From Limnomonas spitsbergensis (taxonomy: Eukaryota; Chlorophyta; Chlorophyceae; Chlamydomonadales): a stretch of DNA of 64,000 nt. Under the pieces are notes generated by a model, which saw only the letters and a list, made by a program, of their open reading frames with translations, ran no database searches and was not told where the DNA came from. Below, piece after piece: positions 1 through 64,000 of the stretch. Numbering within the stretch: position 1 is the stretch's first letter; each line of letters starts with the position of its first letter. Location: contig JAYJMM010000114.1 of the NCBI GenBank assembly GCA_037349105.1, positions 1,798,001 to 1,862,000 on the forward strand, read 5' to 3'. A program made the position numbers and the translations under genes.

Positions 1-545
1 ATCCAAGCGCACCTTATTCGGCCCTGCCTCGTCGGTCGAGGCAGCGCTCGTTGAGATGGTGGCATCCTGGCTCATTGGATCCACCTGGATATCATAATCA
101 TGTGAAAGATGAGATCCAGCATTGATCCAGCTGAAGGACGACGTCTCCTGCCGCGCCGTCGATGGATTGGCAAAGTCCTGCCCCGAGTCCTGCGCCTGAA
201 CAAAAGAAAACGCAGCGAATAGAAGAGGTTCATGTCATCATCCCTTCCTCGTCCGCTGGGGCAGCGCTCGTTGGGCCAGTCACATCCTTGCGCATTCGGT
301 CTACCTGGACATCAGGGGTTGAATATCATAAACACGTGAAATGTGATATCCAGCTGAAGGACGACGTCTCCTGCAGCGCCCTCGTTAGATTGGTACCATC
401 CAGCGCCGAATCCTGCGCATGGACAAAATAATACGCAACAAATTAGAAGAGCTCCATGGAAGCTTAAACGCACCTTTTCCAGACATGTATCGTCAGCTGG
501 GGCAGAGATCATGGAAACAACCACATCCTTGCAATCATCTCACCT
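1..545. repeat. Imperfect tandem repeat, about 225 bp, 2.5 copies
   Basis: Three diverged copies follow one another. Copy 1 runs from 1 to about 220, copy 2 from about 225 to 445, and a partial copy 3 to 545. Shared landmarks are 'ggcagcgctcgttg', 'cagctgaaggacgacgtctcc' shortened forms, and 'gaatagaagag' / 'aaattagaagag'. No copy has a convincing open frame, so I see no gene here. The window edge truncates the array. Confidence 0.6.
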
Positions 546-648
546 TAGTGAAAGATATGACCCGCTGACAGGTATAATGAGATAGGCACAACGCCGCAGT
601 GTGCAACGTTGCAAGCTCCCAAACCAGGCTGTACAGATGGTGGGTGAA

Positions 649-1160
649 GACCATCCGTCGGACCATCTTTGAGGCTCAGAATGCGACTATCGACACGCTG
701 TCTTCCACCTAAACCCCCAAACCTGCACCCGATCGCTGCGCGCAGTCGAACCGCTGGCAGCCCAGCCCAAAAGGGACTACGAAGTTCGCCAAAAAAACTG
801 GATGCTGGATACAAATGTGCTGAATACAAATGCTGGATACAAATGCTGGATACAAATGCTGGATACATATGCTGGATGCTGGAAGCTGGACGCTGGATGC
901 TGGACGTTGGATGCGGGATGATGCATGCTGGATGCTGCATGCTGGATGCTGCATACGATGGCTGCTGGATGCTGCATACGATGGCTGCTGGATACAGATA
1001 CTGGCTGAACGCCATCCGTCGCTGAACGCCATCCGTCGGACCATCTGTGAGGCCCAGAATCTACCATCGACACGCTGTCGACGACCCGATCGCTGCGCGC
1101 AGTCGAACCGCTTGCAACCGAGCCCGAAAGGGACTACGAAAAGCGCCAAAAAGCGCGAAA
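649..1160. repeat. 140-bp direct repeats flanking a 'tgctggatacaaa' microsatellite
   Basis: A block beginning 'catccgtcggaccatct' at about 650 recurs at about 1026. Both copies run through 'cgatcgctgcgcgcagtcga' to a 'gccaaaaa' end. Between them (797-1010) lies a short tandem array based on 'ctggatacaaatg' and 'tggatgctgcatacga'. The layout resembles a duplicated segment with an expanded microsatellite. The direct repeats are too short for LTRs and no retroelement coding lies between them. Confidence 0.6.
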
Positions 1161-2249
1161 CCGCTTCAGCCGTACTGTTACGATTAGCGCACTTAATAGT
1201 ATAGATTATATTGCTATTTATATATAGAGGGTCTCAGGAACCCGCTGGCTCTTGCTTGTCTCAGCCGCGACATTTCAAATCGCGAGGGGTGAAATCTGCG
1301 CCTGGTCGAACTTGAGGTTGATAGATGGTGCAATTCTGCCTATAAATGGCCTTCTAAGTAAGTTTACAAGCTTGAACTCTGTCTTCGGAATAAGGTGACG
1401 CACTTTGGACAGTGCGGCCCACTGCGACGTACGAAAACTTGCCAAAACATTGCCGGCTCACTTTCCCGAACCTAGCCGGCCCGATTAAAGGAATAAGATA
1501 CCATTATAAATACATTGCCAGTCCAGGCTTACAGTCTTTGGCAACCTGGACACACTTTGGGCACACAGAGCACTGCAGTCCTGCAGGGTCCCTTACTATT
1601 AATCATGCTTGCCACACAGTGTATGCATGTTAAGAAATGTGTGTCTCGAGTGAAACCAAAAAGCCACCAGCCAAATTGGGCACAGAAGTTAAGAAAAAAG
1701 GAAATAAGGTCAAAGCCAAAGCACCATGTGACATGCATGGCAAACTGAATGGCTATCTACCGGTAGTCTGCTTGACGGATGGCATCACCAGGGTCCGCAT
1801 CAAAGCGCCTATCCTGGAACATTTAATGTATCTTAGTGCAGACCATGAAATAATTAAAATCTAAATGGATGAATTGGATGCGGATTTTCAGTCATGTATG
1901 CGAGTGGCGTGCGGCAACGCATTTTGCCGCGTTGGTCTCGCCCCTGCTGTGGCTCCTGCATGCAGCCGCATGGCTAAAACCTGATGCCTTCCTGGCAGCC
2001 AGGCAGCAGCCTGAGCACTTGCTGCAATGCGTCGGGTTGGCGCTCCCGCCCTGGGGACCGTGGCATACGAAGCAGGCCAGTGATTTGTCGACCGCAGGCG
2101 CAGCAGCAGCTGGCCCAGGAAGGTTCCCCTCAGCTTGCAACCTGGGGAGGTCCTGCTCCACCAGGTGCACAGAAACACAAAGCCGTTGCAGTACATGCAG
2201 GTGTCCTGGAACAGCTGCGGGCTGATGAACCTGCGACTGCTGCATTCTT
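1161..2249. other. No gene recognised
   Basis: Only short unsupported frames are present. The minus strand at 1892-2245 has a cysteine-rich stretch with spacing C-x2-C-x11-C-x2-C, which could be the decayed C-terminal part of the transposase relic next to it. Nothing else stands out. Confidence 0.4.
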
Positions 2250-2720
2250 GCTCAGGGCCGGCCTCACCTGCTGCAGATGCGTGTCCAGGTACGTCTTACA
2301 CTCGCCCATCATGCGCCCAACATCCAGGACATGCGCAAGCTCTGGGCTGTCCCCCACAAACTCGCAGTGCATGACAATCTTTGTGCATGCCGTAGAACAT
2401 GTTGCAGTACCACCTCAGGCCACGCATGCTGGCTGTCAGCAGCTTCCCCTCCGCCTTCATATGCTGGCAGTACATGATGACTGCTTGCAGTGTCTGCGAG
2501 GCTAGCGCACAGCCCATGCGGCAGAAAGAGTTGAGGTCCACATGGGCAGTCCGAAGCTTGGTGTGATGCGGCAACTGACTTGACACCCACCTCTGAACGA
2601 TTCCAAGCTTGCACATTCTTGTTTAGGAATTCATGCATAGTCTTACATGTCTGTGTCTTGAAGCGGTCGTCAAGGCTGGAGCGGGTACAGCAGTGCACGA
2701 TCTTTCCGGTGGAACCTTAT
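2250..2720 (-). pseudogene. Relic resembling a P-element/THAP9-type transposase
   Basis: Read on the minus strand, 2400-2566 gives a protein-like stretch containing HVDLNSFCRMGCALASQTLQ followed by a Trp/Phe-rich helix (GLRWYCNMFYGMHKD). The pattern H-x-x-L-x-x-F-x-x-M-x-x-x-L-A-x-Q-x-L-S resembles a segment of P-element and THAP9 transposases, where it lies before the last third of the protein. The reading continues in another frame upstream (2600-2698) and downstream (2250-2372, SPELAHVLDVGRMMGECKTY). There are thus at least two frame breaks or unrecognised introns. No catalytic residues can be assigned. The family call is from pattern memory only. Confidence 0.35.
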
Positions 2721-3035
2721 CATGTCTAGCTTAAGTCACAGGTTTTCGGCACTTCTTTGGTTTGTTAAAAGTCGATGGTGAGAGGAATTAGACTCTCACG
2801 TCCACCCAGCGAAAAATGGAAGCCGTGTAGAGGTACATGCTCGAATCACACACTTCCCGGTCCGTACCAAGCATCCTGAACTTTGAGCGCTAACGAGAGG
2901 TTCTCGGCACTTCTTTGGCTCATAACAAGACCCCGTGCGAAGCTCTGTCATGCTCACGACCACCAAGCGAATAATGGAGGCCGTGTAGAGGTACAAACAC
3001 ACTTTCCGTTCCAGGCCGAGTTCATTCCATCGAGC
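2720..3035. repeat. Imperfect 155-bp direct duplication
   Basis: The segment around 2740 ('tcggcacttctttggttt') recurs at about 2907 ('tcggcacttctttggctc'). Each is followed about 80 bp later by 'ccgtgtagaggtaca' (2823 and 2980). The copies differ at roughly one base in four. No coding function is seen. Confidence 0.65.
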
Positions 3036-3957
3036 CATAGCGCGACCTCGAAACATGTCATTAACATACCCATTCTTAGCCTTGCTTGGCCTCAACCTTC
3101 GGAACCTGCAGCATCTGCTCGAATCCAAACGTTCGAGTCCAAACCCGAGACCCAGCTTTCGACCCCGATTCGACAAATCGAATCATATTGAATAGGAAGC
3201 TATCCATTTGTGCCATATTCTGCATCGCTCCTATTTTGAGCGAGGCAAAAACACTTCGCATCAACGCTCCGACAGCGTGGACAACTTCGTCCTCATGTTC
3301 AAATTTTCATCGCCGTCATCTTTCGTTCGTTCTGAATACTCCTTTTCGCCCGTTCCTACTGCCATGGCCGACGCTTACCCTTAACAGGTGCCTCATTTGA
3401 ATCTTTCCCGCGCAGAAATTGGCACCGATCTGGCCAACCCAATGGCGAATGTCGACGTGTGCCCCCTAGCAGTCCCTCCGATCGCCTGGGATATCGTTTA
3501 GCACCGGCCTGAATTTGATACACCCAACTTCGACAGTGCCAGGGCATCCCTGGCTGCACGTACCTTGCAACTCGACAGTTTGTCAAGCAGGACTTTCATG
3601 CTAAGCGAGACAAGTAGACATAACACTCTAGATACACGAAGCGATAAGGCAAATGCCTGACAGGCTGTTCACTAAGAAGATTCGGTCTCAGCCGTACCCG
3701 AACACATTCCGGATACAAGTGGAATAGCGTTTCAAGTTTTTTCAGCCAGCGTGGCTGAAGCCTCGCCCAACCAGATAAACCGCCACCGGAACGCGTTCCG
3801 GTGAGCGCCCAAGTGGATTTGGTCCCCCTCTCTCTGCTTCGAACCATGCGGAACAAGCCACGACCCACGAACGACATTTGGGACCCATTCCTGCCGCTAC
3901 GAAGCCGTGTACGATGAATATAAGTGCATTTTGGATCTTCCGGAACGTCTCTTCCGT
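3036..3957. other. No gene recognised
   Basis: Moderately GC-rich unique-looking sequence. All open frames are short and lack recognisable motifs. Confidence 0.4.
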
Positions 3958-4135
3958 ATCAAACGTGCCCCACAGCGTAAAGGTGTGCCCCACATCGAAC
4001 AGGTGTGCCCCTCATCGAAGAAGTGTGCCACCGGACCACGCTTTCCACACCGCGCACCTTCCTCTAATACGGCCCACATCTAATACGGTGCTTTCTAATG
4101 TAATACGGTACCTCACTAATACCGTACTGGTGTCA
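3958..4135. repeat. Two short arrays: 24-bp units and 'taatacgg' units
   Basis: From 3958 to 4033 four units share 'gtgccccacatcgaa' at about 24-bp spacing. From 4066 to 4135 the octamer 'taatacgg' or its variants recur about five times. These are simple local expansions. Confidence 0.6.
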
Positions 4136-4430
4136 GGCGCTTACAGCCTAGCACCTACGATACTGATCAAGCGGAGGTCGCGAGTTCGATGTCGGAGAAA
4201 AAGAGCGAAGGGTTCAAGAAAAGAAAAGATACTAAAATAAACCCGGGAAAGGTGGCAAAGATCCCCACCTTTTTTTTATGGAATTTAGGCGTGTTCGCGA
4301 TTCGAGAACCTGGACCCTCATTATTCTTCGCAGCAAGGACCGGCAGCACGGGAACCAGTATCCCATACTTGATTGAAATTATGTATTTCTTGTCTCAACC
4401 TCTCTGGTTCCGACATCTGACAACGTTTAG
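4136..4430. other. Non-coding stretch with a tRNA-type B-box-like motif
   Basis: At about 4175-4195 the sequence 'cgcgagttcgatgtcgg' resembles the internal Pol III B box (GTTCRANNC). No tRNA cloverleaf can be folded around it by eye. It might be the head of a degraded SINE. The rest shows nothing. Confidence 0.2.
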
Positions 4431-4941
4431 ATGGCTACATCGATAGATACTACTCAGGAAAAGGGCACACATGTTTATGAGCTGCAGCCTCTTCCCGTAG
4501 CAGAGGTCATGGCGCTAGCGGACGCAGACTGCGAGAGGGGGCAGCTGCATGACTCCGGTCTAGAGGATCCCAGAGACCCAACCATCTGCAGATCTGCAGG
4601 TCTGCGGCCGCCTACCGCGCCTCGTTTCAGCCTACAACGGGCGCAGGCAAGGAGCCGCACCAGCAAGAGAGAGTGTGCTTGTGTGCGAACAAATTGAAGG
4701 TTGCAGCCCGGCGCAATCAGCACGGCCAACACTATTGGAAGGCGCAGCGGTCAACAACATGACACACGTTGCTGTCAGGGATGTTCATTGGGCAAGGGGA
4801 GACGGCGAGCATGTGGCGGACGCATTGCATGCTTGCTTCCAATGCCTCAGAGTGCGAGATCACCTTGGGAAGCAGGGATGGGCAAGACCCTCAGACGGTG
4901 ATGCAGACTTCCACGCTTTGTACCAGGGCATGCTAAGGTAG
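4431..4941 (+). pseudogene. Dispersed gene-fragment family, copy A
   Basis: Two protein-like stretches lie close together. The first (4431-4590) contains THVYELQPLPVAEVMALADA. The second (4810-4941) contains ACFQCLRVRDHLGKQGW and ends HALYQGMLR before a stop. Related but diverged versions of the first occur at 7036-7180 and of the second at 9470-9620, so this is a repeated sequence that once coded. I do not recognise the family. Whether the two blocks belong to one spliced gene is an inference from their proximity. Confidence 0.35.
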
Positions 4942-7035
4942 AATGCTCTGACTTGTATGGAGGATTTAGTAGCTTTCGTTGAGGCTTAGTCGCGTCGTTT
5001 CAGTCTTTCAGAGGCCGGGGCTTCCTTTCTCTTACGTGTTTCCCCAACCTAGCCATTTGTGTGCCCCTTAACTTTGTTTCCTCTTTCCGGGTTTTCCTGA
5101 CCCTTTGTCCGGTATGTTTGCTTCTTCTCTCTTTTTTGAGGGCTAGGATCAAATCGGGCTGAGGTTTCTTCGGGCTTCCTTCGCTTAATGGGATAGTCGT
5201 TTTCATTCTCAATTTTTAATCGTTCCTTTCCATTCTCCTCTAGCCTTAAGCTAACTTTCTTCCCAACCAGACAGTCGGGCGCCCATGCGGCAAAGCCTTT
5301 GCAGCATGACACAGATGTGTAATATCATTGACCTGGTTATGATAGAGCTCACTATAGCTCCTTTGGGGAGCTGCCGGGCAGCCACCACTGGGCCAATGTG
5401 CACACCAGAGTACCAAACCACCTTGGGAGAGCTGCCGGGCAATCACCAACGGGGACCAAGCCGGCAAGCTCAGTTGGGCAAACTGGCTGTAGCTAGCCGG
5501 TGAACCAAACAGCAAGGCTTGCTACAGCAGGCCACCCGCTACCCTGAATGTAAGTCATACCGGTAATGCAGACTGCTCCCACCTAAAACTGGTCACATTT
5601 TTGGCAGTTCGGTAGTTTATCTTTAAATTGTTCGAGGTTCGATCAAGTGTAATTTGCATGTTTGACATCACTACCGAGATGAATACATCCAATTTTGGGG
5701 CCGGATTAGGCGGTCAAAGGTGGGGAAAGGTTTGGTGGGGACCCAACCTGTTGTTTTCGAAATTTCAAACATCTCGACTTTGCTACAGCATGTGATACAT
5801 CAGTGGCCAGGCCGCCAAGCCCAGCTGGATGAGCCTATGGTTTGCTCAGAAGGGTCAGGTACTAGCCCAACCGACAAAACAGTCAAAATCTTGTGCATCG
5901 GGGCAAACAAGTCCCCACGGCACCACGGCCGGCCCCCAGCTTCAGGGAAATCCAAACATTGTCACTTCCCGCCGGGGGCTCCCCACGCACTGGCGCTCAC
6001 CAGGCACGTCTGTGCCCCACCGCACACCTTCCGGCCCCACCCAGGCACCCACTCAATGACCCAACCTCGCTCCGAAGCAGAGACTGGAGGGTCAACTCAG
6101 CTCCATAGGATGTGCCTACCGCATCTCATTGGTTGACTCGATCACGCTCGACCAGGCCCTCGAAATGCGCGAGGCTTTTGGAAAGGCCGTAGGTGAGTGC
6201 CCACGCCCGCGCCCGCGCACGGCCTTACCAAAATGGCAACATTCCGTTTAGGGCCAAACGCCTGATCCTGCCGAGATCAGGCAAGGAGATCAGGCCCGGC
6301 CGTCGAACGGAAAAGCGGTTAAAAGCGCCGAAGAACGTCTACAATGTTGCAGCATGGCCATGGTTGGCGCCAGGCGTAATACGTGCGTCCTGCCGAGACC
6401 AGGCCCGACCGCGACGGACCGTCGAGCGGAAAGCGGTCCAAGTAGCTGTCTCTCAATCCTCCAGACAGGAAGACAGGCAGGAACCCACGATCGCCCCCTC
6501 CTTTCATCCCTCCTTCTTAACCATCAGCAAGAATGAAATGCCGACTGGTGGTTGATCTGTCACCAAAGATCATCATGCCGCCGTGGCCGACGGACGCAAA
6601 GGCCTTCCCTCTATCGACGCTAAATGAGATGACAATTTTGAAATGAAGACATTGTCCCCCACCATCGGGCAAGGTACGGCCTCCACAAGATAATCTCCCC
6701 TAGAAATCGGTTTCTTTCAATGTGAGGTATGCGGCGACCCAACCACTGCCCATATTTTTCTTTCGCCTTTTACTAAAGAAAACTGAGGGGTTGGGTCACA
6801 AAGCCGCCTTCAATATTTTTTGAGAGCCCTCGTGCTCTACTTACCGAACGAACCCCCATTGCCTTTCCCATTGTCCTACCCCTCTGGTTCACAAGCCCCT
6901 GATTTCACACCATGTGCCAGGGCAGGCAATCTGGATGTACTATAAAACATACCTTGTGGTAGGCTTGCGATCGTCAGGCACACCAGAAAGCTCAGCTCAT
7001 GCATTGAAGTGCTCCCTGCGTTGGAGGAGCTAGAG
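4942..7035. other. Repeat-derived intergenic DNA
   Basis: At 5265-5340 there is a copy of a dispersed sequence ('accagacagtcgggcgccca') also present at 10953-11030. At 5313-5340 lies one of five copies of a motif close to 'ggtgtaacgtcattgac'. At 6255-6320 and 6370-6440 two imperfect copies share 'cctgccgaga.cagg' and 'gtcgarcggaaa.gcggt'. A B-box-like 'gaggttcgatcaag' occurs at about 5631. No gene was found. Confidence 0.4.
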
Positions 7036-7180
7036 CGATGTACAGCAGACACCAACACGTGGCAATTGACCTACAGCCACTACCCGTCACAGAAGTGCTG
7101 GTTCTTGAGGACTCAGCCTACGAGTAGGCGCAGCTGGAAATGACCTGTTGCGGAGACCCCAAGGATCTTATGAAGCAGGC
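7036..7180 (+). pseudogene. Dispersed gene-fragment family, copy B (first block)
   Basis: This stretch translates as HVAIDLQPLPVTEVLVLEDS and then meets an in-frame stop near 7125, followed by a continuation similar to copy A (AQLE...GDPKDL against GQLH...EDPRDP). The premature stop marks it as a broken copy. Function unknown. Confidence 0.4.
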
Positions 7181-7448
7181 TTTTGAATCGTTGGCTAATA
7201 CAGAGCACAGGAAGAAAGACAGCTGAAGGGAGGTAAAAGGTGTGGCATTAGACATGACCATTCTTGGCGTGGTATCTGCCTTTGCTAGGGATCCCCACGC
7301 CCCTGGCAGCTTGTGGCCATGCGACTTCAATCGCAACTTATGACAGTTATAAAATTGATGTGCGGTACTTCAGATCACTCAATTCTTGAGTGCTTTCCAA
7401 ATATATTTGCAAGCATCGGCTTGATCAGGTAGAAACACTATATCTTAA
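7181..7448. other. No gene recognised
   Basis: Nothing recognisable on either strand. Confidence 0.3.
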
Positions 7449-7545
7449 CTGGATCCATGATCCATGATCCACGATCCATGATCCACGATCCACGATCCAG
7501 GATCCACGATCCACGATCCATGATCCAGGATCCATGATCCATGAC
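7449..7545. repeat. Short tandem repeat of 'ggatccatgatccac' type (7-bp core 'atccayg')
   Basis: About 13 copies of the heptamer 'gatccac/gatccat' run without interruption. The heptamer is close to self-complementary at its GATC core. Confidence 0.9.
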
Positions 7546-9469
7546 AGCCTGAGTGTGCTTTTGCGGGCAGTGTAGCTTCTGGAAACTATTTTGTTCAGAT
7601 CTGGTTCATACTTCATCATACACAATGTTTCATTGGCCCTCACTGAGTACTTCAAATTTATGCATCATTTTTGTTTAACACAGCCCCCCCCCCACCCCAC
7701 CCGAGCACTAGTAACATGTTAGGAACCAGGAATGCATTTAGTTGACTCTGATTCGTATGCCAGGTACGCAACTGGTCTTGATCATTTGGACAATGTGGAA
7801 GTGTGCCGAACTGTGCCCCCTGTATCTTCTCCCCTGCCAATGCTTACGCATGGTCCGCTGGCTCCAATTGAGCAGTGACCCTTCAAGTGCGCATCAAAAC
7901 ATCTCAGGGAGGCGGCCAGGTGTTCGTTGGGTCATTGGGGACCAAATCATCTTGACTGCCAGCGGTCTCTGGCCCAAGCAGTGAAGCAGCATGGGCTGTT
8001 GTACTGGTCTCTTGCGACCGCATGCCGTTATGTAGCCGAATGGTAGCTGGACTATGCTGGAACCATCACTGATTGCGAGTGCACTCAGGTGTCTTCTTTG
8101 CTGGAGGCCTCAGAGGTGTTGCAGGCAAGTCAGCCATAAACCCTAAACCCTACGCCACAACCCTAAACCCAAGAGACACACCTGCTTCTGCATGCTGGGG
8201 CAGCTGAGGGGTACATTGTGTCCGGACTGTTGCAAGTGAGAAGGGGGTGCTTGAGATGCAGGTGGAAAGGGGGCAGGTTCGGGCAGGGAGAAGGGGGCAA
8301 GTGAAAAGGGGGTGGGGTACTTCTTGAGATGATGCATGACTGCTTCCTCTTGGAGCTGGGAGCTTAAGTCTGGAAAATATATGAAGATATACCAGCGCCT
8401 CAATGGGATGTTATTTTTGCCCCTGTTTGAGGATGCAATCACTCATGATTTCATGAGTTCAGCGAACCACCCTGTTGATTGGGGATTGGGGATACCAGTT
8501 ACCTCTGGACCCAGCCTGGCCGGGTTCAGTTCATGGCAAACCTATCCACTGCCGTGCATGAGGCGGCAAGTGCCACCCGGTTGGGGCTTTGCCAGGTGAG
8601 GAGCCCGACATTGGGTTTAAACTTATGACCACTTTATCACCTTTGGCCACTCAGCCGCTGAGCAGCCATCGCTGCACCAATTGGGATCAAGGTTTGCCTG
8701 GCCTATGGCCTGTGTCACAAGCAGCATGGCTCGCTTTACCAGGCCTCGCTGGCTGTAAGCTGCGATGTGGCTGAATGGTAGGAGAAGCAGAAAAATTACG
8801 CCGGAAAAAAGGGTGGATGGCGGTTCAGTGCGCATTCGAATAAACCCTTGATCACCCTTAGCAGAATCGCCGTAACATAACCCTTACATGAACAGCCTGA
8901 GCAGCCCCGGAGCCTAGGAGCATGCATGGCCCTGCTGGAGCCTAAACCTGAAGATGTTTTTGCTGGTTCCGTTCCACTCCTATAGTACTTTTTACTTAGG
9001 TACATAGCTCAGGGGAATTATTTTGCTCAGCACTGTCCACTCCGGATTTGATCCTCACTGATCGAGCAAAAACAGCAGCAACGCCTCACAAGCGGTCTCG
9101 CTGGGAGTGGACCATACAATCCATGATGGAGGCAATACAGCCCTACAGCTGCAGTACAGTACAGGTCACTGACTTCCGCTACGAGTGCAAGTTTCGACAG
9201 GTCTGGCAACGACGATGCGGCTTGGGTTTCATCAGTTGCTGTGCTACCTGGGTCCCTGGCGCCAGCTGCCCAGCTAACATGGATGTGGTCGAAGAGGCAG
9301 TAGCTGTGATGGTTGTTTAAGGTGCATCAACCCTCCCCTATTAGCAAACGCTGGTAATGCGGACGAGACTGCTTGTGATCTCCTCTCCCGCTGAGGCCTG
9401 ACAATTTTACTCTCATATCAATCCAACACGACCTACCAAAGGAACAACGTGGGAAAGGGGACTGGACAT
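7546..9469. other. No gene recognised; telomere-like motif at 8137-8172
   Basis: Several short frames with no recognisable domains. The stretch 8137-8172 contains three 'ccctaaac' units (listed separately). Segments near 7910-7990, 8470-8600 and 8690-8760 share loose similarity with 5390-5510 and appear to be old dispersed repeats. Confidence 0.35.
8137..8172. repeat. Interstitial telomere-like motif (CCCTAAA)
   Basis: Three 'ccctaaa' units interrupted by 'tacgccaca'. This is the plant/green-algal TTTAGGG repeat in reverse orientation. Similar short tracts recur across the window, mostly inside BBS7 introns. Confidence 0.75.
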
Positions 9470-9620
9470 CAAAAGTGTGTGGAGGATCCGCTACATTTGT
9501 TTCCAATGCCCTAGCGTCAGGGACAAGCTTGGGGAGAGAGGTTTAGCAGGTTCCCTGGAGGGTGCCACATACTTTCACAAGTTGTACATGAGCAGGCAGG
9601 GGCTGGAGGCCTTAGCTCTT
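9470..9620 (+). pseudogene. Dispersed gene-fragment family, copy C (second block)
   Basis: The translation contains ICFQCPSVRDKLGERGL followed by a FHKLYM segment. It parallels ACFQCLRVRDHLGKQGW and FHALYQ in copy A (4810-4941). The flanking nucleotides are also similar ('gtggaggatccgctac' against 'gtggcggacgcattgc'). There is no clear start or splice context. Function unknown. Confidence 0.35.
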
Positions 9621-9671
9621 GTGGAGAAATGTGGTCTTGCTTTCTCTCCTCTCTTGACCTTTTGTCTTTGT

Positions 9672-9747
9672 CTAGGCGATACTCTAGGGTTGGAACTAGG
9701 CGATACTCTAGGGTTGGAACTAGGCGATACTCTAGGGTTGGAACTAG
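9672..9747. repeat. 24-bp tandem repeat, three identical copies
   Basis: The unit 'ggcgatactctagggttgga' plus 'acta' occurs three times with no mismatch, which suggests recent expansion. Confidence 0.95.
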
Positions 9748-9767
9748 GATAGCCCGCATACGGGAGC

Positions 9768-10148
9768 CAGTGATGCACATACGCTCACGTATGGACGAAT
9801 TCGTGGATACGGTCGCACGTATGGACGAACGCGTATGGATACGTAGATACGCTTTTAGCTATAAGTGTGGATTTGTGTGGGCAGTTATTTCGTATTTCCT
9901 CACGTTTCCTGCGCTGGATGTAGGCTTTCCACTTCCATGTCAATATGATATTTAATACAACCACTTGTATGCCGACGTTTGCATGCGATTAACTCCTTTT
10001 CGCTGGACTTCGGGGGCTCTGCCGGTCTGCCCCCGAGCCCCCATCGCCAAGTTGAGCGTATGGACAACGGTATGGAGATTGAAAGACGTATGCATACGTA
10101 AATTATCCATACGTGTATGGATACGTCATATGCGTACGTGCATCACTG
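9768..10148. mobile_element. MITE-like element with terminal inverted repeats
   Basis: The left end reads 'cagtgatgcacatacgc' and the reverse complement of the right end reads 'cagtgatgcacgtacgc', so 16 of 17 bases match as an inverted repeat. The 381-bp interior has no coding frame. It is filled with short 'cgtatgga' and 'catacg' motifs in both orientations, including the palindromes 'cgtatgcatacg' and 'ccatacgtgtatgg'. I could not identify a target-site duplication. The autonomous partner is unknown. Confidence 0.55.
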
Positions 10149-10447
10149 ATGGGAGTGGGAGACCCTAGCTAGCTAGTCTGTTCAAAGGCAAGGGATACGG
10201 TTCGCCTGACCTTTTTGCTGTTGGTGTTCTTGTTGTTTAAAAAGGAAATCTTGTTTCCTTGCTTTCCTCTTGTGCCGTCTCCCTACACTTGTGTACCTGA
10301 GTGGTCGAGTTTTTTATAAGCAGGGCCCAGTGGTGTAACGTCATTAACTCTAGGGCCGGGGAATCTTTGGACGGCCACACCGGTGGACGGCCATTCCTTT
10401 TGGGGGCTTATATATTTTTCCCTTGTCCTCCTCTCTTTCTTTTGTCC

Positions 10448-10916
10448 AAGGTAGCACGATATGGATATGATATGATATGGTGTTTTGACCATATCATATT
10501 TTGCAGTCAAAAATGATTTAAGCCTAAAACTGCAGAATATACGAAGGACAAGCCCATGCATTCGGCAGGTGCACTATCGTTGACCCCATGCACATGTATA
10601 CTGACATGTCAGCATGCAGCGTGCAACGGAGCGGTCCCAGTGACCCCTACGGTCCAAGGATCAACATGCGTCCATGCATCCACATTTTATATGGTAAATA
10701 CTTTATGTGTCGCAAAATCTTGCAACAGCGAGGCCCATTCTGGCGTAGAACGGTCGGCATGGCATAAGAGCTATTTTCCAAACTCAATACGAAGTCACCA
10801 TTCCCATGCCCATGCATGGAGAAGTTGATACCATATCATATCATCTTTTACTATATCATATCATATTGCTGATATGATATGATATGATGGCCCCAAAGAC
10901 TATATCGTGCTACCTT
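10448..10916. mobile_element. MITE-like element with 'aaggtagcacgatat' terminal inverted repeats
   Basis: The sequence 'aaggtagcacgatat' starts at 10448 and its reverse complement ends at 10916. Next to each terminus lie runs of 'gatat' / 'atatc' that extend the pairing. The 469-bp interior has no gene. Subterminal 'atatgatatgatat' tracts on the two sides are complementary. No target-site duplication is obvious. Confidence 0.6.
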
Positions 10917-12007
10917 ATTTATTCCCCTCTCGCCTTTCGTTTCCTTGTTCTCCTAACCAGACAGTTGGGCGCCCACGCGGCCGAGCCTTATTGAGCAGGG
11001 CCCAGAAGTGTTATGGCATTGATCTACCCAAGGAACTATGTAGATAAAAGTGAAAGTGGTACACCGCTTTTGCATATTTAGTGCATGGCATCTATTTTAG
11101 GGTTTTCAATGCAGGATGGGTCTCTTGCCGACTCCATTTGTGCACATGTGCCATCTGCAGCATGGAAATGCACTGAGATCAGGACTTCAAACATGAAATT
11201 GGTGAAATTTTCCAGTTTTGGCATCATATTAACAATGTCCAATGAACGGTGATGCCATTACCATTATCTGATGTGCACTTCTTAACTCACCTACGGTACT
11301 ATATAATTTATCTAACGAATCAAATGACTGGGTTCACAATTTGGCATGTGTCATTTATGCTTGCAAACTCATAATTATGCAAACAATGTCAAAAATCACA
11401 ACCTGAGGCATTCCTCCTCCTCAAACTCAGCAGCCGGTGGAAAGCACACACTCATGGCAAAGGATACAGATGCAACATCAACTATCGGTAATACACTAGT
11501 AGCTAACCATACCGTGCATGCTTACGTTTAGTCATAGGGGCATGCATACGCACAGCAAAATGTTTAAGCGACGCCACCTACTTTCGCAACTTAAAACCTT
11601 TGACCTCAATCCGTCCACGTGCTGATAGATCCTAACAGATCCTGATCTCGCCACCAGCAAGCATGCACCACTTCTTGTGCATGGCCCAGAGGTGTAGCGT
11701 CATTGACAAGCAAGCATCTTCATTCCATGATGATAGCAAGAAATCATAATCAAACATGGAGAGCACACTGAATCCTCAGTACAGAACAGAAATGGAACGA
11801 CAGAGCTGTGTGGCATGGGATACAGTTAGTGAGCCCAGCTGCGCAGCCCAGCAGCAAAGTTGTACTGAATCCTGACCAGGTATTGTGCCACAGTCACCAA
11901 GCAACCATCATCATAGAAAGAAAGCTACGCCCCGTGTGGGGCGTGAGATTTAAGGAAACAGCGCAGCCTGGGCCGAAGCATCATCCGCGCCGTTACCGTT
12001 ACCATCA
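10917..12007. other. Intergenic DNA with copies of three dispersed repeats
   Basis: At 10953-11030 a second copy of the 'accagacagt.gggcgccca' sequence is seen. At 10998-11029 and 11682-11714 lie copies of the 'gcccagaggtgt...tcattgac' motif. At 11909-11975 lies a sequence shared with 40117-40186 inside BBS7. The last 300 bases precede the stop codon of the TIR-ARM gene on the minus strand and presumably include its 3' UTR. Confidence 0.4.
11909..11975 (+). repeat. Dispersed repeat also found at 40117-40186
   Basis: See the partner copy inside BBS7 intron 13. About 80 percent identical over 65 bp by eye. Confidence 0.85.
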
Positions 12008-12997
12008 TCATACCAATACTCCTAAAACATGTGCCACAGCCACTTTCACAGCCGGCTCACTTGACTTTAGCATCTCTGTCAGCTGAGCGATTGCCCCAGG
12101 AGCAGCGCAGATCTTGCCCCTGTGATCTTCGATATCGACCGCAAGGTTTGCCAGCGTCCCGGTTGCATTCCTCTGCACCGCCACTGATGTCGAGCTCAGC
12201 AAGACGACGAGCCGGGTGATGGCACCAGGAGCGGCAGCGATTGCGTCCCGGTTCCTCCCATTGACTGCAAGTTTCCCCAACACCCCCACTGCCTTCTCAT
12301 GAACTCCTTTCGTGCTTGAGCTCAGCAAGGCAACCAGCTGGGTGATGGCTCCGAGACTGTTGCCAATCTTGACCTTGTTCTCCATGCCCGTTGCGAGATG
12401 AAAGAGCACCCCAGCTGCACACTCTTGCAGCAAAACCGAGCCTGCGCCCAGCGAGATGACTAGTTGGACGATAGCGCCGGGAGTAGCAACGATCTTGACC
12501 TGGTTCTCCATGTTGCTCGCAAGTGTCCCTAACGCCCCCGCTGCCTTCTCCCGCACGGGCAACAAGCTCGAGCTTAGCAAAGCCACCAGCTGGACAAGGG
12601 CACCAGCAGCAGCAGCAATCTTGACTTGATTCTTCTTGTTGACCAGGTTCCATAGCAGCCCCGCTGCCCCATCCTGCACTACCTCCGAACTCGAGCTCAA
12701 CAGGGCAACCAGCTGGGCGATGGCGCCACGAGCAGATGCGATTTTGACCTGAATTTCGGGACTTGCAGAAAGAAGGAAAAGCACCGTCGATACATCCGCC
12801 TGCACCGTCATGGAGCTCGAGCCCAGCAGGACCACTAGCTGAGCGATGGCACCAGGAACAGCGGCAATCTTTGCCTGGTTGTCATTAGTCCTTGCAAGGC
12901 AGCACAGCGCATGCACTGCATGCGCTTGATCGGTCGTCCTGGGTGAGAACAGCTTGGCCACCATCTTCCTAATGTCGGAGGACATCTGGATCGCAAC
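12008..12997 (-). CDS. TIR-ARM gene, armadillo-repeat exon and stop codon
   Basis: Acceptor 'caccagcag' at 12998-13006, then 329 codons and TGA at 12008-12010. Eight repeats are seen. Repeats 2 to 8 each begin G-A-(I/L)-x-(Q/R)-L and most end NQVKIA-like, the ARM consensus. The frame stays open upstream to a Met at 13171, but that part has no ARM similarity and I treat it as intron. Confidence 0.88.
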   Translation of the reverse strand, partial: VAIQMSSDIRKMVAKLFSPRTTDQAHAVHALCCLARTNDNQAKIAAVPGAIAQLVVLLGSSSMTVQADVSTVLFLLSASPEIQVKIASARGAIAQLVALLSSSSEVVQDGAAGLLWNLVNKKNQVKIAAAAGALVQLVALLSSSLLPVREKAAGALGTLASNMENQVKIVATPGAIVQLVISLGAGSVLLQECAAGVLFHLATGMENKVKIGNSLGAITQLVALLSSSTKGVHEKAVGVLGKLAVNGRNRDAIAAAPGAITRLVVLLSSTSVAVQRNATGTLANLAVDIEDHRGKICAAPGAIAQLTEMLKSSEPAVKVAVAHVLGVLV

Positions 12998-15111
12998 CTG
13001 CTGGTGCACATCAGCAGGTTCATGGGTTATGAGAAGGAGGACTGTGTGAAAGTGCAAAACGTTAAAAAAGAAATGTGGCAGCCTATATGGTACGCACACT
13101 GACACAGGTGTAGGGGCAAGGCTTACACATTGAAGATTTTCCCGACAAGGTAAGTGCATGCCCCCTGCCATTCGAAAGCAGCCTCAAGCCATGCGCTAAG
13201 CGTCCCTCCTCCCTCACTCAGCGCAGCCAGCCAGTTACCAGGTCAATGACATTACACCTCCGGGCCCTGAACCCTAAGCCCTCCCCCCTCACTCAGCGCA
13301 GCCAGTCACCAAGTAAGTCCTCATCCGAGTGATTGGCTCAATTCAAACACGTCATTCTTCACGTTATTTTTTGACGTCAACCAGATTTCATTCAGCATGG
13401 TGGTGCTTGCCTACTCATGTGGGGGATGAGTAGTAGTGTGCGCTACGAACACCTTCCCAGCTGAATCGGGATGAAGAGGTTGGGTATGGTAGTATGGTAC
13501 GGGGTACGCCGTAGGCACACCTAATCCCTGCATCCTGATCCAGCTTGGAGCAGGGTCACCTAACCCCTAAACCCTGCAGTCTACTTTGACCCCCTGCTTT
13601 GACCAAGCGATGTATTACATACATTCCCGTAGCTCCGTTGCTGAGAGAGTAGCGGCAATATTTCTTCTTCAGATCTTCATAGACGTCTGCAGTCTAGTTT
13701 TTTCGACCTTTGTTTTTGATGCTCCGCTGGCCCTTCCATCTGCCAGCAGTTTTTTCCCGCCGAGGGGCTGCAGTTCGCGCTTGGTCAGCCAGTTCCTCAG
13801 CTCGAAAATCGACTTCAAGAGGGATAACGGGAAGATAAGGATCAGCTGGGACAGGATCTGAGAGATCGAATAACCCGTAGGATAAATTTAAATATGTTCC
13901 TACAAAGATACGACTAGCAACAAACTTGTTTCAAACAAATATGGGCAGCTCATCTACCCAGGCTCAGTCAGGCTGAAACACAGTGATATACTCATCTGCA
14001 TAAAAGCATGACCCTGACACAGTATCAAGCTGGTGCACACAGGCATGGTTCAGAGTGATATTCCTACACATCCATCGATACGCGTAATATTCCAACAGAT
14101 CCATCGCATCACACTGATGTACACATCATGGCATGCTCACCTCATCAAACCAGGAGTCCCTTCCTCGGCATGCCCCACTCTTGGGAATGAACTGAGGGGA
14201 CCACATCAAATGCTCTAGATTCCTTGGAGGGAACTCGCCGCTGAGGTGCACCGGGATCAAGACCTGCGGGATTGCAGGAGAAGACAAACCAATTACGATG
14301 AAGCACCGAATGCAAATAATTGGGATATAAATTAGTGGGCCCGCGGCCCAGACGCTACCGATGCCCAACCAGCAGTACGGCAACCGGCTTATGACCACGG
14401 GTACCGTTTTTGGTCCCTTTGCAAAATATACGCCCTGAGGCATGGATTAGGGAAGCCAACCATTCGGCCGTAGCACTAGGTGAGCTACCATAAATAATTG
14501 GGATACTTTCTGGGCGGAGCGTGTGTGCTGATGAGATCTTTTGGGAGGATCTGAGAGCGTAGCATTTCTACGCGTTCGTTTGAACTGGATTTTTCTACCA
14601 CAGAGGGTCCCCTTGCGCCTACCGGGTGCCTCGCGCAAGCCAGGGTGAACTCCGCCTGTGCGTATCTGGAAGCGCCATAGCGGTCGGAGCAGATGGCAAT
14701 GAAGACTCTGCATTGCTTGAGAGCGGCTTGCGAGACCTGGGCCCAGTCGAACTCACCCTGCTTGCATAAATGAAGGGGCAGCACAGGACTTGAACAATGG
14801 AAGATACTCGCAAAAAGCTGCAATAAACAGCTGATGAGACTTTAATCAGCTGTTCATTGCAGTAAGCATTTTATCAGGTGTTTCTAAATAAGATCCACAA
14901 ACATCATATCCTGATTCGGCTCTTAAGACCATGAACCAGCTCCCAACAATGCTCTCCTTGGGTCCCGATAAACCGCACCGGCCGGGATTTTTCCTTCAAG
15001 AACACAGACCAGCCGTCCTCCATTAACGCCTCATATAACTTGATCGCAAGGCCGTCCCCATAGCGACCCGAGTCTCCAGTACGGTACGATATCAAGATCT
15101 CCCATTGTTGC
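12008..15111 (-). CDS. TIR-armadillo repeat protein (gene level; 5' end not found)
   Basis: Four minus-strand exons join in phase: 14979-15111, 14623-14757, 14141-14263 and 12008-12997. The first three encode a TIR domain. Its opening strand and box 1 read ILISYRTGDSGRYG, the central part is GEFDWAQVSQAALKQCRVFI, and S-x-Y-x-x-x-E (SRYAQAEF) matches the position of the catalytic glutamate of NAD-cleaving TIR enzymes. The closing strand is VLIPVHLSGEF. The last exon encodes eight armadillo repeats of 41-43 residues. By analogy the TIR may cleave NAD and the ARM array may regulate or bind; this is inferred. Animal SARM1 has the reverse order (ARM-SAM-TIR). Exon 14979-15111 starts mid-codon, so at least one 5' exon is missing from my model. 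Extra exons in the 1.1-kb intron 12998-14140 cannot be excluded. Confidence 0.8.
12998..14140. other. Intron of the TIR-ARM gene
   Basis: Between 13205 and 13315 the sequence 'ctcactcagcgcagccag' occurs twice about 80 bp apart. A reverse copy of the dispersed 'ggtgtaa.gtcattgac' motif sits at 13226-13264. A plus-strand frame at 13586-13861 has no recognisable domain. Confidence 0.5.
14141..14263 (-). CDS. TIR-ARM gene, TIR exon C
   Basis: 41 codons, phase 0. The acceptor is 'tcccgcag' and the donor 'gatgag|gtgagc'. It starts VLIPVHLSGEFPP, the closing strand typical of TIR domains. A linker follows, ending GRDSWFDE. Confidence 0.8.
14623..14757 (-). CDS. TIR-ARM gene, TIR exon B with putative catalytic Glu
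   Basis: 45 codons, phase 0 at both ends. The acceptor is 'atgcaagcag' and the donor 'cacccg|gtaggc'. It carries CRVFIAICSDRYGASRYAQ followed by A-E-F, where the Glu aligns with the NADase glutamate of TIR domains. Confidence 0.8.
14979..15111 (-). CDS. TIR-ARM gene, TIR exon A
   Basis: Acceptor 'cttgcag' precedes it and donor 'cggccg|gtgcgg' follows. It supplies one base to an upstream codon and then 44 codons beginning QQWEILISYR. It covers the first beta strand, box 1 and the helix IKLYEALMEDGWSVFLKEK of the TIR fold. Confidence 0.8.
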
Positions 15112-15189
15112 CTGCAAGTTTCAAATGCACACAAGCGATCAAACATTGAAACATATACATCATAATTCATAAGCAAGTCGGTTCATCCA

Positions 15190-15259
15190 TGAGAGACATA
15201 CACATCCAGGCCCATAGCGGCCTGTATCGTCCATACGGTACGATATCACGGTTGCCATC
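15190..15259 (-). repeat. Partial duplicate of TIR exon A (acceptor plus exon start)
   Basis: The minus strand reads 'tttcag' followed by a diverged copy of the first 60 bases of exon A. It translates as ATVISYRMDDTGRYG against EILISYRTGDSGRYG in exon A. After that the similarity ends and a stop follows. It lies about 145 bp upstream of the real exon and looks like a decoy or dead exon start. Confidence 0.7.
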
Positions 15260-16533
15260 ACTGAAACACAGTCCGGAGAGTCAATATGTGCATGAACGCA
15301 TTCCAACCAATGGTGATGAGCAAGTGGTTCATCCAGTTGATACAAGTTGATATCCAGTGGACTCGGAACAAGCGAGAAGGTATCCTGAATACCGTACATA
15401 CTGGTACCTGAATTTGAAACAAATGCCTGCCCCTCAATTCCAATGATTACCGTACCCCTTAATTTTCGTTTGAAACTGGCTTTCATGATCCATAATGACT
15501 ACTGCAGTCGTAGACCACTTTCAATGCCGTCAGTGTTTGCTATATCTTAAAATATTGCAATTTTACAGTTTGTATGATCCGTTGCCTCTCAGGAACAATT
15601 TTTCAGTCAATTGTGTTCCAGTGTGCTGTAATCAATTATTTACAGAGGTGCACGGACTGCTTGCGTGGCACAAAATAATTCAAGAGCTCGTGTTGCATGC
15701 TGATTCAGCGGTCTGGGATTACATACAAAATTCGGTATAAAGCCCGTGAGCAAGCCTCCACCGGTACGGCAGGTTGAGCAGAGTCCGCTGCCCGCCTGGT
15801 TTTTCAAATATTATCAACCCTGTGTGATCGAATTAAAGACTGCGCAGACATCTAAAATCAAATGTTTATTGAGGGATGCATGAAGGCAAACCACGACAAT
15901 AGTACAAAATATTTCGTCGCTCCCTTCAGTTTTTTTTTACATCAACTTAAGTCTACTAGCCCATTCGTATGTATCCCTCATCTCGGAATAGCGCTAATTT
16001 TAAAGGAAGGCAAACTTCACCTACAGGAAAACAGAGGCACTCACATTTCCGTTACCGTATGTTGTTGGGGCCATGGGACTTTTCGCCAGTAAATGAAGCG
16101 GAGGGCTCATCACTCCAGTCGCAAGAAGTCTGTTGGTGCCAGACGCTCACTCAGTCTCCTAGGGGAAACAGTACAGGTAAGGGTTCATCTGACCAGTGGG
16201 TGCTGTACCTCCTCCAATATGCATAGCCCAGGGAACTCAATCATGAGCTGGGGGCTGGGGTCCCGAAACCCATGCCTGCTAGCGGCCTATCAGACTACCC
16301 GTACCACTGGTACACAGATACAGCCCTGCACTGTCTGTCATGTTACAGCTGCGATGCCAGGGCAGTTTTCGTGACTTTCGAGTGCTTCACCGTTTTGGAA
16401 GGTAGCTTCTGCATCACCACACACTTCCGTCGCGCCAGATCAAGGCCGTTCTTCGCTGGCTGGGTGGGGATCAGTGACGAGGACCAGTCGTGAATGATAT
16501 AGGTAAATAGTGATTGTCTCCACTCGGTGTCAT
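15260..16533. other. No gene recognised
   Basis: The 5' exons of the TIR-ARM gene may lie here, but I see no stretch that can be joined with confidence. Frames are short and AT content is higher than in the flanks. Confidence 0.3.
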
Positions 16534-16633
16534 GCGCTGCAAGCGATAAGAAAGAAAGAAAGAAAACGCCTGAGCGTGGCTTGAGGAATACGGGATTTTA
16601 AATGCCGTACACCGGGAGACAAAAACCTGGTGG

Positions 16634-19600
16634 TTAAGGAGGGTCGTCAAGGGGTATCGGACAATAATGGGCAGGGGAGTTTTCCAGATGGCGTCGCTGA
16701 CGAAGGATGTTTACATGGCAGCGTATGGTATGCTTCGTGAGACGGCTGAGGACGGAGGAGATGTCGTGTTTGGAGACACCGAGCATGCTAAGGATTTTAT
16801 CGGCAGGACGAAAGAGGAAGCCTGCGGTGCCCAGAAGGATGATATGTGTATGAGAAGAAGGCGGGGAAGGATGAGGGGGGGGGAAGGGCACGGTCGGCGA
16901 AGGATCAGGGGGAAGGGCAGGATGGAGAACGGGTGCCAATGAAACTGTCCAACCATTATGTTTGAGGAGAAGGATAAGATTTAAATGTTGTTCTGACTTA
17001 CGGGCATGGCATTGTTCGAAAGAAAATTCGGAGGTGTAACCAACTTCAACAACGTGTATAGTGCAAGTCCTCTGGAGCCGAGACATAGTTTGTGAGCTAG
17101 AGAGTTGACCAGCGCGGTAAAGACGAAGGAATTCGGAATGTGGGAGACCTTGGACAATAAGCAAATCCGGTCGCAATTTGTCACAGTAATCAAAGGTGTC
17201 AGGGAAAGTGGGGGGTCGTCGGGGCACTAGCCAACGTGGGAGACGGGTGTCATAGACCCCGAAGGGAAGGTTAGCACGGGAAGTGGCATCCATGATAGTA
17301 AAAGAGGAGCCTAGGGAGCCATTAGCAATAGCAGTTTGGATGATGCATACAGCTCGGTTGTGTCGAGCAATGTATGAGGCGGACATGGAGGAATGAGCAC
17401 AACCGCCTAAAAGATGGCCAGGGGTATCATTGGGATGGGAGCATATGGGACAGTGGGGGGTGGTGCGAGTGCCTACAGCCGTTTTGTAAGGGCGGTTCAT
17501 ATGCATGGCTGTAGATGCAGTCCACAGGGTATTGGTGCGCGATTTGAGGATGTTGCGAATACCACTAAAGGGCAGACCCATGTGCCATAGGATGGGAAGG
17601 TAGGAGGCGAGGGCAGAGGCAACGAGGACTTGCATGCGGACATAGCGCAAGGGCAGAGGGGGAGAAGTAGGACCATCTGTTAGAAGGGGGCAGTTTCGGG
17701 ACATGTGTTCCTTCAAAGAATGGGTAAGGTCTGATGCAAACCACGGTTCGTCCGTGTCATGGGGGGGTGGGAGGCATGGCCATGCAGGTAAGTGTGCGAA
17801 GTGTTGGACATCTGAGGTGCATGTGAAGTCGCATTGGTCGGGGGATTTGAGGGCGAGTGCAGCACCCTTATCTGCGAGTTCATTGCCAATGATGCCGATG
17901 TGAGATTTGACCTTGTACAGGTGAAAATGGTGGCGGAGGCGTAGCCTGGTAAGGATGAGAGCACGAATGTCGAGGAGAAGGGGGGCGTGTTTACATTCAA
18001 GCAAAGTGTGCGGGTGGCGAAGGGCCTTCTGCGTATCATAGAGAGAAACCAAGGAATCTGAGAAAATGGTAAGATCACCGGTGTGGTGTGAGGCGGCATG
18101 AATGAGGGCAGCATGGATGCCAGCAAGCTCAGCCCGTGTAATAGTGTTGGTTTCAGCCCGGCCATCGGGGTGGACTGTGTAGGTAGTGCTGTCTTGAGTA
18201 CAATAGAAGGCCGCACCCGTGGCTGTGCCTTTGCCAGGTGTAGATAGGGCCGAGCCATCGGTGTAATATGCCGGTATATCGTGCCAACGGAGGGGGAAGG
18301 AGGGGGCGTAGGGTGTGTGGGTTGTCGTGCTTGGCTGGGCTGAGGGTGGAGGTGCAAGTATTGTGGTGGGCAGAGGAAGGAGATTTGCCTGGCCAAAACC
18401 GGACGGGAGCAAGTGGCGAGAAGGGTGGGAGGAGCCCGGGGCCAAAGTAGGAGCAAGATATGGGAAAGTACGGGTTGTGTCCCCAAGAGTATTGGAGATG
18501 AGGAGGAGGAGAAGGTCAAATTTCGGCATGCCTGCGTTAGGAATATCGGCCGGAGTGAGATGGTCGGGGGGAAGAAAAGGTAAATGGGTGTGGTGGAGGT
18601 TGGTGTAAGAGATATGGCGATGGCCTGATTTAAGGAGGGTCATGAATTTGGCCTGTTTCCAATTGGGAACAACGATGAAGGTCGATGTAGGTATGTGGGG
18701 TTGTGTTTGAAGTGATGCCAACGACCATCGGATAGCCCTGAGCAATGCAGGACCAGAAAAAGGAGGCTCGACCAAGGAGGTGCCTGTCCATGGGGTGGAA
18801 TAAGGTTGATAGAGAGCCCCAAATAAGCAGTCTTTCTCACGAAGTGAGGAATATTGAAGGGCTGAAAATGGGACAGAGAGGGGTGAAGAGAAACGGTGGA
18901 TCGTGAGGGGCATGATAGCAGAGATATCAGTGTGGAGGCTTGCAGGTGTGACCCAATGGGCATTGATGGCAGGGGGTGGGAGTAATGGTGAATGTTTGCC
19001 AGTGCGTGAGGTAGTGTTGGGGCGTTGGGGAGAGGTATTGGAGAGGCGGTATCGGAGGAGTAAGGAGGCAAGATCGTGTGCGAAGGACCCGTCAGTGAGG
19101 CGTGCGAAGTCAGTTGGGTGTGTGGTGCGGATGCGGTCATAGCACGCGCGTAGCCAGAGGAGGCGGCGGACAGGAATGTGACCAACATAAGTGCCATTGG
19201 GTCGGTATACAAATGCCCTGTCGAGATGGGTCTGGGCCATAGGGGTGGAGAGGGTTGGCGTAGGGAAGGGTGTTTGTGTGGTAGGATAACGGAGTCCAAT
19301 TTGGATAGTGAAGGAGAGGGGTGGGAGGATGTCGTAATCGGGGTGAACTGGTGAGGTATGGATGACGAGGTGGGAATCGATGAGTGATTGGTCTAGTAGA
19401 TAATTGGGGTCTTCACCCGGAGGCGGGGGGAAAGGGGTGACCGAGGGAAAAGGATCCCTAGACCATGTGCCTTGCTGTTGGAGATTGGTGAGATGTGTGT
19501 CGAGGGGATGAACCGGCTCAAGCGCAGTGTCAAGCATGTGGAGGACATTGAGCGTGGCTGGAGGATGCAGCGTGTGGATGTGGGAGGTTGGTGGAGGAGG

Positions 19601-22600
19601 AAGGGGAGGTAGAGTTGTGGTATGGCGTGGCAAAAGTGTTTGTATGGCTAAGGAGTGTGGGGGGGGAGGCAAGGATTGGAACGTGTGTGCCAGGAGTAAG
19701 CGTGTGAAAGCAGGCATGATAAGTGGCCGTAGGATGGGCGGGAGGGAGGTAGACATACGAGTCATAGTGCATGCTAGACCAAGCAGTGTTGGGAGAGGAC
19801 GAGGAAGTGTGGCATGGGACGGACTGAGAGCGACTCGGGTACGGCGGGAGGGGACAGGTGGTGGGACAGGTGGGGGGGGTATTCGCGTAAGAGGTGATGC
19901 ATGGGTGGGTGCGGTAGGGTCCGTGTAAAGTAAAGAGGATGCAAGTTGCTGAAGGGAATGATGTGTACCCTGCGGAATATGGGCGAAGTCATGAGCGACA
20001 GTAACTCGACGGGTATGTTCTGGAAGGGGTGAGGTGAGGGTGTGTTGTTTGGCAAGTGGTAGAGCAAGGCCGTGGAGAAGGAGGGTCAGCTGATTGAGGG
20101 CCCGTTGTGCTTTGGCAAGATCCTCTGTCCGGGCTTTGTTTAGGAAAGCGTCACGAAGAGTGTTTGCTGGGATAAGGTAAGTGTGGCCATTGATGGTGGT
20201 GACAAGAGAAGCAAGGGAGACAATGCCGACATGCCAAAGGGGGGAAAGGAAAGTATAGTCACTGATAGAGACGGGCAGGGTATCGCCGCCAGGATGTGTT
20301 GGATGTAGGATGAGGATGAGTTGTTGAAGGAGATCGTTGCCGAGGAGGGGGATGATGCCGGAGGTGCATTGGTGAAGAGTGATGTCGGCTTTGTGTAAGA
20401 GGGAGAGTTGGCGCATGGGGAGGGGGTGGATATGGAAACTACGAGGGGTGCGTTGCAAGGGGATGGGGAGTGAGCCATGGAAGTGGATTTGTGAGTGCAA
20501 CACGCCTCGAGTTAAAGGTCCGAGGTCACCGCTGTCATTGAGGGCGCGGGTGAGGGATAGGGCAGAGATCTGGATGTAATCGACAAGTAAGGAGGTGAGT
20601 CCAACCCCTCCACGATCGAGGGGTGTGTGGATGAGGGTTGTGGGGAAAGAGGGACCAAGGTTCATGCAGAGCCGAGCAATTTGGGCAAGTTGTTGATCAA
20701 GGGTAGCAATGTCGGCCAACGAGAAGGGGGCGATTGGGAAGCAATATGTGATTTTGGGTTTAAGGACATGTTCGAGAATGTTTAGAGCTTGTTGGGGCGG
20801 TAGATTGGCATGGATGAGTTGTCGGCCTTTAGTATAAATAGAGGAGCTGAGATGTTGGAGATGGTGGCGGAAATCGAGTGTCATGGTGATGTAGACACCA
20901 AGATATTTGTATGGTTTGTCCGGTGGATAGTATGGCACGGGCTGGCCATTGACATGAAACTGGTCTTGTAATTGCTGCCGCAGACGGGTGTTATGACGGT
21001 CAAATGTATCTACAAGGCGGGTGAAACGATCTTTATGTAGGGCACCAGTGACCGCGCATTTAGAGGGGTTCAGGGTGAGGCCTGACCACGAGCAGTAAGC
21101 GTCAACTTTACTGAGTTGTACCTGGAGGCGGTTGCGGCTGTGTGAGAGAAGGGCTACGTCGTCAGCAAAAGCTGGGCAAGTTAGGGTAAATTTGCAGGGG
21201 TGAGATAAGCCTTGACGTTGTGCACAAGAGGGTGTATAGCCGTGGCCTCCAACCTGTAGCCATCGGAGGAGGGGTTCGAGATAGATGAGGAAGATTAGGG
21301 GAGAAAGTGTATCGCCTTGGATGGTGCCCCTGCCTACATGAACATCACGGGTGGCAAGACAAGGGTGTTTTTGGAGGATGATGCGAGAGGTGGCATTGGT
21401 ATAAATGTCTTGAATGACTGATATTGCGTCTGGTGGGAACCCGAGGTCGTCCATGATGCGTAGAAGTTGGGCATGGTTGATGGTGTTGAAGGCACTAGAG
21501 AAGTCAATGTACAAGGCATATATATTGCGGTTATGAGCACGAGCGTCTTCAAGGGCATGGACATATCGTTGGAGGTGCCGCATGGTGTGGTGCCCTGCAC
21601 GAAAGCCCTCTTGAGATTGGCTTAGGATACCAAAATCTTCGGAGTAATCGGTGAGAACGGCAGTGACGAACCGTGTCCAAAGTTTGTAGATAGTGTTGTG
21701 CATGCCAATAGGACGTTTGTTTATTAACCGACTGGCATCCCCCCGTTTGTGGAGGAGGGTAGTAGTGGAAGACTTCCATGAGGTGGGAGTGGTGCCTAGG
21801 ATCCACATGAGGATAAACAGATTGTGCAAGGATGAATGGAAAGAATGTGGCATGATACGGAGAAGTTCATTGGGGATGCCGTCAAGGCCAAAAGCTTTTT
21901 TATTTTTCAGGGATTTGATGGCTTGATTAAAAGTACTGGGCCGAAGGACGTAAGGAATAAGTGTGGTCGAAGTGGTGCGAGCGGACTTGGCATTTGAATC
22001 GAGGTGAAAATTGTCAAGGTTTGGTATGGATTCATGTGGGTAGGGTTGAGTGGGAGAAACGTGGGGGTCAGCCGACCATTCTTTACTGAAATGGGCATGT
22101 GTCACATTGGTCAAGTCCGTAGGATCCGTGACAAGAAGAGAGGTGGTGGGGTCCCATAGAGATGTAATATGAGAGGAGGAGGCAGAATGGGCTGAAGAGG
22201 TATCAATGGGAAGGAGGGGGTCGGTGTCAGGACTGTCCTGGAAAATACGTTGGTGCGCCTTACATGCGTTAGTGTAAAGTAGCTTGATAAGTTTTTTGCG
22301 ATTTTTTGTGGTAACGGAATGTGTGCGAAAAGTTTTTCGGATGTCAACGCGGATGTGCCGAAGTTTTTGATCGCAGAGTGAGAGCCATTGGATCCATGGT
22401 GGAGAAAGGGTGGGGGGCAAATCAACTGGAAAGGGGGGAAGGAGGAGTAGTAGTGCGGAAGAAGGAGGGCATGGGGTGTCAGTATCATGGGAGACAGAGT
22501 GTGGTGGAGATAGGAGGTGGTTAGAGGCGAGAGCGGAGAGAAGGGAGTCCAAGATCGGAGAAAATGGTAAAAGGGGAGTGGCGTTAGGGGGGGGGGCGGA

Positions 22601-25600
22601 AGTGAGTTGTTTAATGAAGTTGCGGGCAAAGTGGAGGATAGCCCGTTCCTGGGTTTTTACTGTGATGTGTTGTTGTGCCACGCGAGGGAGGAAGCATGGT
22701 TTACCAGAAGGGTGGGGGGCGATAATGTCTCGATGGGTCGAAGTGGGGCAGTGCAGTTTCATGATGGTGAGGGCAGATGTACATATGTCGGAGTGGCGGG
22801 AAACTATGGTGGGAATGTCGATATGGAGGGACACAAGGTGTTCACGGAAAGTTGTCCATTCTGGAGGGGGGGCATGGGGTGAGGAGTGTGGTTGATAGTG
22901 GTGTTGGACGCCCGAGTCGTTGATGAGGGCGGAAGTGTGGGCGAGCAAGGCATCGGAGGCAGTGGAGAGGTCTGAGAAAATAGCTTCCCGTGTAAGTTGT
23001 AAGGTGTGGGAGGGTATGGGCTGTTTGATGGTGGTTGGGGGGGGAAGTGTAGCGTTGGAAGGGCGAGGAGGTGTGTTGCGGAGGCGTGATGAGGTGAGGG
23101 GTTGCAAGGGAGGACGGGGGTGCATGGGGAGGTGAAAGAGGTTTGGAGGGCACTTGAAGGTGAGGGGGAGGTGGTCAGGAGCGTAGAGGGATTGAAGAGG
23201 GACAGAGCACTCAACTGCGGTGGGGAGTAGGCCAGAGAGGTAAAAAGCATTATCAGAGATGAGGATATCATCCAACATGGAGGCTTGCATTGTAGAGGAG
23301 TGCGGCATGTGTGTGAGATGTTTGGATGTGGTAGCATTAATGGGGATAAGTCTGTTGGAGGCAAGGAAGGAGAGGAACGTGCGATCAGGTCGAGAAGATT
23401 GGAGGTGGCGGTTGAAGTCCCCACCAATGAGGAAGATGTCACAGGCGGGGTCACTGTCATGGATAGTGTCTGCCATGTATTTTTGACAGGCAGGTGAAAT
23501 GAGGTTAGAGCCCGGAGGGAAGTAAACACTAAGGACATGAAGGGTGCGGCCAGCGACCATGTGAAGTTGTAGATGGATGCAATATCCTTCGATAAGGGGG
23601 GGTACCGGTTGGCGGATGAAGGTATGGGGGTGGGCGTCATTGTGGATGGCGAGGAAAACACCCCCGGGTGCACAGATATTTGGCCGGGCGTAAGCAAGAG
23701 TAGGGGGTGTAGGCACGCTGCTCAGGTAGACATGATAGTTATGGAAGGCTTGGCGGATTTCAGGAAGGAAAGTGGATTGTTGGGAGGCAAAGAGGTGAGT
23801 TTCTTGGCCAAAGAAAATTTTGGGGCGGTGTGTGTTGACAAAGGTGCTGACATCGGCAGTGTTGGCACGGAGGCCAGCGATATTGAAAGTCGAGATGATA
23901 TCGTGTGGGTAGGGGACTTGTCGGGGTGGGGAGGGGAGTGGGGGAGGAGGTAAAGTGGGGTATAGGGGTGTGGGCTGGGCAGCGGGGGGAGCCGAAGAGA
24001 CGTGGGGGCGAGGGGTATAGACAAGGGGTGGAGGCGCGAGCGGGGCACGGTCTGTGAAAGTATTGTCGATGGAAGTGTGGGAGGGGTTAGTAAGGAGGGA
24101 AGGGGGGATTGGGTGTGGCGGGGGTGAATCAGGAATGGTGATGTGGGTGTTTGGCTGAGGGAGGGTAAAGGGGAAAGCAAGGCAAGCGGTAAGGGAAGAG
24201 GCAGGGACGAGAGCAAAGGCATGCCTACCGAGTTGGCGGAGGAGCTGGAGGTTGTGATCAGAAGTAAGGTCCATGCGGGATGGGGAGTCGGAGTCGACCC
24301 AGAGCCAAGGTTTGCCAACGCCAGGTTTTAATAGCACGGAGGCATGGAAGTAGTCACCTGGTTCATGTGTGTGAAGGATGAAACCCGGGTAGGCATACGT
24401 GGGGTCTTGTAGTTGGAGGGAAGCAAGGGCGTGATCCAGATCTTGAAGGGTGATGGAGGCGAGATTGGCCAAGTGTGAGGGGGAGAGTGGGAGATTGGTG
24501 CGATCCATGATGTCGAGTTTGTGGAGTTTGTGATTATCAAAAAGCCATAAAGCAAAGAGGGCATCAGTGAAATTACCCCGAGAAGTGTGAAATTGTGGAT
24601 GTGGCACAGATGGGTTGAGGAGTTGGGCATGGTGTGGTAGAATGGGATTGGTGGACCGGTAGCGACACCATGCCAAGACATCGGGGGGGGTCGTGATGGC
24701 ACGACCACTAAGGTTATTAAGAGCGTGGATTTGGCAGAATCCAAGAGATTGACGCTCAAAGAAAGCGAGGCCGTGTGGTAGTGGGTCATGTGTTGGCGTG
24801 AGAGGCGGGTTGTTTGCTGAAACGTCTCCACCCCGTGGTGGAGGTCGGGGGTGTTTTGAATGATGCTTGGGGGAGGTGTGAGAGGAGGTGTGACGGGCTT
24901 TTTGGATGCGTGAGATGGCCTGGATGAGTGGGATGTGGAGGTGGTATGTGTGGGGGAAACGTCTTTGGTTGTGTGTGAGGAGACGTCGTAAATGGCCGAG
25001 GAAATATTGGCCGCGATGACGTTGAATGGGTGTTAGTTTTGAGATTTTTTTGATGTGTAGGAAACGGTGCCATGTGGCAGCAGTGGCTTTAAGGTTAGGA
25101 GTGGATGTTGTAGCTGAGGGGATGGATGGTGGTGGGGGCGGGGTGCTAGATGGAGTAGTAGTGGTAGGGAGAGAAGACGAGAGATATGTGGAGATTCGAG
25201 TGAAATGGAGGAGCAGGATTACAACAATGAAGGTGGCTAGGATGGAGCATACAGGTGTAATAGAGAGCAAGTCATGAGAAATCGCAGAGAAATGCATGGT
25301 AAGAAGCCGTATATATGTGTCCGTACAATTTGAACTAAGATTGAACCTGGATACTGGATGAAGATCAGGAAAGATGCTGTCAGCTGAGAGCGTGGATGTG
25401 TGACGCTGCCACATCCGGGCCGAATGGACCCGGATGTAGCAGCGTCTGTCGAAGGTGAATGAGGAAGAATGATGTGAAGAATTTTCGAAAGTGTCCCCTT
25501 GGCCCCTGGGACAGAGGAATTCGTTGGGGTTCAGCAGTCGGTAGGGCCAGTAGGGGGGTAGCATGCAATATGCGTTGGTGGGTGTACAAAGGTGGGAACA

Positions 25601-26521
25601 GGAGGAGTAGAGGAGGGGTGGAGAAGAGGAGCAGTGAGGTGTCTGCATGCAACATGAGGGAGAGAGAGGGTGAGTTGGAAATGTGGAGAGGAGGGGGGTA
25701 CGGGTGCATGGCCTGATATCATGGGACAGAAGTGTGACATGAAGTGTGAGGCGTATGAGTCCGAAGGCAGAAGTGCAGGGGGTAAAGGAAACCAGGAAGG
25801 AACATACAGGGGGGCGGGGAATGAACCGGATAGGCCATGGGGGAGAGAGGTATGCAGAATTGGAGTGTGGAAAATTCGCGAGAGGTTCCCCTAGGCCGCT
25901 GAGGCAGAATTTTTTTTTGTGGTCTAAATAGCGGGAGCAGTAGGGGGGCGTCTGCAGGCAGCATAAGAGGGAGGGAGGGTACGTTTGAAAGCAAGAAGTG
26001 AGGGGAAAATGTGGAGACAAGAGGTGTAGGGAAGGTGGATATGCGTAGGTCATTTTGTCATGGGGCATAGGTGTGGCAGGAAATTGGAAGGGTGTGCGTC
26101 TGATGGACGAAGTGTAGAGGGATGAAAAAACTGGGAAGGAGTAGAGTGATGGGGGGGGATGTAGCCGGATAGGCCATGGTAGGTGTGCAGAATTGGGAGA
26201 GGGAAAATTCGCGAGAGGTTCCCCTAGGCCGCTTAGGCAGAAAATTTTGATTTGGTCTGAATGACGGGAACAGTAGGGGGGCGTCTGCAGGCAGCATAAG
26301 AGGGAGGCAGGGTATGATTTAAAGCAGGAGAAGAGGAGGAGGAGTGTATAGAAAAGGCGTTGCATGGCTGCATGGCAGGGAAGAAAAGTGGAGGCCAAGG
26401 AAGGTCCAGTTGGGGTGGGGGTGGAGGATAGGACCATGCACCAAAAGCGAGAAAAGTGGAGGAGGGAGAGGACTGGTAGATACGTGGCCCTAAGTGTTGG
26501 AGGTGGTGCAGGTGAGATCAA
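16634..26521 (-). CDS. LINE polyprotein: cysteine protease, APE endonuclease, RT, RNase H, CCHC, restriction-like endonuclease
   Basis: The frame is open for 3295 codons from 26521. A likelier start is Met-409 (ATG at 25297), because residues 1-400 come from repeated 5' monomers. Met-409 is followed by a hydrophobic segment. Domains: a Josephin-like cysteine protease near residues 590-745 (GFCQIHALNNL with Cys-596, later FHASVLL and WVDSDS); an APE-type endonuclease about 875-1120 (FNIAGLR, QETHL, GGDFN, PDHLPL); reverse transcriptase about 1500-1950 with FADD at 1785-1788; RNase H about 2745-2895 (YTDGSA, RAELAG, FSDSL, NELADKG); CCHC finger about 3020-3040 (C-x2-C-x10-H-x4-C by eye); and a restriction-like endonuclease with RPDLLIV and VVEVGY, about 3115-3180. 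Expected role: target-primed reverse transcription in the nucleus. Confidence 0.92.
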   Translation of the reverse strand: MISPAPPPTLRATYLPVLSLLHFSRFWCMVLSSTPTPTGPSLASTFLPCHAAMQRLFYTLLLLFSCFKSYPASLLCCLQTPPYCSRHSDQIKIFCLSGLGEPLANFPSPNSAHLPWPIRLHPPPSLYSFPVFSSLYTSSIRRTPFQFPATPMPHDKMTYAYPPSLHLLSPHFPLTSCFQTYPPSLLCCLQTPPYCSRYLDHKKKFCLSGLGEPLANFPHSNSAYLSPPWPIRFIPRPPVCSFLVSFTPCTSAFGLIRLTLHVTLLSHDIRPCTRTPLLSTFPTHPLSPSCCMQTPHCSSSPPLLYSSCSHLCTPTNAYCMLPPYWPYRLLNPNEFLCPRGQGDTFENSSHHSSSFTFDRRCYIRVHSARMWQRHTSTLSADSIFPDLHPVSRFNLSSNCTDTYIRLLTMHFSAISHDLLSITPVCSILATFIVVILLLHFTRISTYLSSSLPTTTTPSSTPPPPPSIPSATTSTPNLKATAATWHRFLHIKKISKLTPIQRHRGQYFLGHLRRLLTHNQRRFPHTYHLHIPLIQAISRIQKARHTSSHTSPKHHSKHPRPPPRGGDVSANNPPLTPTHDPLPHGLAFFERQSLGFCQIHALNNLSGRAITTPPDVLAWCRYRSTNPILPHHAQLLNPSVPHPQFHTSRGNFTDALFALWLFDNHKLHKLDIMDRTNLPLSPSHLANLASITLQDLDHALASLQLQDPTYAYPGFILHTHEPGDYFHASVLLKPGVGKPWLWVDSDSPSRMDLTSDHNLQLLRQLGRHAFALVPASSLTACLAFPFTLPQPNTHITIPDSPPPHPIPPSLLTNPSHTSIDNTFTDRAPLAPPPLVYTPRPHVSSAPPAAQPTPLYPTLPPPPLPSPPRQVPYPHDIISTFNIAGLRANTADVSTFVNTHRPKIFFGQETHLFASQQSTFLPEIRQAFHNYHVYLSSVPTPPTLAYARPNICAPGGVFLAIHNDAHPHTFIRQPVPPLIEGYCIHLQLHMVAGRTLHVLSVYFPPGSNLISPACQKYMADTIHDSDPACDIFLIGGDFNRHLQSSRPDRTFLSFLASNRLIPINATTSKHLTHMPHSSTMQASMLDDILISDNAFYLSGLLPTAVECSVPLQSLYAPDHLPLTFKCPPNLFHLPMHPRPPLQPLTSSRLRNTPPRPSNATLPPPTTIKQPIPSHTLQLTREAIFSDLSTASDALLAHTSALINDSGVQHHYQPHSSPHAPPPEWTTFREHLVSLHIDIPTIVSRHSDICTSALTIMKLHCPTSTHRDIIAPHPSGKPCFLPRVAQQHITVKTQERAILHFARNFIKQLTSAPPPNATPLLPFSPILDSLLSALASNHLLSPPHSVSHDTDTPCPPSSALLLLLPPFPVDLPPTLSPPWIQWLSLCDQKLRHIRVDIRKTFRTHSVTTKNRKKLIKLLYTNACKAHQRIFQDSPDTDPLLPIDTSSAHSASSSHITSLWDPTTSLLVTDPTDLTNVTHAHFSKEWSADPHVSPTQPYPHESIPNLDNFHLDSNAKSARTTSTTLIPYVLRPSTFNQAIKSLKNKKAFGLDGIPNELLRIMPHSFHSSLHNLFILMWILGTTPTSWKSSTTTLLHKRGDASRLINKRPIGMHNTIYKLWTRFVTAVLTDYSEDFGILSQSQEGFRAGHHTMRHLQRYVHALEDARAHNRNIYALYIDFSSAFNTINHAQLLRIMDDLGFPPDAISVIQDIYTNATSRIILQKHPCLATRDVHVGRGTIQGDTLSPLIFLIYLEPLLRWLQVGGHGYTPSCAQRQGLSHPCKFTLTCPAFADDVALLSHSRNRLQVQLSKVDAYCSWSGLTLNPSKCAVTGALHKDRFTRLVDTFDRHNTRLRQQLQDQFHVNGQPVPYYPPDKPYKYLGVYITMTLDFRHHLQHLSSSIYTKGRQLIHANLPPQQALNILEHVLKPKITYCFPIAPFSLADIATLDQQLAQIARLCMNLGPSFPTTLIHTPLDRGGVGLTSLLVDYIQISALSLTRALNDSGDLGPLTRGVLHSQIHFHGSLPIPLQRTPRSFHIHPLPMRQLSLLHKADITLHQCTSGIIPLLGNDLLQQLILILHPTHPGGDTLPVSISDYTFLSPLWHVGIVSLASLVTTINGHTYLIPANTLRDAFLNKARTEDLAKAQRALNQLTLLLHGLALPLAKQHTLTSPLPEHTRRVTVAHDFAHIPQGTHHSLQQLASSLLYTDPTAPTHASPLTRIPPPPVPPPVPSRRTRVALSPSHATLPRPLPTLLGLACTMTRMSTSLPPILRPLIMPAFTRLLLAHTFQSLPPPPHSLAIQTLLPRHTTTLPPLPPPPTSHIHTLHPPATLNVLHMLDTALEPVHPLDTHLTNLQQQGTWSRDPFPSVTPFPPPPGEDPNYLLDQSLIDSHLVIHTSPVHPDYDILPPLSFTIQIGLRYPTTQTPFPTPTLSTPMAQTHLDRAFVYRPNGTYVGHIPVRRLLWLRACYDRIRTTHPTDFARLTDGSFAHDLASLLLRYRLSNTSPQRPNTTSRTGKHSPLLPPPAINAHWVTPASLHTDISAIMPLTIHRFSSPLSVPFSALQYSSLREKDCLFGALYQPYSTPWTGTSLVEPPFSGPALLRAIRWSLASLQTQPHIPTSTFIVVPNWKQAKFMTLLKSGHRHISYTNLHHTHLPFLPPDHLTPADIPNAGMPKFDLLLLLISNTLGDTTRTFPYLAPTLAPGSSHPSRHLLPSGFGQANLLPLPTTILAPPPSAQPSTTTHTPYAPSFPLRWHDIPAYYTDGSALSTPGKGTATGAAFYCTQDSTTYTVHPDGRAETNTITRAELAGIHAALIHAASHHTGDLTIFSDSLVSLYDTQKALRHPHTLLECKHAPLLLDIRALILTRLRLRHHFHLYKVKSHIGIIGNELADKGAALALKSPDQCDFTCTSDVQHFAHLPAWPCLPPPHDTDEPWFASDLTHSLKEHMSRNCPLLTDGPTSPPLPLRYVRMQVLVASALASYLPILWHMGLPFSGIRNILKSRTNTLWTASTAMHMNRPYKTAVGTRTTPHCPICSHPNDTPGHLLGGCAHSSMSASYIARHNRAVCIIQTAIANGSLGSSFTIMDATSRANLPFGVYDTRLPRWLVPRRPPTFPDTFDYCDKLRPDLLIVQGLPHSEFLRLYRAGQLSSSQTMSRLQRTCTIHVVEVGYTSEFSFEQCHARKSEQHLNLILLLKHNGWTVSLAPVLHPALPPDPSPTVPFPPPHPSPPSSHTHIILLGTAGFLFRPADKILSMLGVSKHDISSVLSRLTKHTIRCHVNILRQRRHLENSPAHYCPIPLDDPP
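25370..26340 (-). repeat. Tandem 5' monomers of the LINE, about 330-390 bp, three copies
   Basis: The landmark 'aaaattcgcgagaggttccc' occurs at 25871 and 26204, and a diverged form at about 25480. A second landmark, 'gtctgcaggcagcataagag', follows in each of the first two copies. The copies remain open in the coding frame and translate as repeated LSGLGEPLANFP segments. Tandem promoter monomers are known from 5' UTRs of some LINEs; promoter activity here is inferred. Confidence 0.75.
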
Positions 26522-26900
26522 TGCTGCTGGGTGCTGGAGGCGGAGGGGGGTGGGTGATGGGTTGGAATCAGAGGCAAGTACAGGAGGAGTTGGAGGGAGA
26601 AGATGCTCGAGAGAAATGCAGGATTATTTAAGAAGGAAAGGGTAGCGTTTTGGTGGACAAGGGGAAGTTACCAGTCCTGGAACGTGGGAGTGACGCGCCG
26701 TGGGAGAAGCAGAAGTTTTGGGAGAGGACAATTGGTTTGGAGGGTCCTAAAAGCCCCTCTCAGAAGAGAGAGGGGGACCCAGTCGCGAAAGGTTTGCGAG
26801 GAGGGTCGAAACAATTATCCCGTGGACGACCGAGGAGTGCAGCTCAGCTTTGGGCCCACGTTAGTGTCCTAGACACAGATAATGTTTGAAAGGAGTGGCG

Positions 26901-27012
26901 GTGAAAGAGATAGGGGAGGACGGAAATGGATTGGTGCGGGGGAAGTGGTTGAAGATGTTGGCTGGCCGGAGGAGGCTGAAAGATGCCGATGCCCGGATGG
27001 TGAGCAGATGTG
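26901..27012. other. Flank between LINE and 16-bp array
   Basis: No feature recognised. It may still belong to the LINE 5' UTR. Confidence 0.3.
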
Positions 27013-27096
27013 GTTGTGCCGAAGCTGAGTTGTGCCGAAGCCGAGTTGTGCTGAAGCCGAGTGGTGCCGAAGCCGAGTTGTGCTGAAGCCGAGTGG
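27013..27096. repeat. 16-bp tandem repeat, about five copies
   Basis: The unit is 'gttgtgctgaagccga' with few substitutions. Confidence 0.9.
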
Positions 27097-28439
27097 TCAA
27101 TTTCTGCGAAGGCTCTGGATGAGGATTTGAATGTGTCCAGGTAGGGCGAGGATAAGCGATGGGTTTATTACGTAGCCTTAGCAGTCCAAGCTTCTTGTGC
27201 TGGTTTGCTCAAATCGGGGTTTATCCAGGGCTGACGGCTATGTTTCTGAAAACAATATCATATCATGCGCGCGGGATCTGTCGCCGCAGAATCGTGTGTG
27301 CTCGGACAATGCAAAATAAAGAGAGCTGATGAAAGGGCTCCTAACCAAAAGAAGAACAAGGATGACGAAGTTCTGGTATAAATACGGGATCTCTTGGATC
27401 GCACTTCGCCTGAGTTTAGAGAATGGTTAGAGCGCTGGTCTACCAAAGAAAGGGGTGTGTTGAACGCGGGCCTTAGGCTGTATGGTTTGCCTCCTCTCTG
27501 TCCAAGGTGGATCGGGAGGGTGATCTTCAGATCTTGAGTTTGCCACATGCCAGCCATTTCTCTTGCGGTATTGCCATGCTGCTCTTGCAACTGAGCCTTA
27601 TGAAATATATTCAATTGAGACTCAATTACTGAGCCGGAGCTACTGACTTGCTCCTGAAGAGCACACCAGGCCCCCATATCGGCAGGCTTTGATGTAGCTG
27701 AATTACGATAGAATAAACATTGACATACAGAGATAGTGAATGATGCCACGAAGTCAGTGGACACTGCAGAAACCTAAAATAACTACCAATTTTGTAACTA
27801 CCAAGCCCAGCCAGGCCATGTCCAGCCTACCCAGCCCATAACAACAACTCTGCCCAGAGAACTGAATCTATATCCGAGTTCTGTTACCTGTCAAGACCCA
27901 CAAACGATTAGGATGGCTTTCACACACCAGTGTTTAGTGTGCGCCAGACCACCTTTGGGGGACAGCTGGACATCCGTCACTGAAGGACAGCTGGACATCT
28001 TCCACTCGGCCGAGTGGGACAAAACCTTGGCCGCCCTTCAGCCAGTGGCCTACGCAGCATGGCGGGTGGCAGCCCATGCAGAGCAGGGCAGCACCAGGCC
28101 CCCCTGGCCATAGGCCCTGTAACAGCAGAATTACAGAAAAAATGTGCACAAAATAAACACTGCCATTGTACCACGCATCCAGGCACAGCCGATAGTCAGT
28201 CACTCAGGCACGAGTCCCTCATCACAGCTTGCCCCCCCTGTATTTGGTCAATCTTCCTCGTCAACGCCCTCAAACAGCTTCACACATCACCAGGCATTCG
28301 TTGAGCGTTTGAGCTCGCTCATCCCCTACCAGCCCCATGCAGCCGAGCTGAAGCAGGACCCAGCAGGTAAGCTACATCCTTAGCTAGGCACCCGTTGCGC
28401 CTCAAGCTTTGCCCGGTGGGTACCGATTTTCGTCGCCCC
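27097..28439. other. Intergenic DNA downstream of BBS7
   Basis: It presumably contains the 3' UTR and polyadenylation site of BBS7 in its upper part; I cannot place them. Segments at 27640-27720 and 28100-28190 share 'ggcagg/ggccct...agctgaattacg.. aataaac' and resemble sequences at 37440-37500 and 59720-59790, so they are copies of a dispersed repeat. Confidence 0.4.
27416..27476 (+). other. tRNA-like stretch, possible SINE head
   Basis: The sequence 'gaatggttagagcgctggtc' resembles a tRNA D-arm/A-box region, and 'gtgttgaacgcggg' follows at B-box distance. The acceptor and anticodon stems do not pair properly, so it is not called a tRNA gene. Confidence 0.25.
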
Positions 28440-28551
28440 TCACAGCTTGCCCAGCATGAAGTCCATGACCTGCTCCAGCGTGCTGCGGGTGTCAGTCAAC
28501 AGCTGTTCCAGAGCCGGCAGCCGCTGCTTTGACGAGCTGATGCCGGTGAGC
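28440..28551 (-). CDS. BBS7: BBS7 exon 22 (stop codon)
   Basis: Encodes LTGISSSKQRLPALEQLLTD and ends EQVMDFMLGKL with TGA at 28440-28442. Acceptor 'catcag'. The C-terminal helix pattern fits BBS7. Confidence 0.9.
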
Positions 28552-31500
28552 CTGATGACGGGACAGGGTAAAAACGAAACAAACAATGGGTACCGTAGGG
28601 GGTGGACATTGCCGCAAGTCAGCAAATGTTAGTCCAGCCAGCCGCTGTTTTGATGAGGTGATGCCAGCGTTTTTTACAACAGTACCGTAAGAAGAAAGAG
28701 AAGGGTACAACGCAGCGTATACCGCTGCTTATCAATCTTGTGACAGCTACGCATGAAAAGCCGTAATACCAAGGCCGGGGAGGATTGGGCAGCCATTGAA
28801 CAGAAGAAAAATCAAAAGCAAAAAAGGGTTTATGGCAGACACAGAGTCGAGTCAGCTCATTTTGTGCCACTTGATATGGGTCCTGTCTGTCACTTGGGTT
28901 TATGGCAGACACTGCGGCGAGTCAGCTCATTTTGTGTCACCTGGCATGGGTCCTGTAAGGTCACCTAGAGAAAGCAGAGCCGTTGCTGGCAATACAAGCA
29001 GGACCCCTTAGTCCCCCTTCATCTACATACCCCATCGCCCCCCCCCCTGTTAAGGGTTCGGAGTTTGAGGTTACGTGCGCACTGAGAGGTGGTAGAACCT
29101 GACCAGGCTTCAACCCTAAACCCTGCACACCTTAACCCTGCACACCCTGAACCCTGCACACCCTGATCCTGTACACCCTGAACACCCTTAACCCTGCACG
29201 CCCTTAACCCTGCACACCCTGAACCCTGCACACCCTGAACCCTGTACACCCTGAACCCTGCACACCCTGAACCCTGCACACCCTGAACACCCTTAACCCT
29301 GAACCCTGCACAACCTGAACCATGCACACCCTGAACCCTGTACACCCTGAACCCTGCACAACCTGAACCCTGCACACCCCGAACCCTGCACACCCTGAAC
29401 CCTGCACACCCTTATCCATGTACAACCTGAACCCTGCACACCCTGAACCCTGCACACCCTGAACCCTGCACACCCTGAACCCTGCACACCCTGAACCCTG
29501 CACACCCTGAACCCTGCACACCCTGAACCCTGCACACCCTGAACCCTGCACACCCTGAACCCTGCACACCCTGAACCCTGCACACCCTGAACCCTGCACA
29601 CCCTGAACCCTGCACACCCTGAACCCTGCACACCCTGAACCCTGCACACCCTGAACCCTGCACACCCTGAACCCTGCACACCCTGAACCCTGCACACCCG
29701 TATCCATGTACAACCTGAACCCTGCACACCCTGAACCCTGCACACCCTGAACCCTGCACACCCTGAACCCTGCACACCCTGAACCCTGCACACCCTTATC
29801 CATGTACAACCTGAACCCTGCACAGCCTGAACCCTGCACACCCTGGACCCTGTACACCCTGAACCCTGCACACCCTGAACCCTGCACACCCCGAACCCTG
29901 CACACTCTGAACCCTGCACACCCTGAACCCTGCACACCCTTATCCTTGCACACCCCGAACCCTGCACACCCTGAACCCTGTACACCCTGAACCCTGCACA
30001 CCCTTATCCTTGCACACCCTTATCCTTGCACACCCTGAACCCTGCACACCCTGAACCCTGCACACCCTTATCCTTGCACACCCTGAACCCTGCACACCCT
30101 GAACCCTGCACACCCTGAACCCTGCACACCCTGAACCCTGCACACCCTGAACCATGCACACCCTTATCCTTGCACACCCTGAACCCTGCACACCCCGAAC
30201 CATGCACACCCTTATCCTTGCACACCCCCAACCCTGCACACCCTGAACCCTGTACACCCTGAACCCTGCACACCCTGAACCCTGTACACCCTGAACCCTG
30301 CACACCCTGAACCCTGCACACCCTGAACCCTGCACACCCTGAACTCTGCACACCCTCAACCCTGCACAACATGAACCCTGTACACCCTGAACCCTGTACA
30401 CCCTGAACCCTGCACACCCTGAACACTGCACACCCTGAACCCTGCACACCCTGAACTCTGCACACCCTCAACCCTGCACAACATGAACCCTGTACACTGT
30501 ACACCCTGAACCCTGTACACCCTGAACCCTGCACACCCTGAACCCTGCACACCCTGGACCCTGCACACCCTGAACCCTGCACACCCTGAACCCTGCACAC
30601 CCTGAACCTTGTACACCCTTATCCTTGCACACCCCGAACCCTGCACACCCTGAACCCTGCACACCCCGAACCATGCACACCCTTATCCTTGCACACCCCG
30701 AACCCTGCACACCCTTATCCTTGCACACCCTGAACCCTGCACACCCTGAACCCTGTACACCCTGAACCCTGCACACCCTGAACCCTGCACACCCTGAACC
30801 CTGCACACCCTGAACCCTGCACACCCCGAACCTGCACAACATGAACCATGTACACCCTGAACCCTGTACACCCTGAACCCTGCACACCCTGAACCCTGCA
30901 CAACCTGAACCCTGCACACCCTGAACTCTGCACACCCTCAACCCTGCACAACATGAACCCTGTACACTGTACACCCTGAACCCTGTACACCCTGAACCCT
31001 GCACACCCTGAACCCTGCACACCCTGGACCCTGCACACCCTGAACCCTGCACACCCTGAACCCTGCACACCCTGAACCTTGTACACCCTGAACCCTGTAC
31101 ACCCTGAACCCTGCACACCCTGAACCCTGCCTGCTCCACACTCAGGTGAGGTTGTACCTGGAAAATCCCAAGAACAGATCCACGATAAGCGCAGAGGTTT
31201 AACCCACTGCTTTACCCTGCTTGCGCCACACTGAGTGATGCACCAGAGGTCCAACCTCGTTAATCCTGCTTGCGCCACAATAGTGAGTGATTCAGCAGAG
31301 GAGGTCTCACCTGCAAAAGTCGAGGTACAGGTCCTTGATAAGCGCGGTGATGTGGTCCAGGTGCTGCGGCTGCTCCTTGTGCGCCGCCTTGATTTCCTCG
31401 GCCTGGTCCAGCAGGGCGCGGTACTCGGGGGCGAGGTAGCTCAGGTCACCGTCCTGCGCCTTGAGCTCCTTCGCAGGTTTTGGGGAGCGGGGGACGGGCA

Positions 31501-34500
31501 GGTGTGGTGGGGTAAGGTGGGATGGGGTGGGGTGGGATGGGGTATTCTGTTGTGTTGTGTGGGGACAGCAGGGTGCGGTACGTGGTGTGGGTGGTGGGTG
31601 GTGGGGTAGGCTGGGGGAGCGGGGGCGATGCAGGTGCGGTAAGGTGGGGTGGGATGGGGTGTGGTGTTGTATTGTGGCAGGACGACAAGGTTGGGGGGTG
31701 GGGCAGGTGGGGTCGGTTGGGTTCGGAGACATTGGGATGGGATGGGGTAAGCCAGGGTGGAGTCGAGGGCCGGGTCGGGTAGGGTAGCGGAGCAGTGGTA
31801 GAGATATCACACAAGTAGGTGAGTGGCAGATAGACAGGCGGTTTTGAACGCACTTGTACGTCAGGGTTGAGATCTTATGTTTGAAATGGCTTGTACCCTA
31901 TAGATCCCTGCCCCCTCTCACCGGGTCTCATCACTAGGCCCTCGCCCTGCACGTCTTGCAGGGTTGAGAATCGCAATGGTTTAAATGACCTTCATCTTAG
32001 ATTACTTCCCCATCTCCCTGGGTCTCACCACCAGGCCCTCCAGCAGCACGTACTGCAGGGCTGCGAATCATAAAAACGACCCCTTCATCCTACATCGCTG
32101 CCCTGCTCCTTGCGTCTCACCACCAGGCCCTCCAGCAGCACGTACTGCAGGATTTTTAATTATAAACCCCGCAGTAGGTCCAGGTGGAGGGCCTGGACCT
32201 ACTGCAGGGTTCATATATGACCCCTTACTCCTACACATCCCTGCCCTGCTCCTTGGGTCTCACCACCAGGCCCTCCAGCAGCAGGAAGTTCTTCTTCAGT
32301 GTGCGTTGCTTCTCCAGCTGAGGCCACACCAGCGTGATGCTGTGCTGCAAGCTGGCAGAGCTGCACAAAGTGGGGGGTGGGAGGGAGGGGGGCAGGAAGA
32401 GAATCCATTCACCGGCATGTCAGATGTTTGTTACCAATTATGCCAATGCTTTTACTAACAAGCGGGATGGCATCGGTTCCATAGGAGAGGGAAGGTGCCG
32501 CACGCTGGCGGAGCTGCGCTGAGGGACAGGGAGAACATCCGCTTATCTTGTTATCTTCCTGGATGCTTATGGACGCAAGCGCAATGCTGTACTGCAAGCT
32601 GGCAGGGCTGTACAGAGGGGGAGGAGGGCAGGAAGAACATCTGCCCCTGTCATTTTTTCATCATCTACTGATTCAATCAAGTGGGTCGGCATCGGGTACA
32701 GGAAGCTGACCGTGTAGTGCGCTGGCAGAGGAGTGCAAAGGGACAGGAGGAGAATCCCGCTCATGCTATACATTTATTATAAACCTAAAGACTCACCAGT
32801 TTGGTGCAGTGCTGCAAGCTGGCAGAGCTGCACAGAGGGACACGAAACATATGCGTGTTCATAAACCCTGAACCCACCTCGGGCTGAAGGAGACGTTGAC
32901 CCTGTGTTTTGCGTTGGTGGCCTCCCGCATGAGGTGCGCATGGATGATGCCCAGCGTGGTGATGAGGTCGCTGTGGAAGCGGGCCTCACCTGCACGATAC
33001 CTGGAGGGGAGGTGTTGTAGGTTCAATGAGGGGAGGTGTTGCAGGTTCAATGAGGGGAGGTGTTGCAGGTTCAATGAGGGGAGGTGTTGCAGGTTCAATG
33101 AGGGGAGGTGTTGCAGGTTCAATGAGGGGAGGTGTTGCAGGTTCAATGAGGGGAGGTGTTGCAGGTTCAATGAGGGGAGGTGTTGCAGGTTCAATGAGGG
33201 GAGGTGTTGCAGGTTCAATGAGGGGAGGTGTTGCAGGGTGCTGCAGGGTTCAAGGGGGAGGTGTTGCAGGTTCAAGGAGGGGAGGTGTTGCAGGTTCAAT
33301 GAGGGGAGGTGTTGCAGGTTCAATGAGGGGAGGTGTTGCAGGGTGCTGCAGGGTTCAAGGGGGAGGTGTTGCAGGTTCAAGGGGGAGGTGTTACAGGTTC
33401 AATGAGGGGAGGTGTTGCAGGTTCAATGAGGGGAGGTGTTGCAGGGTGCTGCAGGGTTCAAGGGGGAGGTGTTGCAGGTTCAAGGAGGGGAGGTGTTGCA
33501 GGGTATTGAAGGGTTCAAGGGGGTCAAAGGAGGGAGGTGTTGCAGGTTCAATGGTGTGTGTATGGAAATGGAGGAAGTGTTATGTGTGGATGAGAAGTGT
33601 TGCATGCCCGCATCATCCCTGGCTCACCAGCCCTTTTAAACCCCTCACCTTATATTCTTCTTAAACTAAACAAACAGGGAGGCCGGTCGCCCAACCCTAG
33701 AAAACCCGAGTCGCCAACACAAAGAACAGCTCGGGTGCGCATGTGGCCCTCGCCGTCTCTGACCTGCCTTTGAGCGAAACCCTAAACCCTTAACTCCAAC
33801 CAATACAATATCTCACCTGCAAGTGAGCTGCGTGGCCAGCAGCGTGTTCTGGTAGTACAGCAGCCCGTTGTCCTGATCCGCCAGCATCTGCGGGACATCG
33901 CTCAGCAGCATGCCGACCCAGCCGTGGATGTCCGACATGTCAAACGTGCCTGATGGGGGAGGCAGGGTTTTAGGGTGTAGGGCTTCTGAATATACCTAAA
34001 TCCTAAACTTAGCCGTGGATGTCCGACATGTCATACGTGCCTGATGGGAGACAGTTGAGGGTTCACGGAACAGGTCACAGGCTTCGAACCTGGTGCCTCA
34101 GCCCTAGACCCGTTTGTGATTTTCTGGCCTGTCTCCTGCAAGCCTGAAGTCACTGACACTAGTACACACACACACAAACACACACACACACACAAGCAAA
34201 CACAGCAGCACGCTAGCAAACTTACTTGCATACACTGACAAACCTTCGAATCCACCGAGACACCATATCGTTCATTCATCATTATTGATCTTGGCCACCT
34301 TCGCCGTGTACCCGCTGCCAAGTAGTAACGTGGGACTTCCCTTTGACCCTGACAAACAGTAACAGCTAATCCATCCTCTCACATGCCCCCCCCCCTTTCA
34401 CCCCCCCCCCCCCCCCCTCACACCTGCTACCTCCTTTTATCCACCCACCCTCAAACCTGACCCCCTTCCCACCTGTTATCACCAGCTCATTGGCTGGCCC

Positions 34501-37500
34501 GTCCTTTTCTCACAAGCCATGCCCCCCCCACCCACTCTCTCACCTGTCACCCCCCTTCACCCCCCACACCTTTCACCCTCCCCCCTCACACCTATCACCC
34601 CCTTTCACCCTCCCACCTCACACCCCCTTTTACCCTCCCCCCTCACACCTGTCGCCCCCTTTCACCCTCCCCCCTCATACCTGACACCCCTTTCACCCTC
34701 CCCCCTCGCACCTGTCACCCCCTTTTAACCTCCCCCCTCCACCTGCCACCCCTTTCTCCCTCCCCCCTCACACCTGCCACCCCTTTTTACCTCCCCCCTC
34801 CACCTGCCACCCCTTTTAACATCCCCCCTCACACTTGTCGCCCCCTTTCACCCTCCCCCCTCACAGCTGCCACCTCATTTTACCCACCCACTCTCTCACC
34901 TGTCACCACCAGCTCATTGGCTGGCCCGTCCTCTTCTCACAACTGCCCTACCCCTCACTCCAGCCCTCACACCTTTCACCCCCCCCCTCACCCCCCCCCT
35001 CAAACCTGTCACCCCCTTTCACCCACCCAACCTCTCACCTGTCACTACCAGCTCATTGGTGGGCCTCGTGGTGTCCACCGCATCGATGCGCGTGTGGAGG
35101 CACAGTGGCTTGATCTGATACGCAGGTGAGGGAAGCAATGTTTAGGAGTTATGGGGAGGGCAGCATTCGACCAAGGAGTAAGGTGGAGGGATCATGACTT
35201 TATCTGATACGCGGGAGAGGGGAGGGATCAGGTTTCCCAGGAGAGGGAAGGGGTCAACTTTTGAGTGCCCATTTCAGGGGTCCACTTCAAAATGGGCCCT
35301 CTTAGGGGAGGTTTCATGGTCTTATGATAGAGGGCCACTTGTAGGGGAAGTAACCACGTCCACTATAAAGGGTCCAGGCTAAGGCTGACCAAGGTTTAGG
35401 CCCCGCCTTACGGGTTCCGGTTCAAGGTCTGTTCAAGAACCTCCTGAAACCTGAGTGGTGCTGAACAGGAGGGTTTATCACATTGTGAGACGCACACAAG
35501 CATATGCCACATTACTCTTATGACAACGTGTGAAATTGAGAAACACACAAGCATACGCCCCATCACTCTTAACACAATGTGTGAAAGTGAGACGCATGCA
35601 CAAGCACATGCCCCATTACTCTTCCCACCTTACGTGACACAGAGACACAATCAACCCTGTGCCCCTGTACTCTTACCACAATGTGTAACACCGAGACACA
35701 CTGAACCCTTTGCAACATTACTCTTCCCACCTTGTGTAACACCGAGACGCACTGAACCCTCTGCAACATTACTCTTATCACCTTATGTTACACAGTGACA
35801 CACTGACCCCCCTATGTCCCATTACTCTTATCACCTTGTGTGACACAGTGACACACTGCCCCCATATGCCCCATTACTCTTATCACCTTGTGTGACACAG
35901 AGACACATGTCTTGGGGCTGATGTTTGGGATGATGAAGGCCTGGATGGTGCCGCTGCCGCCCTCCCGGACCTTGAACTTGACGGCCAGCCGGGAGGTTGA
36001 GTCCTGACACCTGGAGGGAAGGGAGGGGTGATTAACGACCAAGGATTGAGGGGCGGGGGGACAGGACTTTGATGGGCCAAATCATTCGATGAAGGGAGGT
36101 CGAGTCCTGACAACTGGAGAGGAGGGAGGGGGGGCATGTAGCCAAAGATTAAGGGGCAGGGGGACAGGATTTTGGGGGGGCATGTGATCCCATGGAGGTT
36201 GAGTCCTGACACCCGTGACGAGGGAGGGGGGGAACATACGACCAAAGATTTAGGGGCGGAGAGACATGGCTGTGAGGGACAAGATCATCCAATGAAAGGG
36301 GGTCGAGTCCTGACACCTGGAGAGAAGTGGGGGGGGAGGGAATACAATACGACCAATAAATTAGGGTTGGGGGGACATGGCTGTGACAAAGGACACGGTC
36401 CAGTCCTGACACCTGCGAGGAGGGTGAGGGGGGGGGGGGCATGGCCGTGAGGCTGCCAACAGTAGGGGCAATCTAGCTTCGCCTCCTACTGGCTCAGCAG
36501 TCGGCGCCCAGCGACGTGTTAAGGAGTGATGGTGTGTAGAGCTAAGATGTGGGAAGTTATGGTGCACTCTCAAAATAAGCGAGGTCATCGGATCTAGGGG
36601 TGTGGGTGTGGGTGTGGGGCTGAAACAATGCCGCGTTAAGATCCTGGTGCTGCAAGCCTTGCCAACAGCAGGAGCAACCTAGCTTTGTTTTTTCGTTTCG
36701 CCCAGTGTTGGGTGCCTGGCGGCGCTTGGATGGAGCACTTAACACAGCACCAGCGAGGTCATCGGATCTAGCGGGGAGGGGGCTTAATACAGATATAGGG
36801 GGGAGGGGGCTTAACAAGGATCCTTGTGCAGCATGCGGCCTTGCAGCTGGGGCAACTGGCACGGGGCCATTCTAGCTTTGCTTCCAATGGGCCCAGGGAT
36901 GGGCGCCTGGCGGTCCTCCGTTGCGCACTTAAATAGCACGGTTGAGGTCCTCTGATCAGGGGGTGGGTGGGTGGACAATCCAGATCCTGGTGCAGCTGGG
37001 GCTATCAACAGTAGGGGAAACCTAGCTTGCGTCCAATTGGGGCTCAGGGGTGGGCGCCCGTCGACCCTCTGATGCACACTAAAAGTGATGTTGAGGGTGT
37101 GTGGGGAAGGCGACAGGGCTGAGAGGGGGGGCTGGATCATCAATGCAGAGATATGGTGGCTCAATCATAAATAATTGAAATCAGGTCCAAGGAACTATTT
37201 GTCCATATGATAGCGCATGGACCTATGCCTTGCATTTTTTATTCTCCTGGGGGCAAGTGGGCTCCTGGCTTGCCCCCCCTCCCCCCCCTTCCACCCACTC
37301 GAGTTCAGTGAAGTTTCGGCCAGACCACCTTAAATCCAACATTCGACAGGTTGTGAAATAAACGTCAGGCTGCTGGGCAGCCACCCCCAGGGGACGGAGC
37401 GGACTGAATCGTTTCCAGAGCCTATCTATAGCCAGTGGCCCCAGCAGCAGCAGGGCTTGCTACACCAGGCCCCACGCCAGTAGGCCGTGAAGCAGCTGAA

Positions 37501-40345
37501 GCAACCTCTCTTAAGCACAGGAGGCACCCACAGGCCTATAGGTCACCAGGGTCCCTAGTTACCCATGATCGTGATGCAGCTGAACTGTAGCCATAGAGCA
37601 TCTTACAGCCCGCTCGACTGCAAGTCGCCAAGGTCACTTGGGCTAGACCCAGGCTTACCTTTGATCGTCATGCACCTGAACTGCAGCTATACAGCAAACT
37701 AAAGCCCGCCTGCCTAAAGGTCGCCAGGGTCACCTAGGCAGGACCCAGGCTTACCGCCTTTGTCTCTGATGACAGTCCCAGCTCCTGATCTCACCCCCCC
37801 TTGACACCCCTACGTCCGCTTGCCTGCAGGTCACCAGGGTCAGGTTACTGATGGACGTCACTTACCTGAAATGTAACATCAAAAGCAATCTTTAGCCCGC
37901 TTGCCTGTATGCAGCCACTGGACCATCACCCGGACCCAAGCTGACAGCTTTGGGTCCAAGTGAAAGTCCCATATGATCTCCCCCCCCATGCCCACCCCCC
38001 ACTCACACACACACGTCCGCTTGCCTGCAGTCAGGTTACCGATGGAAGTAATACAGCTGAAGTGTATCTTAAGCATCCTATAGCCCGCTTGCCTGAAGGT
38101 CGCCCAGGCACCACCACCCGGACCCAAGCTGACAGCTTTGGGTCCCAATGAAAGGCCCATCGCCTGATCTCTCCCCCCCCTGCCCCCCCCACGTCCGCTT
38201 GCCTATAGGTTGCCAGGGTCAGGTTTCCATTGGCCGGGTCTGGGGGGCTGCGGCTCATAATCGCTACGTTGGACGGCACGTCCAGCAGCTGCAGCGCCAT
38301 GTTACTCTGGACAGCCACCTGCGCGGCAGTTCGGGGGTCAGGCTCTAGGAATGGGTTTAGGAGTGGTTCGGGAGAGTTAGAGTGAACACACATTACAAGA
38401 ATGGGTTGAGGAGTAGTTTGAGGATATAAGATTTAAGGTAAAGCACACAACAAGGATGAGCACTGTACTCTCTATCAATAGATCAAACATGTTGCAGAAA
38501 GGTGGGTATTGCATGCATGGCCAGTCTGATGCCTTTCAGACATTCAAGGGCCTACGAGACTACGAGTACCCGTCATTTACAGGTACTGCAAATATGGGCG
38601 AAACACTGTCCAGCGTGTTATGACCACACACGTGCAACGAACACGGGCAATGCAATGTCCATCCTTTACCCTACAAATGTACTCCAGAGGTGGGTGCACA
38701 CTCAATCCTAAACCCTAAGCACGTACCGCAAAGATTGGCATTGCACACTCAATCCTAAACCCTAAGCACGTACCGCAAAGATTGGCATTGCACTCTCCAT
38801 CCTAAACCCTAAGCACGTACCGCAAAGATTGGCATTGCACACTCAATCCTAAACCCTAAGCACGTACCGCAAATATGGGCATGGCACTCTCCATCCTAAA
38901 CCCTAAGCACGTACCGCAAAGATTGGCATTGCACACTCAATCCTAAACCCTAAGCACGTACCGCAAATATGGGCATGGCACTCTCTATCCTAAACCCTAA
39001 GCACGTACCGCAAAGATTGGCATTGCACTCTCCATCCTAAACCCTAAGCACATACCGCAAAGATTGGCATTGCACACTCAATCCTAAACCCTAAGCACGT
39101 ACCGCAAATATGGGCATGGCACTCTCCATCCTAAACCCTAAGCACGTACCGCAAAGATTGGCATTGCACACTCAATCCTAAACCCTAAGCACGTACCGCA
39201 AATATGGGCATGGCACTCTCTATCCTAAACCCTAAGCACGTACCGCAAAGATTGGCATTGCACTCTCCATCCTAAACCTAAGCACGTACCGCAAAGATTG
39301 GCATTGCACACTCAATCCTAAACCCTAAGCACGTACCGCAAATATGGGCATGGCACTCTCCATCCTAAACCCTAAGCACGAACCGCAAATATGGGCATGG
39401 CACTCTCCATCCTAAACCCTAAGCACGTACCGCAAAGATTGGCATTGCACACTCAATCCTAAACCCTAAGCACGTACCGCAAAGATTGGCATTGCACACT
39501 CAATCCTAAACCCTAAGCACGTACCGCAAAGATTGGCATTGCACACTCAATCCTTAACCCTAAGCACGTACCGCAAAGATTGGCATTGCACTCTCCATCC
39601 TAAACCCTAAGCACGTACCGCAAAGATTGGCATTGCACTCTCCATCCTAAACCCTAAGCACGTACCGCAAAGATTGGCATTGCACACTCAATCCTAAACC
39701 CTAAGCACGTACCGCAAATATGGGCATGGCACTCTCTATCCTAAACCCTAAGCACGTACCGCAAAGATTGGCATTGCACTCTCCATCCTAAACCCTAAGC
39801 ACGTACTGCAAAGATTGGCATTGCACACTCAATCCTAAACCCTAAGCACGTACCGCAAATATGGGCATGGCACTCTCTATCCTAAACCCTAAGCACGTAC
39901 CGCAAAGATTGGCATGGCACTCTCTATCCTCAGCACGTGGCAGGCCTCTTCAGGCTCCAGAAAGCACTTGTCCTTGACGGTGAAGGGGGCCGAGGCGGCC
40001 AGCAACGCATTGCTGCCCATACCCTTGTCAAACCTGGAGTGTGGGGGAGTGTGGAGAGTATGGGCAGTATGAGGAAGTGTGGGCAAGGGCCGAGGCGGCC
40101 AGCAGTGCATTGTTGCTCATAGAAAAAAGAAAGCTAAGCCCTGTGGCAGGCGTGAGAGTTAAGGAAACAGCACAGCCTGGGCGGAATTGTTCTGGTCAAA
40201 CCTGGAGTGTGGTGGAGGGTGGGGTGTGTGTGGGGGAGTGTAAAGGAGTGTGGGTGAGGGGCCGAAGTGGCAAACGGTGAATTTTGGCACATACCCTTGT
40301 CAAGCCTGGGGGTGAGGTGTGTGGGGAAGTGTGGGGGGGGCAAGG

Positions 40346-40378
<33 letters not shown>

Positions 40379-43300
40379 GATCAGGGGAGGGGTGGAGGAG
40401 TGGTCTGTCTGCGTTCAAAATTCAGGCGAATGGACCGGAGGCATGAAGAGAAGGGAGGAGGGGGAAGGAGGGGGGGAGGAGAATGTTTGCATGGAAGCAC
40501 ACTCTACCCGCCACCCAAAAGAGCCCTCCCCTTGCTCACGATACTTTGGCTGTCCATGCCGCGGGGCGGGGGGGGGGGCTGATTTGGGTTGCTGGTTGTT
40601 TCCCCGTTTTGCTCTGCCTGGCCCCTTTGAAAAGGCTCTGGGTGCTTGCGTGAACTTACCTAACGAACAACACCACCGGCCGATTTTTGCTCATGAAACC
40701 CAATCCTACCAGGGGGTGTGAAAGGGTCACCCAGACTTCCAGCCTTTTACTGCTCAAAGAGGGGCCTTGCGAGGGGAATCAGCCTACTTCTGCATCTCCA
40801 GGGTAAGCTCCAGGGTCGTGTTTAGTAGCGTTTGGAATAAATTCGAGTGACAGAAAAGTGGCGAGTTCTTGGTGAAGAGGAGTCCCAGCCTACTTTTGCT
40901 TCTCCAGGGTGAGCTCCCCCCCACACTGCCCACCCCCTAACAGGAGGTCCCAGCCTACTTTTGCTTCTCCAGGGTGAGCTCCCCCCCCACACTGCCCACC
41001 CCCTAACAGGGGGTCCCAGCCTACTTTTGCTTCTCCAGGGTGAGATTCCCCCCCACACTGCCCACCCCCTAACAGGAGGTCCCAGCCTGCTTTTGCTTCT
41101 CCAGGGTGAGCTCCCCCCCCACACTGCCCACCCCCTAACAGGGGGTCCCAGCCTACTTTTGCTTCTCCAGGGTGAGCTCCCCCCCACACTGCCCACCCCC
41201 TAACAGGAGGTCCCAGCCTACTTTTGCTTCTCCAGGGTGAGCTCCCCCCGCAGATCGTCCATTTCCTTCTTGAGCCGCACCACCTGCGCCTGATAGCCCG
41301 CCTTGCGCTCCTCCTCCTCGCTCACCTGTAGGACAAGTGAGGATGAGAGGAAGAGAGGGGCGAGGGCAGGGGAGAGGATCAGCGGCAGGGGAGCGGGGGA
41401 AAAGGAATGAGGGCAGGGGAGTGAGGGGAGTGCACCCAGTACTCCGCCTTACGCTCCTCTTCCTCGCTCACTAGCAGAACAAGTGAGGATGAGAGGGGCG
41501 AGGGCAGGGGAGAGGATCAGCGGCAAGGGAGTGAGGGAAAAGGAGTGAGGGCAGGGTAGTGAGGGGAGTGCGTCCAGTGCGCTCCTCCTTCTTGCTCACC
41601 TGCAGGACAAGTGAGGCCTGTAGGACAAGTGGGGATGAGAGGTAGAGATGGGGTGGGGGGCAGAGGAGAGGATCGGGGGCAGGGGTGTGAGAGAGAGGAG
41701 TGAGGGGAGTGTGCCCGGTAGCCCGCTTGCGCCCCTCGTCCTTGCTCAATAGCAAACGGGCACACAGTGAGAAGAAGTGTGAGGGAAGGGTGGAGAAGGG
41801 AGGGGAGTGAGGGCAGGATAATCCGTGTTGTATGTATTTGTAAAACCATTGGTCAATGATTGGATTTTACGAACATGGGATTCAGAGCCTGGTAAGGGTG
41901 GAGTTGTCCATCATGTAACATTAATTGTAATGCAAGCGGATTAAGAGCATGCCAAGTATGAACTATGAAGGGCTCTGCTAGTTGGTCTTGATTGCTTTCC
42001 ACACAGTGGATTCGGAGCCGGTCTGTGACTCACCGCCATCCGATTGCCCTTCTTGTCCAGCTGCTCCACCAGCATGCCTCCGCCTGGGGGCGAGTAGGTG
42101 AGCACCTGAGCGGGGGAGGAGAAGAGGGAGGGAGGGTGGGTGGGCCCACAGTGGACGGCAAAAGAGAGGGGGAAACCAGGAAAAGCAAAAACTAGGAATG
42201 ACAAAAAAACTAACAAACCCCGTGCCGTCAACACTGGGCAGCAACAGGAGGAAAACAGAAGAGCCTGGAAGACACATGCTTGCTACCAGATCTCATCCTG
42301 TCCGTGCAGATCTACAGCACATTGTCCTGAACCCTCACCCTCAGCCCTCAGCCCCACCTGGCCCGTTAAGATACAGAGCACACCGCGCCAAACCCTCATA
42401 CTCAGCTGGGCCTTAACTTGTAGGTGAAGGCATGCAACATAACGCTCCAAGCCCCCAGCCCTCAGCTCTCAGCTCCACCTTGTCCGTGAAGGTATAGGAA
42501 GCACAACAACCAAAACCCTCCCACTCAGCCCTCAGCCCCACCTTGTCCGTGAAGGTCTGCAGCACAACGTTCTTCGCCCTCCACTCAACCCTCAGCCCCA
42601 CCTTGCCCGTGAAGGTCTGTAGCACAACGTTCTTCGCCCTCCACTCAGCCCTCAGCCCCACCTTGCCCGTGAAGGTCTGCAGCACAACGTTCTTCGCCCT
42701 CCACTCAGCCCTCAGCCCCACCTTGTCCGTGAAGGTCTGCAGCACAACGTTCTTTGCCCTCCACTCAGCCCTTAGCCCCACCTTGCCCGTGAAGGTCTGC
42801 AGCACAACGTTCTTCGCCCTCCACTCAACCCTCAGCCCCACCTTGCCCGTGAAGGTCTGCAGCACAACGTTCTTCGCCCTCCCACTCAGCCCTCAGCCCC
42901 ACCTTGCCCGTGAAGGTCTGCAGCACAACGTTCTTTGCCCTCCACTCAGCCCTCAGCCCCACCTTGCCCGTGAAGGTCTGCAGCACAACGTTCTTCGCCC
43001 TCCACTCAGCCCTCAGCCCCACCTTGCCCGTGAAGGTCTGCAGCACAACGTTCTTCGCCCTCCCACTCAGCCCTCAGCCCCACCTTGCCCGTGAAGGTCT
43101 GCAGCACAACGTTCTTTGCCCTCCACTCAGCCCTCAGCCCCACCTTGCCCGTGAAGGTCTGCAGCACAACGTTCTTCGCCCTCCACTCAGCCCTCAGCCC
43201 CACCTTGCCCGTGGAGGTCTGCAGCACAACGTTCTTCGCCCTCCACTCAGCCCTCAGCCCCACCTTGCCCGTGAAGGTCTGCAGCACAACGTTCTTCGCC

Positions 43301-46300
43301 CTCCCACTCAGCCCTCAGCCCCACCTTGCCCGTGAAGGTCTGCAGCACCACCTCCTGCGTGTTGATCGTGGTGATGAAGCCGCCATCGACGGCGTTGATG
43401 GACTCTGACAGCTTGGTGGAAAAGACCTGAATGGGCGGGGGGGAAGGGGGGGCAAAAACGACCATGATTTCAACACACACCAGCAAGATCTGGTGCCCTT
43501 CTGGTGCAAGCTGGAGGGTGGTTACCATGCTGGGGCCTTGAATTTACAGTGACTGGAACTCAGCAAAACTTAATCGGCACAAAACTGATTCAGAGCTGTC
43601 TTGGTGGAGAGAAACCTTGGGACAAGGGCGAGACAAACATGGCCATTCCCTATTTTCCCGTTCATTCTCCTGGTATGAAGACGAACCTCCTGTCGTGTGA
43701 GTGCAGGAGGCAGGAGGAGCAGGAGGAGCAAAGCCATGCGGGGTTGGGTTGGGCTGGGCTGTCAAAGGGGCATCAACAGAGTTGGGTTGAGGAGGAGCTG
43801 CAGAGCAACACCACAGAAGCATGCACAATGTCACAGTGGAAGAAGCTGCCGGTAAGTGTCGTTAGAAGTCGACCAGTCGGCATACCCCCCCCAAAACAAC
43901 ATGTTGCCCGTATCGTGCAAGCTGGAAGGGGTTTGCCATGCTTGTCACATGTCGGACTCTGGCCCACTGTGACCAAGGGTACCTACACCTTCCACCCTAC
44001 CCTGGCCCGCCTGTCCCTACACCCCTGACCCGGCACGTCCTAACCAACCTTGGTCTTCTACCCTTTGTCCCCACACACCCCGCCCCACACCAGGTGCATG
44101 TGCACTTGTCCCTGCACTCCCTGCACTCGTTCCTTGCCCCCTACTATGAACACAGTCTATAGTATGAATCCCAGCCCCCGTCCATGCAACTGTTGTCCCC
44201 TCCCTCCCTCCCCCCCCCCACACCTCGCTTGCTACAAGTGCCCTTGTCCCTAGACTCTCTGACCCCACACCCTGCCCCCCTACACAAAACACAGTCTTCC
44301 CTCACGGCCCGCACACATGTCCATCTGCCTCCCGTCCTCCCCCCCACACACCTCGCTTGCTAAAAGTGCCCTTGTCCCTAGACTCTCTGCCCCCACACCC
44401 CGCACTCTACTCAAAACACAGTCTTCCCTCACGGCCCGCACACATGTCCATCTGCCTCCCGTCCTCCCCCACACACACCTCGCTTGCTAAAAGTGCCCTT
44501 GTCCCTAGACTCTCTGCCCCCACACCCTGCACTCTACTCAAAACACAGTCTTCCCTCACGGCCTGCACACATGTCCATCAGCCTCCTGTCCTCCCCCCCA
44601 CACACCTCGCTTGCTAAAAGTGCCCTTGTCCCTAGACTCTCTGCCCCCACACCCTGCACTCTACTCAAAACACAGTCTTCCCTCACGGCCCGCACACATG
44701 TCCATCTGCCTCCCGTCCTCCCCCCCACACACCTCGCTTGCTAAAAGTGCCCTTGTCCCTAGACTCTCTGCCCCCACACCCTGCACTCTACTCAAAACAC
44801 AGTCTTCCCTCACGGCCTGCACACATGTCCGTGCACCTCCTGTCCCCCCTCCCCCCTCTTCCCCCCGCTCCGAACCTGTTGCAGCTGCCCTGCCTCATCA
44901 ATGTCGTAAATCTCCAAAAGCCCGTCGTCCCTCGCGACAACGATGTCGTTGCAGCCAGTCTTGGTGAAATCAATGCCTGAGATTTATCATGGAATTCATG
45001 CATGGGATGAATCAATGCCTGGGATTTATCATGGAATTCATGCATGGGATAAATCAATGCCTGGGATTTATCATGGAATTCATGCATGGGATGAAATCAA
45101 TGCCTGGGATTGATCATGGAATTCACGCATGGGATGAAATCAATGCCTGGGATTTATCATGGAATTCATGCATGGGATGAATCAATGCCTGGGATTTATC
45201 ATGGAATTCATGCATGGGATGAAATCAATGCCTGGGATTTATCATGGAATTCATGCATGGGATGAAATCAATGCCTGGGATTTATCATGGAATTCATGCA
45301 TGGGATGAATCAATGCCTGGGATTTATCATGGAATTCATGCATGGGATGAATCAATGCCTGGGATTTATCATGGAATTCATGCATGGGATGAAATCAATG
45401 CCTGGGATTTATCATGGAATTCATGCATGGGATGAATCAATGCCTGGGATTTATCATGGAATTCATGCATGGGATGAAATCAATGCCTGGGATTTATCAT
45501 GGAATTCATGCATGGGATGAAATCAATGCCTGGGATTTATCATGGAATTCACGCATGGGATGAATCAATGCCTGGGATTTATCATGGAATTCATGCATGG
45601 GATGAAATCAATGCCTGGGATTTATCATGGAATTCATGCATGGGATGAAATCAATGCCTGGGATTTATTATGGAATTCATGCATGGGATGAAATCAATGC
45701 CTGGGATTTATCATGGAATTCACGCATGGGATGAATCAATGCCTGGGATTTATCATGGAATTCATGCATGGGGTGAAATCAATGCCTGGGATTTATCATG
45801 GAATTCATGCATGGGATGAATCAATGCCTGGGATTTATCATGGAATTCATGCATGGGATGAAATCAATGCCTGGGATTTATCATGGAATTCATGCATGGG
45901 ATGAAATCAATGCCTGGGATTTATCATGGAATTCATGCATGGGATGAAATCAATGCCTGGGATTTATCATGGAATTCATGCATGGGGTGAAATCAATGCC
46001 TGGGATTTATCATGGAATTCATGCATGGGATGAAATCAATGCCTGGGATTTATCATGGAATTCATGCATGGGATGAAATCAATGCCTGGGATTTATCATG
46101 GAATTCATGCATGGGATGAAATCAATGCCTGGGATTTATCATGGGATTCATGCATGGGATGAAATCAATGCCTGGGATTTATCATGGAATTCATGCATGG
46201 GATGAAATCAATGCCTGGGATTTATCATGGAATTCATGCATGGGATGAAATCAATGCCTGGGATTTATCATGGAATTCATGCATGGGATGAAATCAATGC

Positions 46301-49300
46301 CTGGGATTTATCATGGAATTCACGCATGGGATGAATCAATGCCTGGGATTTATCATGGAATTCATGCATGGGATGAAATCAATGCCTGGGATTTATCATG
46401 GAATTCATGCATGGGATGAAATCAATGCCTGGGATTTATCATGGAATTCATGCATGGGATGAAATCAATGCCTGGGATTTATCATGGAATTCATGCATGG
46501 GATGAAATCAATGCCTGGGATTTATCATGGAATTCATGCATGGGATGAAATCAATGCCTGGGATTTATCATGGGATTCATGCATGGGATGAATCAATGCC
46601 TGGGATTTATCATGGAATTCATGCATGGGATGAAATCAATGCCTGGGATTTATCATGGAATTCATGCATGGGATGAAATCAATGCCTGGGATTTATCATG
46701 GAATTCATGCATGGGATGAATCAATGCCTGGGATTTATCATGGAATTCATGCATGGGATGAAATCAATGCCTGGGATTTATCATGGAATTCATGCATGGG
46801 ATGAATCAATGCCTGGGATTTATCATGGAATTCATGCATGGGATGAATCAATGCCTGGGATGTATCATGGAATTCATGCATGGGATGAAATCAATGCCTG
46901 GGATTTATCATGGAATTCACGCATGGGATGAATCAATGCCTGGGATTTATCATGGAATTCATGCATGGGATGAAATCAATGCCTGGGATTTATCATGGAA
47001 TTCATGCATGGGATGAAATCAATGCCTGGGATTTATCATGGAATTCATGCATGGGATGAATCAATGCCTGGGATTTATCATGGAATTCATGCATGGGATG
47101 AAATCAATGCCTGGGATTTATCATGGAATTCATGCATGGGATGAAATCAATGCCTGGGATTTATCATGGAATTCATGCATGGGATGAAATCAATGCCTGG
47201 GATTTATCATGGAATTCATGCATGGGATGAAATCAATGCCTGGGATTTATCATGGAATTCATGCATGGGATAAATCAATGCCTGGGATATCATGGAATTC
47301 ACGCATGCCATGAAAGCAAAGCCTGGGATTAATGCCTACAATCAAATTAATGCCTGGGATGGAGGGTCCCAGGGGGTATGGCTTACGTGACAAGGGTGAT
47401 GGTAATGAACCATCCCCCCCTAACCACTGGACCTCACCAATTGTTGAGGGTGAGAACCTAGGTCGGGCGGTCCTTGTGTAAGCAATGCCTCGGGGAGGGA
47501 GGGGTCCAAAGGACATATTACCTTCTACCGTACTCGATTGTGTGACGAGGGTGATGACAAGCAACCATCACCTTAAACCACTTGACCCCACCAATGGAAT
47601 GGCGAGGTTGAGTACTTAGGCATGGCCGTCCTTGCGCGGTAAGCAATGCCTCGGGGAGGGAGGGGTCTAGGGGGCATGTTGCTTTCTAGCGTACTCGATT
47701 GTGTGACGGAAGGTGACGGCAAGGTGAGTGTGTGGGCAGCCTTTAAGGAGGAATCATGGCTACGGCAAGGTGTGTGTGTGTGTGTGGCTGTGTTGTCGTT
47801 TTCTTGAGGCTTCTGAGGCGGAGCGCCCTGGTGGTGAAGCCAAGACGGTGGGCAATTTGCAGGTCCTGGTGCGCGCCGCCGTACTGGTGTTTGGTGGTTG
47901 GGTTTAGTGGAGGTGGTTGAGGTGGTTAGGTGGTTGAGTTGGGTTAAGGGTTTAGGGTTAAGTGGAGGTGGGTGAGATCTGATGTGGCTGGAATTTAAAG
48001 CATGTCTTGATGGTGAGAAAAAACGGCCGTGCTGCTTCAAGACGCTTGCAGATGATTGCTTGTGATTGAGAGGACGTGAACCACTCACAGCCACGCGCAA
48101 TTTAGGTGCATTTTTGCCATGAAATGTTTGTGGCACAAAAGGATGATTAAAGTATGGACCCTCAAAGGACGCAGAGCAGCAGCGGTGCAGGTGGGGGGGT
48201 GAGGAGGTGAGGGGGGGCGGCAGGGTGATGGCGAGGTGTGGGGGCGGGACGCGGGACACGGACTGAGGAGCACGGTGCGATTCAGCCAAAGCATCAAAAA
48301 GCGACCATTGCCAAAAATTACGATCCCATTGGTAGGAGAGAGAGCACGATGAAGGGGCACAAGATGCAGGCAGCTATAATGGCCCTCAACGAGGGGGGAA
48401 AGGCGCCAAGGACAACATTTCGGGCTCTGCTCTGAATTGGCCTGAGAATTCCCAAGCTGATATGGTAACGGCGCAGATGTGGCTAAGGCCCCAAGCTGCG
48501 CTATTTACTTAACCTCCACGCCTAAGTAGGGTTTAGGGTTTAGGGAACCCTTTACCCTTGTAGGGCGTAGCTTTTTCCTTTCCTTGCCAAGGTGATCAAT
48601 AGCTACGGGGGTTCAGGTATTGCGCACCCGTGTATATGGCTGTGATGGCGCCCAGCTTCTTGGTGTTGGGTAGTAGAAAGCCCTGGCGCGTAGCATCCTG
48701 GTCACACAGCAGTTGTACCAGCAGGCCTGCATGGCAAGGGTTCAGGGTTCATATTGTGAAGGTTTCAGTTCAGTTGGAATGTGGACATAGTCATGCAGGA
48801 TCAAAGGGTAGTTTTTATGTAGGTTACTAAATTCAGTTGGAGTGAACATGGTCATCGTCACACAGCAGTTACACCAGCAGACATGCATAGCAACACAGGT
48901 TTCGGGGTTCGGGACGACTCCTCATCCACACATGCCTCCAAACCTCACCTGCCGGCCTATCACTGCCGCCACCACTCAGGCACTCACCCCACCACTTAGG
49001 CACTCACCCCACCACTTAGGCACTCACCTCACCACTTAGGCACTCACCCCACCTCTCAAGCACTCATCCCACCACTCAGGCACTCACCCCACCACTCACC
49101 CCACCACTGCCTCCTCCTGAGATTCACGCATGTCTCCATCCGTCACCTGCTTCCTTCCCACTACTGCCTCCGTCCCTCACCTGCTTCCTTCCCACTACTG
49201 CCTCCATCCCTCACCTGCTTCCTTCCCACTACTGCCTCCGTCCCTCACCTGCTTCTTTCCCACTACTGCCTCCGTCCCTCACCTGCTTCCTTCCCACTAC

Positions 49301-52300
49301 TGCCTCCATCCCTCACCTGCTTCCTTCCCACTACTGCCTCCATCCCTCACCTGCTTCCTTCCAACTACTGCCTCCGTCCCTCACCTGCTTCTTTCCCACT
49401 ACTGCCTCCATCCCTCACCTGCTTCCTTCCCACTACTGCCTCCATCCCTCACCTGCTTCTTTCCCACTACTGCCTCCATCCCTCACCTGCTTCTTTCCCA
49501 CTACTGCCTCCATCCCTCACCTGCTTCCTTCCCACTACTGCCTCCGTCCCTCACCTGCCTCCTTCCCACTACTGCCTCCATCCCTCACCTGCTTCCTTCC
49601 CACTACTGCCTCCATCCCTCACCTGCTTCTTTCCCACTACTGCCTCCATCCCTCACCTGCTTCCTTCCCACTACTGCCTCCATCCGTCACCTGCTTCCTT
49701 CCCACTACTGCCTCCATCCGTCACCTGCTTCCTTCCCACTACTGCCTCCATCCATCACCTGCTTCTTTCCCACTACTGCCTCCATCCGTCACCTGCTTCC
49801 TTCCCACTACTGCCTCCGTCCCTCACCTGCTTCCTTCCCACTACTGCCTCCGTCCCTTACCTGCCTCCTTCCCACTACTGCCTCAATCCCTCACCTGCTT
49901 CCTTCCCACTACTGCCTCCATCCCTCACCTGCTTCCTTCCCACTACTGCCTCCGTCCCTCACCTGCTTCCTTCCCACTACTGCCTCAATCCCTCACCTGC
50001 TTCCTTCCCACTACTGCCTCCATCCCTCACCTGCTTCCTTCCCACTACTGCCTCCATCCGTCACCTGCTTCCTTACCACTACTGCCTCCATCCCTCACCT
50101 GCTTCCTTCCCACTACTGCCTCCATCCCTCACTGCTTCCTTCCCACTACTGCCTCCGTCCCTCACCTGCTTCTTTCCCACTACTGCCTCCATCCCTCACC
50201 TGCTTCCTTCCCACTACTGCCTCCATCCCTCACCTGCTTCCTTCCCACTACTGCCTCCGTCCCTCACCTGCTTCCTTCCCACTACTGCCTCCATCCCTCA
50301 CCTGCTTCCTTCCCACTACTGCCTCCATCCCTCACCTGCTTCCTTCCCACTACTGCCTCCATCCCTCACCTGCTTCCTTCCCACTACTGCCTCCATCCCT
50401 CACCTGCCTCCTTCCCACTACTGCCTCCGTCCCTCACCTGCCTCCTTCCCACTACTGCCTCCATCTCTCACCTGCTTCCTTCCCACTACTGCCTCAATCC
50501 CTCACCTGCTTCCTTCCCACTACTGCCTCCATCCCTCACCTGCTTCCTTCCCACTACTGCCTCCATCCCTCACCTGCTTCCTTCCCACTACTGCCTCCAT
50601 CCGTCACCTGCTTCCTTCCCACTACTGCCTCCGTCCCTCACCTGCCTCCTTCCCACTACTGCCTCCATCCTTCACCTGCTTCCTTCCCACTACTGCCTCC
50701 ATCCGTCACCTGCTTCCTTCCCACTACTGCCTCCATCCCTCACCTGCCTCCTTCCCACTACTGCCTCAATCCCTCACCTGCTTCCTTCCCACAACTGCCT
50801 CAATCCCTCACCTGCTTCCTTCCCACTACTGCCTCCGTCCCTCACCTGCTTCCTTTCCACAACTGCCTCAATCCCTCACCTGCCTCCTTCCCACTACTGC
50901 CTCCATCCCTCACCTGCTTCCTTCCCACAACTGCCTCCATCCCTCACCTGCTTCCTTCCCACTACTGCCTCCATCCCTCACCTGCCTCCTTCCCACTACT
51001 GCCTCCATCCCTCACCTGCCTCCTTCCCACTACTGCCTCCATCCCTCACCTGCCTCCTTCCCTCACCTGCCTCCTTCCCACTACTGCCTCCATCCCTCAC
51101 CTGCTTCCTTCCCACTACTGCCTCCGTCCCTCACCTGCCTCCTCACCTGCCTCCGTCCCACCCCTGCCTCTGTCTGTCACACACCACCTTCACTCACCCC
51201 ACCACTACCTCATTGTGAACTTCCTACATGCATCCACCCTCGCATGCCACTGCCTCCACCACCCACCTACCTCTGCCTCCACCCCTCACCTGTCACTGCC
51301 TCCACCTCTCCTCTGATACTACCTCTACCTAGAACCGCTATCCCTATGCAGCCTGACCACTCACCCATCCCATCCCATTGACCACTCACCCGTCCCACTT
51401 CCTCATCAGCCTCCACCCCTCGCTCACACCTGCTCCCCTCACCCGTGTCTGTGCTGTACAGCAGCTCCTTGGCATCCGGATACCGCCCACGCAGGTCATG
51501 CGACACGGGGCTGAACTGAGACGTGTGAAATAGGGTGGAAAAGGGGAGCATGGCAGTTAGGGCTAGGGTGCGAGGTTAAGAAAAGGGAGAAAAAGGAGAG
51601 CGCGGCGGTTAGGGCTAGGGTGAGAAGTGTGGAAACGGGAGAAGAAGGAGAGCTCTGCGCTTAGGGCTAGGGTGAGAAGTGTGGGAATGTGGATGTTCGT
51701 GTTTAGAAATGGGAGGACAGCGGTGTGACAGCGATTTTGGGCCAGCGTGAGAACAGTGGCAAAGTGTGAACATGTCACGTTCTGCCGCCGTGGCAGCGTA
51801 GGCTGTGTAGGAATGTGTGGACACGTGTGAAGCAAGTGAGTGAGGCCTAGTTTTTGGGTTTAGGGTTAAGGGTTTGCCCTAGGGTTAGCGATTAGGGTGC
51901 CGATAAACCCCGGCAATGGAAAGCAGGGAGACTGGGCGGCGGAGCCTGAGGTAAACCTTCCCGAACTGAACATAACTTTTCATGCATCAGGTATTGCAGC
52001 TGTGGGACTGCTTGCCGTGGTCGCGTGCGGTACGCCCCTCTTGTCCCTGCTTGCCTTCTCTCAGCAAACGACGAGGGCCACAAGCGCACCCGGGCAGTTT
52101 TTAGTGATAACATCACAGGTTGTTAAGGGTAGGACAGCCACCCTCACACTTTGCTAAGTCCAAGCAAAATAATATTTGGGCAGGGCTATGATTTTAAACC
52201 TCAAAACTCAACCTGAGTCCTACACCCTGGGGTTTTGACATGAAACGGTCATTCCGAGAACAGTACATGTCACTCAAACATTGCTCCTGTAGGATTCAGG

Positions 52301-55300
52301 GGAAGGCGAACTGCAGGATTCAGGGGAAGCCAAAATGCAGGATTCAGGGAAGCCAAACTGTAGGATTCAGGGGAAGCCGAACAAGTGCCTGCAAAGAGCT
52401 GGTGTGGGGCCAGGGTCCTCGTGGAGCAAGTAGGAGACAGCAGGGGGACGGCGGTTCAAGGTCAGGATGATAAGTGTGAAAGAGTGTGGACTGTGAAGGT
52501 GAAGCTGAGTGGCCAGAGTCGGTGTGGGAGCAGGGTGGCGGCGGGGAGACGGCGGTTTAGGGCCAGGGAAACAAGTGAGTGTGAACTGTGAAGGTGGAGC
52601 TGAGTGGCCAGAGTCGGTGTGGGAACAGGGTGGCGGCGGGGAGACGGCGGTTTAGGGCCAGGGAAACAAGGGTGAAAGAGTGTGAAATGTGAAGGTGGAG
52701 CTGAGTGGCCAGAGTCGGTGTGGGAGCAGGGTGGCGGCGGGGAGACGGCGGTTTAGGGCCAGGGTAACAAGTGTGAAACAGTGTGAACGTGGAGCTAGGG
52801 TCTGAGGCTAGGGTCCGTGCAGAAATAGGGAGACAACAGGGGGACGGCAGTTTGGGGCAGAGTGACAAGTGTGGCGGAGTGTGCAGGTGGAGATGACGGC
52901 CAGAGTCAGTGTGGAACCAGGAGGACAAAGGTGGACGGCGTTTTACCGGAAGGGTGAGAAGTGAAAAGGCGGAGCTGAACTCGCCAGCAGGTTTGCTAAC
53001 GCGGCCAAGGGGGCAAGTGTGACGAGTGTGAACTTGCCAGCAGTGTTGCCAACACGGCCAGGGGGCAAGTGACAAGTGTGAACTCACATGCAGCGTCAAT
53101 GGCGCGGCCAGGGAGGCAAGTGTGGCAAGTGTAAACTCACCTGCAGGGTCGCTGGCGCGGCCATGGGGGCAAGTGTGGCAAGTGTACAATCATGAGCAGG
53201 GTGGCTGGCGCAGAGAGAAAGGCAAGTGTGGCAAGTGTGAACTCACCTGCAGGGTCGCTGGTGCAGTGAGGGAGGCAAGTATGACAAGTGTGGACTCACG
53301 TGCAGGGTGGCTGGCGCCGCGAGGGTGGGTATATCGAGCAGGACGTCTGAGCCGTTGAGGATGCGGATGTGGCGGTCTTGGCAGGCGAGCGCAGGCAGGT
53401 AGTCATTGGGGCCCAGCAGGGGGAGCACCTGCACACAGCAAGGGGGAGGTGAAAGGGGCGAGGATGCGAGGGTGAGGAGTGGGTGAGTGGAAGGGAGGGA
53501 GATGAGCAAGAGGGAGAGGAATCAGGAGGGGGGCAGGGTTTGGGATTTGGAGCTGGTGAATACAGAGCCTGGTGCTTAGGAGTTTGTACGTCATATATTA
53601 CGTTGCACAACATGTCTATAAAAGATCACGCATTCATTTTTTGCTTTAAAAAACAGCAGCATTTTTTCATCATGCAGGATTGATGGTGCACCATTATTTG
53701 ATATCCCCTCAACGTCCCCTCCCCCTCCCTCTCCCCTGATGTAGGCTCTCAATTAAATGCTAACAAGCTTGTGCAAGCAGAAAAAATGTGTGCCACGATT
53801 TAAAACTCTCGCAGGGATCCTTATTTTAATTGTGGACGATAAGCTGCTGCACTTGAGGTCGCCGAGTGCACTCAAAGCTGCCCCTCTCACACATGTCACA
53901 ATTGACTCAGGGATCACGCTCAGGGTGAAGCACAAACCCTATCAAGGGAGGCGGGATCACGTGTGGAGGGCAAGAAACAGCAGCATGGCTTGTTAGCAGT
54001 AAGCATTGCACAAACGCGTTTCAGGCCATGCTGTGCCCCTTCCTCCCTGAAGGGAAATCACAGCCAGCTTCTACCCTGCTACCGAGGCCCGCAAACAGGC
54101 AGCGAGGACAGCAGGCCCAGCAGGCCCATGCACTGCCCCAACTGATGCGGCTGCTGCGGCGTTGTCATTGCCGCTTCACGCTGCTCAGTCACACCTTACC
54201 CTAAACCCTAAACCCTAAACTAGACATGGCGTGACGGCCATGCTGTCCCACCCCATTTGGGAGGAGCTGTGGGCCACCTGCTGCTCCATGGTAGCACAAT
54301 CGGGCTGAACCTGTGCCGTATCGAGCCGTATCGTGGAACTAAGGTAGTACAATCCGGCTGAACCTGTGCCGTATTGCGCCGTGTTGTGCTACCACTTGCT
54401 GCTCTGCCCCCCGGGGAGCCCCCAAACAGAGCGCATCCAGGCACAAGGTTGCTCTTAGGACTCCCATTGGCATTCGCATTCGGCAGTGCAGGCGAGGGCT
54501 GGACTGGGCGCACCTCTGCGTGGTTGATCCTGTCCGGGCACAGGTAGAAGGCCTTGTCCTTGCCCTCAATGTACTGGTTGTGCACATACTCGGCGGACGA
54601 CCAGATGTTCTTGTCAAACACGTCGACTTTGGTGATGCTCTCCGTCACCTGCAGGGGATGGGGCGGGGGGGCGGGGGCATGTGAGGTGTGAGGGAGCGGG
54701 GGGAGGGGGGGGAGGGCAATGGGGTGCATGGGTTTGGGGCGGGGGGATGTGAGGTGTGGGGGGAACAGTGGGGTAGGGGGGATGTGAGCTGTGGGGGAGT
54801 GGGCGGATGTGGATAAGGGGTGGGAAGATGGGCTGGTGTGGGACTTTGAAATTGTGGGGGGTGGGGGAGGGGAACATAGCAGGGACAGCAGGGGAGTGGG
54901 AGGACGGAGCTTAGGGGTGGGGAAATGGGCTGGCGTGGGGAAATGAATTTGTAAGTGTGTGGGGATGGGAGGGCGGGAGAAGTATGGGGCGGGTGGTGTG
55001 GTGTGGCGGGGAGGGTGGGGGAGCGGAAAGACAGAGGGCCAAGGGGCGGGAGGGTGGGCTGGGGGAAATTGGCTAAGGTGGGACAGAAAATTGGGTGTGG
55101 GTGGAGGACAAGTGTTTGTGGGCTTAGGGAAATTGGCTAGGGTGGGACAATGAATTTATGTGTGGGCGGGGGGATATGTGTGTGGGCTGGGGGACATTGG
55201 CTGGGTGGGACATAAATCTATGCGTGGGGGAAAGGAAGAATTGTGTGTGGGCTGGGGAAATTGGCTGGGGTGGGACAATGAAATTGTGTGGGGGGGGACA

Positions 55301-58300
55301 ATGATCCCGCCAAGCTTGTGAGCTTAGGTTTGCACGGGTAGGCGGGCGGTTAAATGGACAGGTGGGTGGGTGCCTGGGTGGGTGGGTGCTGCCAGTGGGC
55401 CATCATTGAAGAAGCCATGTCCAGGATCTAGGGCAGGGGTCCGCGTCAAATAAAATGAAAGAACAAGATCATATTGTAGATGTGCTTTGCCTTCCCTCGT
55501 AATTATGTTATTGAGAGGTGAGGAATGCATTCAAACGCTATTTATCGAACATTGGCGTCAGTTTTCAGTCGGTGGTTGGGACTTTTGTACCCCGAGGGCA
55601 GCACACTACAATAATATAATTAATTCATACACGAGGGAAAGCTATTCAAATCCACGGTAATATCAAAATAAATAAAACACATGAATGATGGGGTCCTGGC
55701 TGCAGAGTCCTGTGCGGCGTGCCTCCTGCCCAGGGGGGGTCAACCAGCGGTTCCTGGGCGGAGAATTATGTCAAGAGAATTTTGTCAAAGCGTGTAATTT
55801 GCAAAAATTTCCGCCCCAGAACCACTGGTTTCACCCCCCTCCCTGCTCCTGCCCACCTGGGGCGGGTTGTTTCTCTGAAAGCTTAGGGTGTGGGATAAGG
55901 GTTTAGGGTCCAGGTTTTATTAAGGTATTAAAGTCACAACCGCGGATATGTTTTTTTAAAGTTTCGAAACGACGGCGAAACTCACTTGCGTGTTGAACTT
56001 GAAAAACTCCTTTCCCTTCCTGCTGATGCCCATGATCTGCATGTCAAGGGGGCAAGCAGGGGAGGTAGGGTGGGGTACTGGGATGATGCCCATGATCTGC
56101 AAGGTGAGGGGACAAGCAGGGGAGGGGGTCGCAAGTAGGGTGGGGTGCTGAGGTGGGGGGAGGGCAGTCAGGTCCAGAGCAATGGTGTGGGGTGAGTGGA
56201 GAACGGAGTGGGGTGGGGTGGGGGTGGGGTACTGGGGAGAGTGGAGATTGGGGTGAGTGGAGATGAGGGCATCCAGGTGGAGTTGGGTACTGGGGTGGGG
56301 GGAGGGCAGTCCAGTCCAGAGCAATGGTGTGGGGTGAGTGGAGATGAGGGCGATTCAGGTGGGGTGGGGTACTGGGGTGAGGAGAGGGCGGTCAGGTCCA
56401 GAGCAATGGTTGGAGTGAGTGGAGATGGGAGCAGTTACGGTGGGGTGGGGTACTGGGGTGAGGGGAGGGCAGCCCGGTCCAGAGCAGGTGGGTTGGGTGG
56501 AGATGGGGGCAGTTACGGTGGGGTGGGGTACTGGGGTGAGGGGAGGGCAGCCCGGTCCAGAGCAGGTGGGGTGGGTGGAGATGAAGGCAGTTCAGGTGGG
56601 GTGGGATATTGCAGTAAGGGGAGGGCAGTCAGGTCCAGAGCAATGCGGTTCGGTGGGGTATGTGGAGACTGGGGTGGGGTGGGGTGAGTGGAGACTGGGG
56701 TGGGGTGGGGTGAGTGGAGACTGGGGTGGGGTGGGGTGAGTGGAGACTGGGGTGGGGTGGGGTGAGTGGAGACTGGGGTGGGGTGGGGTGAGTGGAGACT
56801 GGGGTGGGGTGGGGTGAGTGGAGACTGGGGTGGGGTGGGGTGAGTGGAGATTGGGGTGGGGTGGGGTGAGTGGAGACTGGGGTGGGGTGGGGTGAGTGGA
56901 GACTGGGGTGGGGTGGGGTGAGTGGAGACTGGGGTGGGGTGGGGTGAGTGGAGACTGGGGTGGGGTGGGGTGAGTGGAGACTGGGGTGGGGTGGGGTGTG
57001 TGGAGACTGGGGTAGGGTGGGTGAGTGGAGACTGGGGTGGGGTGGGGTGAGTGGAGACTGGGGTGGGGTGGGGTGAGTGGAGACTGGGGTGGGGTGGGGT
57101 GTGTGGGGACTGGGGTGGGGTGGGGTGAGTGGAGACTGGGGTGGGGTGGGTTGAGTGGAGGCTGGGGTGGAGGGGGTGAGTGGAGACTGGGGTGGAGTAG
57201 GGTGAGTGGAGACTGGGGTAGGGTGGGGTGAGTGGAGACTAGGGTGGGGTGGGGTGAGTGGAGTGGAGACTGGGGTGTGTGGAGATGGGGGCAGCTCAGT
57301 TTACTTGCTTGTGTACAGCACAGATGGGTTCAGGCAGGGTGGGCTGGGTAGAGGTGAGGGCAGTCCGGTTCCGTTGAGGTGGGGAGGGTTAAGATGGCAG
57401 TCAGGTCAGTTGATTTCAGTTGAGTTCAGGTGAGGTGAGGGCAGTTAAGGACCCAAGGTGGGCATGGTGTGATGAGTATAGGTGGGTGGGGTGAGGTGAA
57501 GTGGGGTGGGGTAAGGTGAGGTGGGTTGGGGTAAGGTGAGGTGGGTTGGGGTGAGAAAAGGCCAGGTCGAGTTCAACCAGGCGATCCTGCCGGGCTGGTG
57601 ACAGGAGCTCATCGTACACCCCTCTCTCGAGGCCTCTCACAGGGCATCTTTCATCCATTCCACACATGTGCATCTTATCAGGCTATAGATTGCAGCCACG
57701 GGCTATATATGCAGCCAGGCTCTTCTTAGCAGCTTCCCTCCCCATTAAGTGCAACATCTCTACCTATCACCCGCTCCCCCCCAGGGTTTGGGGTTTAGGG
57801 TTTAGGGTTAAGGTCTAAACCCTAAACCATTGACTGCAACATCTCCACCTGTCACCCCCCTCCCCCCTTCAGCGGCCCCAGGAAGTGACATTGCCCACCG
57901 CCCCCCCACCAGCAAACGCACACCAGTGCCAGGCTGACATTCAGCCAGACCCTTACATGCTTCCCCTTCCCCCATTCATTTTGGAATGTGTGTGGACGAT
58001 AACAAAGATGCTGTCAGCTGGCCTGCAGATACGCCTAGCTCCCAGCCAAGCCAGTCAGTTCCACCACCCTCCCATTCCTTGCAAAATAACCACCGCCAGA
58101 TGCACAGGATCGGCGGACGCACCTGGCTCCCCACAAAGATGCCACCAGCTGCCCCGCAGACACACCTAGCATCTACCTCCCAGCCAAGCCAGTCAATTTC
58201 ACACTTCCACCACCCTCGCATGTCGTTGCAAAATAATCACCGCCAGGTGCGCACAGGATCAGCAGACGCACCTGGCTCCACTTAGACACAAAGATGCCAC

Positions 58301-60468
58301 CAGCTGCCCCGCAAGCACACCTAGCATCGAGCTCCCAGCCAAGCCAGTCAATTTCACCACCCTCTCATGTCTTTGCCAATAATCCTCGCCAGATGCACAG
58401 GATCAGCAGACACACCTGGCTCCCAGCCAAGCCAGTCAGTTCCACCACCCTGCCATGTCCTTGCAAAATAATCGCCGCCGGCTTCACAGGATCAGCGGAC
58501 GCACCTGGCTCCACATAGTCACAAAGATGCCACCAGCTGCTCCGCAGGCACAACTAGGGGCCAGCTCCCGGAGAAACAAGTCAATTTCTCTGGGAGCTGG
58601 CCGCTAGGTGTTCCACCACCCTCCCATGTCTTTGCAAAATATCCACCCCCAGATGCACAGGATCAGCGGACGCACCTGGCTCCCAGCAGCCACAAAGATG
58701 CGGTCCCTCTGGGCCTTGCCCTTGCCCAGGGAAAGGCTGGTGATCTGGTACAGGCAGGCAGGCAGGCAGGCAGGGAGGTAGGCAGGGAGGAAGGCAGGCA
58801 GGCAACAGGCAGGTAGGTAGGCAGGGAGAAAGGCAGGCAGGGCATTTCCACGTTGCTTGCGTGGGGGAAGGTCACATTGGGGCCTTTTTAATGCCCCAAG
58901 GACTAAAAGATGGGGGCATTTCCACCTTGTGTGCAGACGAACGTCACATTTGGGCCCTTTAATGCCCCAAGGACTGTGCCGTGTGCAAAATCTGTGAGTA
59001 GGAGCATTCCCTGGTCTTTGGGTGGCACATAGGCGGGTCAACTGGTATCGACAGAGTTGGTGACAGGTGTCGACAGGTGGTGACAGGTGTCGACAGGTGG
59101 CGACAGGTGGAACACCGTGTCCAGCAGGAACGACATTTTGCGTGTCAGAGCCGCATTTTGAATGTGGATCCACATCTAGATCCGCATGTAGCGAGCTGGC
59201 GCAGCCTTCAAGGGGGCAGACGGCATACGACCGCATGCCCAAAGCAGCAGACGCAGGGCAGAATAGGCAGGGTCAGTGTTCATTTTTTCTTGACTCGGCT
59301 ACACGTCAGCTACAACCCGGCCACTGGCCAGAGGCAGGTCCAGGTTTGCTCCCGATTGGGCCTCAAGCGGCTGCAGGGCGGCCTGCCGAAAGTAGGCTCG
59401 TAGCCGAAAAAGGAAATGTGATCAGGGCAGCGCGCGTTAATGCACAGCGGCATGCACGCCTAATCGTGCATCGAGCTGAGGGCCTGCCTCTTACCTTTTG
59501 GCTGGTTGGCAAGGTCTTGAAGGCTAGTCCTATTTCGCCTTTCTTTACTCCAAAGCATTGCATGACGCCTGAAGCATGTTTCGTGGGCGGTGCGTCAGTC
59601 AGGCGCAGTGTTGTGAGCAGCCTTCATTTTAGCACACATCGGATTATGTTGGGCAGGCCGTGGGGAAGCCACCCGTGGGTTGATGGGAACGTCACCTTGA
59701 CCAGCATAAAACGAGCGGCCCAAGCGACAGGGTTTGCTGCACCAGGTGCCAACAGTAATAGGCTGTGATGCAGCTGAATTGTAGCTAAAGCAACCTAAAC
59801 AGTGGTTATGGGCTCCCGATAGCAGCGAGTGTCAACAACCAAAACAGGAAAGCCTGTTTCTTCAGCTATTTGTGTACAAGCACCAGACGGATTCCAGTCG
59901 ACGTGAGACCATCAGTCCCCCCTAAAATGACAGGAGTGGTAATTATGGCCATAAAGCCAGGTTCGATGCTCGCACCAGCTACATGAACCCTCGATTGGGA
60001 CCCAGAAAACATATTATGGTCGATGAGGTGGGGGAGCCCAGTTTGAATGCTGCATGCAGGGCCGCTCAGGAAAGTGGGGCACGATGGCTAGCATCTGGAT
60101 GGAGAGCCAGGGGCCATACCGGCCAGTCCGTGCGCATGCATGCATCCATGCCTTGACCCAAGGAGATGATGCGCATGCGCAGTGCCTGGCTTCCTATAGG
60201 TGTCTATAAGGAGCCTTGGAGCATGCACATGCGTTTAGGCGTCAGCTCCTGTTCAAGTTTGAACCCACCAGACAGGTCCCCCGCCGCAACTTTTTGCGTC
60301 CTCCTCTCCTCGCCGACAGGCAGCACCTGGCAGGACGCACAGACGCGTGGAAGCGAGATTTATGACTCGGATGTCTGAAAAAGAAAGGGTCGCTGCGCGT
60401 ACCGCCATTGTCCCTCTGCTGCAGCTCGAGGTCTGGATAAGATCATGGCGCAATAGCTCCAGCTCCAT
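28440..60468 (-). CDS. BBS7: BBS7, Bardet-Biedl syndrome 7 homologue (gene level, 22 exons)
   Basis: BBS7 is a subunit of the BBSome coat that moves membrane proteins in and out of cilia, where it pairs with BBS2 and BBS9. The 22 exons join with consistent phases into 2196 nt including the stop (731 aa; animal BBS7 is about 670-715). Residues about 1-343 form the beta-propeller (FGVKKGE, YLPALACQDRHIRILNGSDV, DIVVARDDGLLEIYD). Residues 344-378 form a coiled coil (EEEERKAGYQAQVVRLKKEM). A GAE-like and platform region follows (NLTLATYR, TIQAFIIPNISPKTC). The C-terminal helices include YLAPEYRALLDQAEEIKAAH. The start Met gives MELELLRHDLIQ, matching the conserved N-terminus. The gene spans 32 kb; introns make up about 93 percent and are filled with minisatellites seeded from exon edges. 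The gene is divergent from misato with 295 bp between starts. Confidence 0.95.
28630..28690 (-). repeat. Intron 21: partial copy of exon 22 start
   Basis: On the sense strand a diverged copy of the exon 22 start translates as GITSSKQRLAGL against GISSSKQRLPAL. It lies about 120 bp upstream of the real exon. Confidence 0.85.
28830..28965. repeat. Intron 21: 66-bp direct repeat, two copies
   Basis: Two copies share 'gtttatggcagacac' and 'gagtcagctcattttgtg' and end 'atgggtcctgt'. Confidence 0.9.
29110..31130. repeat. Intron 21: 15-bp minisatellite, about 130 copies
   Basis: The unit is 'accctgcacaccctga' type at 15-bp period with variants ('ttatcc', 'tgtaca', 'cacaac'). Because 15 is a multiple of three, both strands stay open and give long spurious frames. 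The sense strand reads 'ggttcagggtgtgca', which resembles variant telomere repeats. Confidence 0.97.
31143..31192 (-). repeat. Intron 21: copy of exon 21 end with donor
   Basis: The sense strand reads 'gcgcttatcgtggatctgtt' and then 'gattttccag|gtacaa', a diverged copy of the last 38 bases of exon 21 plus its donor. Confidence 0.85.
31311..31468 (-). CDS. BBS7: BBS7 exon 21
   Basis: Encodes ELKAQDGDLSYLAPEYRALL and QHLDHITALIKDLYLDFC. The acceptor 'tgcgaag' has a poor pyrimidine tract but gives the right phase. Donor 'ttgcag|gtgaga'. Confidence 0.92.
31490..31800. repeat. Intron 20: GT-rich repeats, about 130 bp
   Basis: Blocks of 'gatggggtggggtgggatgg' type recur at about 31520, 31650 and 31735. 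Boundaries are poorly defined. Confidence 0.6.
31905..32263 (-). repeat. Intron 20: three copies of exon 20 end with donor, about 90-120 bp units
   Basis: The real junction at 32264 reads (plus strand) 'gggtctcaccaccaggccct'. Copies with 'gtctcaccaccaggccctcc' lie at about 32024 and 32114, and a diverged one at 31924. Each carries exon-derived bases, the donor and following intron. Confidence 0.9.
32264..32351 (-). CDS. BBS7: BBS7 exon 20
   Basis: Encodes LQHSITLVWPQLEKQRTLKK and NFLLLEGLV. Acceptor 'ctgccag', donor 'ctggtg|gtgaga'. Acceptor side and donor side are both duplicated in the flanking introns. Confidence 0.92.
32352..32877 (-). repeat. Intron 19: about four copies of exon 20 acceptor and start
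   Basis: The motif 'gctgcaagctggcagagctgc' in shortened forms recurs at about 32500, 32590, 32715 and 32812. On the sense strand each is acceptor 'ctgccag' followed by the first exon 20 bases. Confidence 0.88.
32878..33000 (-). CDS. BBS7: BBS7 exon 19
   Basis: Encodes YRAGEARFHSDLITTLGIIH and EATNAKHRVNVSFSP. Acceptor 'ccctccag', donor 'cccgag|gtgggt'. Confidence 0.94.
33001..33560. repeat. Intron 18: 24-25-bp minisatellite, about 22 copies
   Basis: The unit 'ggaggtgttgcaggttcaat' plus 'gagg' abuts exon 19. Higher-order variants 'gggtgctgcagggttcaagg' are interspersed. The unit includes the pyrimidine tract of the exon 19 acceptor, but copies of the exon itself are not clear. Confidence 0.95.
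33817..33949 (-). CDS. BBS7: BBS7 exon 18
   Basis: Encodes TFDMSDIHGWVGMLLSDVPQ and LLYYQNTLLATQLTC. Acceptor 'ccatcag', donor 'ttgcag|gtgaga'. Confidence 0.94.
34010..34048 (-). repeat. Intron 17: copy of exon 18 acceptor and start
   Basis: 'ggatgtccgacatgtcatac' followed by 'gtgcctgatggg' repeats 33928-33958 almost exactly, 91 bp upstream on the sense strand. Confidence 0.95.
34380..35038 (-). repeat. Intron 17: array seeded by exon 17 end and donor
   Basis: Two long copies of the exon 17 end ('accagctcattggctggccc') lie at 34482 and 34908. Between and around them are about 15 shorter units of about 30 bp containing 'cacacctgtcacccc', the donor in reverse. The real junction is at 35039. 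Confidence 0.92.
35039..35114 (-). CDS. BBS7: BBS7 exon 17
   Basis: Encodes IKPLCLHTRIDAVDTTRPTN then ELVVT. Acceptor 'gtatcag', donor 'tgacag|gtgaga', phase 0 to 1. Confidence 0.93.
35460..35886 (-). repeat. Intron 16: about eight copies of exon 16 end with donor, 50-60 bp units
   Basis: The plus strand repeats 'attactcttatcaccttgtg' followed by 'tgacacagtgacaca'. The real junction at 35887 carries the same bases. Copies become more diverged with distance from the exon. Confidence 0.93.
35887..36010 (-). CDS. BBS7: BBS7 exon 16
   Basis: Encodes CQDSTSRLAVKFKV and TIQAFIIPNISPKTC. Acceptor 'ccctccag', donor 'cacaag|gtgata'. The spacing to exon 17 equals that in animal BBS7. Confidence 0.93.
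36011..36440 (-). repeat. Intron 15: four copies of exon 16 acceptor and start, about 100-120 bp
   Basis: 'gtygagtcctgacacctgga' variants occur at about 36109, 36199, 36302 and 36401. On the sense strand each is the acceptor region 'ccaggtgtcag' with the first bases of exon 16. Confidence 0.93.
36440..37100. repeat. Intron 15: about four degenerate 170-190-bp units
   Basis: Each unit contains 'caacagyaggrgcaayctag' and a later 'gggygcctggcgg' stretch. No relation to an exon was seen. Confidence 0.75.
37480..38202 (-). repeat. Intron 15: degenerate copies of exon 15 end with GC donor
   Basis: 'gtccgcttgcctgcagg' and 'gcccgcytgcctraaggtcg' variants recur at about 37510, 37612, 37708, 37812, 37896, 38018 and 38090. 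They match the real junction at 38190-38215. The sense strand reads 'ctgcaggcaagcggac', keeping the GC donor. Confidence 0.88.
38203..38318 (-). CDS. BBS7: BBS7 exon 15, probable GC donor
   Basis: Encodes VAVQSNMALQLLDV and GNLTLATY. Acceptor 'cgcgcag'. The donor that keeps the conserved TYRCQ reading is 'tatag|gcaagc', a GC donor. A GT donor 12 bases further with a different acceptor for exon 16 would also stay in frame. Confidence 0.85.
38695..39900 (-). repeat. Intron 14: 47-bp minisatellite, about 25 copies, with exon 14 end, donor and telomere-like motif
   Basis: On the sense strand each unit has 'gccaatctttgcggtacgtg' (exon end plus donor) followed by 'cttagggtttagga'. Copies are highly uniform, with two variants ('aagattggcattg' and 'aatatgggcatgg'). 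Confidence 0.97.
39901..40033 (-). CDS. BBS7: BBS7 exon 14
   Basis: Starts with one base completing Lys, then FDKGMGSNALLAASAPFTVK. Acceptor 'ctccag', donor 'tttgcg|gtacgt'. The exon end is repeated about 25 times in intron 14. Confidence 0.9.
40090..40335 (-). repeat. Intron 13: two to three copies of exon 14 start and acceptor
   Basis: 'gccgaggcggccagcagtgc' at 40089, 'gtcaaacctggagtgtggtg' at 40195 and 'acccttgtcaagcctggggg' at 40292 repeat parts of 39988-40048. A foreign dispersed segment (40117-40186) is inserted between them. Confidence 0.85.
40117..40186 (+). repeat. Dispersed repeat also found at 11909-11975
   Basis: Both copies read 'catagaaa..aaagct', then 'gcgtgaga', then 'ttaaggaaacagc.cagcct'. 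Both keep the same frame (GVRxKETAQPG). Element unknown. Confidence 0.85.
40880..41221 (-). repeat. Intron 13: 65-bp minisatellite, five to six copies, with exon 13 end and donor
   Basis: Each unit carries 'cctacttttgcttctccagg' plus 'gtgagct' (plus strand), which is the end of exon 13 and its donor, and then 'cacactgcccaccccctaac'. Confidence 0.96.
41222..41325 (-). CDS. BBS7: BBS7 exon 13 (coiled coil)
   Basis: Encodes EEEERKAGYQAQVVRLKKEM and GELTLEKQ, a charged helix at the position of the animal coiled coil. Acceptor 'cctacag'. The donor 'caaaa|gtaggc' is fixed by an in-frame TAG immediately after it and by phase with exon 14. Confidence 0.88.
41326..41760 (-). repeat. Intron 12: about three copies of exon 13 start with acceptor, 120-140 bp
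   Basis: 'cgcctt.cgctcctcttcctcg' type sequence recurs at about 41445, 41575 and 41725, each followed by 'ctcac..gcaggacaagtg'. This repeats 41296-41340. Confidence 0.9.
42034..42105 (-). CDS. BBS7: BBS7 exon 12
   Basis: 24 codons with VLTYSPPGGG and EQLDKKGNRMA. Acceptor 'cgctcag', donor 'atggcg|gtgagt'. It ends the propeller. Confidence 0.88.
42370..43324 (-). repeat. Intron 11: 60-61-bp minisatellite, 13 copies plus degenerate ones, with exon 11 end and donor
   Basis: Each unit from 42535 on contains 'caccttgcccgtgaaggtct' then 'gcagcacaac', which is the exon 11 end and donor on the plus strand. Three units have 61 bp, the one next to the exon among them. Degenerate copies reach down to about 42370. 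Confidence 0.97.
43325..43426 (-). CDS. BBS7: BBS7 exon 11
   Basis: 34 codons with KLSESINAVDGGFITTINTQ, ending TFTGK. Acceptor 'cattcag', donor 'ggcaag|gtgggg'. The exon end is repeated 13 times in intron 11. Confidence 0.94.
44225..44835. repeat. Intron 10: 127-bp minisatellite, about five copies
   Basis: Each unit contains 'cacctcgcttgctaaaagtg' and 'ctactcaaaacacagtcttc'. It abuts exon 10 within 50 bp, but I see no exon-derived bases in it. Confidence 0.95.
44876..44976 (-). CDS. BBS7: BBS7 exon 10
   Basis: 33 codons, with CNDIVVARDDGLLEIYDIDE, a conserved propeller blade. Acceptor 'aaatctcag', donor 'caacag|gttcgg'. The acceptor is the exon-proximal member of an array of about 54 near-identical copies. 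Confidence 0.94.
44977..47300 (-). repeat. Intron 9: 42-43-bp minisatellite, about 54 copies, with exon 10 acceptor and start
   Basis: On the sense strand each unit has 'ataaatcccag' followed by 'gcattgatttca', which matches the real acceptor 'ataaatctcag' and exon start. Length alternates between 42 and 43 by one A. Each unit carries GAATTC and ATGCAT palindromes. Uniformity is very high. Confidence 0.98.
47340..47725. repeat. Intron 9: about 180-bp units, two to three copies
   Basis: 'gcaatgcctcggggaggga' occurs at 47483 and 47643, and 'gtactcgattgtgtgacg' at 47530 and 47692. A weaker copy starts at about 47360. Confidence 0.9.
47726..48627. other. Intron 9, remaining part
   Basis: A (TG)n tract at 47772-47790, a 'ggttagg/gggtttaggg' region at 47900-47970, and 'agggtttagggtttaggg' at 48529. 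No exon found. Confidence 0.4.
48628..48726 (-). CDS. BBS7: BBS7 exon 9
   Basis: Starts in phase 1 and encodes GLLVQLLCDQDATRQGF and later LGAITAIYT. Acceptor 'catgcag', donor 'acacgg|gtgcgc'. Confidence 0.88.
48845..48905 (-). repeat. Intron 8: copy of exon 9 acceptor and start
   Basis: 'tcacacagcagttacaccag' followed by 'cagacatgcatagcaa' matches 48700-48738 ('tcacacagcagttgtaccag', 'caggcctgcatggcaa'). It lies about 155 bp upstream on the sense strand. 'ttcagttgga' flanks both. Confidence 0.92.
48960..49110. repeat. Intron 8: 'cactcaccccaccacttagg' 20-bp repeats
   Basis: About seven imperfect copies. Confidence 0.85.
49130..51135. repeat. Intron 8: 34-bp minisatellite, about 59 copies
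   Basis: The unit on the plus strand is 'ctcacctgcttccttcccac' followed by 'tactgcctccatcc'. On the sense strand each unit contains 'aagcag|gtgagg', a good splice-donor consensus. 34 is not a multiple of three and the unit has no stop in any frame of the plus strand, which explains a long spurious frame. Confidence 0.97.
51443..51515 (-). CDS. BBS7: BBS7 exon 8
   Basis: 24 codons plus one base, with AKELLYSTDT. Donor 'acacgg|gtgagg'. The acceptor is either 'gtctcag' (51516) or six bases later; both stay in frame. Confidence 0.88.
51540..51700. repeat. Intron 7: about 60-bp units near exon 8, three copies
   Basis: 'ggttagggctagggtgagaa' type sequence followed by 'gagaaggagagc' recurs at 51557, 51609 and 51660. 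A relation to the exon 8 acceptor is possible but not clear. Confidence 0.75.
52285..52385. repeat. Intron 7: 22-24-bp repeat, four copies
   Basis: The unit is 'aggattcaggggaagccaaa' with small changes. Confidence 0.92.
52470..52800. repeat. Intron 7: about 92-bp units, four copies
   Basis: Each contains 'gagctgagtggccagagtcg' and 'gggagacggcggtttagggc'. Confidence 0.93.
52970..53299 (-). repeat. Intron 7: five to six copies of exon 7 end with donor, about 50-60 bp
   Basis: 'gtgaactcacctgcagggtc' and variants occur at 53248, 53133, 53078 and more diverged at 53027 and 52978. They match the real junction ('actcacgtgcagggtggctg'). The sense strand reads 'gcgaccctgcag|gtgagt', a stronger donor than the real one. 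Confidence 0.93.
53300..53428 (-). CDS. BBS7: BBS7 exon 7
   Basis: 43 codons containing PALACQDRHIRILNGSDV, the strongest match to animal BBS7. Acceptor 'gtgtgcag', donor 'ctgcac|gtgagt'. Confidence 0.95.
54196..54218. repeat. Intron 6: interstitial telomere-like tract
   Basis: Three 'ccctaaa' units without interruption. Confidence 0.9.
54295..54412. repeat. Intron 6: about 55-bp direct repeat, two copies
   Basis: 'gctgaacctgtgccgtat' occurs at 54304 and 54357 with 'acaatc.ggctgaacc' before each. Confidence 0.9.
54514..54648 (-). CDS. BBS7: BBS7 exon 6
   Basis: 45 codons beginning VTESITKVDVFDKNIW and ending DRINHAE. Acceptor 'cctgcag', donor 'gcagag|gtgcgc'. Confidence 0.93.
54660..55320. 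repeat. Intron 5: G-rich repeats, about 70-bp units
   Basis: 'gggaaattggctagggtggg' and 'acaatgaatttgtgtg' variants recur at least five times between 54920 and 55300. The plus strand is strongly G-rich. Confidence 0.8.
55986..56036 (-). CDS. BBS7: BBS7 exon 5
   Basis: 17 codons, IMGISRKGKEFFKFNTQ. Acceptor 'catgcag', donor 'acgcaa|gtgagt'. Matches the conserved I-x-G-x-x-K-x-GK segment. Confidence 0.92.
56076..56110 (-). repeat. Intron 4: copy of exon 5 acceptor and start
   Basis: 'gatgatgcccatgatctgca' at 56081 repeats 'gctgatgcccatgatctgca' at 56022-56041, followed in both by a 'ggcaagcagggg' stretch. Confidence 0.95.
56130..56660. repeat. Intron 4: about 100-bp units, five copies
   Basis: Each contains 'tggggtactggggtgagggg' and 'gtccagagca'. 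Confidence 0.93.
56661..57290. repeat. Intron 4: 26-bp G-rich minisatellite, about 22 copies
   Basis: The unit is 'gtggagactggggtggggtg' plus 'gggtga'. The plus (antisense) strand has regular runs of four G and could form G-quadruplexes. Confidence 0.96.
57785..57835. repeat. Intron 4: inverted telomere-like tracts
   Basis: 'ggtttagggtttaggg' is followed 9 bases later by 'ctaaaccctaaacc', so the two can pair as a hairpin. Confidence 0.85.
57990..58675 (-). repeat. Intron 4: about five copies of exon 4 end with donor, 110-150 bp
   Basis: 'aggatcagcggacgcacctg' followed by 'gctcccag' recurs at about 58108, 58255, 58397 and 58488 and matches the real junction at 58660-58690. Each copy also has 'ccaagccagtcaatttcacc'. 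Confidence 0.94.
58676..58744 (-). CDS. BBS7: BBS7 exon 4
   Basis: 23 codons with IFVAAGSQ at the end. The acceptor 'tgtaccag' follows a (CCTG)n tract. The donor is 'agccag|gtgcgt'. The intron behind it repeats this exon end. Confidence 0.9.
58751..58830. repeat. Intron 3: (GGCA)n microsatellite in the exon 4 acceptor tract
   Basis: 'aggcaggcaggcagg' and 'gggaggaaggca' form the pyrimidine-rich tract on the sense strand directly before exon 4. Confidence 0.93.
58840..58985. repeat. Intron 3: 64-bp direct repeat, two copies
   Basis: 'ggcatttccac.ttg' to 'aatgccccaaggact' occurs twice (58838-58900 and 58915-58977). Confidence 0.93.
59495..59568 (-). CDS. BBS7: BBS7 exon 3
   Basis: Acceptor 'gcttcag', donor 'caaaag|gtaaga'. 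It encodes GVMQCFGVKKGEIGLAFKTL, nearly identical in pattern to animal BBS7. Confidence 0.93.
59496..60268. other. BBS7 introns 2 and flank; dispersed 'agctgaa.tgtagc' repeat
   Basis: Apart from exon 3, this stretch holds no coding. At 59725-59800 'gggtttgctgcaccagg' and 'gatgcagctgaattgtagct' match sequences at 37455-37505 and 37575-37605, so a dispersed element is present. Confidence 0.5.
60269..60326 (-). CDS. BBS7: BBS7 exon 2
   Basis: Acceptor 'ctgccag', donor 'tctg|gtgggt', phase 0 to 1. It encodes VLPVGEERRTQKVAAGDLS, aligning with the conserved TQKV-x-x-GD strand. Intron 1 is only 76 bp. Confidence 0.88.
60403..60468 (-). CDS. BBS7: BBS7 exon 1 (start codon)
   Basis: 22 codons from ATG at 60468-60466, beginning MELELLRHDLIQTSS. 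The donor is 'atggcg|gtacgc', phase 0. The conserved animal start has the same spacing to exon 2. Confidence 0.88.
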
Positions 60469-60763
60469 GGCACCTCAGTTCTTCCAAAGATCTGCACCCG
60501 TCTGTCACGTTAACATTCCTCTAAGATCAGTAGACTGAATTCAAAAGGCAAATTCAAATTTAATACAATGCAGGTAGACGAGGCCGATATCGTGACGCTG
60601 TAAGCTAGTCAGCTAGAGCGCCAGGCGCCCTTGACGCGGGCATGGGTCATGGGCAAGCCCGCAGGGAGAGAAAAAAGTGAACACCGGTCTCGGATCTTAA
60701 CTTGCACTGCGTACCCCGTCTCCAAACGTCCGCCTCCCGGGCCCGAAATAGGACGAAATCAAT
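60469..60763. promoter_or_regulatory. Divergent promoter region between BBS7 and misato
   Basis: Only 295 bp separate the two start codons, which point away from each other. It must hold both 5' UTRs and any shared promoter. I see no clear TATA box; a short AT-rich tract lies at 60540-60568. The arrangement suggests a bidirectional promoter; co-regulation is inferred. Confidence 0.7.
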
Positions 60764-60937
60764 ATGCCAGGACAGGAAATAGTAACCATCCAGCTCGGAA
60801 GCTATGCGAACTACGTCGGATCGCACTTTTGGAACATCCAGGACGAGCTGATGGGCTACACAGACAGGGACGAGTGGAGGGATCCCGCATCTGCGATCGA
60901 CCCATACGTGCTGTTCAGTATCAGCGAGGATCGCAGG
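60764..60937 (+). CDS. DML1: Misato exon 1 (start codon)
   Basis: 58 codons from MPGQEIVTIQLGSYANYVG to SISEDRR. Donor 'cgcagg|gtgagt', phase 0. Confidence 0.94.
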
Positions 60938-63900
60938 GTGAGTGTACGGTGAGACTCTGGGCTGACATGCCACCTGCGCCCCCCCCATGCACATGGAGGT
61001 GCATTGATTGGATGTGTGGGTGGATGCTGTCACAACTGCCAAATGGACAGTACGCTGTATAGTCGTATGAATCTAGTCTCATGTAACAGCTTCGAATTTA
61101 AATATAGGTCAGCCTCTTACTGTTTGAACACCCCAGATGTCAACTTCCAGTACCCTGCAGACCCGGAAAGAAAGAAAGGAGATCCCTAAAAATAAATGAA
61201 TCCCTCACTGTATGACAAACATTGACATGCCCTGCTGCCCCCAAACCACGTTCGCAGGGGAAGCTGTCTTACAAGCCCAGAACATTGTTCGTGGACCTGA
61301 GTGGCAGCCTCGGAGGCAAGTCCCGTCCCCACGCAGATAAATAAATACTACGGTACCCTGGAACACTATCCTTAATTAAGTGCCGGTCTTGGCGCGGAAT
61401 ATATGGTTGCAATGTTTTCTCCCCACTATCCTGCCCCCCCCCCCCCTGCTGGGTGCACCATCCAGCGCATGCCACTGGCTGAAGGTAGGATGCGTTGTCG
61501 GTGTAGCAACAAGCGTCTTGCATCTGCCCCCTTGCATTTCTTCCCCCTGCTGCATGCTTTCCACAGTGGAAATCCGGCGAGTACAAATTTACAGTCCAGG
61601 GCCTTGGGAGTGTTTCTTCTGTCGCTGCTGTTCATACCAAATTTTGCTTCTCTTGATATCAATTTTTTCGTGTTTTTCTCCTGCTGCTGCTTTTGATACC
61701 TAATTGTGTTGTTTCTCCTGTCGCTGCTGCTAATGAACCCTAATCATGCTGTTTCTCCTGCTACTACTGCTATTGATACCCAGTTCTGTTGTTTCTCCTT
61801 TTGTCTTAGGTGTCAATATTGGGGGAGCTGCCGCTGTCGCTGCTGCCGGCGCAGCTGTCAACACTTGGGCCGGACCTGTGAATGTGCACCAAGCGACACC
61901 AGTCCCCAAGAGCGGCTTTCTACGGGCGCTGGAAGAGGGAGCGGAGTTTGATGGCACGGAGGACGGTAGGGGCAGTGTTTTTTCCCCTCTTAGATTGGCT
62001 GCGGTTCAGCTACATTTCAGCTACCGTCTGGTCTTTGGAGTATCTGAAATGTAGCTGAACTGCATGTACAGCCAGGCTCGCTGCTTGGGCCACTTCGGAT
62101 TCCAAGGTTGGGCCCCAATTGGGCCTTCGTTGTCAGCAGGGCAGCCTACCCCATGTGGACTCGTGGCCGGAGAAAGAGGCACAGGATACTGGGTAGGATG
62201 AGGGAGTCTGATGGAATGATGAGGAGCGTTGTGCATTGTGGGGTGCTTCGGCTACACTTCAGCTACGTTGCGCCATACGGCTGGAGGGAGCTGGTTCAGT
62301 TAGGCCTCCTGCTTGGGACATACGCCTAGAGCTGGAAAAGGTTTGGCCCCTTTCTGCCAGTGGTGGCTCCCTGGTGGCCTGTTAAGGGTTTAGGGTATAG
62401 AGTTTAGACCTAGATATATAGGTTGGACCCCTTTGGTCAGTGGTGGCTCTCTGGCGGCCTGTTTAGGGTTTGGGATTTAGGGTTTAGGGTTGGCCCCCCA
62501 CTGGCCAGAGGTGGCTACCCGGCGGCATGCTGATATTCGCCTAATGCGCAGGAATATCAACACATTATGTGTGAAGGTCTGGATCGCCAGGGCATCTATA
62601 ATTCTGGATGGCCAGCCTCTTCCTTTGCCCACCCAACCGTCAACCACTTATCAACCACTTATTTTGCATGGTTTCCTTGCTGACAGAGGCGGTCTAGGAG
62701 GGGCGTGATGACGGGTTGATGAGGCCTTGCTTGCCAGAATGCCAGCCCGTTTGATAGCCGGCCTCTCCTTGTTCAGCACGCCTTGCTCACCAGCCCGCCG
62801 TTGCCTTGTTTGCCCACCCTACCGACTGGAGAAATGCCCAATGGTGGCCTTGCTTGCCGGCCCGTCTTGATAGCCAGATTCTCCCTAGCCGGCCTCTCCA
62901 TGTTCAGGAAAATTGGCACGCCTTGCCTGACAGCCAGCCGCTCCCTTGTCTGCCCACCCTAGCAACTGACGGGATGCCCAAGAGTGATTCTTTTAGACGG
63001 TATGTGATATATTCGACTCGTACCGTAGAAAAATGCGGGGGGAATGATGGTCTATGATCGAACGCAGTGAAACTATGTGCACCATGAAAAAATTGAGCTG
63101 GGCAAAAACCCAAAGATTTGAAACGGCGAAATTTCAGGACAACAAAAATCCGGGATACTGGAAGCAATAAAACTATTACTGATGCCCACCTTGCCATATT
63201 GTGCTCATTCATGAACATTGGTGACGTTATGTCCTTCTTGTCCATGTGGACAGATGCGGTATGGGAGGCGCACCAGACAGCTCTGGAGGAAGCTGCCCGG
63301 CAACTGGACCTCAACCAAGGCGTAAACTCATGGACAGATTACCTGAAGGTCAGGGTTCAGGGTTAAGCCCCTAAGGGCTGGGGTTCAGGGTTGAGCCTCT
63401 GAAGGTCAGGGTCCAGGTTTAACACTTCCAAGTTTGGGGTTACGGCTTAGCCTCTTGAGCTCAGGGTTGAGAGCTTGGCTTCCTTAGGTCACGGTTCAGG
63501 GCATAGCCTCTGAAGTCCGGGGTTCAGGTTAAGCCTTTTCAGATCAGGGCTTGGCGGGCATGACTCTCGAAGGTTGGGGTTCAGGGTTAAGCCTTCTTTG
63601 TTTTGACCCTGGTTAACTCCCCCAGCAGTGGAAGTCCACCGTCCTGTTCTGGATTACTTTCACTTCCACTAATGTTCCCGTCTGTACTGCCTGGCCCTAT
63701 CAATGAGAGCTTCTGTGCGGGTGCACACGCGTTTCAGCAACAGAAACAAACGCCAAACAAATCCAACAAAAACGAAAGGCACTTCACCTCCCCTTTTGAC
63801 TGAACCCCGTTGTGTGCATGTGCGTCGCAGGTCCAGATAACCCCATCCAATGTGTTCACACTTCCGGGAATCTGGCGCGGCGTGGCGGACTTCTCGGGTT

Positions 63901-64000
63901 TCCATGACGGAGCAGCGGCCATGGGCGGTGATGGGCCGGGCCGCCAGGCTCAGGAGGAGATTGCGGACCGCGTGAGGGTGCTGTGTGAACAGTGTGATGG
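60764..64000 (+). CDS. DML1: Misato/DML1 homologue (gene level, 5 exons seen, 3' end outside window)
   Basis: Misato proteins are tubulin-superfamily members linked to mitochondrial distribution and spindle formation. Five exons join in phase: 60764-60937, 61258-61315, 61810-61965, 63254-63348 and 63831-64000. The N-terminus IVTIQLGSYANYVGSHFWN is the Misato/tubulin-like signature. Next come RTLFVDLSGSLGG, an Ala-rich segment, then WAGPVNVHQATPVPK. A WTDYLK segment and TPSNVFTLPGIWRG follow, as in Misato domains. About 217 residues are encoded here out of an expected 500-600. The intron after exon 2 uses a GC donor if the reading is right. The intron after exon 4 repeats the exon end, as in BBS7. 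Confidence 0.93.
61258..61315 (+). CDS. DML1: Misato exon 2, GC donor
   Basis: Encodes GKLSYKPRTLFVDLSGSLG. Acceptor 'ttcgcag'. Donor 'cggag|gcaagt' is the consensus form of a GC donor. The nearest GT would break the phase with exon 3. Confidence 0.9.
61605..61800 (+). repeat. Misato intron 2: about 50-bp pyrimidine-rich units, four copies
   Basis: 'gtttctcctgtcgctgctgt' variants followed by 'ataccaaatt' / 'gataccta' recur at 61613, 61672, 61712 and 61751. They lead into the exon 3 acceptor. Confidence 0.85.
61810..61965 (+). CDS. DML1: Misato exon 3
   Basis: Encodes GVNIGGAAAVAAAGAAVNTW and VHQATPVPKSGFLRALEEG. Acceptor 'tgtcttag', donor 'gacg|gtaggg'. Confidence 0.9.
62004..62060. repeat. 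Misato intron 3: 17-bp perfect inverted repeat
   Basis: 62004-62020 ('gttcagctacatttcag') is the exact reverse complement of 62044-62060. The same motif in parts recurs at 62247, 59297, 59768 and in BBS7 intron 15. Confidence 0.9.
62335..62530. repeat. Misato intron 3: about 80-bp units, three copies, with telomere-like motifs
   Basis: 'cagtggtggctc.ctgg.ggcctgtt' recurs at 62360, 62437 and 62507 with 'agggtttaggg' between copies. Confidence 0.9.
62690..62990. repeat. Misato intron 3: about 130-bp units, two copies
   Basis: 'gatagcc.g.ctctccttgttcag' to 'ctgacgggatgccca' type sequence occurs twice with many changes. Confidence 0.75.
63254..63348 (+). CDS. DML1: Misato exon 4
   Basis: Encodes AVWEAHQTALEEAARQL and NSWTDYLK. 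Acceptor 'gtggacag', donor 'ctgaag|gtcagg'. Phase agrees with exons 3 and 5. Confidence 0.88.
63349..63600 (+). repeat. Misato intron 4: about seven copies of exon 4 end with donor, 30-45 bp
   Basis: 'ctgaaggtcagggtccaggt' and variants ('cgaaggttggggttcaggg', 'ctgaagtccggggttcagg') follow the real junction 'ctgaag|gtcagggttcag'. Confidence 0.9.
63831..64000 (+). CDS. DML1: Misato exon 5 (cut by window end)
   Basis: Encodes VQITPSNVFTLPGIWRGVAD and EEIADRVRVLCEQCD. Acceptor 'cgtcgcag'. The frame is still open at 64000. Confidence 0.92.

What the first reader, a model, noticed from the sequence alone, without database searches (positions are those of the whole stretch)
28440..60468. Minisatellites seeded from exon-intron junctions fill most BBS7 introns
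In at least fifteen junctions of this 22-exon gene the neighbouring intron holds repeated copies of the junction itself. On the donor side the unit is exon tail + donor + first intron bases (introns 4, 7, 11, 13, 14, 15, 16, 17, 20, 21). On the acceptor side it is intron end + acceptor + exon head (introns 4, 8, 9, 12, 13, 15, 17, 19, 21). Unit lengths, sequences and copy numbers differ in each intron, so these are independent events at splice junctions and not one repeat family. I know of no described class that does this systematically along a gene. It could reflect a mutational process acting at splice sites, for example repair at R-loops.
Basis: partly seen in the sequence, partly recalled or inferred. 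Interest (0 to 1): 0.95.

Follow-up and report, generated by a model that had tools for sequence, protein, structure and literature searches.

The report
Intron tandem repeats overlapping splice junctions
In this gene of a green alga, most introns hold tandem repeats, and the repeated units often include the edge of the neighbouring exon, so many introns carry copies of their own splice site; this looks more like a by-product of repeats growing in once-short introns than a process aimed at splice sites.

Summary
BBS7 is a 22-exon minus-strand gene (28443-60468). Of 17 exon-intron pairs that match by BLASTN, 16 are an exon and its own neighbouring intron, all direct; 18 of 42 junctions have copies (1-53 each) inside the intron.

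"Seeded from junctions" is not shown. A 20-mer has a local copy with frequency 0.43 at the junction, 0.33-0.53 over the next 300 bp, 0.57 in the interior; in 62 neighbouring introns 0.13 and 0.22. Of 105 repeat families in five gene sets 33 span a junction; uniform founder placement predicts 30.8 if introns were 230 bp when founded, but 11.0 at their present non-array length. BBS7 alone (14) exceeds growth simulations from 230 bp (7.6 +/- 2.7) and 340 bp (4.9), not from 120 bp (11.5). The exon part of copies is short (median 26 nt), which uniform placement does not predict.

Best explanation: rampant intronic tandem duplication in a chlamydomonadalean alga, probably the snow alga Limnomonas spitsbergensis, reaching tolerated exon edges. 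One human parallel, IFI6, is known. A bias towards junctions remains possible.

The parts
28440..60468 (-). BBS7 gene, 22 coding exons, ATG at 60468, stop codon 28440-28442
   Evidence: spliced profile alignment; family identity
42461..43348 (-). intron 11 donor-side array, 60 bp x 14.7; unit = last ~35 nt of exon 11 + donor + intron start; runs into exon 11 (43325-43426)
38695..39930 (-). intron 14 donor-side array, 47 bp x 26; 25 copies of the exon 14 donor junction
40878..41249 (-). intron 13 donor-side array, 66 bp x 5.7; copies of the exon 13 donor junction (6 in the intron)
44965..47330 (-). intron 9 acceptor-side array, 43 bp x 55; 53 copies of the exon 10 acceptor junction (12-14 nt of exon)
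52976..53325 (-). intron 7 donor-side array, 53 bp x 6.7; 4 copies of the exon 7 donor junction
35487..35907 (-). intron 16 donor-side array, 51 bp x 8; 8 copies of the exon 16 donor junction
35992..36337 (-). intron 15 acceptor-side array, 103 bp x 3.4; 3 copies of the exon 16 acceptor junction
37769..38225 (-). intron 15 donor-side array reaching 23 nt into exon 15 (38203-38318); 4 junction copies in the intron
58039..58675 (-). intron 4 donor-side copies of the exon 4 donor junction at +171, +260, +404, +553
56037..56097 (-). intron 4 acceptor-side copy of the exon 5 acceptor junction at -60 (13 nt of exon, the weakest)
31932..32263 (-). intron 20 donor-side copies of the exon 20 donor junction at +143, +235, +332
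34473..35038 (-). intron 17 donor-side copies of the exon 17 donor junction at +139, +566
33950..34041 (-). intron 17 acceptor-side copy of the exon 18 acceptor junction at -91
35115..35204 (-). intron 16 acceptor-side copy of the exon 17 acceptor junction at -89
32361..32828 (-). intron 19 acceptor-side copies of the exon 20 acceptor junction at -153, -247, -467
41326..41600 (-). intron 12 acceptor-side copies of the exon 13 acceptor junction at -146, -274
40034..40306 (-). intron 13 acceptor-side copy of the exon 14 acceptor junction at -272
48727..48883 (-). intron 8 acceptor-side copy of the exon 9 acceptor junction at -156
28552..28665 (-). intron 21 acceptor side: BLASTN match to exon 22 bases 8-58 (76%, E 7e-6)
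49134..51142 (-). intron 8 array, 34 bp x 59, not junction-spanning in the family test; gapped self-alignments start up to 27 nt inside exon 8, so a decayed junction origin is not excluded
29113..31130 (-). intron 21 array, 16 bp x 126, telomere-like unit, not junction-spanning (counter-example)
56652..57263 (-). intron 4 array, 26 bp x 24, not junction-spanning (counter-example)
44203..44830 (-). intron 10 array, 127 bp x 5, not junction-spanning (counter-example)
33004..33522 (-). intron 18 array that abuts the exon 19 acceptor (33000) without reaching the 8-nt exon overlap used for 'junction'

Best explanation
Introns of this alga grow by repeated direct tandem duplication of segments of about 16-190 bp (slippage or unequal exchange; the enzymatic step is inferred, not shown). 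Positions are roughly uniform along intron plus exon edge. Duplications inside exons are removed by selection (inferred), but one that starts in the last or first tens of exon bases and ends in the intron leaves a complete exon and a working outer splice site, so it is tolerated. When an intron is short (about 100-250 bp), such junction-spanning placements are a large share of all tolerated placements, so many later arrays carry the junction. Splicing must then use the 5'-most donor and the 3'-most acceptor copy (inferred from the intact reading frame).
For: No peak at the junction over both sides together: fraction of 20-mers with a local copy 0.43 at 0, 0.33-0.53 over the first 300 bp, interior 0.57 pooled (0.48 as mean of introns), 0.02 at 30 nt inside the exon (21 introns); 0.13 at the junction and 0.22 inside in 62 ab initio introns; 0.20 and 0.47 in 15 introns on C100. 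The inward rise in the two unselected sets is the shape that uniform placement gives in simulation. Families with >=3 copies: 33 junction of 105; uniform expectation 30.8 at 230 bp; outside BBS7 19 of 72 (26%), beside 24% in the uniform growth simulation from 230 bp made with BBS7 lengths. Large internal arrays exist in the same introns. In the same genome the array-poor ABCG gene has a median intron of 251 bp over the 20 introns kept; six relatives, not the closest ones, have medians of 198-343 bp (PMC8226300, passages). Repeats are direct; the 8 inverted matches, in 5 introns, are self-palindromes. Period modulo 3 in TRF rows is 19, 13, 19 (overlapping rows counted), so copies do not look kept as in-frame exon.
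Against: BBS7 has 14 junction families; sequential growth gives 7.6 +/- 2.7 from 230 bp, 4.9 +/- 2.3 from 340 bp and 2.6 +/- 1.4 from 600 bp; only a 120-bp start (11.5 +/- 2.4) reaches it (8 runs each). At present non-array lengths 11.0 would be expected against 33, and four of five sets are above expectation at p<0.05; a constant 230 bp for every event is itself an upper bound. By the plain count BBS7 has 21 of 57 against 5.5. The flat BBS7 profile resembles the simulation with half or all events aimed at junctions more than the uniform ones, and 14 of 42 exon-edge hits lie above the uniform 230-bp range (4.7-12.7) though within that for 100 bp. On the acceptor side alone 9 of 21 junctions have a copy against 6 and 5 of 21 at 10 and 20 nt inward. 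Copies stop about 30 nt into the exon (0.02 at -30, simulation without a cap 0.15). Two more BBS7 arrays start 2-4 nt from a junction but miss the 8-nt exon rule. Array-poor C120 genes have a median ab initio intron of 416 bp, 18 of 34 at most 419 bp. Outside BBS7, PrimPol and ABCG the exon models are ab initio.
Confidence: 0.62

Rival explanations
1. A mutational process favours splice junctions (for example breaks or re-replication where the spliceosome, a paused polymerase or an R-loop sits) and seeds tandem duplications there.
For: 21 of 57 BBS7 families junction-spanning against 5.5 expected at present non-array lengths; 33 of 105 against 11.0 over five sets; 14 in BBS7 against 7.6 +/- 2.7 in growth from 230 bp, which a targeted share below 0.25 would match, or from 600 bp a share between 0.25 and 0.5; flat profile like the targeted simulation; exon part of copies narrow, median 26 nt, 22 of 24 at most 45 nt, whatever the spacing; array cover 0.517 in BBS7 introns and 0.031 outside predicted gene spans; 5 of 6 donor-side arrays G-rich on the coding strand.
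Against: No peak at the junction over both sides in BBS7, in 62 neighbouring introns or on C100, and the last two rise inward; outside BBS7 the junction share, 19 of 72, is that of uniform placement from 230 bp; many large arrays are internal; over all 16 arrays examined 9 are G-rich and 7 C-rich on the coding strand.
Confidence: 0.25
2. Junction copies are kept by selection, as spare splice sites, alternative exon ends or splicing regulators, as the human IFI6 minisatellite supplies alternative donors.
For: GT or AG in copies is as well kept as the rest (0.94 against 0.87 in 9 donor families, 0.87 against 0.81 in 9 acceptor families); one human precedent (passage in PMC4526556).
Against: Spacings show no preference for multiples of three, so use of an inner copy would usually break the frame; the copy search conditions on similarity, which inflates GT/AG identity; most BBS7 families are internal, 36 of 57.
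Confidence: 0.05
3. The introns themselves arose by tandem duplication of coding segments with AGGT (Rogers model), and the exon copies are footprints of intron birth.
For: The model predicts exon sequence inside introns and single cases are described (PMC4974935, passages).
Against: It predicts downstream-exon head right after GT and upstream-exon tail right before AG (my derivation from the model); here donor-side copies are exon tail plus donor plus intron start and acceptor-side copies intron end plus exon head.
Confidence: 0.03
4. Assembly or polishing artefact.
For: Long arrays in a PacBio CLR assembly can have wrong copy numbers (general knowledge).
Against: Copies differ from each other and from the exon, units differ per intron, single dispersed copies occur, and similar patterns occur in PrimPol, ab initio neighbours and C100 while C120 has none.
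Confidence: 0.02

Closest known systems
Human IFI6 (6-16, G1P3) minisatellite providing multiple splice donor sites (Turri 1995; seen only as a citation and a sentence in PMC4526556)
   Same: A minisatellite whose units carry splice donors at an exon end.
   Different: One junction of one gene, with inner units used as donors; here 9 donor and 9 acceptor junctions of one gene, other genes too, with no sign of in-frame use.
Intron gain or change by tandem genomic duplication (Rogers model; potato RdRp, PMC4974935, passages)
   Same: Tandem duplication across exon and intron sequence; in potato an intron-exon structure was duplicated.
   Different: There a new intron or exon results; here exon number fits the protein of relatives and the copies lie inside the intron.
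Ordinary intronic minisatellites (general knowledge)
   Same: Direct tandem units of about 16-190 bp, strand-skewed, inside introns.
   Different: Such arrays usually lie within the intron; here 33 of 105 families overlap the exon edge.

Membership tests
Intronic minisatellite / tandem repeat | head-to-tail direct copies of a unit longer than 10 bp | tested here: met
Intronic minisatellite / tandem repeat | copy-number variation between individuals or strains | not testable with these tools
   one assembly only
IFI6-type splice-site minisatellite | repeat unit contains the donor and includes the exon edge | tested here: met
   9 donor junctions of BBS7
IFI6-type splice-site minisatellite | inner copies used as splice donors | not testable with these tools
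   needs transcripts; spacing modulo 3 shows no preference
Rogers intron gain by tandem duplication | downstream exon head after GT and upstream exon tail before AG | tested here: not met
   opposite arrangement at the 18 junctions with copies
Introner or transposon-derived intron sequence | same repeat family in many introns | tested here: not met
   for the exon-derived repeats: 1 of 17 matching pairs is non-adjacent; units differ per intron; internal arrays were not compared between introns
   both sides together; acceptor side of BBS7 alone has a weak local maximum, 9 against 5-6 of 21
   33 of 105 against 30.8 at 230 bp or 11.0 at present non-array length; BBS7 14 against 11.5, 7.6, 4.9, 2.6 from 120, 230, 340, 600 bp

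The most novel reading that the evidence does not exclude
A splicing- or transcription-linked process in this algal lineage preferentially duplicates short segments centred on splice junctions (about 15-45 nt of exon plus some intron), making introns grow from their ends; with up to 53 near-identical decoy acceptors or 25 donors per intron, exons are found only because the outermost site is chosen, which would make these genes natural assays of exon definition.
Probability: 0.23. Interest if true: 0.8.

Novelty: new variant of a known kind. Interest (0 to 1): 0.5.

Why it matters
It shows a route by which introns can gain many intact decoy copies of their own splice sites. Such genes let one ask directly how a spliceosome picks one of dozens of nearly identical donors or acceptors (IsoSeq data exist for the likely source species), and they mislead gene finders: my ab initio model read the intron 11 array as exons. 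For the mutation question, the short-intron geometry gives a null that any claim of junction-targeted duplication must beat.

Tried and rejected
Reading the flat profile alone as proof of uniform placement: rejected, because one search showed that uniform placement with large arrays makes the profile rise into the intron; hence the family counts. One search compares copies with the conserved exon, which lets junction families be seen at greater age; one search asks for two intronic copies beside the original (three copies for internal families). Templated insertion in both orientations: the 8 inverted matches are self-palindromes. Array choice (16 arrays) was mine, from the TRF list. Decay of decoy splice sites: none seen, but the search conditions on similarity. 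Literature: ten searches; in the listings no paper on arrays overlapping splice junctions through a gene; most subscription papers are not held. PMC6823432 (passages) was not relevant.

Rows dropped before counts: one search kept 123 of 179 ab initio introns (19 of BBS7, the rest for short exons or introns or exons inside arrays); searches also dropped weak splice scores and lengths outside 100-4000 bp (62 and 50 introns on C114, 15 on C100; the 50 leave out BBS7, ABCG and PrimPol stretches). Of 37 ABCG introns 20 were kept, chosen by me from the alignment. Intron 1 (76 bp) is left out of the interior figures and the simulations. C120 gave 0 of 0 families and adds nothing to the 105. Ab initio genes are unverified, except that of 5 predicted proteins, partly truncated by me, 4 match a Pfam family above its cut-off and one (MFS_1) below it.

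Genome-wide tests with the genome search could not be made: it answered once and was unreachable. No relative's genome was available (one search says the genome has no relatives here), so orthologous introns were not compared.

Full report
WHAT WAS CHECKED. The window lies in a 260,226,709-base genome of 124 contigs. Size, contig number and G+C (53.8% in the window) fit the published assembly of the Arctic snow alga Limnomonas spitsbergensis, 260,248,090 bp, 124 contigs, 54.15% G+C, PacBio CLR plus Illumina (PMC11228838: abstract, passages and two sections seen); the identification is an inference from these numbers. A spliced alignment of a profile of 13 green-algal BBS7 proteins gives 22 exons on the minus strand from 60468 to 28443 with a stop codon after it; 20 of 21 introns are GT-AG and one GC-AG, the only types the aligner allowed.

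THE OBSERVATION. Of 462 exon-intron pairs 17 match at E<=0.05 and 16 of these are adjacent; all 17 are direct, and 15 of the 16 reach within 3 nt of the exon edge. Exon-edge 20-mers have their strictly best match in the own intron at 20 of 42 junctions, about 2 expected; for mid-exon 20-mers an adjacent intron is strictly best in 2 of 20 exons. Copies in junction register are shown for 18 of 42 junctions, from one copy to 53 (intron 9 acceptor), 25 (intron 14 donor) and 15 (intron 11 donor).

NOT ONLY BBS7. Two hundred kilobases around the window were fetched and genes predicted with a small gene finder trained on BBS7. Outside BBS7, 26 of 246 junctions of 123 ab initio introns have their strictly best copy in the own intron, about 2 expected. 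Two genes were modelled by homology: PrimPol, with junction families in 4 of 9 introns, and an ABCG transporter, with short introns and 3 of 16 families at junctions. A 40-kb stretch of contig C100 is array-rich (cover 0.333) and shows junction families too; one of C120 is array-poor (0.009) and shows no family in 12 introns. Array cover is 0.517 in BBS7 introns, 0.229 in PrimPol, 0.128 in ABCG, 0.238 in predicted gene spans outside exons (BBS7 included) and 0.031 outside predicted genes; the last two depend on gene models that arrays can mislead.

IS THE JUNCTION SPECIAL? If duplication were seeded at junctions, the chance that a 20-mer has a local copy should peak there. In BBS7 it is 0.33 at 10 nt inside the exon, 0.43 at the junction, 0.33-0.53 over the next 300 bp and 0.57 in the interior (0.48 as mean of introns); it falls to 0.02 at 30 nt inside the exon. 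On the acceptor side alone there is a weak maximum: 9 of 21 at the junction, 6 and 5 of 21 at 10 and 20 nt inward. In 62 neighbouring introns the figures are 0.13 at the junction and 0.22 inside; on C100 0.20 and 0.47. So exon edges are copied about as often as intron sequence, not more.

A flat profile alone is not decisive: simulated uniform placement with large arrays gives a profile that rises inward, as seen in the neighbours and on C100, while aimed placement gives a flatter one, as seen in BBS7. Families were therefore counted. In the plain count 21 of 57 BBS7 families span a junction, against 5.5 if founders were uniform over the present non-array intron; ABCG 3 of 16 against 3.1; PrimPol 5 of 17 against 1.7. 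This count favours junction families because the exon copy stays conserved. With at least two intronic copies besides the original (three for internal families) the numbers are BBS7 14 of 33, PrimPol 3 of 8, ABCG 1 of 7, ab initio C114 9 of 39, C100 6 of 18: together 33 of 105. Uniform placement predicts 30.8 if introns were 230 bp long when the families were founded, 52.4 at 120 bp, and 11.0 at the present non-array lengths, where four of the five sets exceed expectation at p<0.05 (sums mine). A fixed 230 bp is an upper bound for later events. A sequential growth simulation for BBS7 lengths gives 11.5 +/- 2.4 junction families from 120 bp, 7.6 +/- 2.7 from 230 bp, 4.9 +/- 2.3 from 340 bp, 2.6 +/- 1.4 from 600 bp, and 16.6 +/- 2.3 from 230 bp when a quarter of events are aimed at junctions; observed 14 (8 runs each). 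Outside BBS7 the share is 19 of 72, 26%, beside 24% for the uniform simulation from 230 bp. BBS7 was picked because it is striking, so some excess there is expected.

HOW LONG WERE THE INTRONS? The 20 ABCG introns kept have a median of 251 bp; array-poor C120 genes a median of 416 bp, with 18 of 34 at most 419 bp (ab initio); six relatives of another clade have median intron lengths of 198-343 bp (PMC8226300, passages). The likely source species has a mean of 788 bp (PMC11228838, passages). An ancestral length of 230 bp is plausible but not shown, and the verdict hangs on it.

WHAT DOES NOT FIT. The exon part of junction copies is short: 13-64 nt, median 26, 22 of 24 at most 45 nt, beside exons of 38-197 nt and spacings up to 379 nt. 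Uniform placement without a limit would reach deeper (0.15 of junctions at -30 nt in simulation, 0.02 seen). Either longer exon pieces are selected against, perhaps because they attract splicing, or duplication end points cluster near exon edges. This is the best remaining support for a junction-linked process. Two further arrays start 2-4 nt from a junction (introns 7 and 18), and gapped self-alignments of the intron 8 array start up to 27 nt inside exon 8.

HOW IT WORKS, SHOWN AND INFERRED. Shown: direct orientation (the 8 inverted matches, in 5 introns, are self-palindromes), tandem spacing, periods without preference for multiples of three (19, 13, 19), GT or AG kept in most copies, and a reading frame that needs the outermost site. 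Inferred: slippage or unequal exchange as the cause, selection against exon-internal duplications, and exon definition as the way the right site is found. Coding-strand skew is G-rich in 9 and C-rich in 7 of 16 arrays; donor-side arrays are G-rich in 5 of 6, acceptor-side C-rich in 2 of 2, so R-loops find no general support but are not excluded at donors.

KNOWN RELATIVES. One human minisatellite, in IFI6, supplies several splice donors (sentence and citation in PMC4526556). Tandem duplication across exons and introns is known as a source of new introns (PMC4974935, passages), but the arrangement differs. The paper on the likely source genome lists 22.78% unclassified repeats; the sections and passages seen do not mention intronic tandem arrays. 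In the listings of ten library searches no description of arrays overlapping splice junctions through a gene was found.

VERDICT. Its reading as junction seeding is not needed if introns were short when the repeats were founded: tandem duplication then makes junction-spanning units common. A bias towards junctions is not excluded.

Noticed in passing
window 16640-26623, minus strand: One uninterrupted reading frame of 3328 codons with reverse transcriptase and RNase H domains and a weak endonuclease match (below cut-off): a LINE-type retrotransposon beside BBS7.
   Followed up: partly
window 29113-31130 (intron 21): 126 copies of ACCCTGAACCCTGCAC, which resembles plant-type telomere repeats (resemblance recalled); not junction-spanning.
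   Followed up: no
window 32031-32215 (intron 20): Self-complementary stretches (74 nt at 81%, 55 nt at 80%, 169 nt at 63%) beside the junction copies could fold as long hairpins.
   Followed up: no
window 38203 (intron 15 donor): The only GC-AG intron of BBS7; 3 of its 4 donor copies also carry GC.
   Followed up: no
L003-L022, L023-L026, L027-L030: Tandem-array cover differs widely between regions: 0.185 over 264 kb of C114, 0.333 on C100, 0.009 on C120; cause unknown.
   Followed up: partly
L010, about C114:1862900-1870900, plus strand: Misato-like gene (Pfam Misat_Tub_SegII) with junction copies at three predicted introns; the first predicted exons, opposite BBS7, may be spurious.
   Followed up: partly
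L011, C114:1874083-1875848, minus strand: A predicted 3-exon gene that looks like a light-harvesting chlorophyll-binding protein (by eye only).
   Followed up: no
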